Part shown: piece by piece, positions 1-64,000 of the stretch | Layout: each line of letters opens with the position of its first letter | Position numbering within the stretch: the stretch's first letter is position 1 | Assembly (NCBI GenBank): GCA_947034885.2 | Contig: OX344749.2 | Span: 41,507,682-41,571,681, forward strand | Origin: Thuidium tamariscinum | Lineage: Eukaryota; Streptophyta; Bryopsida; Hypnales; Thuidiaceae | Length of the DNA: 64,000 bases | Direction: 5' to 3' | The notes under the pieces: generated by a model | What the model saw: only the letters and a program-made list of their open reading frames with translations | Databases searched by the model: none | Told to the model about the DNA's origin: nothing | Position numbers and translations under genes: made by a program

Positions 1-1924
1 TATTGGAGCGTGAAGGCCTGAAGGGACAACTAAGGAGAATGAGACATGAGATTGAAGACGAAGTTGTTGAAGAAATTAGGGTTTTAGATTGAATTTAAAA
101 GTTTCACATTCAGTAGAAAACTAGGTATTGTATCCCTTTTGAAATATGTATACAATTTTTACAATCATGTATGGTTTTCATTGTTTTTGACATGGTTCCT
201 CACTATCTATGGTGACTATATGTGTACAATTTATAGGTTGTCTACAGAAGATAGCTCCGTCAGTTTCATGTTGTAGGTAGAGTAGTGCAGTGGTAGAGGG
301 AGGTTCATTGTAGTAGGACGGGGGTAGCCGGTTTTGAAAACTTTGATAGCCTACCAGAAAGTGACACGTGTATAATATTAAATAATTAATATATTTATTT
401 GGAAAACCCCTTGTGAGTGACTATCCACTCTAAGTACAACCTACAATGTAGCAATTTTAAGCATTGAATTTTGTAGGATGTAGGAATTCCAAAACCAAGC
501 AAAACCTTTGGGACCATGAGTTTAGCAATCATAAGAACTATTTGGCCAATTGTAGGATTGAATTGCATTTTGATGAAGGAATATTGTGCAATTCAAAGAG
601 GAAGCATGTTCAAGTGAACATAGTATAAATTCCTAAAATGAAGGGACATAGACTTCTAAAATTCATTAGAGTAGGGTGATAATTCATCTTAGTTCACTAA
701 TAATTGATCATAGACATTAATAAATCAAATACATAAATATTTTGAAGAGAAAGCAATAAGTACCTAAATAATTGATTCATAAAATGATCCTTTGAAGGTT
801 AGATTCCCCTCTATAACTTTGGAGGCAAATATTTATCTTTGTGTAGGTTATGTTTAAAATATTGAATTGATATTTAAATATCTTTATTTGGTATGAATGT
901 ATCTTTTGTATGAGCCAACCTTCAAAATTTGAAATATTCTATATATCATTTACATGGATTATATTTTGATCTCCAAGAGCTTGAAATTGAAATCCATACT
1001 TTAGATTGACAAATTGCTTTAAAAAGATGTTATGTGCCCCAAAATTATCAACCAACCAAATAATGCTTAAATCTTTTTTTATAAATATTTATTGAAATTG
1101 GAATATAAATTTGTTATATTAAGTAGGTAGTATCTTTACCAACCTTTTTTTCTTTTCTTTTTTGAAAAAGTGCCAAGATGGCAATCACTTCAAATTCGGT
1201 GAAGTATTGTACGTATTTCTACATTCATCCATCCATCTTTTGGGCTTAAAAGCACTTTCCCATCATATTCATATACTTTTTCATCCAAATTTGGTAATTT
1301 CATCTATATTTAAAAGAGAATTGAAAAAAATTTGGCAAAAAAAATGACTTTTATTTGGCAAAGAAAAAGACATTTATTTTGAAATGGTACAATCTAGCCC
1401 TATGGTGTCAAAAATAAAGGGCTGGTCCTTACTCTTGTCACCACGATGATACTATCATGGAATTTATCATGTTTTCATCCTATAAAATATCATCCAATTA
1501 TTTCATCTCATGTTTATAATGACTTCCATGTTAAACATCTACATAAGAAATTTTAGGGTTGACTAAGTCCTAAATTCTAAAATTAAATTGAACCCTAAAC
1601 CCTAAAATCTTTACAAATACTCTATCTCCATCTCTAATCGCCTAGTCCTAGTCAATTTCCGGGGAGTTCTGTAGGGTAAACGGAGACTTTCCGTCAGATT
1701 ATCATCCATCTTGGATTTTTTCAAAATTGCCCGGAAGTATGCCGAAAGGGTTCACAGCTGGCCGGCCAATTTCTAGCTGGTCCCATTGCCGGCATTGTCC
1801 AATTGTAACCGGAAAATTTCTTCCATTTTGAAACTTTAGCTAGTTGCCTCTTTTTTGAAGTGTTTAAAAATTTGTGCACTATCTGGCATTGCCCTTACCA
1901 ATTTAGGGCCAGGGATTCAGCCTT
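1..1924. other. AT-rich intergenic DNA, no gene seen
   Basis: No open frame here has coding character. The stretch is AT-rich, with homopolymer A and T runs. Two telomere-type CCCTAAA units lie at about 1591-1607. It ends at the 4-bp duplication (1921-1924) of the transposon that follows. Confidence 0.7.
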
Positions 1925-2652
1925 GGGTCGTCGCAAGAAACACTTACCGGTTTTGGCTCAAAATGGCTCAAAATCAATAAGTCCTGTGAGTCCTATGACC
2001 CTTTGAAATAAATTTTTTTTAAATTGAAAAAAATATGGATAATTTGAAGAGAAATGAGAATATTATGTCTCTTGAAATTCAGACCTAAGAATTTTTTTCT
2101 CTAAATGTTATAGACAATGAAAAATACAATGAAAATAGCTCTTTTTTCACTAATTTGGTAAAAATAGTAAAAAAATTCAAAAAATGAAAATGAAAAATCT
2201 ATTTTTTCTTCAAGTAAAGGTCTTTCTTTTCCAACAAATTTCATCCTTGGAAAAAATAAATTCTATTCTCTACGCTTGCGCAAAGTCAGCCACTTTGACG
2301 ACATGTGGAAGTTGGAAAATTTAATATTTTCAAAAATAATTTTTAGGGATTGTGTAACTATAATATATATCTTAGTATGCCAATTTTCAGCTCAAAATTT
2401 GCATTTTTGGGTCAAAAATAGGACTAAAACCCCCCAAAATGGCCAAGGTAGGCAGCCAATCGGGGGCAGTTTAAAAATAGTAAAATAATTTTAAAAAAAT
2501 TGAAAAAATTACACAACATATAAAACTTTTGTGTTCACCTTCATTCCAAATTTCAAGTTGATAGGGAAAACGATGCAAAAGTTATGAGCAAAAAACTACC
2601 TGTTGGAGGTCAAGGGGACAAAAAATAGGACAAGTGTTTCTTGCAATCACCC
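1925..2652. mobile_element. Non-autonomous TIR transposon, copy 1 (0.73 kb)
   Basis: The left end reads GGGTCGTCGCAAGAAACAC and the right end is the inverse of GGGTGATTGCAAGAAACAC. The element is flanked on both sides by CCTT (1921-1924 and 2653-2656), a perfect 4-bp target duplication. It encodes no protein. Its interior is diverged from copies 2 and 3, which closely resemble each other. GGG ends with a 4-bp duplication do not fit hAT (8 bp), CACTA (3 bp) or Harbinger (TWA). Sola1-, Chapaev- or Academ-like families are possible, but I cannot assign one. Confidence 0.8.
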
Positions 2653-2931
2653 CCTTCCAAAAATGCAAAGATCCAAAAGAGGGTCTATGCATTTTGGGGA
2701 GGCTGGTTAGTACGACATGCCCACAATATACACTTACACATTTGCAAGAATCAAACATCAACCAAAAAAATGGGGTGAGTAGTGAATCAAGAAACACACT
2801 TATAAGAATCCAAAACACAATTAGCCAAAAAAAATGGTGAGAGTAGTGAATCAAGCAATATGCAAACATAGTTTACTTCAAGAAAATGAATGAAACATGT
2901 GCAATGAATAAGACCATAAATGCATACAAAG

Positions 2932-5750
2932 TCAAAACAAGCTATAAGGACTGAGGTGTTTCCAGTTGATGCATATCTTCAAACAAGAAGAAGAGTTGCT
3001 AGCACTAGGACCTATGCCTGCATTGGGCAAATAACTAGAGGGATTAGCATACAAGTATTTGTATTTAGTTTCATGTTTCCACAAGGGTATGGCATCACAT
3101 AATATACCATCAAAGTCATCATTTGGACCCTCTAGAGCAACTCTAAGCAAAGCCTTAAGGTTTTTACTTCCCAAACGATTTCTAACACGAGTTTTAATTA
3201 AGTTTTGGATGCTGAAAGCTCTCACACAGGTGGCTGTAGATACACACTGTATTCTAGCTATATCTACTAGGATTAGCAAATTGGGATATTGGATTTGTAG
3301 GGCATGATTCCAAGTAATCATGCCCCACAGATCCCAAAAGTTTTTGTCCACCCATTCGGTGGTACACTACAGCTTAAATGACAAGAATTCACACTTACAA
3401 GCTTGTACATCCAAAATAGGGGGGGAAAAAAACCCTGAGTGCGATCGGTCGTGCCTATACTGCTGTAGCAGTTTCTCAAGTTCTAAGACCCCCCAGTTTT
3501 GCAAATCGACTTGCTTGGAAGGCATATTAGAAGGATTCAAAACTTTAAAGTAAGAAACCAAATCATTGTCTCCAAACCGAGCATATAAACCCTGACAAAC
3601 TGCTTCAGCAAATGATCGCTCAAATTCAAGAGCTTCCTCCAAATCTGTTCCTAGTCTAGATCTAGACATAGTAATTCCGGGTGATTGCAAGAAACACTTG
3701 TCCTATTTGTTGCGTTTTACTACAATATTCGTGACTTTTTCTAGAATACTTTAAAATTAGAAAATTAATTGAAAAAAAAATTGAAAAATATGAATAATGT
3801 ATACACCTCTAAGATGAAGGTTTTCACCAAAGGAAATTGATAGAAAAATTCTCTAAGTAGGAAAACTTAAAAAGTGCCAAACCTCAAGAAAATACATACC
3901 TTTATGTTTTAATTTGAGAAGATTAGTAAAAATAAGTAAATACAAAAAAAAAAAAGTGGCCATTTGAAACAACTCTATGGAGATGGTCATTCATCAAAAA
4001 AATCACTAAAATAATACTTTATATGTTTAAAAATGCAACCAGAAGGAAGCTCACTTTGTGAACTTCCACATGACATAAAAATAATTTTTTTCAAAATCCC
4101 TCATGTGGAGATTAGAAGACCATCTCATCCAAATTTCATCTCAAAATCTTTAAAAAAAGGTACTCCTTAAAGACTAAAAACCCCTAAACTGCCAAGTGTG
4201 ACATTCAATCACTAATACTATTTTGAAATCAAACTATTTTTGAAAATTATGGAAAAATTACAAAATGTGTATGGTACCTCTGAATATCTTCCCTATAAAT
4301 CTTGAGTCATTTGGAGCCAAAACATAGAAGTTATAGCCCAAAAACAAATCAGCCCACTAGGTGTGACAGAAAATAGGACAAGTGTTTCTTGCAATTGCCC
4401 TTCCATGAAACAAATTCCCCCGAATTTGGCTTGGTAACTTTCTGAGATGGACCTCAAAAGGACCGTACTCAGGAAGCACATGATATCCAGTGCTATTGTT
4501 AAATACATCTGCATTCAAATCAGTACTTTCAATTATAAACAACATTTGGATTTGGGCTATCTCTGTACGAACTATGCTGCCCATAGAGCTTACATCAACA
4601 AATTTACACTGGAAGATCTTGGACAACATAGCCAAACACTTAAGAATATCAGCAAGAAAAAACAACACATAAATAAACTTAAACTGAGACAGCTTCTCAA
4701 AAATAGAAGAAGCCTGTGGAGAGTCGGAATCATTCACATCATGGGAATAGTAAAGAACAGACTCTAGAGAATCGCATAGAGTGCTTACCGCTTGCCACCG
4801 GGAGAGCCATCTAATCTTGTGGTACATTTTCATGGAGCGTCTGGCATCAAATAGCTCCTCCTGCAAAGCACTGAGAGCATGCTTCCGCTTGGAAGATTCA
4901 TGAAAAAGGAAGCGACAGAGTTTAAAAGGGAATCGACCTCACTTGACATTACCTTGCATGCAGGGGACTTTGCCGCATCCAAGGCCGCCAAATTTGTTCG
5001 ATGGGCAACGCAATGAATAGCAAGCAAGTAAGGATTTACCTGATTCTTGAGTCGTGCGGCGACTCCAGTAGCTGAGCCAGTTATGGTGCTCGCACCATCA
5101 CTCCCGAAACCTAGGAACTTGCGGAGATCGAGCCCCCAACGGCGTAGTGCGGAAAGCAAGGTAACGTAAATTATGCCGGCATCTTTCTTTCCGCCTTCAA
5201 TGGGCAGTAAGCCCAAAAATAAAGTAATCGGGAGCCCCTCTTCAATGATTGTCGCGAATACAACGAGATGCCTTGTGACGCTGATGTTCATGGATTCATC
5301 TACCATCACACCAAAAAAGGGTGAATTTCGATTACGATTCAAGATTTTCTTTTCAATGACAACTAAAATGCATTTCATCAAAACTGCACAAGCTTTCTCG
5401 TCCTAGTACAAAGACAAGGTTATTGGAGCTTTCACGGACAGAAGCAATTTATAGAGAGATGGAAACTTGGAATAGGATAACGGATTCTTCCCAAGAAAAT
5501 ACGCAGTTCGTAGCAAGCAAGCTACAGCTTCATCGCAAGCTCTCTAGCTGCTAATAATCGCTTTTTCCATGATCTTTCCGCCACTGTTCAAAGCCCACGC
5601 AAGTCGCTTGTGTTCGTTGGAGCGGCCATGGTCTTGAAAGGCACTCACTTTCAAATTTTTGGAACCATCTCTCGCGTATGAGGATCGCCCGCCCTTGTCT
5701 TTGCACACCCTGCAGAAGACCCTCCCAATGTTCACATCGAATTGGAGCCA
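2932..5750 (-). pseudogene. hAT-superfamily transposase, broken
   Basis: Read on the minus strand from about 5750, the protein resembles animal and plant ZNF862-type hAT transposases. It has an N-terminal TTF-like zinc finger (FCRVC ... H-x4-H, 5735-5600), then the RNase H-like core with VDES (first acidic residue), GSDGAS and HCVAHR (5381-4900). The C-terminal hAT dimerisation region (CVRAFSIQNLIKTRVRNRLG) lies near 3250-3190. The gene is dead. There are in-frame TAG codons at 5544-5546, 5403-5405 and 3367-3369, and a one-base frame change in a T run near 4897. A 722-bp transposon is inserted at 3679-4400. Removing that element plus one TTCC copy restores the same frame, so it landed in an already existing open frame. 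The hAT terminal repeats and 8-bp duplication were not located. Confidence 0.85.
3679..4400. mobile_element. Non-autonomous TIR transposon, copy 2, inside the hAT gene
   Basis: The left end is GGGTGATTGCAAGAAACACT and the right end is its near-perfect inverse, with TTCC on both sides (3675-3678 and 4401-4404). The body is nearly the same as copy 3 at 61038-61727, with shared tracts such as the GCAACCAGAAGGAAGCTCAC stretch. It encodes no protein. It interrupts the hAT transposase on the other strand, so it is younger than that gene. Confidence 0.9.
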
Positions 5751-5769
5751 ATCAAACTGGCCACATCAT

Positions 5770-8700
5770 TGCTCTTTCCAAAGACTCCGAGCCAACTCTA
5801 CTTCCGAAGGAGGAGGGCGATCTACCGCCGAAGCCTCAGTTTGCTGAGTGGACTCATTTTCAGACCCCGAGGACAAGAGGTCAATTATATCAGTTTCTCT
5901 TGACTTCGCAAAGTAATGGTCCTTGAGGGACTTTTATCGCTTTGCCATCAGCCCAAGCCCTACAATTTGCAAAAGCAAGAAATCAAAATTAGGAAATCGA
6001 AATTAGGAAATCGGAATCAAGAAATCGGAATCAAAAGACCAAAGTCATGAGACCACAACATGTTGACAAAAAAATTGGAAATCAAAAGCAGGAACCCAGC
6101 CCAACCCGTAAACCCTCCAAAGACAGTCCTAAAACAACAAGCAGGAATCCAGCCCAACACCGAATCAACAATATGTTTAAGAAAAATCAGTTGAATTTGA
6201 AAAGTTGACTGCTGAACTTACCTCAGAAGAAGACGATCACTACAGAGGCAACTGATTCACAGAATTACGATGACACACTCCCACGATGGCCGTGAATTGT
6301 CAGTGACCTCGAAGAGTAGACCGCAAACAGGTGCACACTCCTGCGAATCAAAATGGAATTGCACGCTTTATGACTCCTGAGCTCTAGAGTCTGGACAATC
6401 GGACAAGCCTGACTGCCAAGTTTATTGAAATTGCAAATTGCGAGGAAGACCAGACCGATTGAAGAACCTTAAACCCAAATCGGAATGCCGAAGGCGAGAT
6501 TGAGCAAGCTTTGAAGTTTCAAGTTTCTCATGAAACAGTGCTCGCATGAGAACCAGTAGGTCAGCACTGAGCAGGTATGTGATTTCTGAAGCGAAATTGT
6601 GAATTGAGCGCACCCCAACGGCCCAGCAGCGAAGGCACGGAGCAGCCTCAACCGAAAAGTTTAAACCCTAACTCCGAGAATTGGATTCAGAAGCGCGCAG
6701 AGTTCAAGTGTTCAACCCTAATCCAAAGTTCCAAACACAACAGCAAGCTAGCAATTGTGTTTTCAGACTCAAACGTAATTTCAGACTGAGAGTCTGAGAC
6801 GTTGTGTGAGTGACAGGTTGAGGTGTTCAGTGGCGCACCCTCAACTGTTGATGCTACCAACGGCTGATCTCATCGACGGCCACAAAAATTCTAAATCCAG
6901 GTTGTCTGGCTATGTCTCTAAGACTCTGAGAGTCTGAATCTCTGACTCTCTTTGAAACTGTGATTGTTGTGAACTTGTGGTGTTGTGGAATTTTGATTTA
7001 TGAATTCCAACTGCTTCAGCCTCCAACACTTTAAGATTTTAAGTTTTAACACTTCAAGTCTTCAATAGGTTATAGGTAAACTAAAAGTTTGAATTCTGAA
7101 CACATTAGTGAGAATTAAGAAATTGCTCACTGAAGATCATAGGATACTATGAAATAATGTCATATACTCATGTACTCCTATAGTCAATAAGTCATATGTC
7201 TATACTCTATAATTTTCTAGGATACTATATAAAAATTTCCTACAAAGTATAATCCTAGCCGGTAAAAAACTGTAATCTTGTATTTGTAATCGGTAATTTT
7301 CCGAAATATTTGTAGCATACATGGTAAAAAGCTGAAATTTTTTTTTGCTACCTGGCTCATTTCCGAAAAAAAAAAAAATTCATCCGGAACCTCTGCCGAA
7401 ACTTTACAATCTCAATCGGAAAATCTCAAAATCATCAGGCTACAATGCTACTAAATGCCGGTACTCCCCGGTACTCCCCGTTCATTGGTCCTGGTCTCCT
7501 GGATTTGGCAATTCCCGGGCGCTTACGAATGTCGTCCAATGGACGCAAATGTCCATATCTCAGCTTATCCGATTGCAGTTTCTGCGAGGCATTCCGAAGA
7601 CAACGTAATTACGACAATGAATTATCATCTAATTCGAAGTTGGTCCTCAGGGATTGGACTACGCAGACGATGACGAATGGTTCTAGCGGCGAAAGAAACC
7701 TCGACTTCTGTAATTGTTGGTGGTCGCAGCTTCTGCAATTTCGATCTTCGATCGCAAGGAAGCATCACACGGAACATTTGTGTTGTAGAATGAAATTTTC
7801 GAGTTGTAGTGTCGATTTCTCGATAGTAGTGTCGATTACAAAGGCGCAGTCGATCATAATCTATAGCCTTTCCTCTGGCCTAATGCTTTGAGTGCATGGG
7901 AAGACCTAAATCGTAAGTCTTTAACTCTGTGATTAGGGCTTGAATTCGAAGTAGGCAATGCGCAGTATCGTGTGCGATGATGGATTGATTCCTCACACAA
8001 AAACAGAGGCTCATTTCGGTCGTGTACTTGCGTTCCCGGCCCGGTGACAAGTGCCATACTGTAAGTTAGCTGCCCCCGATAAGTTGTAAGTTACATTGTA
8101 TTTGCAGTGAATCACTTTCAAAAATCGTGAAAGAAGAAAAAGGAAAAAAAAAGATGCAGACACGGCTTTACGTCTATCACTCTTTTACAATCCACACTCC
8201 TGTACGTTACGTTATGAAGCATTCAGAAATTCCGTTACTAAGCTTTAATTTCGTGGCCCGCTTGTAAGGACTGGAGGAGATCGCACCGATTCCGGCGATT
8301 CGCCTAAGCTGCCACAATCATTGCAACTATTTTTCAGCATGTTTTTTATTCTCGATTCCTCCAGATTGCCAGGCTTTTGAAATTCGAAATCATGAACTGA
8401 ATCTAGAATGGCATCCACTTTCTCCGTAACCTCGCAGCCCTGAAGTGTACAGTACATACCACTGTTTACCAATGAGGCAGAGGTCCCTTTTGCATCTTTG
8501 AAAAGAGGACCTCGCAGTGAACAGATTTGACTTATATGGGTCATCGGCCAACCCTAATCCTTGAATTAATCAAGAAGTACCTCCTAGGCATCTAGCAAAG
8601 CTTTATACCTTTCCAGCCCAGCATGGGAAGGAACATTGCCTGGTCATACAATGCTATTTAAACAGACGCAGGTCAAGTGTTAGTGGAAGATGACCTTTCT

Positions 8701-8990
8701 CACAAATCAATCTCACCGAGCGGGGTTGCAATTTTATTGCAAAATTTATGATGGGATGGCGTTGTCAGACAGGGTGGCTTTTGTAGCTTACGAAGAGTGA
8801 CTCGACTTCAGCATCCCACAGACGGGAATATTGAGATTGAAGAAGACGAGGAGACAGCCTGAAAGTGTCTTTGTGAAGGTAGTAGCTTGAAATTAGAATT
8901 GAGTGGCTATACTCTTATGTTCTATCAGCAAAGTAGAATGAGCTCCAGGATGTGTTGAGTCGACATCGAGGCGGAGAATTTGAGGCTGCA
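5770..8990. other. Intergenic DNA between the hAT relic and the FAS1-amidase gene
   Basis: No gene is firmly supported. The first kilobase may be the remaining 5' part of the hAT element. One short minus-strand frame at 8245-8544 is listed separately. The last 1 kb upstream of 8991 presumably holds the promoter of the FAS1-amidase gene, but I see no diagnostic motif. Confidence 0.5.
8245..8544 (-). CDS. Unrecognised open frame, possible terminal exon
   Basis: An approximately 99-codon frame on the minus strand ends in SPPVLTSGPRN and a stop. Its composition is mixed and protein-like (for example EVTEKVDAILDSVHDFEF), and no repeat is visible. A possible acceptor (ctgcgag) sits near the 5' end, so it could be the last exon of a gene divergent from the FAS1-amidase gene. 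I recognise no family and see no clear upstream exon. It may simply be a chance frame. Confidence 0.25.
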   Translation of the reverse strand: MTHISQICSLRGPLFKDAKGTSASLVNSGMYCTLQGCEVTEKVDAILDSVHDFEFQKPGNLEESRIKNMLKNSCNDCGSLGESPESVRSPPVLTSGPRN

Positions 8991-11900
8991 ATGGAGTCTC
9001 GTGGAACGGCAGGTCTGACACTCATCTTCGTGGTCACTGGTTTTGTTGCATTAACAAGTGCTTCCAGCCTAGCAGTGCAACGCAGCATTAATCTGGAGGG
9101 CGTTGGCTCTCTTGCGGCCTCCAAACCTGAGCTGGTACTCTAGCTTTCATGAATTTTTATAGCATCTTCGCGCTATCTCGTGTCCTGGCTTTCATTTGAC
9201 CTAGATTGATGCAAAGTTGCAGTGTCCCCATCCCAGTCGAGTAAAATTGATCTTTCCTGGAACTTTGAGATGTGCTGATTAATTACTCTCATGGTAAGGT
9301 TGAGGATTGATTTGCGTCACTTCAATCATTCACATATGTAGGATTGTGATTTTTGGGAGATTAAATTTTATGGAGTCAAATCTGTATCACTGTGTTTTGA
9401 TTTCTTATGCAATCACTCAAAAAGAGGGAGTCTGAACACTATAAGTATGGTTCACAACCCTATTTTCATACAAAGATGAGTGACCTCAGATATTTTAACC
9501 TAGTGGTGCTTACACCTAGTCCAACTTAGTAAAAAAGTAAATTAGTTGCTGTTTGTAACAGGGGCCAGCACAGGAGACTAGATCAAGTCCTTATTAATGG
9601 TTCGTGTATCTCCATCTTATGTGCAGTCTATTTTCAGTGCGGCATTGAGAAAGGCAAAGCTCAAAAGTAATGGAGGGACATTCACAGTTTTTGCACCAAG
9701 TGACAAAGCTCTCGAGAAAGCTTTCAAAGACGCTCGGTTGATTTGCGTTCATGATTTCTATAAGTCGCGGCCGTGCACTTCCACTGCTGATCTTCTTTCT
9801 GCTACCAATCTGGATACAATTCTTCTGAATTCCGGTAAGCATTTAGGGTGGAGATCTTTAGAGGAGATCGATCTCTAATTGTGGCATGTATAGTCGATTA
9901 AGAAACAGTTGTCATTGATTTATTGATTACAAAATACAGATGATCTTTCACAATAAATATTGCAAATGAACCCATTAATATCAGTCCTGTATTCATGCTG
10001 TGTTGGAGCAGTGGTCAAGGGATCGTTCCAGATTAAAGACCTGAAAGATGGAGAGCTTCTTCTGTTTGTCAGCGGCTCAGTTGAAAAGGTAAGAGTCTCT
10101 AAATCGTTCTTAGGTCATGGGAGACTCATTTGGTTATCCCCTGCAACTAATAGTCATTACAGTAACTTGTAAACATACTTGTATTGTTCACAAATGTGTG
10201 GCAAGATTTTTTCTTTCTATTGGTAATTTTTATCTTCCTTGAAGCTTAATAAATGACTCGTTTTAACTCCTGTAGATATGGTTTCTTGTCAATATTCAAC
10301 CATTTCTGACCATTTAGGCACTTAAGGGTTAATTAAACTGAAATGTCCTTATATCTCTAAATTGCACACTCACGTGGAGAGTTGCAGATACACAAGACGA
10401 GAACCAGTACTTATATCGGTAATGCTAAAGTGTCGATAGCAGACCTATTAGCTGAAAATGGAGTTCTGCACGTAGTTGACAATGTGCTGGGCAGCATAGA
10501 TCCCGAGACGATGCACGAACCTGATGTTTCGATCAATGCCACAGCAGTTCATTTCACCTGCAAAGTCATTGACGCCGACATTTTTAATCAAGATGAGGTG
10601 CGTGCCTCAAGTTACATTAATAAGGTCGCATTCTTTCTGTTGGAAATATTGCACAATCTTTTTGAAGTACTGGTACAAATGTTTTTTTCGATTCCTACCA
10701 TTCTTCGTCTGACCTCGCAGCTCAGGGAGGCAGCCAATGGTGTCCTGACGATAAACATTCCTGGGCTTCAAGCCAATAGGGCCATTGTTGAGTATCCTGA
10801 TGGAGGGCTAAAAAATCCTATGCCACTGCTGTTCGATCCAAGTCTTAACAGAAGAGAGTTTACGGAACCGGATGAAAAGTTTACATACCCTACGCTGAGT
10901 GACGTGCAGCGTCCTGAGAGCGATGAAGATCTTGCCTTCATGAGTGTAAGCTACTGCAACTGTGATACTGATGTATTCTGAATGCACATAATTGTCATTA
11001 AATCTTACATTCCAGTCCATGTTCTTAATAGAATATGCTCCATTTCCTAATAATAGCATTTGATGATGAATTGTTGGTTTTCACTACAGGTACTTCAACT
11101 GGGCTCCTTGATAAGATCCAAGCAAGTAACATCTGTGGAGCTTGTGAAGCTATACACAGCACGCCTCAAGAAGTGAGCTTGATTGTTTTCTAGTGCTGTG
11201 TGTTTATAAAAGCCATTAACCTGTGTAAATAAGTGGTTAGAGTTTCTGCTGACTGCGTGTGAGCAAAAATAATCTCAGATTTCATTATGGTTTACACTTT
11301 TAGCAAATGGATTGAATCGCGATGTTAGTCCTGAATCCCTTATTTTCTTTGTTTCAATTGCAGGGTAGATGATGTCTTGAAGGCAGTGGTGACGTTTACC
11401 GAAAAGTTGGCTCTTGAGCAAGCTTTTGGTGCTGATGAATTACTTGCGAAGGGAGTCTACTTGGGTGACTATCTTAACCGCATAAAATATCGTTGTGCCC
11501 TTCCTGTCTTGAAGGCAGTTTTGATCCAAAGCTGGAAGATTTATGAATAAAAATTATCCCTGCAGGGCCATTACACGGTATACCATATGGGCTTAAAGAT
11601 ATCTTCGCCGTCCCAGGCTATAGAACTACATGGGGCACAAGCGTTTTCGAAAATCAAGTCATCAACGAGGAATCTTGGGTTTATCAGAAGTAAGACTTAG
11701 AAGAGAAGCAAACCCAACATCGTGTATGTGAACTTTCTAAAAGAATTGTCTGAATTTCTTAAAGGATATGCGGATTGCGCACTCGTGGCATTATTTTTCT
11801 ATGGCATCATTCTTACGTATTAATCTGTAATAATTTTGGGGAGCCTCGCGGATTTTCCACGTACTGGTAACACATTGCTGTTGCGGATCAGTTTAGATTT

Positions 11901-14502
11901 GCACTGTGCTGCAATTGTCTGAGCTCAAGCCAGAACTGTGGAAATTATGGCAGACTGAAGGCAGCTGGGGCAGTGCTGATAGCTAAACTTGCGACGGGTG
12001 CTTTGGCCTGGGACGACATTTGGTTTGGAGGCCAAACCAAGAATCCATGGAACATTTTCGAAGGCAGCACTGGATCGTCTGCTGGGCCAGCTGCCAGTAC
12101 ATCTGCAGGTACTTGCATCTTCATTAATTTCACTGCCAAGGACATTAGACTCAGGTGCTTCAAATAGAAACTCGTGTCGGGAGGAGTTAATGGCGGGCGC
12201 TCCACTTTGGCCATACCGTCATTGTGGCAGGTAACGTTCCGTTTGCAATTGGTGGGGAGACGGTCGGGTCCATCACATATCCATCTTCTCGTACCGGCAT
12301 AACTGGCTTGCGTCCTACCTTCGGAATGGTGGGAAGATCCTGGACTATGAGCTTAGCCGAGAGCCTGGTAAGTGTACATGAAGATTTCTGTCTCCATCGG
12401 TTCCTGCTACACAGATTTATCCTGTTAGTGCGTGTGCACTTAGTTATCAAAATCACACTGATGTAAATGAGGGCAGGCTGAAATGCTATTGCATTTTACT
12501 AATTTTCACAAAAAAATATTCTGTAGTGACACCAATAGGATAATAATATCTGCGTAGCTGATCAACCTTTGTAAGTAATCGCTGTATGACAGCTATCAAC
12601 CTTCTGATATCATAGTGAGTCTCATTAATCCAATATTTTGCAGGATAAAATTGGTCCTCTTTGTCGATCTGCTGCCGACTGCGCTGTAGTACTCGACATA
12701 ATCAGGGGCAAGGATCCAAGAGACTGGTCATCAGAGAATATTCATTTGAAAGACCCATTCTCTGTGGACACCACCAAGCTGACAGTGGGATACCTTCCAG
12801 ATGCAGACATGGGGGTAAGTTTCTCTTGGGGATTCCAAGTCTTTTATGTTCAAGAAAAGCTGATGCAATTTGAAAACTAGACAGCGTTTGTGCTTGTAAT
12901 GTACTGCATTTTGTCACAAATAAGTGAATTTAGTTCATCTCACCAGTTCTTTGCATCACTCGTTCTTTGGTGCTGAGGCACAGGATACTAATTTTCCGTC
13001 ATTTTAAGAATTTTAAGATGTCTAGGAGTTGAGGGAACTTCTAAAGAGCTGTGGAGAATTCTATGGGTGCAAGAGGAAAATCTGTTGAGATCAATTTTTT
13101 CCCCACTATATATGCATTTCTTATGCAATCATTCAAAGTCTCGAGTTTAAAGTGGAAGGTTGTATTGTACACCACTTTATTAAGTGACAGTTGATAACCC
13201 CATTTCCATTCGAAGATAAGTGGTCATAGGCACTATGTATTAGCCATGTCGTGCCTACACGCACCTTGCTACTCGAAGGCTAACCAAATCTATGAATACT
13301 GTAGACGAGTTGCAAGCTGCTGGTAACAGGGGAAAATAGACGGGGATCAGGTCTCCATCACTTTTTCTATCTTACATGAAACTGAGCTAATTCGGTATTT
13401 GGTGCTACATCAAGGTGGTAAAAGCCCTTGCAGAGAAAAAGGTGAACATGGTCCCATTCAATCTGAATTACACTGTGACTTCAGCGCAATTTGTACTCAA
13501 TGTAACAATGGACGTGGAGATTCTGGCGCACTTTGACCACTGGCAGCGAGCAGGTCAAGATGCTGACTTCGAGGATCAGACGGGGTGGCCAGTTGAGCTT
13601 CGGCGAGCTCGCCTAATTTCTGCTGTGGACTACGTCCAGGTGAGGAATTCTGGTTTTCTCCGTTTTCTTGAATTTTGAAGTGAACCCCGAAGTGCCGAAA
13701 TGGCCGAAAGCGGACGCACCCATGTCTGTAGGGGTTGAAATAGAATCATGTAGGAAGCATCAAGGAAGGTTATCAAAATATACCAACAGAATGAAGAATT
13801 TCTACCATACATTCATTAAGAATAGAAACGAGTTACTATAATTGACTACTAGCTTTCAAATGGACCTTCTGCTTTTGCTTAACCACTTAGAGCCTTAGAG
13901 GATAAGCCAACAATTTCAATGCCGAACTCCGAGAGTACTATGGTGCTGTACAGGTACTGTATTACAAAGGTTTCGCACATTCCAAAAATTACTAAGTAAA
14001 TGTGCTGCCCTTGTGCAGGCACAAAGAGTTCGTGGGATTCTGGCTCATGAAGTTAACGACATCATCCAAAAGCAGGGGATAGATGCATTTATTGGAAACG
14101 CAACAGATTGGGAGAAAGTATGTGTCGGCAATCTTGTGGGCTTGCCAGTCATAGTGATACCCACTGGCCTCAAGGAGATAAGTGGTACTCGACGTCGGAT
14201 TACCATCCAAACCGGCATATATGGTGCTCCCTATCAAGATGGAACGGTATGAACATTTCCTCAACGCAGAATCTAACCTCACTTTAGAGTCGTTATATAT
14301 TTCTGAAGTATCTTAAAAAAAAGGACTTAATGCTCTGTTCATTGCTTTCCGTAAGTAGAGATTGCAGAGAATTAAAGCCTCACAATTTGATTTGATGTGT
14401 CCCCAGGTTCTAGCTTTAGCAATTGCGTATCAATCAGCAACAAATCACCATCTTCAGCGTCCACCTGTTGACAACCTTGGTCCTGGAGATCTCTGTTGTT
14501 AG
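8991..14502 (+). CDS. Secreted FAS1 (fasciclin)-amidase fusion protein
   Basis: Fourteen exons join in frame: 8991-9134, 9582-9834, 10012-10088, 10388-10597, 10721-10945, 11090-11172, 11364-11464, 11566-11689, 11954-12108, 12231-12367, 12644-12814, 13415-13639, 14019-14246, 14407-14502. All introns are GT-AG and the product is 742 aa. Residues 1-28 look like a signal peptide. Residues ~60-210 are a FAS1 domain, with TFTVFAPSDKA near 81 and VSIADLLAENGVLHVVDNVL near 173. From ~300 on it is an amidase-signature hydrolase with the Lys-Ser-Ser triad visible: Lys in HGIPYGLKDI (~375), Ser in GSTGSSAGP (~447) and Ser in GGETVGSI (~471). It therefore probably hydrolyses an amide in the wall or secretory pathway; the substrate is unknown. 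The junction lies inside one continuous frame, at the 10597/10721 splice. The acceptor of exon 2 is the least certain. Confidence 0.88.
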
Positions 14503-16179
14503 CCTGATCGTTCGGCACTTGGGTACCAAATACTGGTTTTACTTGCCTTTGCGAGGGATGATGTTCTTTACATAACATTGTAAGTTAACCCTGATATGCC
14601 AACATTATCAAAGTCCTGTACTCTGAATGCTTTATATTCCATTGAAAATCAATGGAATTTTGTTTGTTAAGTTTTTGAGAGATTAATTTAGATGTCATCC
14701 ATACTCCATACAAACACTAAGTGACAACAACATTGGTAAAGTAACCCAAACTAAGCTGAAGTTAAGACCTGTCTTGTTGTCATAGATTTTCACTCCAGAA
14801 TCAATGCCAACCCTACATTTGGGTGGTATTCACTCCAAAATGTACACCTACCCATATTGGTTCCCTAGATTGCACAATCCTTGCACAGCATTGGAGTTTC
14901 GAATGATGATAAATGTGTTTTACGACAACAAATCTCTCACCAACACAAACTCTGAATCTTGATTACAATTGTATTGAGTTTTGATAATTCGCAACTAAGT
15001 TACTTGGGAACTGAATGGGACTCAAGGACCAAATCATTCTACGAAATTTCCTTCAAATTTACAGTATCAACAATAGACGATTGATCTCGGGAGTTTATCA
15101 ATCTGGGGTGTCAGCCGGAAGCTCGAGCAGAATGGAATGCGGGTTTCTCGGGCCAAAGTACTGTTGGCACTGATCTCTTCGGAATCCAGTGAGGGTCCTG
15201 CTCCAGAATCCATTGCATGCAGTCGATGGAGTATCGAATGAATCGTGCCTCGAATGTGTCTTGGACGACCTCACTCAAGTACGTGCTCACCACTTTCATT
15301 TCTTGATCATAAGCTAAACTGCACTGCACTGTAGCTTCTAGAATTTACAGAATGTACAGGCTAGGAAAGGAACTAGGAAACAGGAAAGAAAGAGCCTCGA
15401 TAAGGGAGACGACATGTCAAACCTTTAACTAGGCGAGAGGCAAGGTGATGTTATTTTCAAGACAAGACTGGTTTAATTGACCACCTTGTTTACTAGACTT
15501 AATTATGCTCAATCATGCTTAATCATGAAGAGGACGCTAGAATGCTACAGAAAAAACAGCAAGATTACGAGATATGAACATGCTCTCCACTTCTAATGCT
15601 TCGCTGCGACCTCGATGGAAATGGGATCCATTGAGGTTAAGAGGTACTCCGTTCTGATATGTTTGTTACCACAGCATTCCGGGGAAGCTGTCTGCCGGTG
15701 AATTGCAGATTGTGAATGTTTGCAGCCCAGATGTCTGATCTGCAAGGTCAGGAGATAAAGTAAATAGAATTAGTATACCCCAGAAGGAAGCAATCAGATC
15801 TGCAGCAGAACAGATAACTTCAGATCCATATTAATTGAGAGTCAAGAAATTCATGAGTATATATTATAACTCAAAATTGGAGCCAGTTATAGAAATTAAA
15901 GTACATTCTTCACTGCATCATAGAACTCTGTTTTTCACAGCAAGCTCCAAATTTGAGTTTCCAGTTACGCGATCGCTTCAGCTAGCTAGAGAACCTCCAG
16001 ATTCAAGACAAATAAAATGGATTCGGAGACGTTAGCGAAGAAACTTACAGATCTTAGGAAGAGGTGATATGTGCTGATGGTATGTAAGCTTGCCCTTCTT
16101 TCAGTAGAACACTTAAACGTAAGTTACACTATTGATGTTTGAATTGGAATGATCTTTCTTCATTCTCCCCCACATCAAC
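14503..16179. other. Intergenic DNA between convergent genes, with one unexplained open frame
   Basis: The stretch lies between the 3' ends of the FAS1-amidase gene and the zinc-finger gene. A 72-codon minus-strand frame at 15111-15329 has protein-like composition (YSIDCMQWILEQDPHW near its middle) but no family I know. It could be a terminal exon or a gene relic. Nothing else is visible. Confidence 0.4.
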
Positions 16180-18640
16180 TTAGCATACCGGATGACGACT
16201 GCGCTTGTGCGCAACAAGGTTACACTTAAATGCAAACTTCATGCCACAGCCTGAGCAAATAATGGGCTCCCCACACAACTTCTCATGGTCTCGCACATCT
16301 ACCTCAATGTGGAACCTGAACACAAATTTCGTTACTCGAATTAGCAGGTACACAATTTTTTTCAGCAAGGCTCACCTCAATAATAATCCAGAAGCAAAAT
16401 ACTTTACAATGAATCGTCAAATAGCTATTTTTTTCAACAAACAAGCACAGACGTACGGATGCACCAACATCGTGCATGCCATCCGAAAGAGCAAGCTAGA
16501 CAAGTATCTAGAACACGAAAGGAGCTAATATAGTGAGGTTTCCTGTTGCCAAAACAGGACTACTTAGTTTTCTACAAACTTAAATTGCCAAACTGAAGAA
16601 AAATTTCTGACCACACACCTCTTCGCACATTTCCGGCAGGCGTGCCTCTTCTCGCCCTCCGAGTGCTTGCGTCCGAAGTGCCTGCGAAGCTCGTACAAGC
16701 CCACGAACGTCTTGCAGCAAGTGGGGCAGCGTGCCGGAATCTTCTTGTTGTGCCCCGCCTTGATGGTCGATCCAGTAAACAGCACTGTATGATCTGCTGC
16801 TGTTGCAGCGGGCTCCAGTTTTGTTGTTGCTGCTGCTGCAGCAGCAGAACTGGTGTCATTGAAATGCGTTTTGTGGTGCATTCTCATGGTCTGCGGGTTC
16901 TTGAACGTCCTCTGGCACCCCTGGAAGGCGCACTGGTACGGCCGCCTGTTGTGGATCCAGTCGAGGGGCACCATCACGGCTTCTTGCTGCATTGACCAGG
17001 AAAACAAAACCTTGCCGTTATGTTAGCATATAATGCCTAGTCCGAGTTTTGAGGCAACTCTCTCGGTGGATGGTCCAAATTAAAGAAGATTTCAACCCTT
17101 CCAGTGAATCCTTCAATAAACCAAATATATGAAATTGAAAGTTCAGGATTACTGGAATTACAAACTGCCGAACACTTATGCTAACCGGAAATCAATCTTG
17201 AGTTCTAACCTGTATCGTATCCCAGTTACCTGCTTCGAGTTTCTGTTCCGTGGCCACGACGTGCTGTCAGGTGAGCTTGCCTTAGCCGAGCAATTCGCTC
17301 TCGTTTCCGATCCTTCTTGCCCAGGCTCGGCCATGTCTGAGATGCCCGATTGTGTGCACCTGCTGCAACTGTCGCCGGAAGTGGAGCTCTGGCTGTCCGC
17401 GTCTGCTGCACTCGGAGTCAAAATGGACTTGAGAGTGCACACCAAGTTGGGGTGCATCACAGGTGGGTGTGGTACCTGGCTGTTCAGGAGAGCTGGAGGA
17501 GAGCTGGAAGGGGTGGAAGGGCAGTCAAATCCTGAAGCACCGTTCAAGAACTCAAGAACTTGGGATTGAGATCTTGTCAAAGTGGACTGGATGCCTCGTG
17601 TCTCGCACTTTAGAAACGGCCCTGGCTCCAAAGTTTCTGTGCATGAATAATACTGCAAGAGAATAAACAAATAGATAGAGAATGTCAGGGCGTTCAATGT
17701 AGAAAGTGAAGCTCTTTGAATTTTGCAAAAGGACACGAAGTATAACTTTCGGAGGACTGAGGCTCAGTAAACTCTGGATATGCTTGGTTCATCTCTCAGG
17801 GTTTCTGTCCCTCGGTTGAGGTACGAGGGGTTGTAAAACTAACAGGGATTCTAAAACAGGCAGATGTGTCCCAAGGGATCATCGTAGGCCTTACATGCAT
17901 GCCCATTGTTACAGTTTGCAAACTTCGTGTTGGAAAAAAAGGGTAATTCACGTTCAATGGGCATGCATTTGTGGGCAAATCTGTCAAGAGAGAAATGTAT
18001 TCTATTTTGAGGTTGGTGTGAATTTGGAGTCTGTTAATCTCAAGTCCTTCGTCAAGCCCCGAAGGACAAGCTACGGACAAATGATGTCACCAGGACTAAA
18101 TCTATTCGTATTACACCCTTGTTGGTTCCTCAGCTTCTCACCTAAAGGTTATCACATTTCTTGATGATCTCAAGCTCCTCATTTAAGAAACGATCCCTCC
18201 TGACAGGTATTCAGCATTCTACCTTGCAGTTTACAAAATTTTAAAAAGCCTCAAAAAGTTTCCTCAACACGAAAACTACTGATTTTGAGTTATGAATCTC
18301 ATCACGAGGGACAAGAGCTACCGTACAACCACATGGTCTGGGAGTCAAATACAATCAGCTGCATTGATTTGAGTTCAAGCAGCTTCCAAACCTACGACAC
18401 CTTGTTCTGACAGTATGGAATACTCCCCAAGAGTGCCTACCGTAATACTAACAGCTTCAGTTGAAGAACTTAAAAGTCGGCAATGACGCCCACGATCACA
18501 AAGCAAGTCACTCACTTAATTCTGCTCAACCGAATTTGTCAAATTAAAGCTTCAAGTGGAGACAGTGCACTTACCAACATGTCAATCCAAGCATCAGCCG
18601 GGTCCCCATGTGCACACTTTGGAGCTTCGTTCATCAACAT
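16180..18640 (-). CDS. Four-finger C2H2/C2HC zinc-finger transcription factor
   Basis: Four exons on the minus strand join in frame: 18640-18575, 17652-17230, 16986-16619, 16315-16180, for a 330-aa product. The N-terminal half is Ser/Pro-rich and probably unstructured. The C-terminal half holds four fingers. Finger 1 is C-x4-C-x12-H-x3-H (CAFQGCQRTF, ~182). After an Ala-rich linker, finger 2 is C-x2-C-x12-H-x4-H. Finger 3 is C-x2-C-x12-H-x3-C and is split by the last intron (AKR/FHIEVDVRDHEKLC). Finger 4 starts at IICSGCGMKF. Two C2H2 fingers followed by a C2HC finger resemble the plant IDD, WIP and STOP1 groups, but I cannot place it in one. It is a likely nuclear DNA-binding regulator. The 22-codon first exon is the least certain part; its ATG, donor and phase fit. 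Confidence 0.78.
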
Positions 18641-21600
18641 TTTGCATGATAGTTTGAGCCTCAACTGCAACTGCTTAATTGCCTCCCAAAATTCAATAGA
18701 ACAGCAACTACGAGAGCAAGAGTTTCATGCAAGCTGGCCATCAGTCGTCGCTGAAATCTCAAACTCGATCGATACCGAAGATCGAAACTCTGAAATCCAC
18801 CATGTCGGCTCAGATTTCTCGATCGTGTCTGTGCAAAGTCGAGCTACGAGGGTAGTAAACCCCAATCCTAAGCTGAATCCGAGGATCCGAGCCCGCAAAA
18901 CTAAAGCTTTGATGGCCTGCTGTACACGTTAGCAGACATTTATGTCAAAACGATGGTGGACATTCCAGTTGACAAGAGGCGGCAGGGTACGCACTAGCAC
19001 CGTGATCTGATTCTTTTTTTCCTGTCCCCTAGTTTCTGTTTTTGGCCTGTCTATGAAAAAGAAAAAGATTTTCTAGCTGAAGACCTTGATGAAATAATCT
19101 TTGACTCTCCTTGGTAGGGAAGATATTGTGTGTTTTGAATGTTTCATCCTACCGAAAGTCAACCGATAATTTAAGGTAGTGAAACTCCCACCAACATTCG
19201 ACTGATCAGGAAATGGCCGCGCCTGTGGGTCATCCAGGATTGCAGGGAGGTTCGGTTTGTATACTGTAGTTTGTGAAACTGCGCAGAATTTGTTGGGCTT
19301 CCCGAGTTCCCACTCATTTGGATGTTCAAATACCGGTGAGAATTGAAAAGGCGGCTTCCGAAGACTTTGAACCGATCAAAGAAGGGCGGAATTTAGGCAG
19401 AGGCTAATAAAACCTCCGTGAGATGATTGCATTGAATGAAGAACGAGACAATTACTCAACTACTTCGTGCCGTGGCTGCTTGAAATCCAAAAACATTGAA
19501 TGAGGCCCGTTGTGCCGGGAACCAAAGAAAGCCCTCGTTGGATCTTTGGAAAAATCCAATCGATTCAAACCCACCAAGTTTGGCTTCAAACGGCAGAGCC
19601 TATGACCGTGTAGTCAACGCTTTAGTGAGTTTGAACCCTGGAATTTTCTTTGAAATGGCAGCATTCCACAAACTTGCGTCTACGGTGGAAGCACCCGAAA
19701 ACGTCCAAATAAGGAATTCAGCGTTGTTGGAGGCAGCTTTTTCTAAAAATGATATTTTTCTAGTATTAGTGAATGAAAACCATGAATATTCAAAAAAAAA
19801 TAGTTTTTTTGGATGTTGTATGTAATTTCTCTAATTTTTCAAAGTGTTGGCTCCCTTAAACCACTAAAACTGTGCAATAGGTGCACCCAAAACTTAACCC
19901 TATTAAAATCAACAGTAAGCCAATTAGATATTTATATGTGTCCTTGAAATGTGTCAGCCAATTAGAATCAAGTATGTGGCAAATACATTAAGAGAACTCT
20001 ACTAGTACAATTGGGTGAGTCTACAGTCCACTACAAGGGACACGTTTGGAATGGGTTTTTTTCCCTTACATGCTGGAGTTTGAAATCTATTGAAATCATA
20101 GATTTTACACTTAAAGAAAGAAATGAATAGAAACTTGGTATATGGCATAGTTACCACCATTTTGGATTGTAGGTGATTTGATATGATATGAAAACTACAA
20201 TGTGATACCAAAATTTTGGCAATTTGTCATAATACAATTTTTGTCATATGCAATTGTCAATATTTAAATATATATATTTTTGTTACTCTATAGCATCTTA
20301 AGAACTATATATATTTAAAGCAATAAAAAATGATTGAATTTCAATTCATAATTGGAAAAAAAGCTTCTTGTGGAGGGCCATTTAACTTTTAACCCAATAT
20401 GCAAATCCAAGGGAAGTTTGTTTATTTGTTATTTTGAGAATTTTTTTTGTTCCTAGTCTTATATGGCACAATAGGTGATGATGTGGGCAAAAAATCAACT
20501 CAAGGCATAGATCTACTATAATTTTTCCTAAGCAACCAATGAAAGGCATGGAATTTTTTGAAGCCACCAATAAAAATTGAGACATGTCTTGATTTGATGA
20601 TGTCTATTCAAGGCAAGTCTAGTATTTAGTACAAGCTACCTTATGTCTTTGATTTAAATTTTTTTATAAATATTATATGAGTTTTGAAAAATTATGAAAT
20701 TGATCAAGTTGCATTTTTATTGAGTTTGTTAATAGCTTCATAAATATGGGCCTTTGAAAGAATAGGACTAGAAAAAATACCTCTTTAAGATGCTACCACA
20801 TTAAATTTAAAAGGATGGATGCTTATATAACTATATAATTTGCTTAAAGCTTTCATTAGGGGAGATCTAAAAGCATTAAAAGCCCACAAGTTTTTTGAGT
20901 TCTCAGAGTGTAGAATGTGCCTCATCAATGGTTCTATGTGGTTGAGACACTACCACATCATTAAATTTTAATTTTAAATTTTTTTTAAATCATTTCTTAA
21001 ATAAAGAAATTTGATTTTTTTTTTTTTTTTTTCAAAACAGTTTTAAGTCTCTTAACCCTTTTTAGTAGGAGGTTCTGTAACAGGTGTGTTTTTTGCACCT
21101 TTTTTTGCTACACCTAATAACGGGGTTTTCTGATTGAGGCGAAATTCAAGGAGCTGTAGGATTGGAAGTGGTTACAAATACAGATCGTGGCTTGCGGAAT
21201 GCAGTGAGTGTGACTGAGAAATTGCAATCTTCATCACATTCTGAAAAGAGAAATTGAATTGTAGAGACCTCTTTTGATTTCCCCGAATTGGGGAGGTCCG
21301 AAATTGTTGTCCTGCATGTGCATGGAGCATGACACGGAAATTTGAATTTAGGAAAACTTGAAAACAAAAATCGATCATGTGAATGAAAGAGAACATCTAG
21401 CTCAAATTAAGCGTCATTTGCTGAAACAAGGCCTTGATTTCGAGAATGAGATAGACTCTCAAACACACTTGTCTGCATGCAATCTTTTTAGTTTGGGTAG
21501 GGTGCACGATTCTCAGGTTCGCTACAACATCATCTTCACTGAACTAGCTTTCTGAGGGAAAAAAGTAAGAAAATAGTGAATGCTTAGCAAAGTTCGCATC

Positions 21601-23274
21601 CTGACGACAAGATATTGCTTTCGCACTGTAGGTGCAAAAGAATTAGACCTAAACCTACACACTATCTACAAAAACAGAATCGAATTGGATCGAGGATATT
21701 TCAGCTAGAAATTCTACTCGAACAGCGACATTCACAAGCAAATCCAATCAAAGCACAATCAGGAAACAAATCTACCCCACAGCAAATCCTAGAGATTGTC
21801 CCACAAGCAAACCCTGAACCAACGGAGGGAACATACCAGTGAAATTCATGGTGGATGAATCCAGCGGCGGCAATTAAATGTCGGATACAAAACTTCACCA
21901 AATCAATTAAGTTTGCAACCTGTCAAAACTAATCGCTGATGATAACAATTATATTACCTGCAATTAATTGGGATTTGGGAAATGAAGCACATTTTATCCA
22001 GATGAGATCGGTGAAGAGAGAGAGAGAGAAAGAGTACATGAATAGACAAGTTAAGCAATGGCAAGCAAGGAAATAAAACGCAAGGCCTATGACACCGATA
22101 CACCTCACTGCGAACAAGTTCCAGGACTATGGAGGAGTTCAACAAGGAAGCCTCGCAATTAGCCTGAAAATGCAAAAGAAACTTATTGATAGTCGAATGG
22201 GCACCAGTCCGATTCCAACTTATCTATCCCACAAAGAAGTCAATAATATAGGATGCCACATGCCAGGAAAGACTCTACATCGCTTGTTACTTCGCACCGC
22301 CAGAGCTTCAACAAATGAAGAGCAGTTTCCTAGCTCAGAGAGCAACAATCACTCCAACGGAGCAGCATTATTAACTATTTACTATCGTGAAGCCAAACAC
22401 TCTAAAGAGAGACCAGAGAACTGAAGTATCCCTTACTGTATCCAGATCGCGGCAACCATGCGCAATTCGAGAGTGCGCAATTCGCGACCTATCTTGGCAA
22501 CCATTATTACCCACTCTAAATCCTAAAACTGCCACAAACCCTAAGCCTCACTGTAACCTCAATGGATAGTTCTAATTCTAGTCGCATTGAAGGCATTCCA
22601 CGGCTCGCACTCACACAGCTAATCGATCTCTGCAAGAGAAGCATACCTAGACCTCAAACTCAGCGCAGTCTTCTCGCTTGATCAATCTCCCACCTCAATG
22701 GCGCTCTAATTGCAGTCATAAACCCCAATAAACCCTCAATATTTTTCTCTTAAACGTTAAACATAAATTTCTGTATATCTCTGCAGACTTCTACGCACGA
22801 TCTCCGCTGAGAATCATTCAATCCTCAACGCCGATTGAGTGACCTACTGACCTTCGGCATAGCACGGCCAATTGAGATTTCCTTTCGATCGAGAATGAAA
22901 AACAGAAGGTCGACTTCAGGAACGACAGGAAAAAACACTCATCCATTTTATCCGAATATCATCCTCATACTTTCATCCAAGAACAATTCCCTGTTTTCCC
23001 AATTAGGGTTGCTGTCGTAGACGATTGTATAGTCTGTCGGAGTGCAGATGCTTCGGAGCTTTGCTGCTGCGTGGGATAGTGCTCTTTTCGGACCTAGCGC
23101 CGATCGATCGGTTTACGAATTTCATTTCCTTGCCGTGGTGTAGATTTCTCAGTTGGTAGGTTTTTCCAAATCTCGGATTGGTGTGCGTGTTTTCGGGGCG
23201 GAGCGTGATTCTGCGTCGAAGTTTTTAGGGTTTTATTTTTTAGAAACGTTAGCTTACTGATTCTCTCCGGAGAA
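18641..23274. other. Intergenic DNA, no gene seen
   Basis: Several short frames exist (for example 19496-19825 on the plus strand), but none shows a known motif or a splice context I can support. 20200-21060 is strongly AT-rich with long T runs. A (GA)n tract lies near 22013-22032. Telo-box-like TTAGGGTTT occurs at 23225-23233, within the probable LSG1 promoter. Confidence 0.5.
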
Positions 23275-23513
23275 CGGCCGGGGTGAACTGACGCCCTCGC
23301 TCGGCCACTTGGGAAAACGCTGAAATCTTTTATTTTCCACTCATGAAATGTTTTGCAAATTCTGAATTCATATTTACAATCAGAGACCGCAAATTAGCTA
23401 GGGGGTGAAGAGAGTAGGGGTGATCACGGCCCAAACTAGGGGGCTTTTTGTTTTGATTGCAGCTCTGGTAAATCATGGTAAGGCCGAGCGAGGGGGCCAA
23501 TTCACCCCGACCC
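23275..23513. repeat. Inverted repeat of ~30 bp arms, MITE-like
   Basis: The left arm at about 23276-23306 contains GGGGTGAACTGACGCCCTC and ends in GCTCGGCC. The right arm at about 23482-23512 is its inverse with about five mismatches. Roughly 175 bp separate them. No target duplication was found. It sits upstream of LSG1. Confidence 0.55.
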
Positions 23514-24336
23514 TGCAAATGCAGTCTTTGGGAACGTAGCCAGTGCGATTGCATGCTGAAATGTCTGAATGCCTATTTTGTAGCTCTTAATGTAGGCTTC
23601 GAAGACTTTTTTATACATTTTGCGTTAACGACTCGGAAGAGAACAATTAATTTTAACAATTTTAACTCACCTTTTAATCAGTTTCCCCCTCAGCGGGAGA
23701 TCATTTGAAATCTAGGATCAGCGTTGGTGTCGTTGAATTCCCTTGAGGTTGAGCGAGTTTTTGACTTTACTAGGGTTTCGTATTACTTTAGTGTGTAAGC
23801 TTAAAGTTTCTCTTCAATATGCAGTCGTAGACTCGTAGTGATGAACGCTAGTGCGAGTAAATATTCGCGGCGAATGTCCGGCTGTTTGCGTAGTAGCTCA
23901 TGATGTGGGCTTCAGTACTTAGCGTAATAGTCCACTGGATATCAATATTTTGCATTGAAGAATAGTTGAGAGAACAATTAAATTTAATAACCGTCGAATT
24001 AGTTTCCCGTTCTTGTGCTGTTCCGAACAGCACTTTCGAAAATTCTTGCACAGGATTAGAAGAGCCGGTACCCCAAAAGTGTAGAATTTCTTACCATTTC
24101 TTTGGCATATTTGTCCGTAGTTCACAGTGCTCCACCCTACGATGAATTTCAGATAGGTACCTCTGTGCTGGTGACCCATATCTTCTTCCTGTCAAAATCT
24201 TGGATGAAAAATCACTGCATCACATCCGCCAGGTCCTTCTGAAGTCATCCAAATGCCACTTGGAGACACCGTGGGGTTTTTAGGGTTAACTTAAAATGGT
24301 TTGGCTTACAAGGTTCTTGCAACAATTGTGCAGGTT

Positions 24337-24345
24337 TTAGGGTTT
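24337..24345 (-). promoter_or_regulatory. telo-box (AAACCCTAA) upstream of LSG1
   Basis: TTAGGGTTT on the plus strand, 20 bases before the LSG1 ATG, is an exact telo-box. Telo-boxes, often with site II elements, are typical of plant ribosome-biogenesis promoters. A second copy lies at 23225-23233, and a site II-like GGCCCA at 23428-23433. The role in this gene is inferred. Confidence 0.55.
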
Positions 24346-24365
24346 CAAGTTTGAGAGTGGTCGTG

Positions 24366-27300
24366 ATGGGGCGGAAATCGAAGGTTCAGGCGGGGCCTGG
24401 GCAGGTTCTGATCAAGCAGAGGACGCAAGCGCAGATGAAGGAGAGGCTGAACAGGGTGACTGCGAAGCACAACAAGCCTCTCGAGTCGCAGATTGACGTA
24501 CGCGATTTGGATGATGTCATGGAGCAGGCGGAGCTCGCTGGCCGTGTGTTTTCGGCGGAGAATCCTCTTGCTGAGCTTCTAGTCAACCCGTGAGTAGTAT
24601 TCATTACACCAATTGTCTCAGCAGTCATTAGAACTGAGTAGCTGTCCGCAACTGAGTATCATGTGCAAATTTAAGTCCAATGCCTTACCTCAAGCATTTC
24701 TGTAGTCAGGTATAGGATGCCGAAGCTCTTTTGTAAGATAAAGTAGCTTAAAATTGCAAACCACTTTATGAGTACGAGCCGAAGTTACTGGAACACTGAA
24801 TACAATAACCTTTTAATCCCGTCCTCTGATTCTAGCTCAGTAGTGACTTGAACGACAAGTTTGGTCTAAACTTACTCGCTGTTGCTGTAGAGAGACTGAT
24901 GCCGACGCTGCTGAAGCTTTGAAGGAGGAACGCCGGGCAGAGGAGGCCTTGCATGCATCAAGTCTCACTATTCCAAGGAGGTATCTCCATTGCCAACCAT
25001 ATTTTCAATTTCTGAATAATTGTAATTTAAATGGTTTTAAATCAAGGATTCAAGGTATTTGAGATGACCACTTTCGATTGATCGTTTGTAGAACGTATGG
25101 GGACAAATTTTATACGACGACAACCAGTGAAGAACATTGCTTGAGTTGGTTAAATAAATAAATAAATTGGACTGAAAAAAGTTCCCTTATAACCTCTATA
25201 AACTGCTCAAAAATACTAGAGGTCCAATTCTGACTTCTTGGTCCTTTAGAGTGCTAGATTGTGAACCAGTGGCACTATGGGAATAAGGTTTGTTCTGGTT
25301 GAATTTCATGTTTGAGTCAATATTATACACAGGAGAGATTTTGATTTTTTCGCAGACCTAAGTGGACGGCCAGTATGACCCCTCAACAGCTGGATCTTAA
25401 TGAACGGCAGTCGTTCTTGACTTGGCGAAGAGGTTTAGCCGCGTAAGTACCATAACTCGTGCTTTGAATTACATCAATGATGTCGTGGCAAAGGACAGAT
25501 TTGGTAGGAGCCTGGTTATTTTTGGGACGATTTCGCAAAGTTCTTTACTGAAAGATACCTAGCAATCTGAAATGGTTCTTTGTTGAACATATGCAATTGT
25601 GAGTTTTTAAACACATGTTTATCTGGATAAGCTTGTGAGATTGTTGATACTAGATTATGAGACCCGGCTTGTCGATTTGTGGGGTGTCTGGCAGACTGGA
25701 GGATAATGAAAAGCTTGTGCTAACGCCGTTTGAGAAAAATCTCGACATTTGGAGGCAGCTATGGAGAGTACTGGAACGCTGTGACTTGGTACGTGATCTG
25801 CATATGCGACATTTTCTCGGATGTAAGTTATTTTAAAGCTTGAGGTGCGTTTCATAGATTTACATTCGTGTGATGGTGAACTGAAAGGGAGTTTTTGTCT
25901 TCAGGTGGTGATGGTTGTCGATGCTCGTAATCCTCTTTTCTATAGATGTCCTGATTTGGAGGTACGTGGGTCGAATCTGTCTTGGGAGATCTTGTTGACA
26001 CTTGTTATTCAGTTTTCTATATTGAATTTTTATTGTTGATACTTTAATTGTGTTATGATTAAAGAGGTCCTGGAACGTTAATGGAGCTGATAAGTGTGCT
26101 GTCTGGAGCCAGTGTATGAGTGTCTTCTGTTGGAAGCATCTATATTCACTAAATTAAGTTGTCCCGTTGATCAGGCCTACGTGAAGGAACTTGATCCTAA
26201 CAGGAAGACTATGCTACTTCTGAACAAGTCTGATCTCTTAACACCCGATGCTAGGTGCGTTTCTCTCTTACCAATCGTGAACTTATAAGTTTCTAATTTT
26301 CCTTAGCTCTGTCTTGAGGATGGTCATAAGTCATCTTCAAGTGTCCTTATGTTTTTTGTATTGTAAATTAGTGGGCGCTTCATCATGCAATTTTTGTAGT
26401 TTGTTATTTAAATTGTCCACGTGTATGACTGTCAGTGTGTTTCTCTCTCTTTTCCTTTCGACTTAGTTTGCGGGTACTCTGCACCATAGTGACTACAGGT
26501 TATCCGTTGTGTGAGTTCAACTGTAAGACTAAATATTGTTGTTTGCAGGAATAAATGGGGAAAGTACTTGAAAGATCAGGGGATTCCTTACATGTTCTGG
26601 TCTGCTAAAGTTGCTACTGCTATACTTGAAGGTAAAGAGTCGCCTGATCCTATTGTGGATGATGGAGAAGTCGACGATGAAGACGCTGTTGTTCTGGAAC
26701 GTGAGCAGCTTCTAAGCCGGGTACAGAAGATGGCCGAGGACATTGCAGAAACGAGACGAAAGGCAACACAAGCGTCACTCTCTCTCCATTTGGAAACACA
26801 CGGGAGTTCTCTAAGCACCGGTAAATCAGAAGGCGATGCTGGGGTTGGCACCTCTACTGCGTCTGGTAGGGTTATGGTGGGCTTTGTTGGGTACCCCAAC
26901 GTGGGGAAATCTTCAACCATCAATGCCTTAGTTGGTGAAAAGAAAACAGGTGTGACATCTACTCCAGGAAAGACCAAGCATTTCCAGACGCTGATTATAA
27001 GCGACAAGCTGATGTTGTGCGATTGTCCTGGACTTGTGTTTCCTTCTTTCACGAGCTCACGATCAGAAATGGTCGCTGCTGGGGTCCTTCCAGTGGACCG
27101 AATGACTGACCACCGGGGACCCATTCAAGTAGTGGCAAATAAGGTTCCGAGAGCAGTGTTTGAAAGTACGTATGGATTTTCTCTACCTGCACCAAAACCT
27201 TACGAAAATCCAAACAGACCGCCTACGGCAGCGGAGTTGCTTAGAGCGTATGCCATGTCCCGGGGACACGTTGCGTCCGGTGGTCTGCCTGATGAGACGA

Positions 27301-27818
27301 GAGCTTCTCGAACAATTCTGAAAGATTATCTGAGCGGGAAGTTACTGTTTTGTTACGCGCCTCCGAATGTAGAGCAAGAGGCATTCTCACGGAGAGTTGG
27401 TTCTGCTAATGAGGTTAGTGATGAAGACGATGAAGATTACGATGAAGACGAAGATGAAGACGAAGATGAGTTCGATCGGGAAGAAGGCACTGATTATGAG
27501 TCAGGAAGTGAAGAAGAGGATGAAGACGGTGAACCCTCGGGAAGTGGTTCCAAGGGTGGCAAGCTACTAGGAGTAGGCGACTCGAAAATGGAGGATGTGT
27601 TTCGTGATTTAGATGACTTGGCAATTGGTTCTGATCTGCGAGGCCATAAAGCGAAGAATCAAAAGGAGAAGGCACCGCACAAGATGCATAGAAAGGCTGC
27701 TCGGAGGAAGGATCGGACCTGGAGGGTAACCAACGATGGGTCCGATGGGATGCCGTCTTCTAGTGTTGTGCAGAAAGCTGTGAGTCATGGGGCCGCCAAA
27801 GTTCGACTTTCTGTCTAG
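24366..27818 (+). CDS. LSG1: Large-subunit GTPase 1 (60S ribosome maturation)
   Basis: Seven exons join in frame: 24366-24589, 24891-24980, 25356-25442, 25695-25788, 25905-25961, 26175-26254, 26549-27818, giving 633 aa. LSG1 is a cytoplasmic circularly permuted GTPase needed to release the export adaptor NMD3 from the pre-60S subunit. The permuted motif order is visible: G4 NKSD (~201), G5 FWSAK (~227), G1 GYPNVGKSS (~325), G2 in GVTSTPGKTKH (~345), G3 DCPGL (~369). The LSG1-type segments TPFEKNLDIWRQLWRV and VVDARNPLFYRCPDLE precede G4. The last exon carries more than half the protein, including a very acidic Asp/Glu tract (27415-27540) and a basic C-terminus. The start at 24366 gives the family-like MGRKSK; an upstream TTG is not needed. 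The gene looks intact and functional. Confidence 0.95.
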
Positions 27819-28648
27819 AAGCTGCTGAAGAGGACGATTGCTTGCTTGCCGTATAAATATGGGCCTAGATCAGCAGGACTTCGAAGGGGTCTGGTGCACG
27901 TTTGGTTGTAGTTTTTGCATGGGATACTTGAGGTTTTTGTCGGTCGACCAAAAAATCAGATTCGGCGAAGCAGGCGATTTCAATACCTGGTTCCAAAACT
28001 CAGCGAGACTGCCGTTAGTACTTTCAGGAAGAAAGAATTGCTTTGTGCCCAATATGGTGACACTTGCGATTTATGGAGCAGGAATAGAACAGTTTGACAA
28101 GTCCCTTTGTACCATAGCCGCTGGTGTAGAAATTGGGTGCCAAATCCAGACTGACAGCTACCAGATATTTTGGGCTGGGAACCTGGAATCCTTCTTGATG
28201 ACTTTTAAGAATCAATGTTTTCCGAAAATAGTGTTCGTAGTAATATTCATGAAGTACATGTCAGTGTGTTACAGTGCGTAGAAGATGCGTCATTGACACA
28301 TCAATGGTATTTGTGTAAACCCGACTTTTTAACCCTGTTAGGTCTTCTGGAGCCAGCAGAGAGTGGGTTATGAATGAACACTTGTGGATGAAGAATTGTG
28401 ATTTTTTTTACTTTTTTTGTTGAGACTTCTTATGAGTGGGTTTGTGGTGGAAAATTTTGTTTCCGTTGACACAATTTTTGCATTCGGCATGATGTGGTGT
28501 TCTTTGCCCTTGATTACGTGTCCTTTTCATGATTGGTTCGGGAGGGCAATTTGTCATTTGGTAGGAGTCCTGTGCAGAGGTTGATGTGAGGTAAGCAAAT
28601 GCCTCTTCTGCTTTCCAAGGGAGCAATTGCAGTGAAAGAGGCATTGTG

Positions 28649-28720
28649 GATTGGCAGTTACTGCCACTTTTTGGTACATTGTGTGAACAATGTACCAAAG
28701 AGTGGCAATAACTACCAATT
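28649..28720. repeat. Near-perfect hairpin with 34-bp arms and a 4-base loop
   Basis: The arms are 28649-28682 and 28687-28720, matching at 30 of 34 positions, with a 4-base loop. The core is TTTGGTACATTGT and its inverse. No gene overlaps it. It could be a collapsed miniature transposon or a precursor-like hairpin; nothing in the sequence decides. Confidence 0.7.
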
Positions 28721-28932
28721 CTAAAAAAATTAAAAATTTTAATTTGGGTTTAGTACACTTGGCATGTTCTTACGGACCAAAGAATTTAAAATTTAAAAAT
28801 TAAATTTTTTTTTGGGTGCACAATCAAATCTAAAAATTAAATCTTTAAATCTTCATTTCCCTCCCCCCCTCTCCTCTTGTAATTTTTTGAAACCAACATA
28901 TTGACAAATATTATGGGACAAGTGATCCTATA

Positions 28933-29044
28933 TTTGTATTTATATTTATATTTGTATTTGTATCCATATCTGTATTCATATCTAGATTGTATACATATAA
29001 TCCATATAGTATATAGAGAGTATCCGTATCCGTATCCGTATATA
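28933..29044. repeat. Degenerate TATTTG / TATCCG hexamer tract
   Basis: A run of variant hexamers (TATTTA, TATTTG, TATCCA, then TATCCG three times). Simple-sequence DNA. Confidence 0.7.
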
Positions 29045-31382
29045 AATGGTTTAAATTAAATCTTACACAATCAATGGCTTGAGAATTTGAGAAATCAATG
29101 GTGATTACAAAGGTAAGTTTTGTTTTGTTTTAAAAAATCAATGGCTTGTAAATTTTTTGAGAAAGGAAGGGGGGGCTAATTAATTGACTTGGGTGGTACG
29201 CCACTTTTTTGTCACATTGTCACATTGTGTGTAGGAATGTGCTATGGGATATGAAGTTTGCCAAGGCTTGTACTGTACAATTGGGTATAATAATCTTACT
29301 CACTGCCTATTTGAGCCATTCAAGTTTTGTTTGTCCAATTTGGACTATAATTGGTATATTTTGGTGAGCGTGTACTATGCATAAATCATAATATGTAGTT
29401 TTTTTCAATTAAAAAATCCTAGTAGTCCACTAGAACCCTTTTCAAGTAACATAAGTATATGAAGTCTCTAAATGCAAAGTTAGATTTCAATATATAATGG
29501 AGTTTTTGGAAATATTCATGGTATGTATATGTAATATCTTCAAGGGACTTTGATGTGCTCATATGCTCACTTTCTTTTCTTTCTTTTCACTTTTATGTGA
29601 CACATCTTATTGTATAAATAAATGATAAATTATTGCTTCCATGTCCATAAGATAGACACTATGGACAAAAAGTGTCCAATAAATGATTTCTTTGGAAATT
29701 GTTGAGACCAAAAATGCACCTATTAATAGTTTGGATTGTCCTTCTCACTAACCTACATAATACATTTTTTAAGAATGAAATATATTTTTTTCTAAATTTT
29801 TTTCCCTCTAAATTCTCAATTCAATTTTCCACCATAAAGATTTAAAGCTCTCTACACCTTTAGTCCTTGAAAAGTCTTGCTGCCATCAAAAGAGAAAAAA
29901 TGATTAAATTAGCTCATCTATTGTAAAGCAATGTTCTTGACAATCTTTGAGCAATGAACAATTTGACTACAAATTTTTTTTTAAACATTGAAGTTAATAA
30001 AAAAATCTTTTGTTGAACAACTCCCAAGTATTACACATATTGTCATAAAGACTCTTGTACAAAGTTTCAACCATCAGTCTTTATCACTCTTCACATTCAA
30101 TTATTGGTATCCTAAACAACTAATTTGATATATATTTCCATTGACATTCACAACATTGTCACTTTTCAACATGGGTGCTTTAACCATAATTCTTTCTCTA
30201 TTAGTTCTAATTTTTAGAGCATCATGCGATTGAAAGCCACAAATTATTGGTGCTTTGAATCACACCAATACAACAAATTAGATGATCCTATCTAAAGGAA
30301 TTGATTAGAGGCAAGAGCAAGGACATATCTAAGTACTATTCTACATGTCTAAATTGTTCTTCAAACGTAAGCATTTTAAAACTTTGAAATAAATTAGGAG
30401 CCTAATTTTATTTTTTTTTTTAATTTTTTGACACATTTCATTCGTGACTACAAAGTACAAATCAAATACAAGTGCCAAGCAAAAACCCACTCAACAAAAA
30501 GTGTGCCAAATTAGCATCCAATTTTATTAATGTATGTTTTTTGTTTTTGAAGGGTTTCTTGAGAATAAAGAGATTTTTTCTCCCTCCCAAACAAAAATCC
30601 AAGAGAGTCTCAAAGCAAGGCTTGAACCTTGTGCGATGGTCATATTCAACTCAAAGGCCTATTCTATACTACCATAGTTGTTGGGGATGGTTGGTGGAAA
30701 ATAATTCTAAAAATAAATGCCAAATTTTTGCAAAATTACTATTTTTAAAATTAAAAAACTAGTATGGTGAAAACAAAAATATTGGAAAAATGTTATATTT
30801 TTAGTATTTGTCAAACCATTTTTTTTTTTTTAAAATAAATAAATATTTGACTCAAAAGTGCCAATCCTGCCTTTTACTTCCAATATACAATACATAGAGG
30901 AGGCCATATTTTACAATCAATCATTTTCTTCGGAATTTTCAAATTTCACTCATTAGTTTTATAGGAGTCCATGTCATTTCTTGAAACTTGCGATTTCACT
31001 GACATTGGGGTGGGATTGGAGGACAACAATTGAAGACAATTGCAGCAAACTATTTTGCTTAAGTATGTCCTTTGCTTGGTCCTTTGAGCTTGCACAAGGA
31101 GTGCAATGATGAACTGCAGTATATATAAAGAATTTGTTGTCTTATTTGCTGTATTTTGGGTACTTCATTCTTGTTTACTCATTCGATTTCAAGATATATT
31201 GAAAGTATAGTTTTTTCAAATGTTGTACAAATCATTGATCTAATTGGAGTTGTGCTATGTGGTACAATATCTAAACCTAAAGTGTCGAGAGTAACAAAAC
31301 AAAGAGGTTTGAATTTAACAACTCTAATTTCTTAACAATCCTTTGATTTCTTCTTCATATTTGGATTACTTTCAACTGCTTG

Positions 31383-32597
31383 CACTATAAGAAAACAACG
31401 AATTCTGGGACGTCCAAAAAGTGCAATTTTGTGTCAAACATGATGTCACCTAAAATCCGTCATAATGGACAAGCAAAAAACATGGTGGAAAGAATGAAAA
31501 ACACCATCCTTTTTTTTGGATGTCCTTTAAGACAAGTTAATTTCAGGGCCCCAAATTGTGCCATTTGGCAAGCTACATGAGCAACTTTTTGGCGGACAAT
31601 GTCACCTATGATTTTTTTCATCCATTGCCTCATCCATGTTTTTTGTGACGTGGACCCCAAATTATGCTGATTTGGCATGCTTTGTCAGTATACTTTTAAG
31701 TCACTTAAAAATTTTAATGGTGTTTTCTAAAATGTCAATTTAGACATTTTTTGGAGACATCAAATTAAACGTTAGTTAGTACATACTATATCTACAAGGC
31801 CAAGTCAAAAAACAAATAATATTAAATTAAAAAATAAAACAAAACAAAACAATAAAATTATTAAATTAAAAAACTTACCATTTACCTTCTTGAGAATTTT
31901 TGATGGCAAAATGAAAAGATCACTTCATTTAAAGTTAATAAAAATGAAGGAAGGAAAGAGTATACTTATATCCTTTCTTAGCCCTAGGTGAGACAAAAGA
32001 TATGGGATTTGAGAAAATGTCAACTTGACAATTGAATATATTGATGTCATTTGAGACATGTCACGTCATTTCAGACATGTTGATGTCATTTCAAACATCG
32101 AGATGTTTTCTTAAACATCTCAACGTTATTCTTGCATATTCCATATGTATTGTCTCTCCTCCTACCATTGGACTAGTATAAAGACCACTTGCTTTCATCC
32201 ATATTATGCATCCAAGTCATTCATCCATTCCCTTTTTTTTGCAAAACATGCCACGTGGCTGCCCTTTCTCTAAATTTTTCACTTGTGGTCAATTTTTTAC
32301 TACAAACCATAAATTTTTTTATTAATTTTCTCAAAATTAGAATGAACTCTTTGTTGACATAGCCATCTATGTTTTTTTGGATGGTAGAAAAATCTTACCA
32401 TGTTTTATGTGATTTCCAAAAAAACATTCATATCTTAGTGGACATATTCATGTTGCACGAAAAACATACAATGTTTCCAGTGACATCTAACAAAATCCTG
32501 TGTAATTAAAACTAACAACTGCAAGCGCTGTCGCGTTTTTTAAAAACATGACGTGTTTTTATTTTGACAACACAGATAACGTGAATTTCTTATAGTG
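31383..32597. mobile_element. CACTA element, non-autonomous (1.2 kb)
   Basis: It starts CACTATAAGAAA and ends with the inverse (TTTCTTATAGTG). TTG flanks it on both sides (31380-31382 and 32598-32600), the 3-bp duplication expected of CACTA/EnSpm. No transposase is visible. It shares its terminal 12 bases with the fold-back element at 60645-60842. Confidence 0.88.
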
Positions 32598-33476
32598 TTG
32601 CAATGAGATTCAAGAATTGTTAGAAGATTGCTAGGCACTTGAGAATTTCAAGAATATGGCCCTAATCTTGGCATCTCTATGTTGTGTAGTGTTGATGGAC
32701 ATGGACACTACAATATGGAGTCAGCTCCTGTTGGAAAAGGTGGGACATGTGTTGTCTTTCTTACTCATTAGAGCCCGTTTGGGGTCATTGGAAGGCCTTT
32801 GAGGGGCAGCAGCTTCCGGAGGAAAGGACGGTGCCACCTCTGGTGGCCAACGTGGTACCAATGGTGCCATGCTACCCACTCACGGAGGAATTTCGGGGGG
32901 TGCGGCCAATGAGGCCACAATCGAGTCTGGATGCGTACAATTTGCGGTTTAGGGAGTACTATTATTTTATGTAGTTGACAATGGCCTTTTGCTTGAGTTC
33001 CTTGTACGCATGCTGCCAGGATAAACCTTTTTAAATAGAATATTTTCAATATAATAAGCCTTGTACCGCAAACTTGGCTGCACAGATGGAAACCTATTTG
33101 AGCGGGAACATTGCCAGCAAGGCGCCACATGAAATACAGGGACTGGGCTTTGGGTATACCACTTTTCTAACAAGCAATTGAGGCAAATTTTGTTACCCTA
33201 GTACATAAAGAGAAACTGAGAAAGAAGTAAGTAAAACATTTTGACACAACAATTTTTACCTCAAAACCTCTTATACTGAAAGGTGCAATGCACATGAATA
33301 CACAAAATTTGTTGCCTACAAAAACTATACTACCTGTCAAAATAACAAACACCTCCTGAAATCCTGAATGTCTACACTACACCTGTAGCAGCTGAATGCT
33401 TTGAACAAAAAAATAGGCATCACATAGAGTCACCGCTTCTCAAGAGTGCACATCGTTTAAAATTGCCCTGCACCGT

Positions 33477-35377
33477 CTAAATGGTTGCTGCCGCCGCCGC
33501 GTCCCCGCTGCTTGCTAATGTTGCTGTCAGCCCTTCTACAGTGCCTGCCTTTGTTGCTGCCTCCTCGTCCACACAGCTTGACTTCGGTGCTTCCGCAACT
33601 TCTGCAGAGACCACAACTAATACTTTTTTCGAGTCCGCATATGTTGCTGCCACAACTTCCTTCGAAACTACATCACTCTCATGTTCCAAGTCGGTGACAC
33701 TGACACGGGGATCCAAGGCAGTACATTTTCACAGTGACACTGTCCATGGTTCACTTTCCTCCGATCCTGCACCATACGCTCGATTCTCATCCAATTTCAC
33801 ATGACTGGCTTGTTGATCGATTGAAGGCTGCCCGACTAAAGCTGCTCTACTTGCCCTCATCGCCTCCGAGGTTTTGGCAAAACCCCACTGCTCCATCCAC
33901 GCCCCGCTTGGCGGTGTGGCACACTTTGGGCAAGAAGGAGGTTTTGAAAGAGCAGTCCTGAACATGCAATGGGGGTGGAATAAGCATCCACAGCTGAATG
34001 GTGCAAGTGCTTGGGCAATAAAGAACTTGCTGCAACTCACACACGGCTCAGATGTGCGGAGAAGATCTATACTGGTGGACATCGAGGGAAGAAGCTCAAA
34101 GAAAGCTTGCGGTCGTATGGAGCTGTTCTGAACCTTGAGATTGTCAATCGCCAAGCTCAGCGCAAGACATTCAGCTTTAGCGTCATTAATCTTCTGCTGG
34201 ACAGAAATTGCTTCAGTCTTTGTTGAAGTGACGGCAGCTTCAGCAGCTTCCAGAGAAGTAGTGGCGGCGTTTGCTTCTTGAGTTTTAGCTCTAACAGCGG
34301 CATTCAGTCGGACCCGTTCTGACAAGTCATGCTCTACTTGCTTTGACTGCTTCCGCAACTCTGCTTGCTCGTCCCAAAGTGCACTCTCTGCTTCAGCAAG
34401 CCTACTACACCTCGAGAGCGCATCATCCACCGCCGCTGTTAATGTTTTCTCCAGTTGCTGCCAGCGAGTAAGTTTGCCATCCACAATGTCATGCTTCTCA
34501 ATGAGTCCTTGTATTTCGGAGACATGGCGTGCAAGTGCAGCAGGTTTTTCAACTGTAGGCTTCTTTGCGGCGCAGGACTGTCTGACTTCGACGGAGGTGA
34601 CCGCTTACGCTTCAGATCTGCGACAACTGTGGGCCCCTGTGCAGGTGCGGGAAGCCTAGTTGCCAGAGGACGCGGGTTGAGAACAGGATGATGTGCAACT
34701 GGCACAACTTCCTTTGAACCTCCACTGCGATGCCCAGGTTCATCTAAATATAGCGCAAAGACATTTAGCATTGCCTGAATTTGCTCCCGCACGCATGGAG
34801 GGGTGAGCTTCATGGGGTTCTTACCAGGGGAAATTGCTCGTGCCTTTGCTAGGGATGCAGCTTTATCCGCCCATTTCACATTCTTGTTCTTCTGATAGTA
34901 CAGGGCAAGTCCGCGGATGAAACTGGTCCCAAATTCGCCGTTGTCAGGGTGAGTCCCACCATAAACTTGCTGGTACATGTGCAATGCATCTCGGGCGGTA
35001 GCTTTGTCTGCAATCAGCTTCAGAGGGTGTCGATTTCCCTTCTTGCTAAGCGGATATGTGCCCACCAAGTCGTCCAACGGGAATAGATTGTCATCCGACA
35101 ACTTCTGAAACGGCAGTCCCTCATTGCAGAGCCCACTAGTGTATTGGAAGAATGAAGGTGGGTACCTAGCGTGATCACTCCCTAGAAGAAACGGAGCTCG
35201 CTTGATTAGCTCCAACGACATGGCTTGGGGGAGCTTCCCAAGTTCAAAGGCTTGGGACCATATTGAAATAAAATGCGCCTCCGAATCGCTTGGAGCTTCA
35301 TCCAAGCTCGCTTCATCCTCTACCTCCCTGGAATCTTCACTCGAAGAGGAACACTCCACTCTCTAACGATGAGCCAT
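33477..35377 (-). pseudogene. P1: unknown-family protein with coiled coil and variant RING finger
   Basis: Two segments on the minus strand join in frame, 35377-34609 and 34552-33477, through an apparent 56-base GT-AG intron. The N-terminal domain (~170 aa) has RAPFLLGSDHARY, GLCNEG, VYGGTHPDNGE, VKWADKAA and NPMKLTPPCVREQ, all echoed in P4. A long Ala/Glu/Lys coiled coil follows, then a RING-like finger near 34000-33880: C-x2-C-x13-C-x-C-x2-H-x2-C-x11-C-x2-C, followed by GAWMEQWG. The fourth ligand is Cys where RING-H2 has His. An in-frame TAG lies four codons after the first ATG (35363-35365) and a TGA at 33729-33731 precedes an 80-codon open tail. It is probably inactive, unless translation starts at an inner Met. 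A ubiquitin-ligase role is possible from the finger alone but unproven. Confidence 0.7.
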
Positions 35378-35614
35378 GCTGTCCACTAATCAATCAAAAA
35401 TCAGCAATCGATTAAACTGCAAGCACAAAAGATTGAACAATTTGGCAAGTATCTATTTTGATAGCAAGAGAAATTTCAATGTGGTATTCTAAGTTTTCAA
35501 TTACAGTGTTGATAGAAGTACCTGTAATCGGTAGAGACAGAAGCAAGGCGGCGGGAGATTTGCGACGACCAAGTCCGCTCCTACCTTGTCAAAAAAATGT
35601 GGTTTCTAATTTGC

Positions 35615-35920
35615 GTCTTCCCTCTCAAACTAGTGACTCTCTGTACCCAACACGCACAATTTAGAAACCAAAAAAAACAGCAAGTACGTGCTGCACCTTA
35701 TAGGAAGCAGGAGTTGCCAGCGAGCAGAGATTGGCGACGAACAAGTGTGCTGCGGTGTAAACGGCAAGGACGACATCTGCAAATTTGCTGCTCAAACATG
35801 CATCTTCCCTCTCAAGGTGATAACTCTCTCTACCCCAACGCGCTCAATGCAACAACACAAAAAGAACATCAAGTACGTGCTGCAGCTTACAGCAAGCAGG
35901 AGCTACCAGGAAGCAGGAAA
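35615..35920. repeat. Two-unit diverged direct repeat upstream of P1
   Basis: Unit 1 (about 35622-35730) and unit 2 (about 35802-35920) share CTTCCCTCTCAA, CTCTCTGTACCC-like and AAGTACGTGCTGCA blocks. The plus-strand frame reads QVRAA-x-Y-x-KQELP-x-SR in both units. It lies in the 5' flank of P1, between the divergent P1 and P2 genes. Confidence 0.65.
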
Positions 35921-36868
35921 TACAAACCCAAATCGTGCATTGAGGCGGCAATGTGACATTAATGGTCTCATTAAGGGTGAAAAAAAAATGATCACAATCA
36001 TGAAGATTACGTGTTAATTTCTAGCCACCTGGCCTCAGGATGTCCAATCAGTCATCTCCCCCTGTAACTCTCATTAATTTGTGGCCTATCATATCCAAAT
36101 GAAAACATTTGACACTCCACCCTGAAGTTACCCATTATATCATTGCCCTCAAGCTGCAACATGAAGATTGTGGCATCCTTAGGTAGAACTGTCCAGAATG
36201 TGTAGAATGAGGAGTGTGGCCTCTCACCATTGCTGAAATTTTTAGTGTTTCATATAATATTCATGTCAATGAAGCTCAATTGCTATGCTGTTGAGAAAAG
36301 AAAAATTACTTCGTTTGGTTAATTAAAGTACTGATTGGGATTAGTGAATTCCAATTTCATGTTTAGGCTATTAATGATTCAATTCAGTTTCCTATAGAAT
36401 TTTTTTTGTATACAAATTTCTTGGTAAAGAAAATTAGTTCTCATTAATTTTTTAATTTCAATTTTTTTTAAAACTACTATTTCAAAATAAAGATCTTGCT
36501 TAACATGAAAGAATCACTCTAATTTAATTTAATCTTTTTTAATGATTTATTATTATTATTTTTTTGACACTTGACTCCATATGGAGTAATGGTTGCACAC
36601 CTCGATTGGACGCGTAGGGTCCGTCTGCTTCATCAATTTAGGCTGCTTTGGCTGGCCGACATATGGAGTACAATTGCCATGTTCTAGCAGAATTGTGTGC
36701 CACACCAGGCCTATACTCTTGCACTTCATGGTTACAATTGGTCGCTCTCTGCTTTCACTCTCTTGCTTGTTGGTTCCACTCTTTTTCTTGCTGGGGTTAC
36801 TCTCTCAAAGATTGTAGGATCACACACATACACATAGTCATTTCCTGCTTTTCTGCAATACAACATCA

Positions 36869-38314
36869 ATGGCTGCGGAACAGAAAAGAAAGAGACAGTG
36901 TAGCGCTTACAAGAGAAAGCTCAGACGTTCCACCCAAGAGTGCAACAGTGAGGATATTTCTGAAGCATACTCCGACATTGACAGGTCAGAAGCGCCGAAC
37001 GTTCAGACTTCTGAAATGGATGTTGAATTCACAGAGCCGATGGCGCTTGAGGGAATTCCGGAAGACCTCAAAGAACAAATGTATGCGGCAGCACCTGTAC
37101 TGGGTGGCAGATTGGGAGCCTACACTAAGGAATTCTTTGTCAAAATAGCTGGACTTTGTGGAGAAGGAGTGACACTGAATGAAGTGCTCAGCCAAACGAC
37201 AGTTACTGATGCCAAAATTATGGCATTCTGGAAGCCAAGTAAACAGAACAATCGATTTGAAATGGCGAAATGTAGGGATCCTGTGTTGGCAGAGAAATTC
37301 GCGCAGCACCACCTGCGCGTATATGGCGCGCGACCTGACAATCTATATTTCTCTCTGAGATTCCTACGTGGTTGTTTTGCAACTTTCTTTCACGGCTGTC
37401 AAGTTGATTGGGCTGCTGAAGCATTGTTGCGCCGCAAGCAGAGGGTGAAACGCGGGATCAGGAACCCCAACAAGTTGAAACCGATAGCCCTGCGACAGCA
37501 ACTGGTAGCTCTCTATCGCATAATTGCCACCTACAATGCAAAGGCTGACTTGCCAGAGGCGAGTCACAGACTTCAGGCGGAAGCATCGACCTCAAATGTA
37601 AACCAGATCCGTGAGGGCAGTTTGGTATTGCGTCCGCAGTCCATATTGAGGTACCCTGTGGGCTTCAGCTTGCCACCCATAAACAGCACGCACGTTGCCC
37701 CCTACTGCCCCTGTTGTCCACATTTGGGATTTGTTGCAGCCGCCTATATCATCGCTTCATGTGGGTGTCTGTTTCACCCACATTGCATTGCTATTTTGTT
37801 CCAAACTGCACCTGTGACATGCCCCCGTTGTAGAGTGAAATTCCATGGAGCATGGGTGGCACAATTTGGTGGTCCATTAATAGAAGAGATGGAGAAACAA
37901 GTTAGTAGCATAAATCTGGAGCTCTCAGCATTGGTGCTTCCTGGCATCGGAACTACTTCTAGACAAGGTAATTTGTAACTCTACATTCCTTGCCATTATG
38001 TCATTTTACCTTTTACAATTACCAGTTAGATGTTTGGCTTCTTTTCTTCTCATTGGATGATTATTGGTGTTGCTGAAGAGCAACCAGTGACATTCTCAGA
38101 CGATGCGGGAGTGCTGCATCAGTCTTGTACATCGGGAGGCATTCATGAAGATTTCACGCCAGTGTCGGCGGAAGCACAATGTCCGCCCTCCCAGAACCTA
38201 CCACAGCTGGAGCACGGAGGACAAGAAGCTCAAACACCAACCGTGCCGACTATGGCTGTTGTTGAACAAGGGTCACCTCCGTCCCAAGTTGACAGAGCTA
38301 CTTCACCCCTTTAG
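36869..38314 (+). CDS. P2: unknown-family protein with variant RING finger
   Basis: A 369-codon open frame starts at ATG 36869. An apparent intron (37968-38078) would join exon 1 in frame to a Pro/Gln-rich tail ending at TAG 38312-38314. That same frame then stays open to 38656, with a short coiled segment (TREMQIEILEFAREL). The family domain spans residues ~60-220 (APVLGGRLGAYTKEFF, GLCGEG, VYGARPDN, VDWAAEAL, NPNKLKPIALRQQ) and is closest to P3. The finger at ~280-321 is C-x2-C-x14-C-x-C-x2-H-x2-C-x11-C-x2-C, followed by GAWVAQFG. There is no long coiled coil between domain and finger, unlike P1 and P4. A basic Lys/Arg stretch near residues 5-20 could act as a nuclear signal. This is the best preserved of the four copies. 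Function is unknown. Confidence 0.7.
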
Positions 38315-39569
38315 AGGTACATGTGTCTTAACAACATATGTTGCTGCAATGTAATGCCAGGGATGAGCACAGCTGAAGCACTGCCTCAATTTGTCCAGCA
38401 AAATGCAGCTGCTGATCCACTCCCACCCACAAATGTAAATCCTTGTCCACCACAAGTGTCAAGTGGAGAAGGCCAGCAGCCTCTATCCCCACCCCCAAAT
38501 GTAGGTGTTACCTTAAGGGAATCAAGCTCCGCTATCCCTACTTCAACATCGATGCTAGATACTTTGGACAAACTCAGTGCGAACACCCGTGAGATGCAAA
38601 TTGAGATCTTGGAATTTGCTCGTGAACTCAATTCCTCTGAAGTCAGTCTGTATTAGGTTCTATATGTAGTACTTATCAACTTAGTAAATCTTCCGAATGT
38701 CTATATACACAGACGGTTTGTGACTGTGGTATCTATTTTGAATCTTTTGAACAACATTGTGCTCATATGACAATATATGTTTGAGATTACTATGGCATTT
38801 TGTTTTTAAAGTACAAAATCTTATAAATTACAATTTTACAAAGTACTACGTATGGTATTTTGTAAATTACTACCTTGACCAGTTCACTGTTTAAATTTGT
38901 ATATTGGTTGTACAAGTTCGTTTGGATATGTTCTGGGGTACAAGAAGGCATAGGGCTCAGTATTCCAACCTACCAAGGCTTTGATTGTTTACAAAAGGCA
39001 TGCGGCAGCACCTTGCAGTGCACCTAAATTCACTCAGCTTTGACAACATTCATGTACATTTCATCAAGAAGAAAGTTGAAAAGACTTGATCAAACCTGGA
39101 ATAAGGCACTCAAACAGAACCGAGAATATACATACCGTTCTTGCTGACGCACAAGACTATTAACCTTAAACCTTCATGTTTGCCAACCCTTCTATCAGGA
39201 TTTAGCTACAGCAAGGACATATTGCTTGCAAGTCATGTTTCTGGACCTTCGATCAGTCGCTTTTGCTTTCAATCTATAATTCACAGATACTGATGCTTAC
39301 AATTCATATGTACTTCAATATTTGTGCATACAAGTCCGAAAAAATGACAAGCACCTACAAACGACACATTATTCGATTTGTTCAAAAGCAGGACAGCTTT
39401 AATAGAAATATCGGACAAATGTCCAGTGTTCAAACTCAAAATTGTACGATGTGGCTATATTTCAATGCAAGACCGGATCTCGTCTACACTCTAGTCTGCT
39501 GCTGCACTGCTGCGAGTCTAAGTAAGGCCTACATTTGGTAAAGAACTCCTGCCAAAAACACAGAGCTTG

Positions 39570-40916
39570 CTAACATGCGACCATCCTAAAATGTCCACCT
39601 GCAGGGAGCACTTGCTGTATTTCTGTAGTTTTCTCACTCCTTCCATTCACCTGCCAAAAACACAATGAATTGAATCAATACTTACTTATACAAATAATTC
39701 AGAGCAAGTGTGCACAGGCTGCTCAAGCAGGCCTTCTTGTATAAATGGCTACCAAACGTACCTTAAAACTTGGCAAACCAGGGCGTTCAACCACCAAGTC
39801 ATATTCATCTGGAATGAGATCCTTCGACATGATGATGGCAATTTCTTTACGGATGTGTGCCACAGGCCACTCCTTGCCAACCTCAAATGAGGGCAATATC
39901 TCATCGCCAAAACGGACAACCATAACAACCATATCATTTACCGTCTCTTAATCCACTGGTAGCCATGTCTGGTTTGGACCAGTTCTCCACCTTACATACT
40001 GAAAATTAGCATAGAGCACCTGGCACGCAAGATGGTATCGAAACTTGATGGTTGCTTCGGTCACAACGCACTTCATGATGTCTTGGCCCACGGAATACTT
40101 CACATTCCAGCCCGGATCCATAAGGCTACTCAAAAGTTCGGCTGTGACATTCTCAAACACGTACATTGTTGCAGTGCGTCTTGCGATAGCAGCCGCAACA
40201 ACAAAAAAATCGACCATCACGTGCATTGGTAAGAACCACTGGATGTGTGCAACTTTACTACCCGTGGATGGTTTCATTGCGGCCGCAAAGTCCTGAGCTA
40301 CCTTGGTTCTAAACGCTTCGCTACTATGCATATCTGGAAGCGGCCACTCGGGGCTAGTCAATTCTGGGATAGGAATTGGCTCCAAGTGTCCGAACAGCTC
40401 TACACCAGACGGAGGTACGTAAACGGCTCTTAAATAGAAAGTTCCGTTGTTCAGCAGTTCACGGTAGGACCGACCATTTCTCATAGCCTCTCCAGGGGTG
40501 TAATGCAGTACCAAAATGATATCCAACATGGATGTTGGGTGCACCCAGTCCTCCCAGAACGACGAATACAAATAGTTGGCCTTCCGTGGTTCATTTTTAG
40601 CTACGGGATCCAAGTGTAGCTGACAGCGCAGATAGGCATGACGGGCTAGAATTGCCTCCAACTTCGGTGCTCGGCGGCTCCCTGCAGCTTCTACACTCCA
40701 TCGAAATCCTTTGATTTGTGCCTTCCATGCTCCGGCATTAGAGTCCTCACCGTAATTTCGAGCATCTCTAGCCCAAGCCCCGCGCCTTCCAGGCTGCAAG
40801 GTAACCCATGAATCAAACTCAAGCCTCATGGGAATCCAATTTCCTCTCACGTCTTGATTATTGTAAACTACAACGCTCGACACTTCAGGCTTTGGTGCAC
40901 GAGGTTGCGACATCAT
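39570..40916 (-). pseudogene. U: unknown two-part protein with a ubiquitin-fold-like C-terminus, one internal TAA
   Basis: Two exons on the minus strand, 40916-39762 and 39650-39570, join in phase 0 through a GT-AG intron. An in-frame TAA at 39948-39950 separates a ~320-aa N-terminal part (Trp-rich, e.g. WVTLQPGRRGAWARD) from a ~90-aa C-terminal part. The latter runs VVMVVRFGDEILPSFEV, then WPVAHIRKEI, then the last-exon end LPAGGHFRMVAC. Alternating hydrophobic strands, a central helix and strands again suggest a beta-grasp (ubiquitin-like) shape; this is inference from pattern only. I recognise no family for the N-terminal part. Splicing and frame are kept across the TAA, so the stop looks recent (CAA to TAA would need one change). 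Confidence 0.6.
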
Positions 40917-43506
40917 GACACGCTTAAGGTCCAAGAACAGACACTGCCGCTAAAGCATTAACTCATTGCAACATATGAAACTACAGATGACGCGAGTTGT
41001 TGACTGCGATGTCATTCCCATGCCAGGCGCGCGTGGCAAACCCGCCAGCAACGCTTGCTGGTTCTCAGTCTCCCACCAATTTGGACAGCGTACTTTACAT
41101 GTCATTCTCTGGGTGGTCATAACATGATTTGCAAAGCGTACAATACATACAATATTGTTTGTGGGTGAATATAAAAAGAGCTTCTGTGCTGTTAAGGTAT
41201 GTGAAGGTCTGCCAAAGCGATGCAATGCTGGAGGGGCCGAGATGAACATTGCTAAAGCACACACTCACTCACTTTGGGATTTATGCTGTAGCTGCCGATC
41301 CAGGAGCAGTTTGCACTTGGCCCAAAACCCAACAATTTGAACATTTCACATTCTAGAATCTCTGTATTTGCCTTTCCTCACTTTTTCTAAGAGAGTGCAA
41401 ACAACAAAACTCAGGCTTTACAATCTAATCAACATACACCATATCGAGTATTTCCATAGAGAAACAAACGCACTGTGTTTTTAATGGAGGGGGGGGTTCA
41501 TGATTCTTTGATTAACTTTTATTTGGCACTCTAGATCTATCATTATGTAATTTTCTAATTTCTCTCATTGAAAAGTGGGCACACATTAATTGTAATTCCT
41601 AATTGCCATGAATATATTAAATACTAAAACGTTATCACTTTTATAACCACTATTTTTTTCGCCCTCAATTTTTTTCCCAATATTCACTACTCAGAGAATT
41701 AAACATTCCCTTACTTTTCTACTAGAGTCAAGTAGCCAAGAACTCCCTTTTTTTTTCTACTAGTCACTCCCGTGCGGAGAGTGGCTTTTTTTTTTTTTCC
41801 ACTAGTCAAAATTGTCAAATTAAAGCTTTAGTATATCAATCTTAACCTTGTAATAAATACGTTGAATATAGAGTACATAAAGTAAATAGAAGTAGGATCT
41901 GAAGTTATATTAAAAAAGAAAAGAAAAGAAAGGAGTGAATTCAACCTCAACAAAATTAGAAATCCAACTAAAGTACAAGTATCTATTTATGTGTCCCCTT
42001 ACCATAGCTCTATATTATTGTATGTTATTGTATGTTATCATATGTCATTATAAAGCATAGGTGGAGCTCAATCAGTTAGCTTTACAAATTATATGTAAGT
42101 TTCAATATAATGTAATTTGCACAAGAAAATATGTATTGTCTATCATTGCAAAGAATCTCTTTAAGTATTCATATTTAAGTATTGGTTAGTCATTAAAAAA
42201 ATCAATTGAATATGTGTCAATTTTGAGTAAAAGATTTTGTATATGGCCATGTTATTGACTCCTCTAGATTGAATTCTGGATACTATTTTAGCCTAGGCAA
42301 CGTCCCATCTCATGGCATGCAAAGAAAAAATTCATTGTAGTATTGTTGTCCATTGAAGGTGAATACATTGCAATTGCAACAACAAATAAAAAACTAATTT
42401 GGATTCAATATTTACTTGCTAAAATTGGCTATCAAGTTTCAAGTGCTACAACTTTATATTGTGATAACTAATCCTACAACCAACTTTACTAGAAACTCAA
42501 GATTCTACGATTGCTCCAAATGCATTGAATTATGATAAAAGTTCTTATATGTAGAAAGAATTCAAAATGAAGAAATTAAACTAAACCTATGTTCACTCCT
42601 ATAAAAAAAATGTAGGTTGAAATTTTAACCAAGGCTTTATCTTGAGTCAAATATAGCACTTGTGATTCATCTATAGGACTTACTATCTAGTTTGTGATTC
42701 ATGGATTCCCATTCTAATTCTTAGCTAAAGTTGGTATTTTGATGTACTCAAACTAATTTTGGCATCATCAATCATGAAATTATTAAACCATTTAGTTGAA
42801 GGGGAAACGATGTAGTTTGTATAAAATTTTATCTAGTCAATCTTGCGTCTTAATTTAATAAGAGAGTAGTGTTGCAACCTATAGGATTATGTAATATCAC
42901 ATCTTTTAAATTTAGGGTTTTTAAAAATAGTTCAACTTCCGCAACTATATGGATTGTAATTTTTTCATTATTATTATTAATTTACTATTTATATACATAT
43001 CAAGTATTTCTTGTTTATACTTTTGCACATTAAAAATGCATTTTTTAGTGTTGATTGTTCTATTTTAATCATGAAAGCAATATCTACCAAATCTAGAGGT
43101 TCTTTAAGTGAATTTTTTATGAAATTTTTATATATAGATTTGTACTTTAGAACAGGTATTCTAACATCTAGTATGAGTGTGCATTTGTATTTCAAAATAG
43201 GTGTTCTAAAAACTGCAAATTTAGTGATGGAATATTGTCAATTTAACAAAATTGACGTTTTATCTAAAGTAGAATAAGGAATAGTGTGAAATGTTCTCAA
43301 GGAATTTTTGTCTAATTATAAAGGGAATATAACAATATTCGTTTGTCATTTCTTTCAATTTTAGTGAATTTTGTTTCAAGAGTCTAATAGAAAGTTTTCA
43401 ATTGACCATTAGAATATGTTATTTAATTATCTCTATTATTTATCTCTAACTTTAGATGTCTAATGAAGAAATTTATTCAAATGAAAAAAAATTTTAAAAA
43501 AAAAAA

Positions 43507-43614
43507 TATATATATATATGTATATATATATGTATATATATATGTATATATATATATGTATATATATATGTATATATATATGTATATATATATGTATATA
43601 TATATGTATATATA
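43507..43614. repeat. TATATATG microsatellite
   Basis: About a dozen near-perfect TATATATG-type units in a row. Confidence 0.95.
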
Positions 43615-44115
43615 AAATATTTTGCATCTGATTTAGACCTTGTAAGGAAAAAAAATCACTGAAATGTAAACAATATGGACAAAAACAAGCTAGGGTGTAT
43701 CTACAAAGGATTCACAGTCCATTTTTTTAATTATACTTTCATCTTTGAAGATTAAAAAAGCATATAGTATAATTTTAATTAAAAGAACTCACTTACATAT
43801 TATGTATTTAATAGATTACAGCCTTTGATAGGTGAATTAAATAAATTCTCAATATTTTATGCATCATGGACTATTTGGTCATTACTTGAGGATTGTCACA
43901 ATACATTATTTTTGCCTAAACCTCTCTTGAATTCATACAAGAATATAAAATATCATTAGGATGTTTGAAGAATATGAAAAATATATTGTTGTAAATACGA
44001 TTGTTGTATGTATTAAAAGAATTTATGTTTTTTCTTTGGAAGAAAGGATTTTTCTAAATCATTGATTTTATCAGAAATAGTAATGATTTTATGAGGCACA
44101 TTAGACATGATAAAA

Positions 44116-44166
44116 ATCAATCAATCAATCAATCACCCTAAACTCTAAACCCTAAACCCTAAACCC
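44116..44166. repeat. CAAT tetramer run followed by interstitial telomere-like CCCTAAA units
   Basis: Four to five CAAT units are followed by about four CCCTAAA or variant units (44136-44166). This is the plant telomere repeat, far too short to be a telomere. Confidence 0.9.
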
Positions 44167-45145
44167 AATTCATTAGATTTTTATAATTGAGTTTTCAATA
44201 TGATTTGTTATCCAAGTTCAACATTGTTTTTGAGGCTCATTTTGGAAAAAAAAACAATACCAAAGAAATCAAGATTTGCAGTGGACATCCATGATTGTAC
44301 AAAATCTTCAATTGATAAATCTTGACTTCTTAAATGGGGAATATTCAAAAAATGTAAACTACTCAAATTAATATCAAGATAAGGTTTTATTCAACTTCAA
44401 AGTATTGTTGGCACCAAAATTTGGTGCCGTGGGCATTTATGGGTTAAGAATTGAAGAAGGAAGTATTAATGAAAAACAAAGCCTAATTAGATTTTCTCGA
44501 AGAAAAAAAAAAAAATTTCAGTGGATATTGAGTTTTTTTTTTCTTTGGGTGCTTTTTGAGGGAATAAATTGTTCTAGGACTTTAGGTGTTCTATAGAAAA
44601 TAACGGCACAAAAACCGTCATCCCAAAAACCCCTTACAAAGCCATGACCTTACCAAAAAAATGTGGTATTAACTTGAGCTTAGCTAGACTATTAAATAGA
44701 TTTGACAAGTTGGGTTAAGGAGATTAAGTTTTTGCTTGAGCACAATCAGGTCCTCGGATTTGTAAGGACCCTGAACTGACAAAAATCTCGATTACTGAGC
44801 ACTGAAATCTGTACGAGATTAGACGGTTTAGTTCAAGTTAATTATGCTCAGTTCTCTCACTCGTTCCAATCACATGCAAAAACACACTAATTCATTGAAG
44901 TCCGTGCGAAATTTGACAGCTTGGTCTATCAGTCAGCAACTCAGCATAATCAGTCGTGGTAAATGGCTGCTTCTTCCTCAATGAAGAAGTAGCCAGTGTG
45001 ATAAGCAGCGTCACACAAGCCGTGCTCCAACAAATAGCATTAGAAGAATTTGCCTCAAGCTCGTGGTAAATGTTAGTGAGTTTCCTTCAAATCCATCTGT
45101 GAGTGCTTGTGCTTGTGGTATTGTTCTAGAAAGGCTGAGATCGCA

Positions 45146-46618
45146 ATGACGAAGATGAAAGAGGGCGGCGGTGAAGGGAGGAGCCCACCGGCTGTGAAGC
45201 AGTCGCCAGCGAAGAGAGTGCGTCGAAAAATTACAGACTCCACCGATGATGTTGAAAGCGGCCCCGCCCTCGAGTCCACCGAGGAGGTGCATGGAGAATT
45301 TACGGAAGCCATTGATCTCACCGGCATTTCCGAAGAACTCCAGCAGAAAATGTGTGCAGTGGCCCCTGTTCTATGTGGTCATGCTGCTGTCTACAGCAAG
45401 GAATTCTTCTGCGATGTGGTAGGACTTTGCGGGAAAGGAATTTCGCTGAAGGAGGTGCAGATGAAGGAGAGTGACATTTTGGTGAAGTGGCCTGTGAAGA
45501 ACTCCCGTTACGAAATTGCAGATTGTCTGGACCGCGATGAAGTTGAAAAGTTCGGCAACCATTGGCACAAAGTGTATGGGGAGAGTCCAGACAACTCTTA
45601 CTATTCCATGCGGTTCTTGCGCAGGTGCTATGCTACTTTTGTGCACAATGTTGATGTGAACTGGGCTGAAGAAGCACTGGAAAGGCGCCACACGAGGGAA
45701 GGCAAACGAGAACGTAACCCCAAGAAGTTGGGGCCCGTGGCCTTGCGACAGCAAGTAGTAGCCCTCTGCAAGATCATTGCAGACCTTGAAGCATCCCCAA
45801 TCCATGGTACAACAAGTTTGGCGGCAGCAAAGGCTAGGTTAGAGCATTGCAAACAGGATGAAGTGAATGCCAACAATTGCAAGCTCAGTCTGCTGGAGAA
45901 GTTACACGATGCAAAAGAGGGCTTGCAAGGGTGCTATGCTACTGAAGATTCCGATGAACTGAACATCTGCTACACCTAGATTGTTGCGGAAGCAAAACGT
46001 CTAAGGAGCACGGGGAATGTGAAGGACGCATCGGCAAAGAGAGTGGAAGGTGAGTCTTTGCTTGCTACTATGAACGAGAGAAGTAATAAATTGAGAGAAT
46101 TTGAGGATGCCGTTGTGGACATCGAGGAAGAATTGTTGCCCAAAGCAATGGCGGAGTTAAAAAGCGTAGAGGAGTCTGTGGCGAAAGCTGAGGAGAAGGT
46201 GAAGGAACTCACAATTTGTCCAGGTATTTTCTAAAAGCTTTAGGGTGTCCATTTCAGGAGTTGCTTCCACTTGAATGATGTAGAATGATGTTAAACGATG
46301 TTGTATTTTGTCTTGGAAAATCACAACTTTGCTTATGATTTAGGTTGCCGGGACAGTATGAAAAGGCTCGAGGACCTGGCAGATGGTGACCCTGCAGAGG
46401 CCCCAAATCGTGGACCACATGACAACCCGGAAAGTACACTGAGTGTTGTAGCAAAGAATGCCATGGTAGGTCCACCGAATGCTGCAGCAGATAACCTTGA
46501 CCTTAACGCAGGTTCACGGAATTCCACAGTAGATGAGGGCCATGAACCGGTCGCCAAAGACGGCACTGTAGACCACCCAGTGGTAGGAGATGATTTCTGT
46601 AGCTGTAAACACAAATAG
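45146..46618 (+). pseudogene. P3: P-family protein, closest to P2, no RING finger
   Basis: The ATG at 45146 (MTKMKEGGG) opens a frame with the family domain: APVLCGHAAVYSKEFF, GLCGKG, VYGESPDNSY, VNWAEEALERR, NPKKLGPVALRQQ. It stops at TAG 45977-45979 (ICYT-stop-IVAEAK). The same frame then runs on as a Glu/Lys coiled coil to a donor at 46223. A second exon at 46344-46618 joins in frame and ends GDDFCSCKHK. A CPGCRDS sequence at the splice is the only finger-like trace. One TAG therefore breaks an otherwise intact ~490-codon gene. If the stop is real, a 277-aa protein with only the N-terminal domain results. Confidence 0.68.
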
Positions 46619-48144
46619 TTTGGAAAAAGCTAAGCTTTGGTAATGGTATAGTGTGCAGGTTTTACTGTTTTGTAGGAGATTATGTTATCGGCTTTAGATG
46701 ACAGCGTGCAGGTGCTGTGAATAGGTTTGTGAACAAACCACCCGAACTAATGGGTTTAGGGTTCTTTAACAGCAAACTCTATAGTAGATTTTCCTCCAAC
46801 ATTTTGCCTGCCAAAATCCTTCTTTTCAAATGAGGGGAAAAGACTATCGTTAGTTGAAAAGACTACAATTTTGTAATGCACACAATACTTTCATGCAACA
46901 TATTAGTTGGACTAGTCAGTTTAGCCACTTCTTTACTAAATCGCAAGGAGAATTGTAGAAGTGTGTATGGCATGAGAATGACTACCACAAACAACTATTT
47001 TGTTGCTTAAGCAATGGCAGAGACTTATGCATTGTCAATGGAATTACGTCACATCTAACTAATTCAATTTAACTACTAGAAATGGAAGAGCCCCCTAAGG
47101 CTGCATGAAAACAGTCATGGAATTAAGTGGTCCGATGGGTTGTGCTTTTGAAAGGTCTCTAAAGATTTCTATGAGTTCCAAATGTGTTTCTGTTATTTTA
47201 TTGTTCAAAGTTTGCAATTCTGGTCCTTTAGGGGTTAAAGCTTTCTCAACATATACACTACTGTACAATTTCCTAAATCACCTAGAAGTATTTACCCTTC
47301 ATACAATTGCTCGAATGCATGCACCCCATTCTAATTTGGTACATATTTGTCTCCTTAATGCCACTTCTGCTCTCTCATGCACCCATGTCGTTTCTTGAGT
47401 TCTCATGTACCCATAGTGTGTATGATTTTTCATCCGTTAGTTGGTCTCTTTTGGCAAGATTTAGAACAAGATTGCTCCCAGCACCCACATCCCTTTTTGT
47501 TGCACACAACCCTGTCGGAATGCATGGTGGCTTGCTGTAGCGGTAGGAATGCAATATGTCATCATCCTTCAGCATGTATGTCAGATTGGGTAAACAGGAT
47601 GGGGTGAACGCTGCAGTGGCTGCTCGGGGATTTCAATGTCATTTTAAGTGTGCTAGAATATGGAGATCATTTAGATGGAACAACCTTGGATGATATGCTA
47701 AGCACATTAGTCAACATGGTGCTAAAATGTCATGCTCACAATCTCACATAGTGTAACATATGGAGTTGACTCAAAAGAAGTTAAGGACTATGTCAGCTGA
47801 AGCATACTAGAATTTATCAGTACATGAATCGGAGCATCCGGCAATTCTTCAACAGATGTCCTTGTCAATGTACACTTGCTGTACATGATCATTTTCTTGC
47901 ACCCTCCTACCACCCGGTGTCTTTTGAAGTGCAGTTTTTATTTTTTTATTCTGGAATGAAGGCACATGGTCATATTCAGTACGAGATCGTGGATCCCCAC
48001 TAACTTCTCATGAAATCGTTGGCGGCCGCAAGCAGCTAATCTTCCCCTCTGCCTTTGACTTATCTTGCTTCAACCGCAAAGTTGATTCACGCATTGGGCC
48101 CTCCTCCATTACGGCTCCTTTCACTTGAATCCTTCACCTGAGAC
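46619..48144. other. Intergenic DNA between P3 and P4
   Basis: Short frames only, none with family motifs. A cytosine-rich stretch just before 48145 (CTCCTCCATTACGG) may be P4 5' UTR or promoter. Confidence 0.5.
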
Positions 48145-49484
48145 ATGGCGCGTAACGGCAAGACAATGGGGGTGCTTCATGAGTCTAGTGTTGAGGTCTC
48201 CACTGGTTTTGGTAGAACTGCGGACTCTTGCGGCAGCGGTGACCAAGATGAGCTGACACCAACCAACCTCACCGTCTGGAGGGAACCTTTTAGCATCAGA
48301 AGCTTCCTACCACAGATACGCAAAGAAATGATGCGGCGTGCGCCAGTTCTGATGGGAAGTGAGCAGGCACAGTATACCTGCTCGTTTTTTGCAGATGTAG
48401 GAGGCCTCTGCAACGAAGGAATTCCATTTAAAAAGTTGAAAAACGACCACGGTATCACCGTCGAGGAGCTCTCCCGCAAATATCCGCTGAATCGCAAGAA
48501 GAACCGATACCCGATCAGACTTATCACTACTAGAAAATGGTGTCCAAATCAACAAAAACTTAACACTTTTTTGTTGATTTGTGTACTCCAATGTCCATAT
48601 GCACATTTAGTTGTGAACTCTGGACGCTTACGCTCCATTCACTGGAGCTGCGGCGCCGTGGGGAACGGGGAACTCCCGAAGATGGACGCCCGTCGGCCTG
48701 TTTGTTTTAGGCGTTGCGAAGCGAAGAGCACCCCGGTGCTGTGTAGATTGTTGCATTGGATGTTAGACCAAGCGCACTTGATACTGGCAAGCAATTGCCG
48801 GTGATTCGGGGACGTTGGGAGGCTCCGTCTTGAAGAAGTCGGCGTTTGGTGTTCCAGGTAAGGAGAATTGGAGATGGGGCTTCAACTTTGCTGGAATGGG
48901 AATTCCGTGTTGGATGGGGCGAAATTGTAGTTCCGGTTGAGAGCGACGCAGAGCAGCAGCAACTTGGAACGTAGTGTGTCAATGTGTTGGACTGCGTGAT
49001 TGCACGAGAATGTCATTGGTCCTCTGCAACAAATTTTATCTAGGGTTTGGGCATATTGTGTTAGGGTTTGTTTTTCTTTTGGCATGGCCCCAATGAGCGA
49101 TGGGGATCCTCTCGCATTGGTTAGCCTCTGGTGGGAATTCATGACGCTCTCAATTAGCTAGCTAATTCTCATATTTTTCAAACAATTCATGGAGTCTTTC
49201 GGGTCCCATACTTTGCAAGCCTCTCTTGTGGGAATGAATGATTCTCTCAATCAGCTAATTCTCATACTGCTTCGAATTTATTCAGTTCTTAGGAATCGAC
49301 TAGCATTAGGCAAAATTCACGTGGAAAGCTATATCTCTGAATTACTGAGTTCTCATACTTTCTGAAAATTCATTCCGTCTTTTGCTTCCTGATTTTCGTG
49401 AAGGACTTCTTCTGGGACGTAGATGTGAATGATTCTCTTCGATCGGAGGCTGATCTTGGAGCTGAATTGTAGGGTTTGGGGGCT

Positions 49485-50647
49485 ATGGCGGGGGCTTCAA
49501 CTCTGTTTGATGCAGCTCTCCCTATTGCGCGCGCCCCACCAGCCTTTTCTCCATGGAATCGATGCAGTATGCCCTGGCACAGCGGTACGTATGCGGCGGG
49601 GGAAGAGGTACCGGGGGGAAGGGAGACAGTATTCGGGGGGCATGTGGCGTGGATGTGGGTGTAGGTTAAGTTATCTTAGGTCTTCATTCCTAACCCACAA
49701 TCAGAATATGAATGAGTGTCAACGTGGTTTATAGCAATGGAATTCCATTTCATTTGTTTTGAAAAAAAAAGAATGAGTCGGTGGATACGGGTGGAGCCTC
49801 CAAGTACATGTTTCACTGAGCTCAATTTACTCAATACTGTGCGCACCCACATGAACGAAATAGTAATGTGGCGCCGGTGACTGCATGTTGTCGATCTGTG
49901 TAGGTTGTCGGTGCATTGGTGCTTAGCATTCTTCTTCTTGCCAAGCTGCTCACAAGCAACAAATACAAGAATTTAAACTTACCTCCAGGCCCTCGGGGTC
50001 TCCCGCTCATCGGCTCCTTGCACTTGTTGGGCAAATTCCCACAGCGAGATTTGGCCAAACTGGCGGAGACTTACGGGCCGCTGATGTCCGTATGGTTGGG
50101 GCCAAGGCTCGTTGTGGTGGCGACCTCCCCGGCGGTAGCGGAGGAGATTCTCAAGACTCAAGGCGCCAATTTCGCGGACCGAATCCCAACTTCTTATTCC
50201 AAAGTGGTTCTTCCTGGAGGTACTCGATCAGTTGCCACTCTTCTTGCTCCCCTCGCTTGCGAATCAAATAGAATTCAAATGCTTGGAATGAATGAATGTT
50301 TGAAGATGTGGAATGGAATGTAAAAGTAGACTCTCATTATGAAAAGTACTTAACATACAGGTTTGCAAAATTACTTGCTTCGTCTTGCTCAATGGGTGAT
50401 TGTCATTTGTATATATGCACTAAGTTTGGTTGAGGATATGGAGGTGTTTCTACAGGAGGTGGTTCTATGCAGAGGGCCTTCGGAATCCAAGGGAACGGTC
50501 ATGTGATGGCATTGAGGCCTGGTAATGTCTAGGTGTTTTTACAAAATAATTTCAACAGATTGCGAACTCTATGAACCACTCAATTCATTGAAAATGTAAT
50601 TTCCAGGAGTAACTGATCCTGTAGTATTCGATTTATCAATGTTGTAA
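49485..50647 (+). CDS. Possible small captured gene inside the CACTA element
   Basis: Exons 49485-49584, 50456-50521 and 50607-50647 join in frame with GT-AG introns into 68 codons (start MAGASTLFDAALP, end VVFDLSML). The P450 exon lies within the first intron and does not fit this frame. I recognise no family. The consistent phases argue for a captured transcript piece; the short length argues for caution. Confidence 0.35.
49904..50219 (+). pseudogene. Cytochrome P450 N-terminal exon fragment
   Basis: A single exon between a tgtgtag acceptor and a GGAG/gtactc donor encodes ~105 aa. It has a hydrophobic membrane anchor (LVLSILLLAKLL), the proline-rich hinge LPPGPRGLPLIGSLHLLG, then YGPLMSVWLG and FADRIPTSYSKVVLPG. 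This is the N-terminus of a plant CYP71-clan (A-type) P450. The I-helix, ExxR and heme-binding Cys regions are absent downstream, so no enzyme can result. It lies inside the CACTA element and was presumably copied from a host gene. Confidence 0.85.
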
Positions 50648-51923
50648 CCTCGTGCAGTTGCTGTAGCTTTTGTTGCGAACTGGGAATTTAGAACTGGTCG
50701 AATTTATATGAAATGACGTATGTTCAGTATTTTGGCGTGGCCATGGGCAAGGTCAGCTTCAATTCATTTGTAATGACGATGTATTTTGTGACAAGAGTAT
50801 GCTTTTCGCAGCCTGTTGAACTGTGTCTAGTGTCTCTGTAAATTAAAAGAAGGATTTATTTTCTCACAGGAAGTTTGATTTTGGGTCATCCAATTCAGTC
50901 TATGAGACTTGTATCGGGGCCTCTTCAAACGTAACCGAAATGATTTTATGCTCTTGCTTGCTATTTGGGGTGGGGTGGGGTGGTTCACACCGACTCAGAG
51001 AGGTGACGATGACTGAGCTTGAAACTCCAAGGTGGACAAAGAGGCTCGTCGCTCAGTTTCTCTGACGCGTGACGGATGGTCGCTTCGCTTTGAAATCGAG
51101 GTTGAAAACCTACCCTGCTACAGAATCCTCTTCTTACCGTATTTGACTTCTGCTCGGAAGAAGTGCCGACGTGGTTGATCGTCTTTTAGAAGATTGGAGA
51201 TCACTGCGCTTGGCCTTGGATTTCTCGTATTGGTAATCGCTTAAGGTTTGTTTGATTGGTATGGTCTTTTTGATGCGTTTTTTTTCTTTATAGCTACAAG
51301 AGTGGCTGGAGGGTTTTACTGAGCTTTTGAAGGAGCGCACGAACGAGGTCGCCGTTGAGGTGCATCGCCTGGAGTCAGAAGATACCGTAGATCTGATTCT
51401 TGCATACACCTGTAACCATCTGTTAGCCTCTTAGATTGTTTCAATGCTTTCAGCAGCCACCATCTGGTTGTTGCTAGACGTTACTAAAGGTTACTTGTTC
51501 TGTTGATATCCTCAAACACAAGGTCAATTCTGCAATATTCTGCTTGCTCTTCTGGTCCTATGCACTAACATCATTCTGCTCGTTTTGAAGATCATCAAAG
51601 CATTTAATTTGTACAGGGAGAAGACAGGCACGAAGAAATACTTCTGGGTAAGAAATATTTTTTCTTGGTACTGGACATCAGTTGAGGTTAAGCAAATTTA
51701 ACCAGTCAAGAACGTCTTTGTAATCCATGGACTGCGCAATACGTCTCATGTAGAACATAGTATTTTGAATTATCTGTAAATTTTAACAAGTTTTTTCATT
51801 GTGTTATCCATTTGTTGACATGGATTGGTCTCCTTGAACTTCAAGGATGTTACTGGGACCATGATTATGACATTCGTTGGAGACATCTACTAGTGTTTAA
51901 CTAGAAAGTATGGTTGTTTGTGA

Positions 51924-51998
51924 TACAGGTTATGGTTATATGGTTATACTACATCCAAAATACAGGTTATTGATATATGGTTATACTACATCCAAAAT
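51924..51998. repeat. Two-unit tandem repeat (37-38 bp units)
   Basis: TACAGGTTAT...CATCCAAAAT occurs twice back to back with small changes, inside the CACTA element. Confidence 0.85.
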
Positions 51999-54225
51999 GT
52001 TTTCCAGCGCAAGACTGCTTTGAAGGCTCCTGATGGGATAGATGTTACTGGGATAGTGGATAACTTGCTTGTGGATTTATTGACAACACTCAATGTTTTG
52101 TAGCTAGCCTTCTTCAGGTATTATATGATATGACACCATATTCCTATGATATGACAAACATATATAATTTGCTACACTGTATTCAAATTTGTAAGTTGCA
52201 AGAAGTTGTTATGTGAATGGGCATCCAAATCAACATTTTTATGTCAATCATCAACACAAACGTGTCAAATTGGACAAAAAAATGAACACTTTTATGTTCA
52301 CAGAGAACAAAAAAGTGTCAATTTGATTGTCCAAATCAACACTTTTTTGTTCATCTTTGTCCAAATCAACACGTCCTAATTAACAAAAAAAAATCAACAC
52401 TTTCTTGTAATTTTGGACGCTGAATTTTCTACTAGTGTATGGAGGACGTCGTCAGCGTCTGGAACGTGCAGCGTATGCATCAGAAGGTGTATGGCGGATT
52501 CGGTCCAGATAATGGCGAGTACGGGACGGCTTTTGTCCGTGGAGTGGAGCTAGAGTTTAGGCACAAGACGAAGGTCAATTGGGCCGAAGGGGCCGCAGAG
52601 CTCGCATCGCAACGCATGAAAAATTCAGGGCAGAATCCACAGAAGATGACACCACCATGCATACGCCAGCAGATTCAAGGGCTAGTAGACCTTTTTGAGC
52701 ATCTCATTGGTCGTGCGCTGAGGGCCCATGCAGCGGCTGTCGCACAATTGCGGGATGCGAAGCTAAATGTGCGCCAAGAAGCACTAATTGATCGGGAGTT
52801 TAGAGGAGTTCTTAGTTCCGAGCATTTTTTGATGCAAGGATCGAGCACAGTCACGAAATTGTTAGCTCCAGCGATGGTCGACGTTCCGCTGCAGCAGATT
52901 ACAACGCCGTGGCAAGCCAGGTCTATGAAAGCAAAAGCAACAGGTCAGCAGAGGGAGGTGTCCAAGGTAGCAAGCCGGCCTGCTACGCAAGAAAACTGCA
53001 GTCGAGTTGGAGCATAGCAAGGTTATCGTTGCCTTGGAGCACACACAGGTGGACTTGAAAGACAAGCAAGAGCGGAGGCACGAACTTCAGAAAGCAGAGG
53101 AGGCACTTTGGGACAAGTTTGCAGTGCTCCAATCCGCGAAGAAGGAAGGTTGTTGTGATGCTGCCGCAAGAACTATGCTAGACAGTAAGGTGCGTGCTGT
53201 GATGACAGCGTGCGGGAAGGCCAGCGAAGCTGTTGAGAAGAACCAGGCGGCATTGATAGAGAAGACTGAGGAAGTGTAGATGCTGCATCAGAAGGTCAAT
53301 ACTTTGCAATCTAAGATTTAGGTCCTAGATGGACAAGTCGATATCATCATCATTGAGGAGAGCTTCGTTCGCCTGCAGCAATTCCTCTCGTCGTTCCCCA
53401 CTGTACCAACCTCCATGACCCCGCTGAAAGAAGAACTCTCGTGTGGTCTATGCGGACGTTTTTGGGCAGAGATGGCGTTGGAAAATCTCCCTTGTGGCTG
53501 CTTGTTTCACCCATGTTGTATGTTTAGAATTGTACTCGGGAAGAATCCACGTTGTCCCAGTTGTGATCACGTTCTAGGAGGCGTTTGGATGGGGCAGTGG
53601 GGCCTAGTCACAAATAATGCGACTATGTAGGCTAGTGTTGAAGCTTATCGTGCAGCTATAGAAGCAAAAGGATGTGCACCTCCACTCTCGCGGGAGGACG
53701 CACAAGCAAGAATTCAAGAAATTGCCATACAAAGTGACGCAGGAACCGTTGAGACAGGATGGTCCATGCGAAAGCGCACTGCGGAAGACAGTGAGTGCGA
53801 ACGAGGAGGTGGCCCTGCCAAGCTTGCGCACGTCAATGAGAACACAATTCCCACAGGAAAGGAGACTCAGTATACAGGTGTGCACGACGAACTTGACATG
53901 GAGCTCATGCAGATCGTGAAAGAGGCGGCCGCAGAGGTCGAGAAGCGGGAGGCAGGTGAGGAGTGTGAGCATGATTCCTACAAGTCTGCCGAAGTAACTA
54001 AGATAGTGGCAGACTTTGCTGACGCATGTAATATTAACGCCACTAATGCTGTTGCAAGCATTGCACGCGAGGGTGGCCACGAGCAGGAGTAGAATAACGA
54101 GCAACAGGAGATTATCTATGTATCCCAAGTCGTCGTGGATTTGTGGTTTGATAGGGTGTTTTTGAGCCGTGTCATTGAATTTCACAAGCGTAGATGCTAT
54201 ATAATTGTGGCAGAGCAACAATAGT

Positions 54226-55044
54226 CAGAGGTGACACATACCATATTCTAGTTATACACCTACGGCATATATTCCAGTGCTTGGTTTTTCAATCCACCAG
54301 AGCTATATACTATGGCTACAGGTTGGAACAATGAGTACCATGAATTTGTGATTTCCTCTTTGGGGATGAAGTAAAGTTCTTATTTCACAGGCTTCTACTA
54401 ATATTATTAGTTAATCCGATTCTTGCTTAGGTTTGTTATAATTGTGTGATGGAATGTAATGTATAGTGGTATGTTTAATCGTGTGGTACAATGCGGCAGC
54501 ACGTTTGCCCTTCATAAAGTGTTACATATGGCTTCCAGCGTTAGGTCACCCTTGAGTCGTTGGCCAGTGGACCAAGTCGATTAGCTTCAGCATGTGACCA
54601 AATCTATTCAACTATCTTTATCTGTGCGTGAACTTGTGAAAGTGTACCACATGCACGTAGAAAGGATGTGCGTTTCAATTATAGACTGAATTGTACAAAT
54701 TACATGTCTAATTTAACATTGGAGACCAGCATGGCTACATGGCAGCCATATCAGGGACTCGTGCTTAAGCACGTCTACTTCAATTCAGCCTGTGTCACCT
54801 TAAAGAAAACCTATGTGATATCTATGAAAGAATAATCCGATTGAGTAGAGTCTTGTGTGCCCAGTGGACATTGTGTCGTCAACGTTGGCTCCTCGTCGCC
54901 GTGCTGGCTGCTGCTTGAACACGGTTCATTATCTTCGTTCACCGAGTCTTGTTGTTGTGTGACGTATCGCCTACCTTCTCATATACGCCCTGCTCGCCAT
55001 GCCTCACAAGCAGCAGCTGCGTTGGAACCGTGCCAGGCTTCCCG
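54226..55044. other. DNA between convergent P4 and transposase-like genes
   Basis: No gene is seen. It holds the 3' ends of both genes; no clear polyadenylation motif stands out. Confidence 0.5.
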
Positions 55045-58000
55045 TCACCGTGATCCCGCCACCAATACCTCTGGATCGGGAAGGTCACGCTCTGCATCCA
55101 CAATTCTCTTCTTCAACTTTGCGGCATATCGATGCTGGATGTTACGATACCAGAATTCAAACTGTTGCACAACCACACTTATGCAGTCCTTTGTCCCTCC
55201 GTGCTGAGAGTGGGCCTGACTCGATGACTTTGCAACATGATGGGATTTCTCCATACCCTGGCAGCTCCATATGGACAAGCTTCCATACTTTTCAACGAAC
55301 CACGGCCCGTGCTTTATGAAAGCATGCTGCAGCAAGACACATCATGCTTCAACATCGTTGAAGATAAACAACAAAGCCAAAACTAAGCAAATTAAATCAT
55401 CGCATTTATTGCGTGTGGAGTAATTAAGCTAGTGAAATCCAATGACCAAGAAAAGCTAAAACTTACAATGTAGTGGGTGACATGACCCTCTCCGAATGCA
55501 GCGACGAATGCTACCCCGAAAGCATCCATGCGAACTCTACAGTGGCGTCTTTGGTCTGCTGACAGAAATAGACCAGTGAAGTATGGCACCAGCTCCTCCA
55601 GTGTCTCCTACACCCGTTGCCGCTTTATCTTTGCCTGCCCATTCTCGAGGTTGTTCATCTCAGACATGCACACCTCCTTCCACACTCTTGTATGAGTTGA
55701 CCAAGAACTGGGACGAAATAGCTTTATGGCCACTCCCACCGCGCAGGCTTGGTTTCATAACAACGTTACCTGACTTGCCCGACTTCTTGACATCCTGCTT
55801 CAGCACACAATTCCCTGATTCAACTCCAATAGCGGACAGCGTTTTCTCCATGAAGTCTATCGCTTCCTCCTTCCTAGCGTTATCTTGCATGTTCCAAATG
55901 AACATGAAGTGCATGTGGAGAATTTTCTCACAAATGCGGACTAGTGCATGGAGAGTGCACATATGTGTCCGTGACAGGGGAATAGGCAACACCTGTTTCC
56001 ATCGTGGATGCGTGGTTGCATTCACTGGTTCTGCTCGAATCCTGGACGCAAACAAGCCACCCTGCCACTCGCCCTTCCCTCTCGTCATGGCAATGTGTTC
56101 CGCATCCGCACTAGTGATTGTTTTTGCTCTCTTGTGCTTCTGCTCACAGTAGATGCAATTCATTTTACAAGAGGGACCCTGTTGAAGTCCATTCATACAC
56201 TTAATAGTTTTCATGTCTGCACTCATGTGCCACTCGATGCTGAAGCTGCCACGACCCGGTACCTCCAACTGTTGCCCTTCGTTCTGAGCCTTAACGACCT
56301 CAGGAAATTTTGTCTGCTCAAATACCCAATTCAGAATTTTGTAAGACTCCTTGCCCACCTGGAAGCAGCCTATAGGCCAAATTTCTTGTTCAGATTGCAC
56401 TGAAAAGTATCGTTCATCATTCCGCTGAATCTCTAGATCCAACGCACGATTCATCAACGTTAAACTCACTCGTTCAAACTTTTTCTCCCGCAAAACCTCC
56501 GCTTCGTCCAATTTTAGTACAAAGACAAGCGGTCTGCCGTTGCATTCTGCACATAGAAGTTTTATGTTAAGAAACACCTCTTACCTATAAGAGTCTACGA
56601 TAGGTTGAAGAACTACTAGAGCGATCAGTCTAAGGATGAGATCCCCAGTGACTTAAGGTGTGCTTCAGCAGTCTGTAAACTAGGTACATGCTGCCAATTA
56701 AGTCGCTCTTGAACTTCTGTTTGGAATATAATGAAAACCATTCTCTCATGCATACTTAAAGGTCCACCCAATCACCCTATGTTGTATGCATTACTGCTTG
56801 TGCTTCATAAAGCCAACCAATGCTTCATCCAATTCTGATTTAATTGAAATTTATGATTTAATGTTGCCTTCCACGAATTAACTAAGTCTTGTATTTCCTA
56901 GCCAAGCACGTAAACGAGTTGAGATCAGAAATGATACCTTCAATGGTCATATCGTAGAACAAAACCATGGAACGCTGGACAACTTCGAGCTGAGCAAAAA
57001 GATTATTTTTGCTATCAAGAATGACTTCTTTTGCCCCTCTACTAATCTTCCTCCCAACTTTGACTTCAGGAATTATTCGACGACCTTCAATGTGGTAATA
57101 GTCTCCTAGAAATTGAGGAAGTTTCTCGTTCATCTGCTTGCGCAACTGCGCCAAACGATTCCTTGATGGCAGAAGGCCCCCCTTCAATTCCGGAGCCACC
57201 AATTGAACCCGATGCTTCACTGCATTGCACATTGCCACATACCCTCTACTGCTCACCCCGGATGCATCACAAGTCTCCAACATCACCTCTTCCGTTAACG
57301 TTTTCTGTATTTTTTTGAACATGCCCACTGCGGCCGCAGTGGTCGCCTGGCTCAGTCTTGGTTGTTCAGCAAGCCTGCGAGCCTCACCAGCAAACAATAG
57401 ACATGCTAGAACAGCAGCCGTTTTGTTGTGCGCTGTTCCTTCACCCCCCAACCTCTTCTTCCTCCCTCCCCGCCGGTTGAACTTCTGCACGCATTGCACT
57501 GTCGACGGTTGAATTTGCCATCTCAAGGCGGTTCTCCTTCGCTTTGCATGGCTAGAGCCAGGTGCAAGCTCATCGAGGCTTTTCATTTTCCGAACTCGTT
57601 CTCTGTAGCCCAAAGGCGTTTCCACCATTTTCTTCATCCTCTCCTGCAGCTTCTCGTAGGCCTCTCTGATTCTTGTCAATTCAACCTCGAGTGCGCCAAA
57701 GTGCTCCTCGCGTTCCTCGGATTGAGCCCTTGCCATGTCATTATTCGCCACAAGCTCCCTCAACCCGACGCATTTTATCTCCAAAGCCAACACGTTAGCC
57801 TCTAACTGAACCCGCGCGTCTCTGTGTTGTGCTTCAGCATCCGCCCAGCTACCCATTCTGACAAGCAATTCATCACACTGCGCCCGTAGCTGCACAATGC
57901 AACTCTCTTGACTGGAAACTTTCGATTGAAGTCGTCTCACAGAATCCTCCATTCGCTCTCTGCTATGCTGCCCAATGCTTCCATCAAAATTAACGTAGGA

Positions 58001-58303
58001 AGAACTCAACCTCTTTGTGTACCCAAGCATACCATTCTCTCCCTCACAAAGATACTCTATGTACTGCTTTGTGGTCCGAAAGCATGGTGGTGTCGCAGTT
58101 GCAGGGTCCAAAGGATATATTCTACCATCAGTCCAGAGATCGATATTTGTTTCGCTGGCCGCACGCCTCTGCGCAAAACTGTCAGAACTAGGCTGATCTT
58201 TCAATTTCTGTCCTCTCCGAATTAGAGGAGCATACTTCGGATGCAGCTGAATTTGGGGCACATAATAGCTGCCCAAAGTATTAGTCACGTCCCTCAACGC
58301 CAT
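55045..58303 (-). CDS. Transposase-like protein, intact (887 aa)
   Basis: Four exons on the minus strand join in frame: 58303-56938, 56546-55672, 55607-55467, 55326-55045. The exon 2 donor (GGT/GTG) is weak; the others are good. Residues ~115-228 form a coiled coil, followed by a basic stretch (~253-285). Then come SGVSSRGYVAM and LLPSRNRLAQLRK (~348-388), and HMSADMKT with a C-x3-C-x2-C knuckle (CKMNCIYC, ~562-589). A His-rich LHALVRICEKILH helix (~655) and a C-terminal WSCQGMEKSHH...HGGTKD segment complete it. This order (acidic D-M/F-K, then a Cys knuckle, then an LH helix, then an E-K-x-H block) is what I recall from transposase-like proteins repeated in many animal and algal genomes; I cannot name the superfamily with certainty. 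There is no in-frame stop, unlike its neighbours. It starts ~480 bp inside the right inverted repeat. Confidence 0.65.
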
Positions 58304-58813
58304 GCTGTCGCATGTGGCTCCTTAACTGTAGCACTGTCGTTCCCGGGTACTATCTCAAAAGAAGTCCACGCTGCGCTTGCCCAAAATTCATACACGAGCG
58401 CTCCCGCCAGAAGATGACTGTGTTGGCCCTCTGACTTTTGAATTGGCGCTAAATTCATTGTGCGTTGGCAGCTGACTATGAGATTGACGCTAATCGGAAA
58501 TGAATTTTTTAACAGAAGAAATTGCATATTATAATCTTCGAAACCAATAGTTTAACAATTGCGAGAGTACCGCTAGTCCTCCCTTGCGGCCAATTCACTC
58601 AGTGAAAGAACTCGATGTGACTGCAATTTTGGCAGCATGTGTGCCACATATGCAGCACTCCCGGGTGTGGCTTAATACCAGAAGCACGGGGATATGGACG
58701 CATGAGTGGGTGCCCACCCCAGATGTACACTTGCCCGCTCGAAAATTCCATATATTCACCTTGCCCGAAGGTGCTCTACAAGGCCTTCCAATGACCCGAA
58801 AAGGTTTCTAATG

Positions 58814-59556
58814 TTTGCTTGATGTATGTAGAAACCACACTATGTGCTAGGAATGGAATCAGTTTATTTTTAATACCAAGTTTTCTACTTTACATGGACA
58901 ACATGCAAGGTAAGGTCATGATCCATCTTTCATTGCCATAAATTGTAGGCAATCATTGAAATCTTGCAATCCATGAAGAAGATCAAGAGGTTTGGTGTTG
59001 CTTTGACTTGATTGCCAAACGGTGGTATGAGTGCACACATTGTAATTTGGCACATTTTGGATGCAAATGTTATATATAGTTCATTCGATTTAGAGATATT
59101 CAAGATACAAAGTGTGTTTTTATGGGGTGCAAACTGAGGTTGTTTTTATGAATGCAACTTTGGAGCATATATTTAAATTGAAACTTGTGCATTGGTTTAA
59201 GGTGTTATGACATTACATCATGTTTGACCTGATTTCATCTAAGTACACATTCCACAAAAATGATTGTAACATTGGTCCATTTGTTTTTAGGGTCCAATCC
59301 ATAGACAGGAGTTTGGTATGTTGTTTGCAGCCAATGCATGCTCAACCCTCTTATCTGCACCATTCTATCATTATCCATAATGTGAAAGGCTTGACAACGT
59401 AGCCTTGCTAGAAATTGCGCAACATTTCAACTTCCAAAATGATCCCAAACTACTATAGTTGCAGACAATATGTCCTTTGAGATTTTCCTCATCAACCACA
59501 ACTTCTATACTACTAATAAGTTTTTAGGCAATCCCCTTCCTACATTCGAGGAATGA
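58814..59556. other. Intergenic DNA right of the candidate giant element
   Basis: AT-rich, with short frames only. It may contain the missing 5' part of the kelch-like pseudogene that follows. Confidence 0.4.
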
Positions 59557-60219
59557 TTGAAGATTCAATATGATCCTTGGATCCGGGTATACGATTCTAC
59601 CTTTCGTGAGTGGAAAAGCATCGTCAATATATCTTGGATCATTGAGCACGGTAGACTTGCGTACATTATGAGTAATGTCATGTATCAAGGTTTTTTGTAC
59701 ATTATATATCTAGGATATAAATTTGAAGGAGATATAAATCAAATTTAGAAGCTATTGCGATACAATGTCAAAGTGGAGTCATGGAAAAACGTGGATCTAT
59801 ACACCCATGGCCTCATCGCTTCGCTTGTTGTGAGCAACAATTGCTTGTTTATTGTGGTATAGTGCATGGAATATTTGGATTCCGACATGTCTAAGGATTC
59901 TAACATATCAAAGGTCTAGTGTTTGGAAATACAGGAGATTCCAACCCCGGATATGACACTAGAGATACTATTGAGGCTATCAGGAGCAGATGTGATAGCA
60001 GGTTTTGATATCAAAATAGCGTCCCTATTCAATTTCGTTGACATATGTGTCCTTGGTTTCAAGAGCTCACTGTTTTTCATGGCTCCATCTGGGAAATCAA
60101 AACTATTTGATTTGGTGACTCATTCTTGGGATCATTCGCATTCTTTGGGGCAAATGCCAAACAAGGTTAAACTTAGCAGTGCATGGATTGGGAAGCACAT
60201 GAATCTTCTTTTGCCTTGA
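59557..60219 (+). pseudogene. Kelch/F-box-like protein remnant
   Basis: One frame runs 59557-60219 with TAG at 59746-59748, 59860-59862 and 59917-59919. The text between the stops looks like the kelch part of a plant F-box-kelch protein: YDPWIRVYDSTFREWKSI, then YLGYKFEGDI, then LLRYNVKVESWKNVDLYTHG, then an FMAPSGKSKLFDLVTHSW strand pair. No F-box and no start region are visible. The assignment rests on the repeat pattern only. Confidence 0.45.
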
Positions 60220-60644
60220 AACACAAATTGGTGAATAAAGGTGAGCGGGTGGCGTACAAAAGGTGTACAGAAAAGGTTGGAAGGCAAAAAATAACTAAGT
60301 AGACAGTATATTTTCTAGTAGCAAGTATTGGCAACCAACTCTTATAAAGGTGAAGAGCTTTGTGGTGCAAAAGAGTTGGTTGGTGTGATAGTGAGCAGAG
60401 ATTGACTATAAGTATATACGACAAATTTTGTGCAAACCTTTTTTTGAAGATATACAATTTGTATTTTCATTTCAAAAACTTGAAGTTACAAACATTGCAA
60501 TTAGCCAAAAGAAATATTGTTGCAGAGTGTCATTGTTTCAAAATTGCCTACCAATGCACTATCCTAGATAAATATGCATTGGATGGATGGGTACAACTAC
60601 ATACCTATGGATAAAAATACATATCCATAGATACATATGCATTA

Positions 60645-60842
60645 CACTATAAGAAACCCATGTTTTAGGTGATGGATTTTAGGTGACATTTAATATATAG
60701 CAACATGTGTTTTTACGTCAACAATGATGTCCGCCATAACATCTTGATATTGTGGCAGACATCATTGTTGACATAAAAACACATGTTGCTACATTAAATG
60801 TCACTTAAAATCTGTCACCTAAAACATGGGTTTCTTATAGTG
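60645..60842. mobile_element. Fold-back CACTA-ended MITE (198 bp)
   Basis: CACTATAAGAAACCCATG opens the element and its inverse closes it. The two halves are inverted copies for about 90 bases each with few mismatches. ATTA flanks both sides (60641-60644 and 60843-60846); CACTA elements normally make 3-bp duplications, so one base of this match may be chance. Its first 12 bases equal those of the 1.2 kb CACTA element at 31383. Confidence 0.85.
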
Positions 60843-61037
60843 ATTATCTCATGTCTTTTGAATAATTGGGTTGAACATCTAATTGTAACCATTTTCTTAA
60901 ACCAACTCCTAAACAATCTATTATCAAGAACCTAAGATTTATTTATTTTTATCACTTTGAAAATCTTCAATTTTTCAAGATTTTAGGATTTAGGTTTAAG
61001 GTTACGATGTCTAAAAATCCAAAATCCTAACCCTAAA

Positions 61038-61727
61038 GGGTGATTGCAAGAAACACTTGTCCTATTTGTTGCATTTTACTACAATACTTATGACTTTTTC
61101 TAGAGTACTTTAAAATTAGAAAATTAATTTTAAAAAAATTTGAATAATATGAATAATGTATACACCTCTAAAATGAAGGTTTTCACCAAAGGAAATTGAT
61201 AGAAAAATTCTCTAAGTAGGAGAACTTAAAAAGCTCCAAACCTCAAGAAAATACATATCTTTATGTTTTAATTCGGAAAAATTAGTAAAAATAAGTAAAT
61301 ACAAAAAATAAAAAGTGTCCATTTGCAACAACTCTATGGAGATGGTCATTCATAAGAAAAATCACCAAAATTAATACTTTATGTATTTAAAAATGCAACC
61401 AGAAGGAAGCTCACTTTGTGGACTTCCACACAACATAAAAATAACTTTTTTCAAAATCCCTCATGTAAAAATCTGTAAGTCTATTAGAAGACCATCTCAT
61501 CCAAATTTCATCTCGAAATCATTAAAAAAGGTACTCCTAGTACTATTTTGAAATCAAAATATTTTTTAAAATTATGAAAAAATTAGAGAATGTGTATGGT
61601 ACCTATGAGTATCTGCCCTATAAATCTTAAGTCATTTGAAGCCAAAATATAGAAGTTATGGCCAAAAAACAAATCAGCACACTAGGTGTGACAAAAAATA
61701 GGACAAGCCGGTTTCTTGCAATCGCCC
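61038..61727. mobile_element. Non-autonomous TIR transposon, copy 3 (0.69 kb)
   Basis: The left end is GGGTGATTGCAAGAAACACT. The right end is its inverse with a two-base insertion (AAGCCGG for AAGTG). TAAA flanks both sides (61034-61037 and 61728-61731). The body is nearly the same as copy 2 at 3679-4400, about 30 bp shorter. It encodes no protein. Confidence 0.9.
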
Positions 61728-63759
61728 TAAATTATTAGTTTTAGAATTTGGAATATCCAAAAAATGCATAAGAAGAAAAATTAGAATACTCTTTTAACTT
61801 CCCAAAAGATCCACCTAAATTTACACTAATTTTATACAGACTAGTACAAACAAATATTTTGTTGCTTGTTTGGACTCACTTAGATGCAATATTATGAGTT
61901 ATACTTACTTTATGAAGTACATTGAAAATTGATTATTGTTCATCCAACACTTCTCTTGATTTCTAGACACTTCTACTTATTGAGCATGTTCCTATTCTAA
62001 ATTGTTCTTTTTGAGCTTTTGTAGGAATCAATCCATTTCTAACCACTTAAACATTTGAATATACTTGCAGTGTAAATAAATTGAGGCAAAAAATTTCAAC
62101 ATGTGCTAAAGTAGATTTGAAAAAGATTCTATATTTTTGGAAATTTCATCTCCCCAAACAAAATTGTTATGAATTTCTAAGTGAAGATTGTATTAATCTT
62201 ATACTAGTTCTACAGGGCATTCTATTTCCAACCAAGGATTGGTTGTAAAATCAAGAACACAACATTAATATGATAGAAAAAATGTAGTACACTACAAGTT
62301 AGAGAAAGGAGTGTTTTAAATGAGTTTTTGAGTATAGTCCTAAACATAAGATTACAAGTAATGTCCTTTAAGGCAATTTTAGAAAAATAACTACTACAAA
62401 TACATGTATTTTTAATATTTTTTTGCTAAAGATTGCATTGAAGGGTATTACTGAAAATCTTATGACATTAGCAAAGATTGAGACCAAAACAAGACTGCAA
62501 GTTTCCAAACTATGAGAATTGTAGAAATAATACTATATCAATAGTCTGACGTAGCTAAGACTATGCCACATCAGATGCTAATTTAATTAAACTATTTATT
62601 TATTTATTTTTAAACACTATTTTTTTTTAAATTCAATTTTTTGTTTCTTAATCATTCTCTAAATTCTTAGAAAAAAAATTTATTTTTATTTTCTTTGAAA
62701 ATTCAAAAAGTTAGGCTATCAAAGCTAGCTAGTTCATCAATTCTTGGACAATATAGGGAACTACTATAGGAACAACCTTGAAAGAGCTCTTTTCAAACCT
62801 TGAATCTCCCCTAATGCTAGGACTATACTTAAAAACCCACTTAAAAAAACCCTTTCCTTTTAGTGAGCACCAATAGAGAGGACCTCATCATTATATATCG
62901 ACATCTTAGTAGCAATCTTGCATTGATTTCTATTGTAATGCATCAAATCTAATTGGAAATAAACCACTCTACTTTGTCAAAATGGAAGAGGGTGATCAAG
63001 AATGGATTGCCTCTAATAGTATAAAACTCTTTGAAAATTTGTGTACATTTGAAATTTTGCAAAGGGTTTAAAACAAGTTGTGTGTTTTTGGCAAATCTAT
63101 GAGCAAATTTCACTTGGATTGAAAAGATTGCCATAGGATTGGTAGGCTTGATAAGATTATAAGAATTGTGCACTATAATCTAATGAATTTTAGTTGTTTC
63201 ATAATACCAATTTAACAAATTTGATGATTCTAAAAAAACTAATTAGAGGCAAGAACAAAAAAAGCATCTACATAATTATTATGTTGATTATCTAAATTTT
63301 TCTTTAAAATCAAGCAATTCATCATTTTGGAACTAAGGTAAGGGTCTAATTTGTTACTTTCTTATATTCCTTTTGGTGCAAGTGAAAATTTTACTTCACC
63401 ACAAATCCAATCCAATTATCAAGTAAAAATCCATTAAGCAGATAGAACTGAAAAGCTTCATTAAATTATTTTTTTCTAAACTTGGCAAACTTCAAAGATA
63501 TTTACAATCTAAGAAGCCAAAGAGAGGCATATTATATTGAAAGTCCAAGTGACTGACGTATCTTTTCAAATTCAAATGTAAGCAAAGAACATCGCATTGG
63601 CATCAAATTTTGACCAAATACATTATCTATTTTTGGAAGAGTTTTTGAGTATTTTGAGTGTTTGTTTCAAATTTTAAATAAAAACTCCTTGAAATTAATT
63701 TTATATTCAAATTTTTCAAATTTTTCAAAAATGTAAATGAAGCATGAAATCAAATAAAT
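61728..63759. other. AT-rich intergenic DNA, no gene seen
   Basis: Long A and T runs and short frames only. No repeat end could be paired. Confidence 0.6.
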
Positions 63760-63935
63760 AGATATTTCGTTAAAATGGCGGTATGCCACAAACTTGGCAT
63801 TTTCAGGTTTAGACCATGTGGTCTAAACTGTATACCGCTCCTAGATTTTAAGACTCCCAAATCTGAAATCTATACCTATTCTAAAAAATGATAGGGGAAA
63901 TGGCGTAGGAATACTGCCATTTTAACAAAATATCT
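63760..63935. repeat. Short inverted-repeat element, MITE-like (176 bp)
   Basis: The arms 63760-63784 and 63911-63935 are inverted copies (AGATATTTCGTTAAAATGGC versus the same with TTTTG for TTTCG and one more change). A perfect 10-bp-arm palindrome around GTTTAGACCA lies in the middle. No clear target duplication. Confidence 0.7.
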
Positions 63936-64000
63936 GTTAATATGGGGTTCTTTGATCTAATCCTATATGCCCAAAGCCTTTTTTGAGTTTTTAGGAATTT

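Follow-up and report, generated by a model that had tools for sequence, protein, structure and literature searches.

A 26,048-bp block of DNA from the moss Thuidium tamariscinum, at positions 32766–58813 of the 64,000-nt stretch of contig C1 that we analysed (the window), is very probably a single copy of a giant DNA transposon, here called E1, whose P genes are accessory genes of its own. E1 belongs to a large family based on two convergent genes, T and U, to which larger lineages add P. Several extra genes in the large members are unusual for this class of mobile DNA. We tentatively advance the idea that the family may constitute a novel superfamily of cut-and-paste elements in plants, near CACTA, Transib and RAG1 and characterized by blunt joining, no visible target preference, the convergent partner U and giants of at least 26 kb that carry dedicated ubiquitin-ligase-like accessory genes; we regard this proposal as possible rather than probable.

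The block is bounded by inverted ends that match at 30 of 34 positions and enclose 25,980 nt. The left terminal inverted repeat (32766–32799, plus strand) begins CATTAGAG and has matching ends in copies on contigs C7, C3, C10 and C1; the right repeat (58780–58813, minus strand) begins CATTAGAA when read inward. Because such an inverted pair is expected by chance only ~8 × 10⁻⁵ times in a 64-kb window, the pairing is not a chance event, and the same pair was found again in other genomic copies. The 34-bp ends, 26 kb apart, had been reported in a first-pass annotation and are confirmed here. The transposase-like gene that it described, our gene T, does run from the right end into the block (58303 to 55045, minus strand). 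It comprises exon 1 (56938–58303), which is an open frame, a second coding block (55467–56546) with LK[LM]DE, HxxxDMKT and CxxC motifs, and a last exon (55045–55326) with H-x4-H and a conserved E (QGME); splice sites and exon borders in E1 were deduced by comparison with an intronless relative, L035. The gene is not intact, as had been assumed: its second block contains a frameshift and one in-frame TAG, and the sequence does not support the 887-aa product proposed for it.

The remaining genes of E1 largely agree with the earlier description of four copies of one family and one further gene. The latter is U (39951–40916, minus strand), the convergent partner of T family-wide; in E1 a stop codon ends the frame ahead of a C-terminal part for which E6, another long copy, has an open frame. 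By eye only, this C-terminal part resembles ubiquitin-like folds, with no support from Pfam. The four related genes are P1 to P4. P1 (33732–35362, minus strand) has an N-terminal domain, a coiled-coil-like segment and a RING-like cluster; it occupies two overlapping frames in E1 versus a single frame in the copy E2 and is therefore frameshifted in E1. P2 (36869–37978, plus strand) combines the P-type N-terminal domain with a RING-like cluster; its closest relative within the window is P3, and no counterpart of P2 was identified in the copies E5 and E6. The first open frame of P3 lies at 45080–45979 (plus strand) and corresponds to a 398-codon open frame in E6. The fourth copy, P4 (48145–54092, plus strand), is split by a 3.9-kb CACTA-type transposon (48525–52437, plus strand) that is flanked by a 3-bp TAT duplication (48522–48524 and 52438–52440) and is not part of the element proper; in E6, P4 is one stop-free frame of 813 codons. 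A P450 fragment (49904–50323) inside this CACTA insertion is the sole host-gene piece found in the block; the earlier description had noted no host gene between the ends.

Searching the genome (363 Mb, 19 contigs) with each end returned 8 and 7 matches. Besides E1, three long copies were found, E2 (C7:4286621–4355979, 69.4 kb), E5 (C3, 26,909 bp) and E6 (C10, 28,515 bp), and the ends, T, U and P are present together in all four, as expected if the P family consists of accessory genes. Ends lacking the genes, which the first-pass annotation had named as grounds for refuting its reading, do occur in the short copies E3 and E4 (525 and 728 bp) and in an additional decayed copy of ~1 kb, yet these are internally deleted derivatives of a kind that DNA transposons normally produce.

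E5 and E6 share 22.8 kb of 26.9 kb in the same order at 96.5–97.7% identity, with insertions in either, and their 1.5-kb flanks do not match; the flanks of E1 and E2 likewise show no match to each other. Sequences that are ~97% identical in the same order within unrelated flanks argue for movement as a unit. Four other pairs of flanks have repeats in common. E2 is 97.7% identical to E1 across the left 10 kb and 97% identical across the right 6.4 kb. The left match is a single alignment that covers 32766 to 42727, where the compared piece of E2 ends, and includes the start of the AT-rich stretch at 41–45 kb; this stretch had been taken to weaken the single-element reading, but it does not divide the element. 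The surplus length of E2 sits between P3 (match at C7:4342604) and P4 and probably consists of nested insertions, as judged from a comparison outside the middle 30 kb of E2. The order of U and P1 differs between E1 and E5. T is damaged in all four giants: in addition to the frameshift and TAG of E1, the first two blocks contain six stops in E2, ten in E6, and a frameshift and two stops in E5. The giants must therefore have transposed earlier, or else can do so only in trans. In E6, P1 also has a stop, while U and P3, like P4, are open.

The termini of the family read CATTAGA or nearly so, and the borders of the elements are sharp against unrelated flanks. On the T side, all 26 aligned elements (from 30 T loci, chosen for a clear border or terminus match) begin CAT, followed by T in 23 and by A or C in the remainder. 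No target-site duplication was found in the 13 insertions that have both flanks. The lack of a clean duplication at E1 had thus been observed correctly, yet it is a property of the family and not a weakness of the single-element reading. At L033, TA is present on both sides of the element and also in its empty site. At L026, AACAT is common to both sides, one base off the junction, and its empty sites have AACGT at the left-hand position. A duplication of TA or CATTAATG concealed within the conserved ends was rejected, as these bases are absent from the empty sites.

To find empty sites, 120 bases from each flank were joined and element-free matches were sought. Among the sequences already retrieved, junction-spanning matches were obtained for eight of the 13 joined-flank queries and for none of the other five (E2, E3, E4, E5 and L043). 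The match runs gap-free through the junction for E1, E6, L027, L033, L030, L040 and L031, in some cases with gaps farther out. In a related empty site in the C1:41647848 region (L015, 74% identity), the E1 flanks abut exactly; the L031 match is short (~50 bases), and several matches are neighbouring copies of the repeat hit by the insertion. Gaps at or near the junction occur in two matches, E6 versus L054 and L026 versus L022. A genome search for these two sites, with scoring of the best 40 of 12,727 candidates, listed 78 matches, of which 66 cross the E6 junction and 10 (five places, both strands) that of L026; four copies that we inspected are 91–92% identical, all of them gap-free at the junction. 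In the best empty-site match of each of the eight elements, the junction shows neither gain nor loss of a base. The junctions are mixed (CT/TT, CC/TG, TA/TA, TC/CA, CT/CG and others) and have no target sequence in common.

T is most likely a DDE transposase, as judged from the order of its motifs alone: D, D, C(2)C, H(4)H, E. An alignment of the catalytic block from seven members selected for long open frames reveals invariant D and E of the LK[LM]DE type, DMKT, CIYC and CTLH. The candidate catalytic residues are the D in LK[LM]DE, the D in HxxxDMKT and the E in QG[MVL]E. CIYC lies 20–23 residues past the second D in all seven rows, and the histidines of H-x4-H sit 25 and 20 residues ahead of the E, the first being replaced by Y in L037. 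The last exon is present in the four giants and in several other members. Pfam searches gave no transposase or RAG1 hit for T up to an E-value of 1 (alignment A1) or 10 (L035), and a PDB sequence search with T gave no match. The catalytic block has no relative in viral contigs or prokaryote genomes, and a viral or prokaryotic origin was rejected on these grounds.

Across the genome, 99 matches to T exon 1, 129 to the catalytic block, 136 to U, 57 to P1 and 38 to the RING block were grouped into at least 107 T, at least 100 U and at least 54 P loci. U lies within 20 kb of T at 73 of 100 loci, as compared to ~1 expected under random placement (calculated with rounded lengths for some contigs), and in 71 of these 73 pairs it is downstream of and opposite T, i.e. 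tail to tail. At 49 of 54 P loci (~0.8 expected at random), T or U is found no more than 20 kb away, and the same holds for 35 of the 38 RING matches; P was sought with two queries only, which may have overlooked distant P genes. For U and P, sequence searches of Pfam and the PDB found no known family. The RING matches of P fall below Pfam cut-offs, and the best ones in the PDB, to BRE1 and AMFR chains, are at chance level (E-values of 0.18–0.9).

In a midpoint-rooted tree of T, built from those 30 of the 86 exon-1 loci for which sequence was available, one clade of 17 has U 2–6 kb from T in 15 cases and 11 and 23 kb away in two, with a single P match, 67 kb off. In the clade of the giants, seven of 11 rows have a P match and an eighth, L022, has a RING match at C3:35133722; P also accompanies L040 and L043. 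Given the midpoint root and a long-branch warning, a single gain of P is therefore likely rather than demonstrated.

T, U and P are under purifying selection between diverged copies. Comparison of E1 with E5 and E6 gave dN/dS values of 0.07–0.25 for the T blocks, 0.14–0.15 for P1a, 0.52–0.56 for P1b, 0.20–0.24 for P3 and 0.15–0.25 for parts of P4. For U, the value is 0.13 between E1 and E5, and dS is saturated versus E6; the U alignment (A3) comprises two of the four copies, E2 and E5 being excluded for stops. The young pair E1 and E2 has ratios of 0.20–0.75 (mismatched P3 alignment excluded), and such raised values are expected for decaying copies. In the comparisons with E5 and E6, dS differs among the genes, from 0.2–0.7 for T, 0.45–0.52 for P4 and 0.55 for P1b to ~1 for P1a and at least 2 for U and P3, the last two being saturated or nearly so. 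These unequal values suggest an exchange of parts between elements.

The spread in dS, together with the changed order of U and P1 between E1 and E5, could also be taken to mean that the 26-kb span comprises two independent smaller elements side by side, or ends paired by chance around unrelated genes. The first-pass annotation had left the choice between a giant element and two related elements open. Both ends, T, U and P are common to four long copies, however, the 22.8 kb shared by E5 and E6 keep one order, and the flanks of E1 and E6 join exactly in their empty sites, which largely refutes both readings. We consider them hardly credible; a single giant element suffices. Repair, rather than blunt strand transfer by T, could in principle explain the missing duplication if excised linear elements were captured into breaks by end joining, and junctions without a visible common target sequence would be compatible with this route. 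Repair-mediated capture usually loses or adds bases, whereas the best empty-site match of each of the eight elements shows neither, making this explanation distinctly unlikely. It is also unlikely, if a little less so, that the P genes are host genes captured by chance as passengers without a role for the element. T and U are both absent from the 30 kb around four of 54 P loci and three of 38 RING matches, as might be the case for passengers. Against this, P occurs in the large clade as well as alongside L040 and L043 but comes no nearer than 67 kb to any of the 17 rows of the other clade, it is under purifying selection between diverged elements, and E6 retains the long P4 frame and open P3 and U despite the ten stops in its T.

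A weightier alternative concerns the name rather than the nature of the element. The family may be Lanisha or part of it, with the giants as a lineage within that superfamily, a serious possibility that we nevertheless place short of an even chance. Lanisha was proposed by Maumus, McDaniel and Carey in Repbase Reports in 2020; two of its authors reportedly study the moss Ceratodon, and the host of E1 is a moss. In keeping with this host, the chloroplast PsaA protein (contig C19) has its best PDB matches in 6l35 and 8htu (1638 bits), structures from the moss Physcomitrium; 9lut follows with 1609 bits, and the others among the 60 listed score at most 1567. The paper that describes the wider CMCT clade is reportedly by Kojima. 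According to that paper, the clade unites CACTA/EnSpm, Mirage, Chapaev, Transib/RAG1, Plavaka, ESTA and Lanisha, and its transposases share D, D and E, the second D and the E being separated by a stretch that holds C(2)C and H(3-4)H; the termini are mostly CA..TG (PMC12730594). These features favour Lanisha, and the 2–5 bp duplications stated there for the clade as a whole speak against it, versus none here (PMC12730594).

As to mechanism, T most likely binds the ~34-bp CATTAGA ends, excises the element and joins both 3' ends to the same target base pair. DDE transposases leave a duplication since the strands join at staggered positions; a zero-base stagger would therefore leave none. U, nearly always tail to tail with T, is most likely the second protein of the transposition machinery. 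The P genes are probably accessory genes retained by the larger lineages. Our best guess, made because of the coiled coil and the RING-like cluster and from those alone, is that P may be a ubiquitin-ligase-like factor that counters silencing by the host or helps to maintain the element. With a second duplication-free DDE group, one that has RAG-like motifs, the geometry of strand transfer could be put to the test. A natural carrier of >20 kb that leaves no scar and has no visible target preference would be of interest for moving large DNA in plants. The recurring P genes provide a case of accessory genes under selection within a transposon lineage.

By its motifs and termini, the family appears to lie near the CMCT clade. 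T has the D, D, E order with C(2)C and H(4)H, from which catalysis is predicted, and the termini are CA..TG. T lacks Pfam-level similarity and was set against the clade by motif description. The family leaves duplications of 0 bp instead of 2–5 bp, and because of this difference we do not file it in the clade. Two-gene elements occur in CACTA, and we know of no counterpart of U or P in the CMCT clade. In ProtoRAG, a DDE transposase gene lies tail to tail with a RAG2-like partner, much as T does with U; unlike in the E1 family, insertion produces 5 bp duplications, and in U no known domain was found. Lanisha, listed in the same clade by its motifs and compared here by its description in PMC12730594 only, may be the same superfamily as the E1 family.

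For the missing duplication, the nearest parallel is Spy of the PHIS superfamily, which transposes by cut-and-paste without target-site duplication and inserts within AAATTT (PMC4482050). In the literature consulted, we met no other DDE group that is free of duplications. The E1-family junctions, unlike those of Spy, are not within AAATTT and have no target consensus, and the motifs of T, judged by eye, do not suggest a PHIS transposase. A literature search, mostly by titles and outside Repbase Reports, most bioRxiv preprints and most subscription journals, found neither a duplication-free family with CATTAGA ends nor giants with P-type genes, and CATTAGA combined with 'transposable element' led only to unrelated work.

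In size and gene content, E1 resembles Polinton/Maverick, Teratorn, Helitron and Starship elements, which also span tens of kb and carry several genes. Helitrons encode a Rep-helicase protein, lack TIRs and insert between A and T, whereas the E1 family has TIRs, mixed junctions and no helicase hit in the scanned frames. Polintons/Mavericks possess a type B polymerase, an integrase and a 6-bp duplication; T, U and P have no such Pfam hits, and there is no duplication. Starships carry a tyrosine-recombinase captain gene at one end, in contrast to T, U and P, which gave no recombinase hit. More generally, no polymerase, helicase, herpesvirus or tyrosine-recombinase match was found among the scanned T, U and P frames, and the giants of other groups have different ends from the E1 family. 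Eukaryotic transposons of tens of kb with several genes are described in a published account (PMC6431247). For the P genes, a precedent is offered by the TET/JBP genes, which are carried as accessory genes by several fungal DNA transposon lineages (PMC12730594).

Synonymous divergence between E1, the copy of the giant DNA transposon at 32766-58813, and the long copies E5 (on contig C3) and E6 (on C10) is uneven from gene to gene. It is low for the transposase-like gene T, the accessory gene P4, and P1b, one of two separately scored parts of P1; higher for P1a, the other part; and saturated for P3 and the convergent partner gene U. The order of U and P1 also differs between E1 and E5/E6. Judged by this uneven divergence and the altered gene order, the elements look like mosaics. 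In E6 (C10:23071052-23099566), T carries 10 stops, yet the frames of P4, P3, and U are open; this may be chance, or the result of gene conversion or of selection once the element had inserted.

The long copy E2 holds ~47 kb of additional sequence between P3 and P4 (C7:4293282-4346001, read in part), probably nested insertions. P4 of E1 is split by a CACTA-type transposon (48525-52437) whose ends read CACTACTAG; it is flanked by a TAT duplication and contains a P450 gene fragment (Pfam E 7e-13). An inverted-repeat search of the window revealed pairs with CACTATAAGAAA ends at 60645-60842 and 31383-32597, apparently small CACTA-type elements. A similar small element is the target of a family insertion on C5 (L026).

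Outside E1, a 435-aa open frame with a GTPase domain (26511-27818; Pfam MMR_HSR1, E 1e-15) is probably a host gene, and a weak, below-cut-off DUF4371 match (4830-5381; Pfam E 2e-4) may be a relic of a different DNA transposon. Broken psaA/psaB-like fragments elsewhere on this nuclear contig (C1:38344367-38345549) are probably inserted chloroplast DNA. Matches to P or its RING-like cluster at C3:11426282, C3:17855002, C3:29532339, C5:29855090, and C6:13909339, with T and U absent within 30 kb, represent decayed copies or, possibly, genes adopted by the host.
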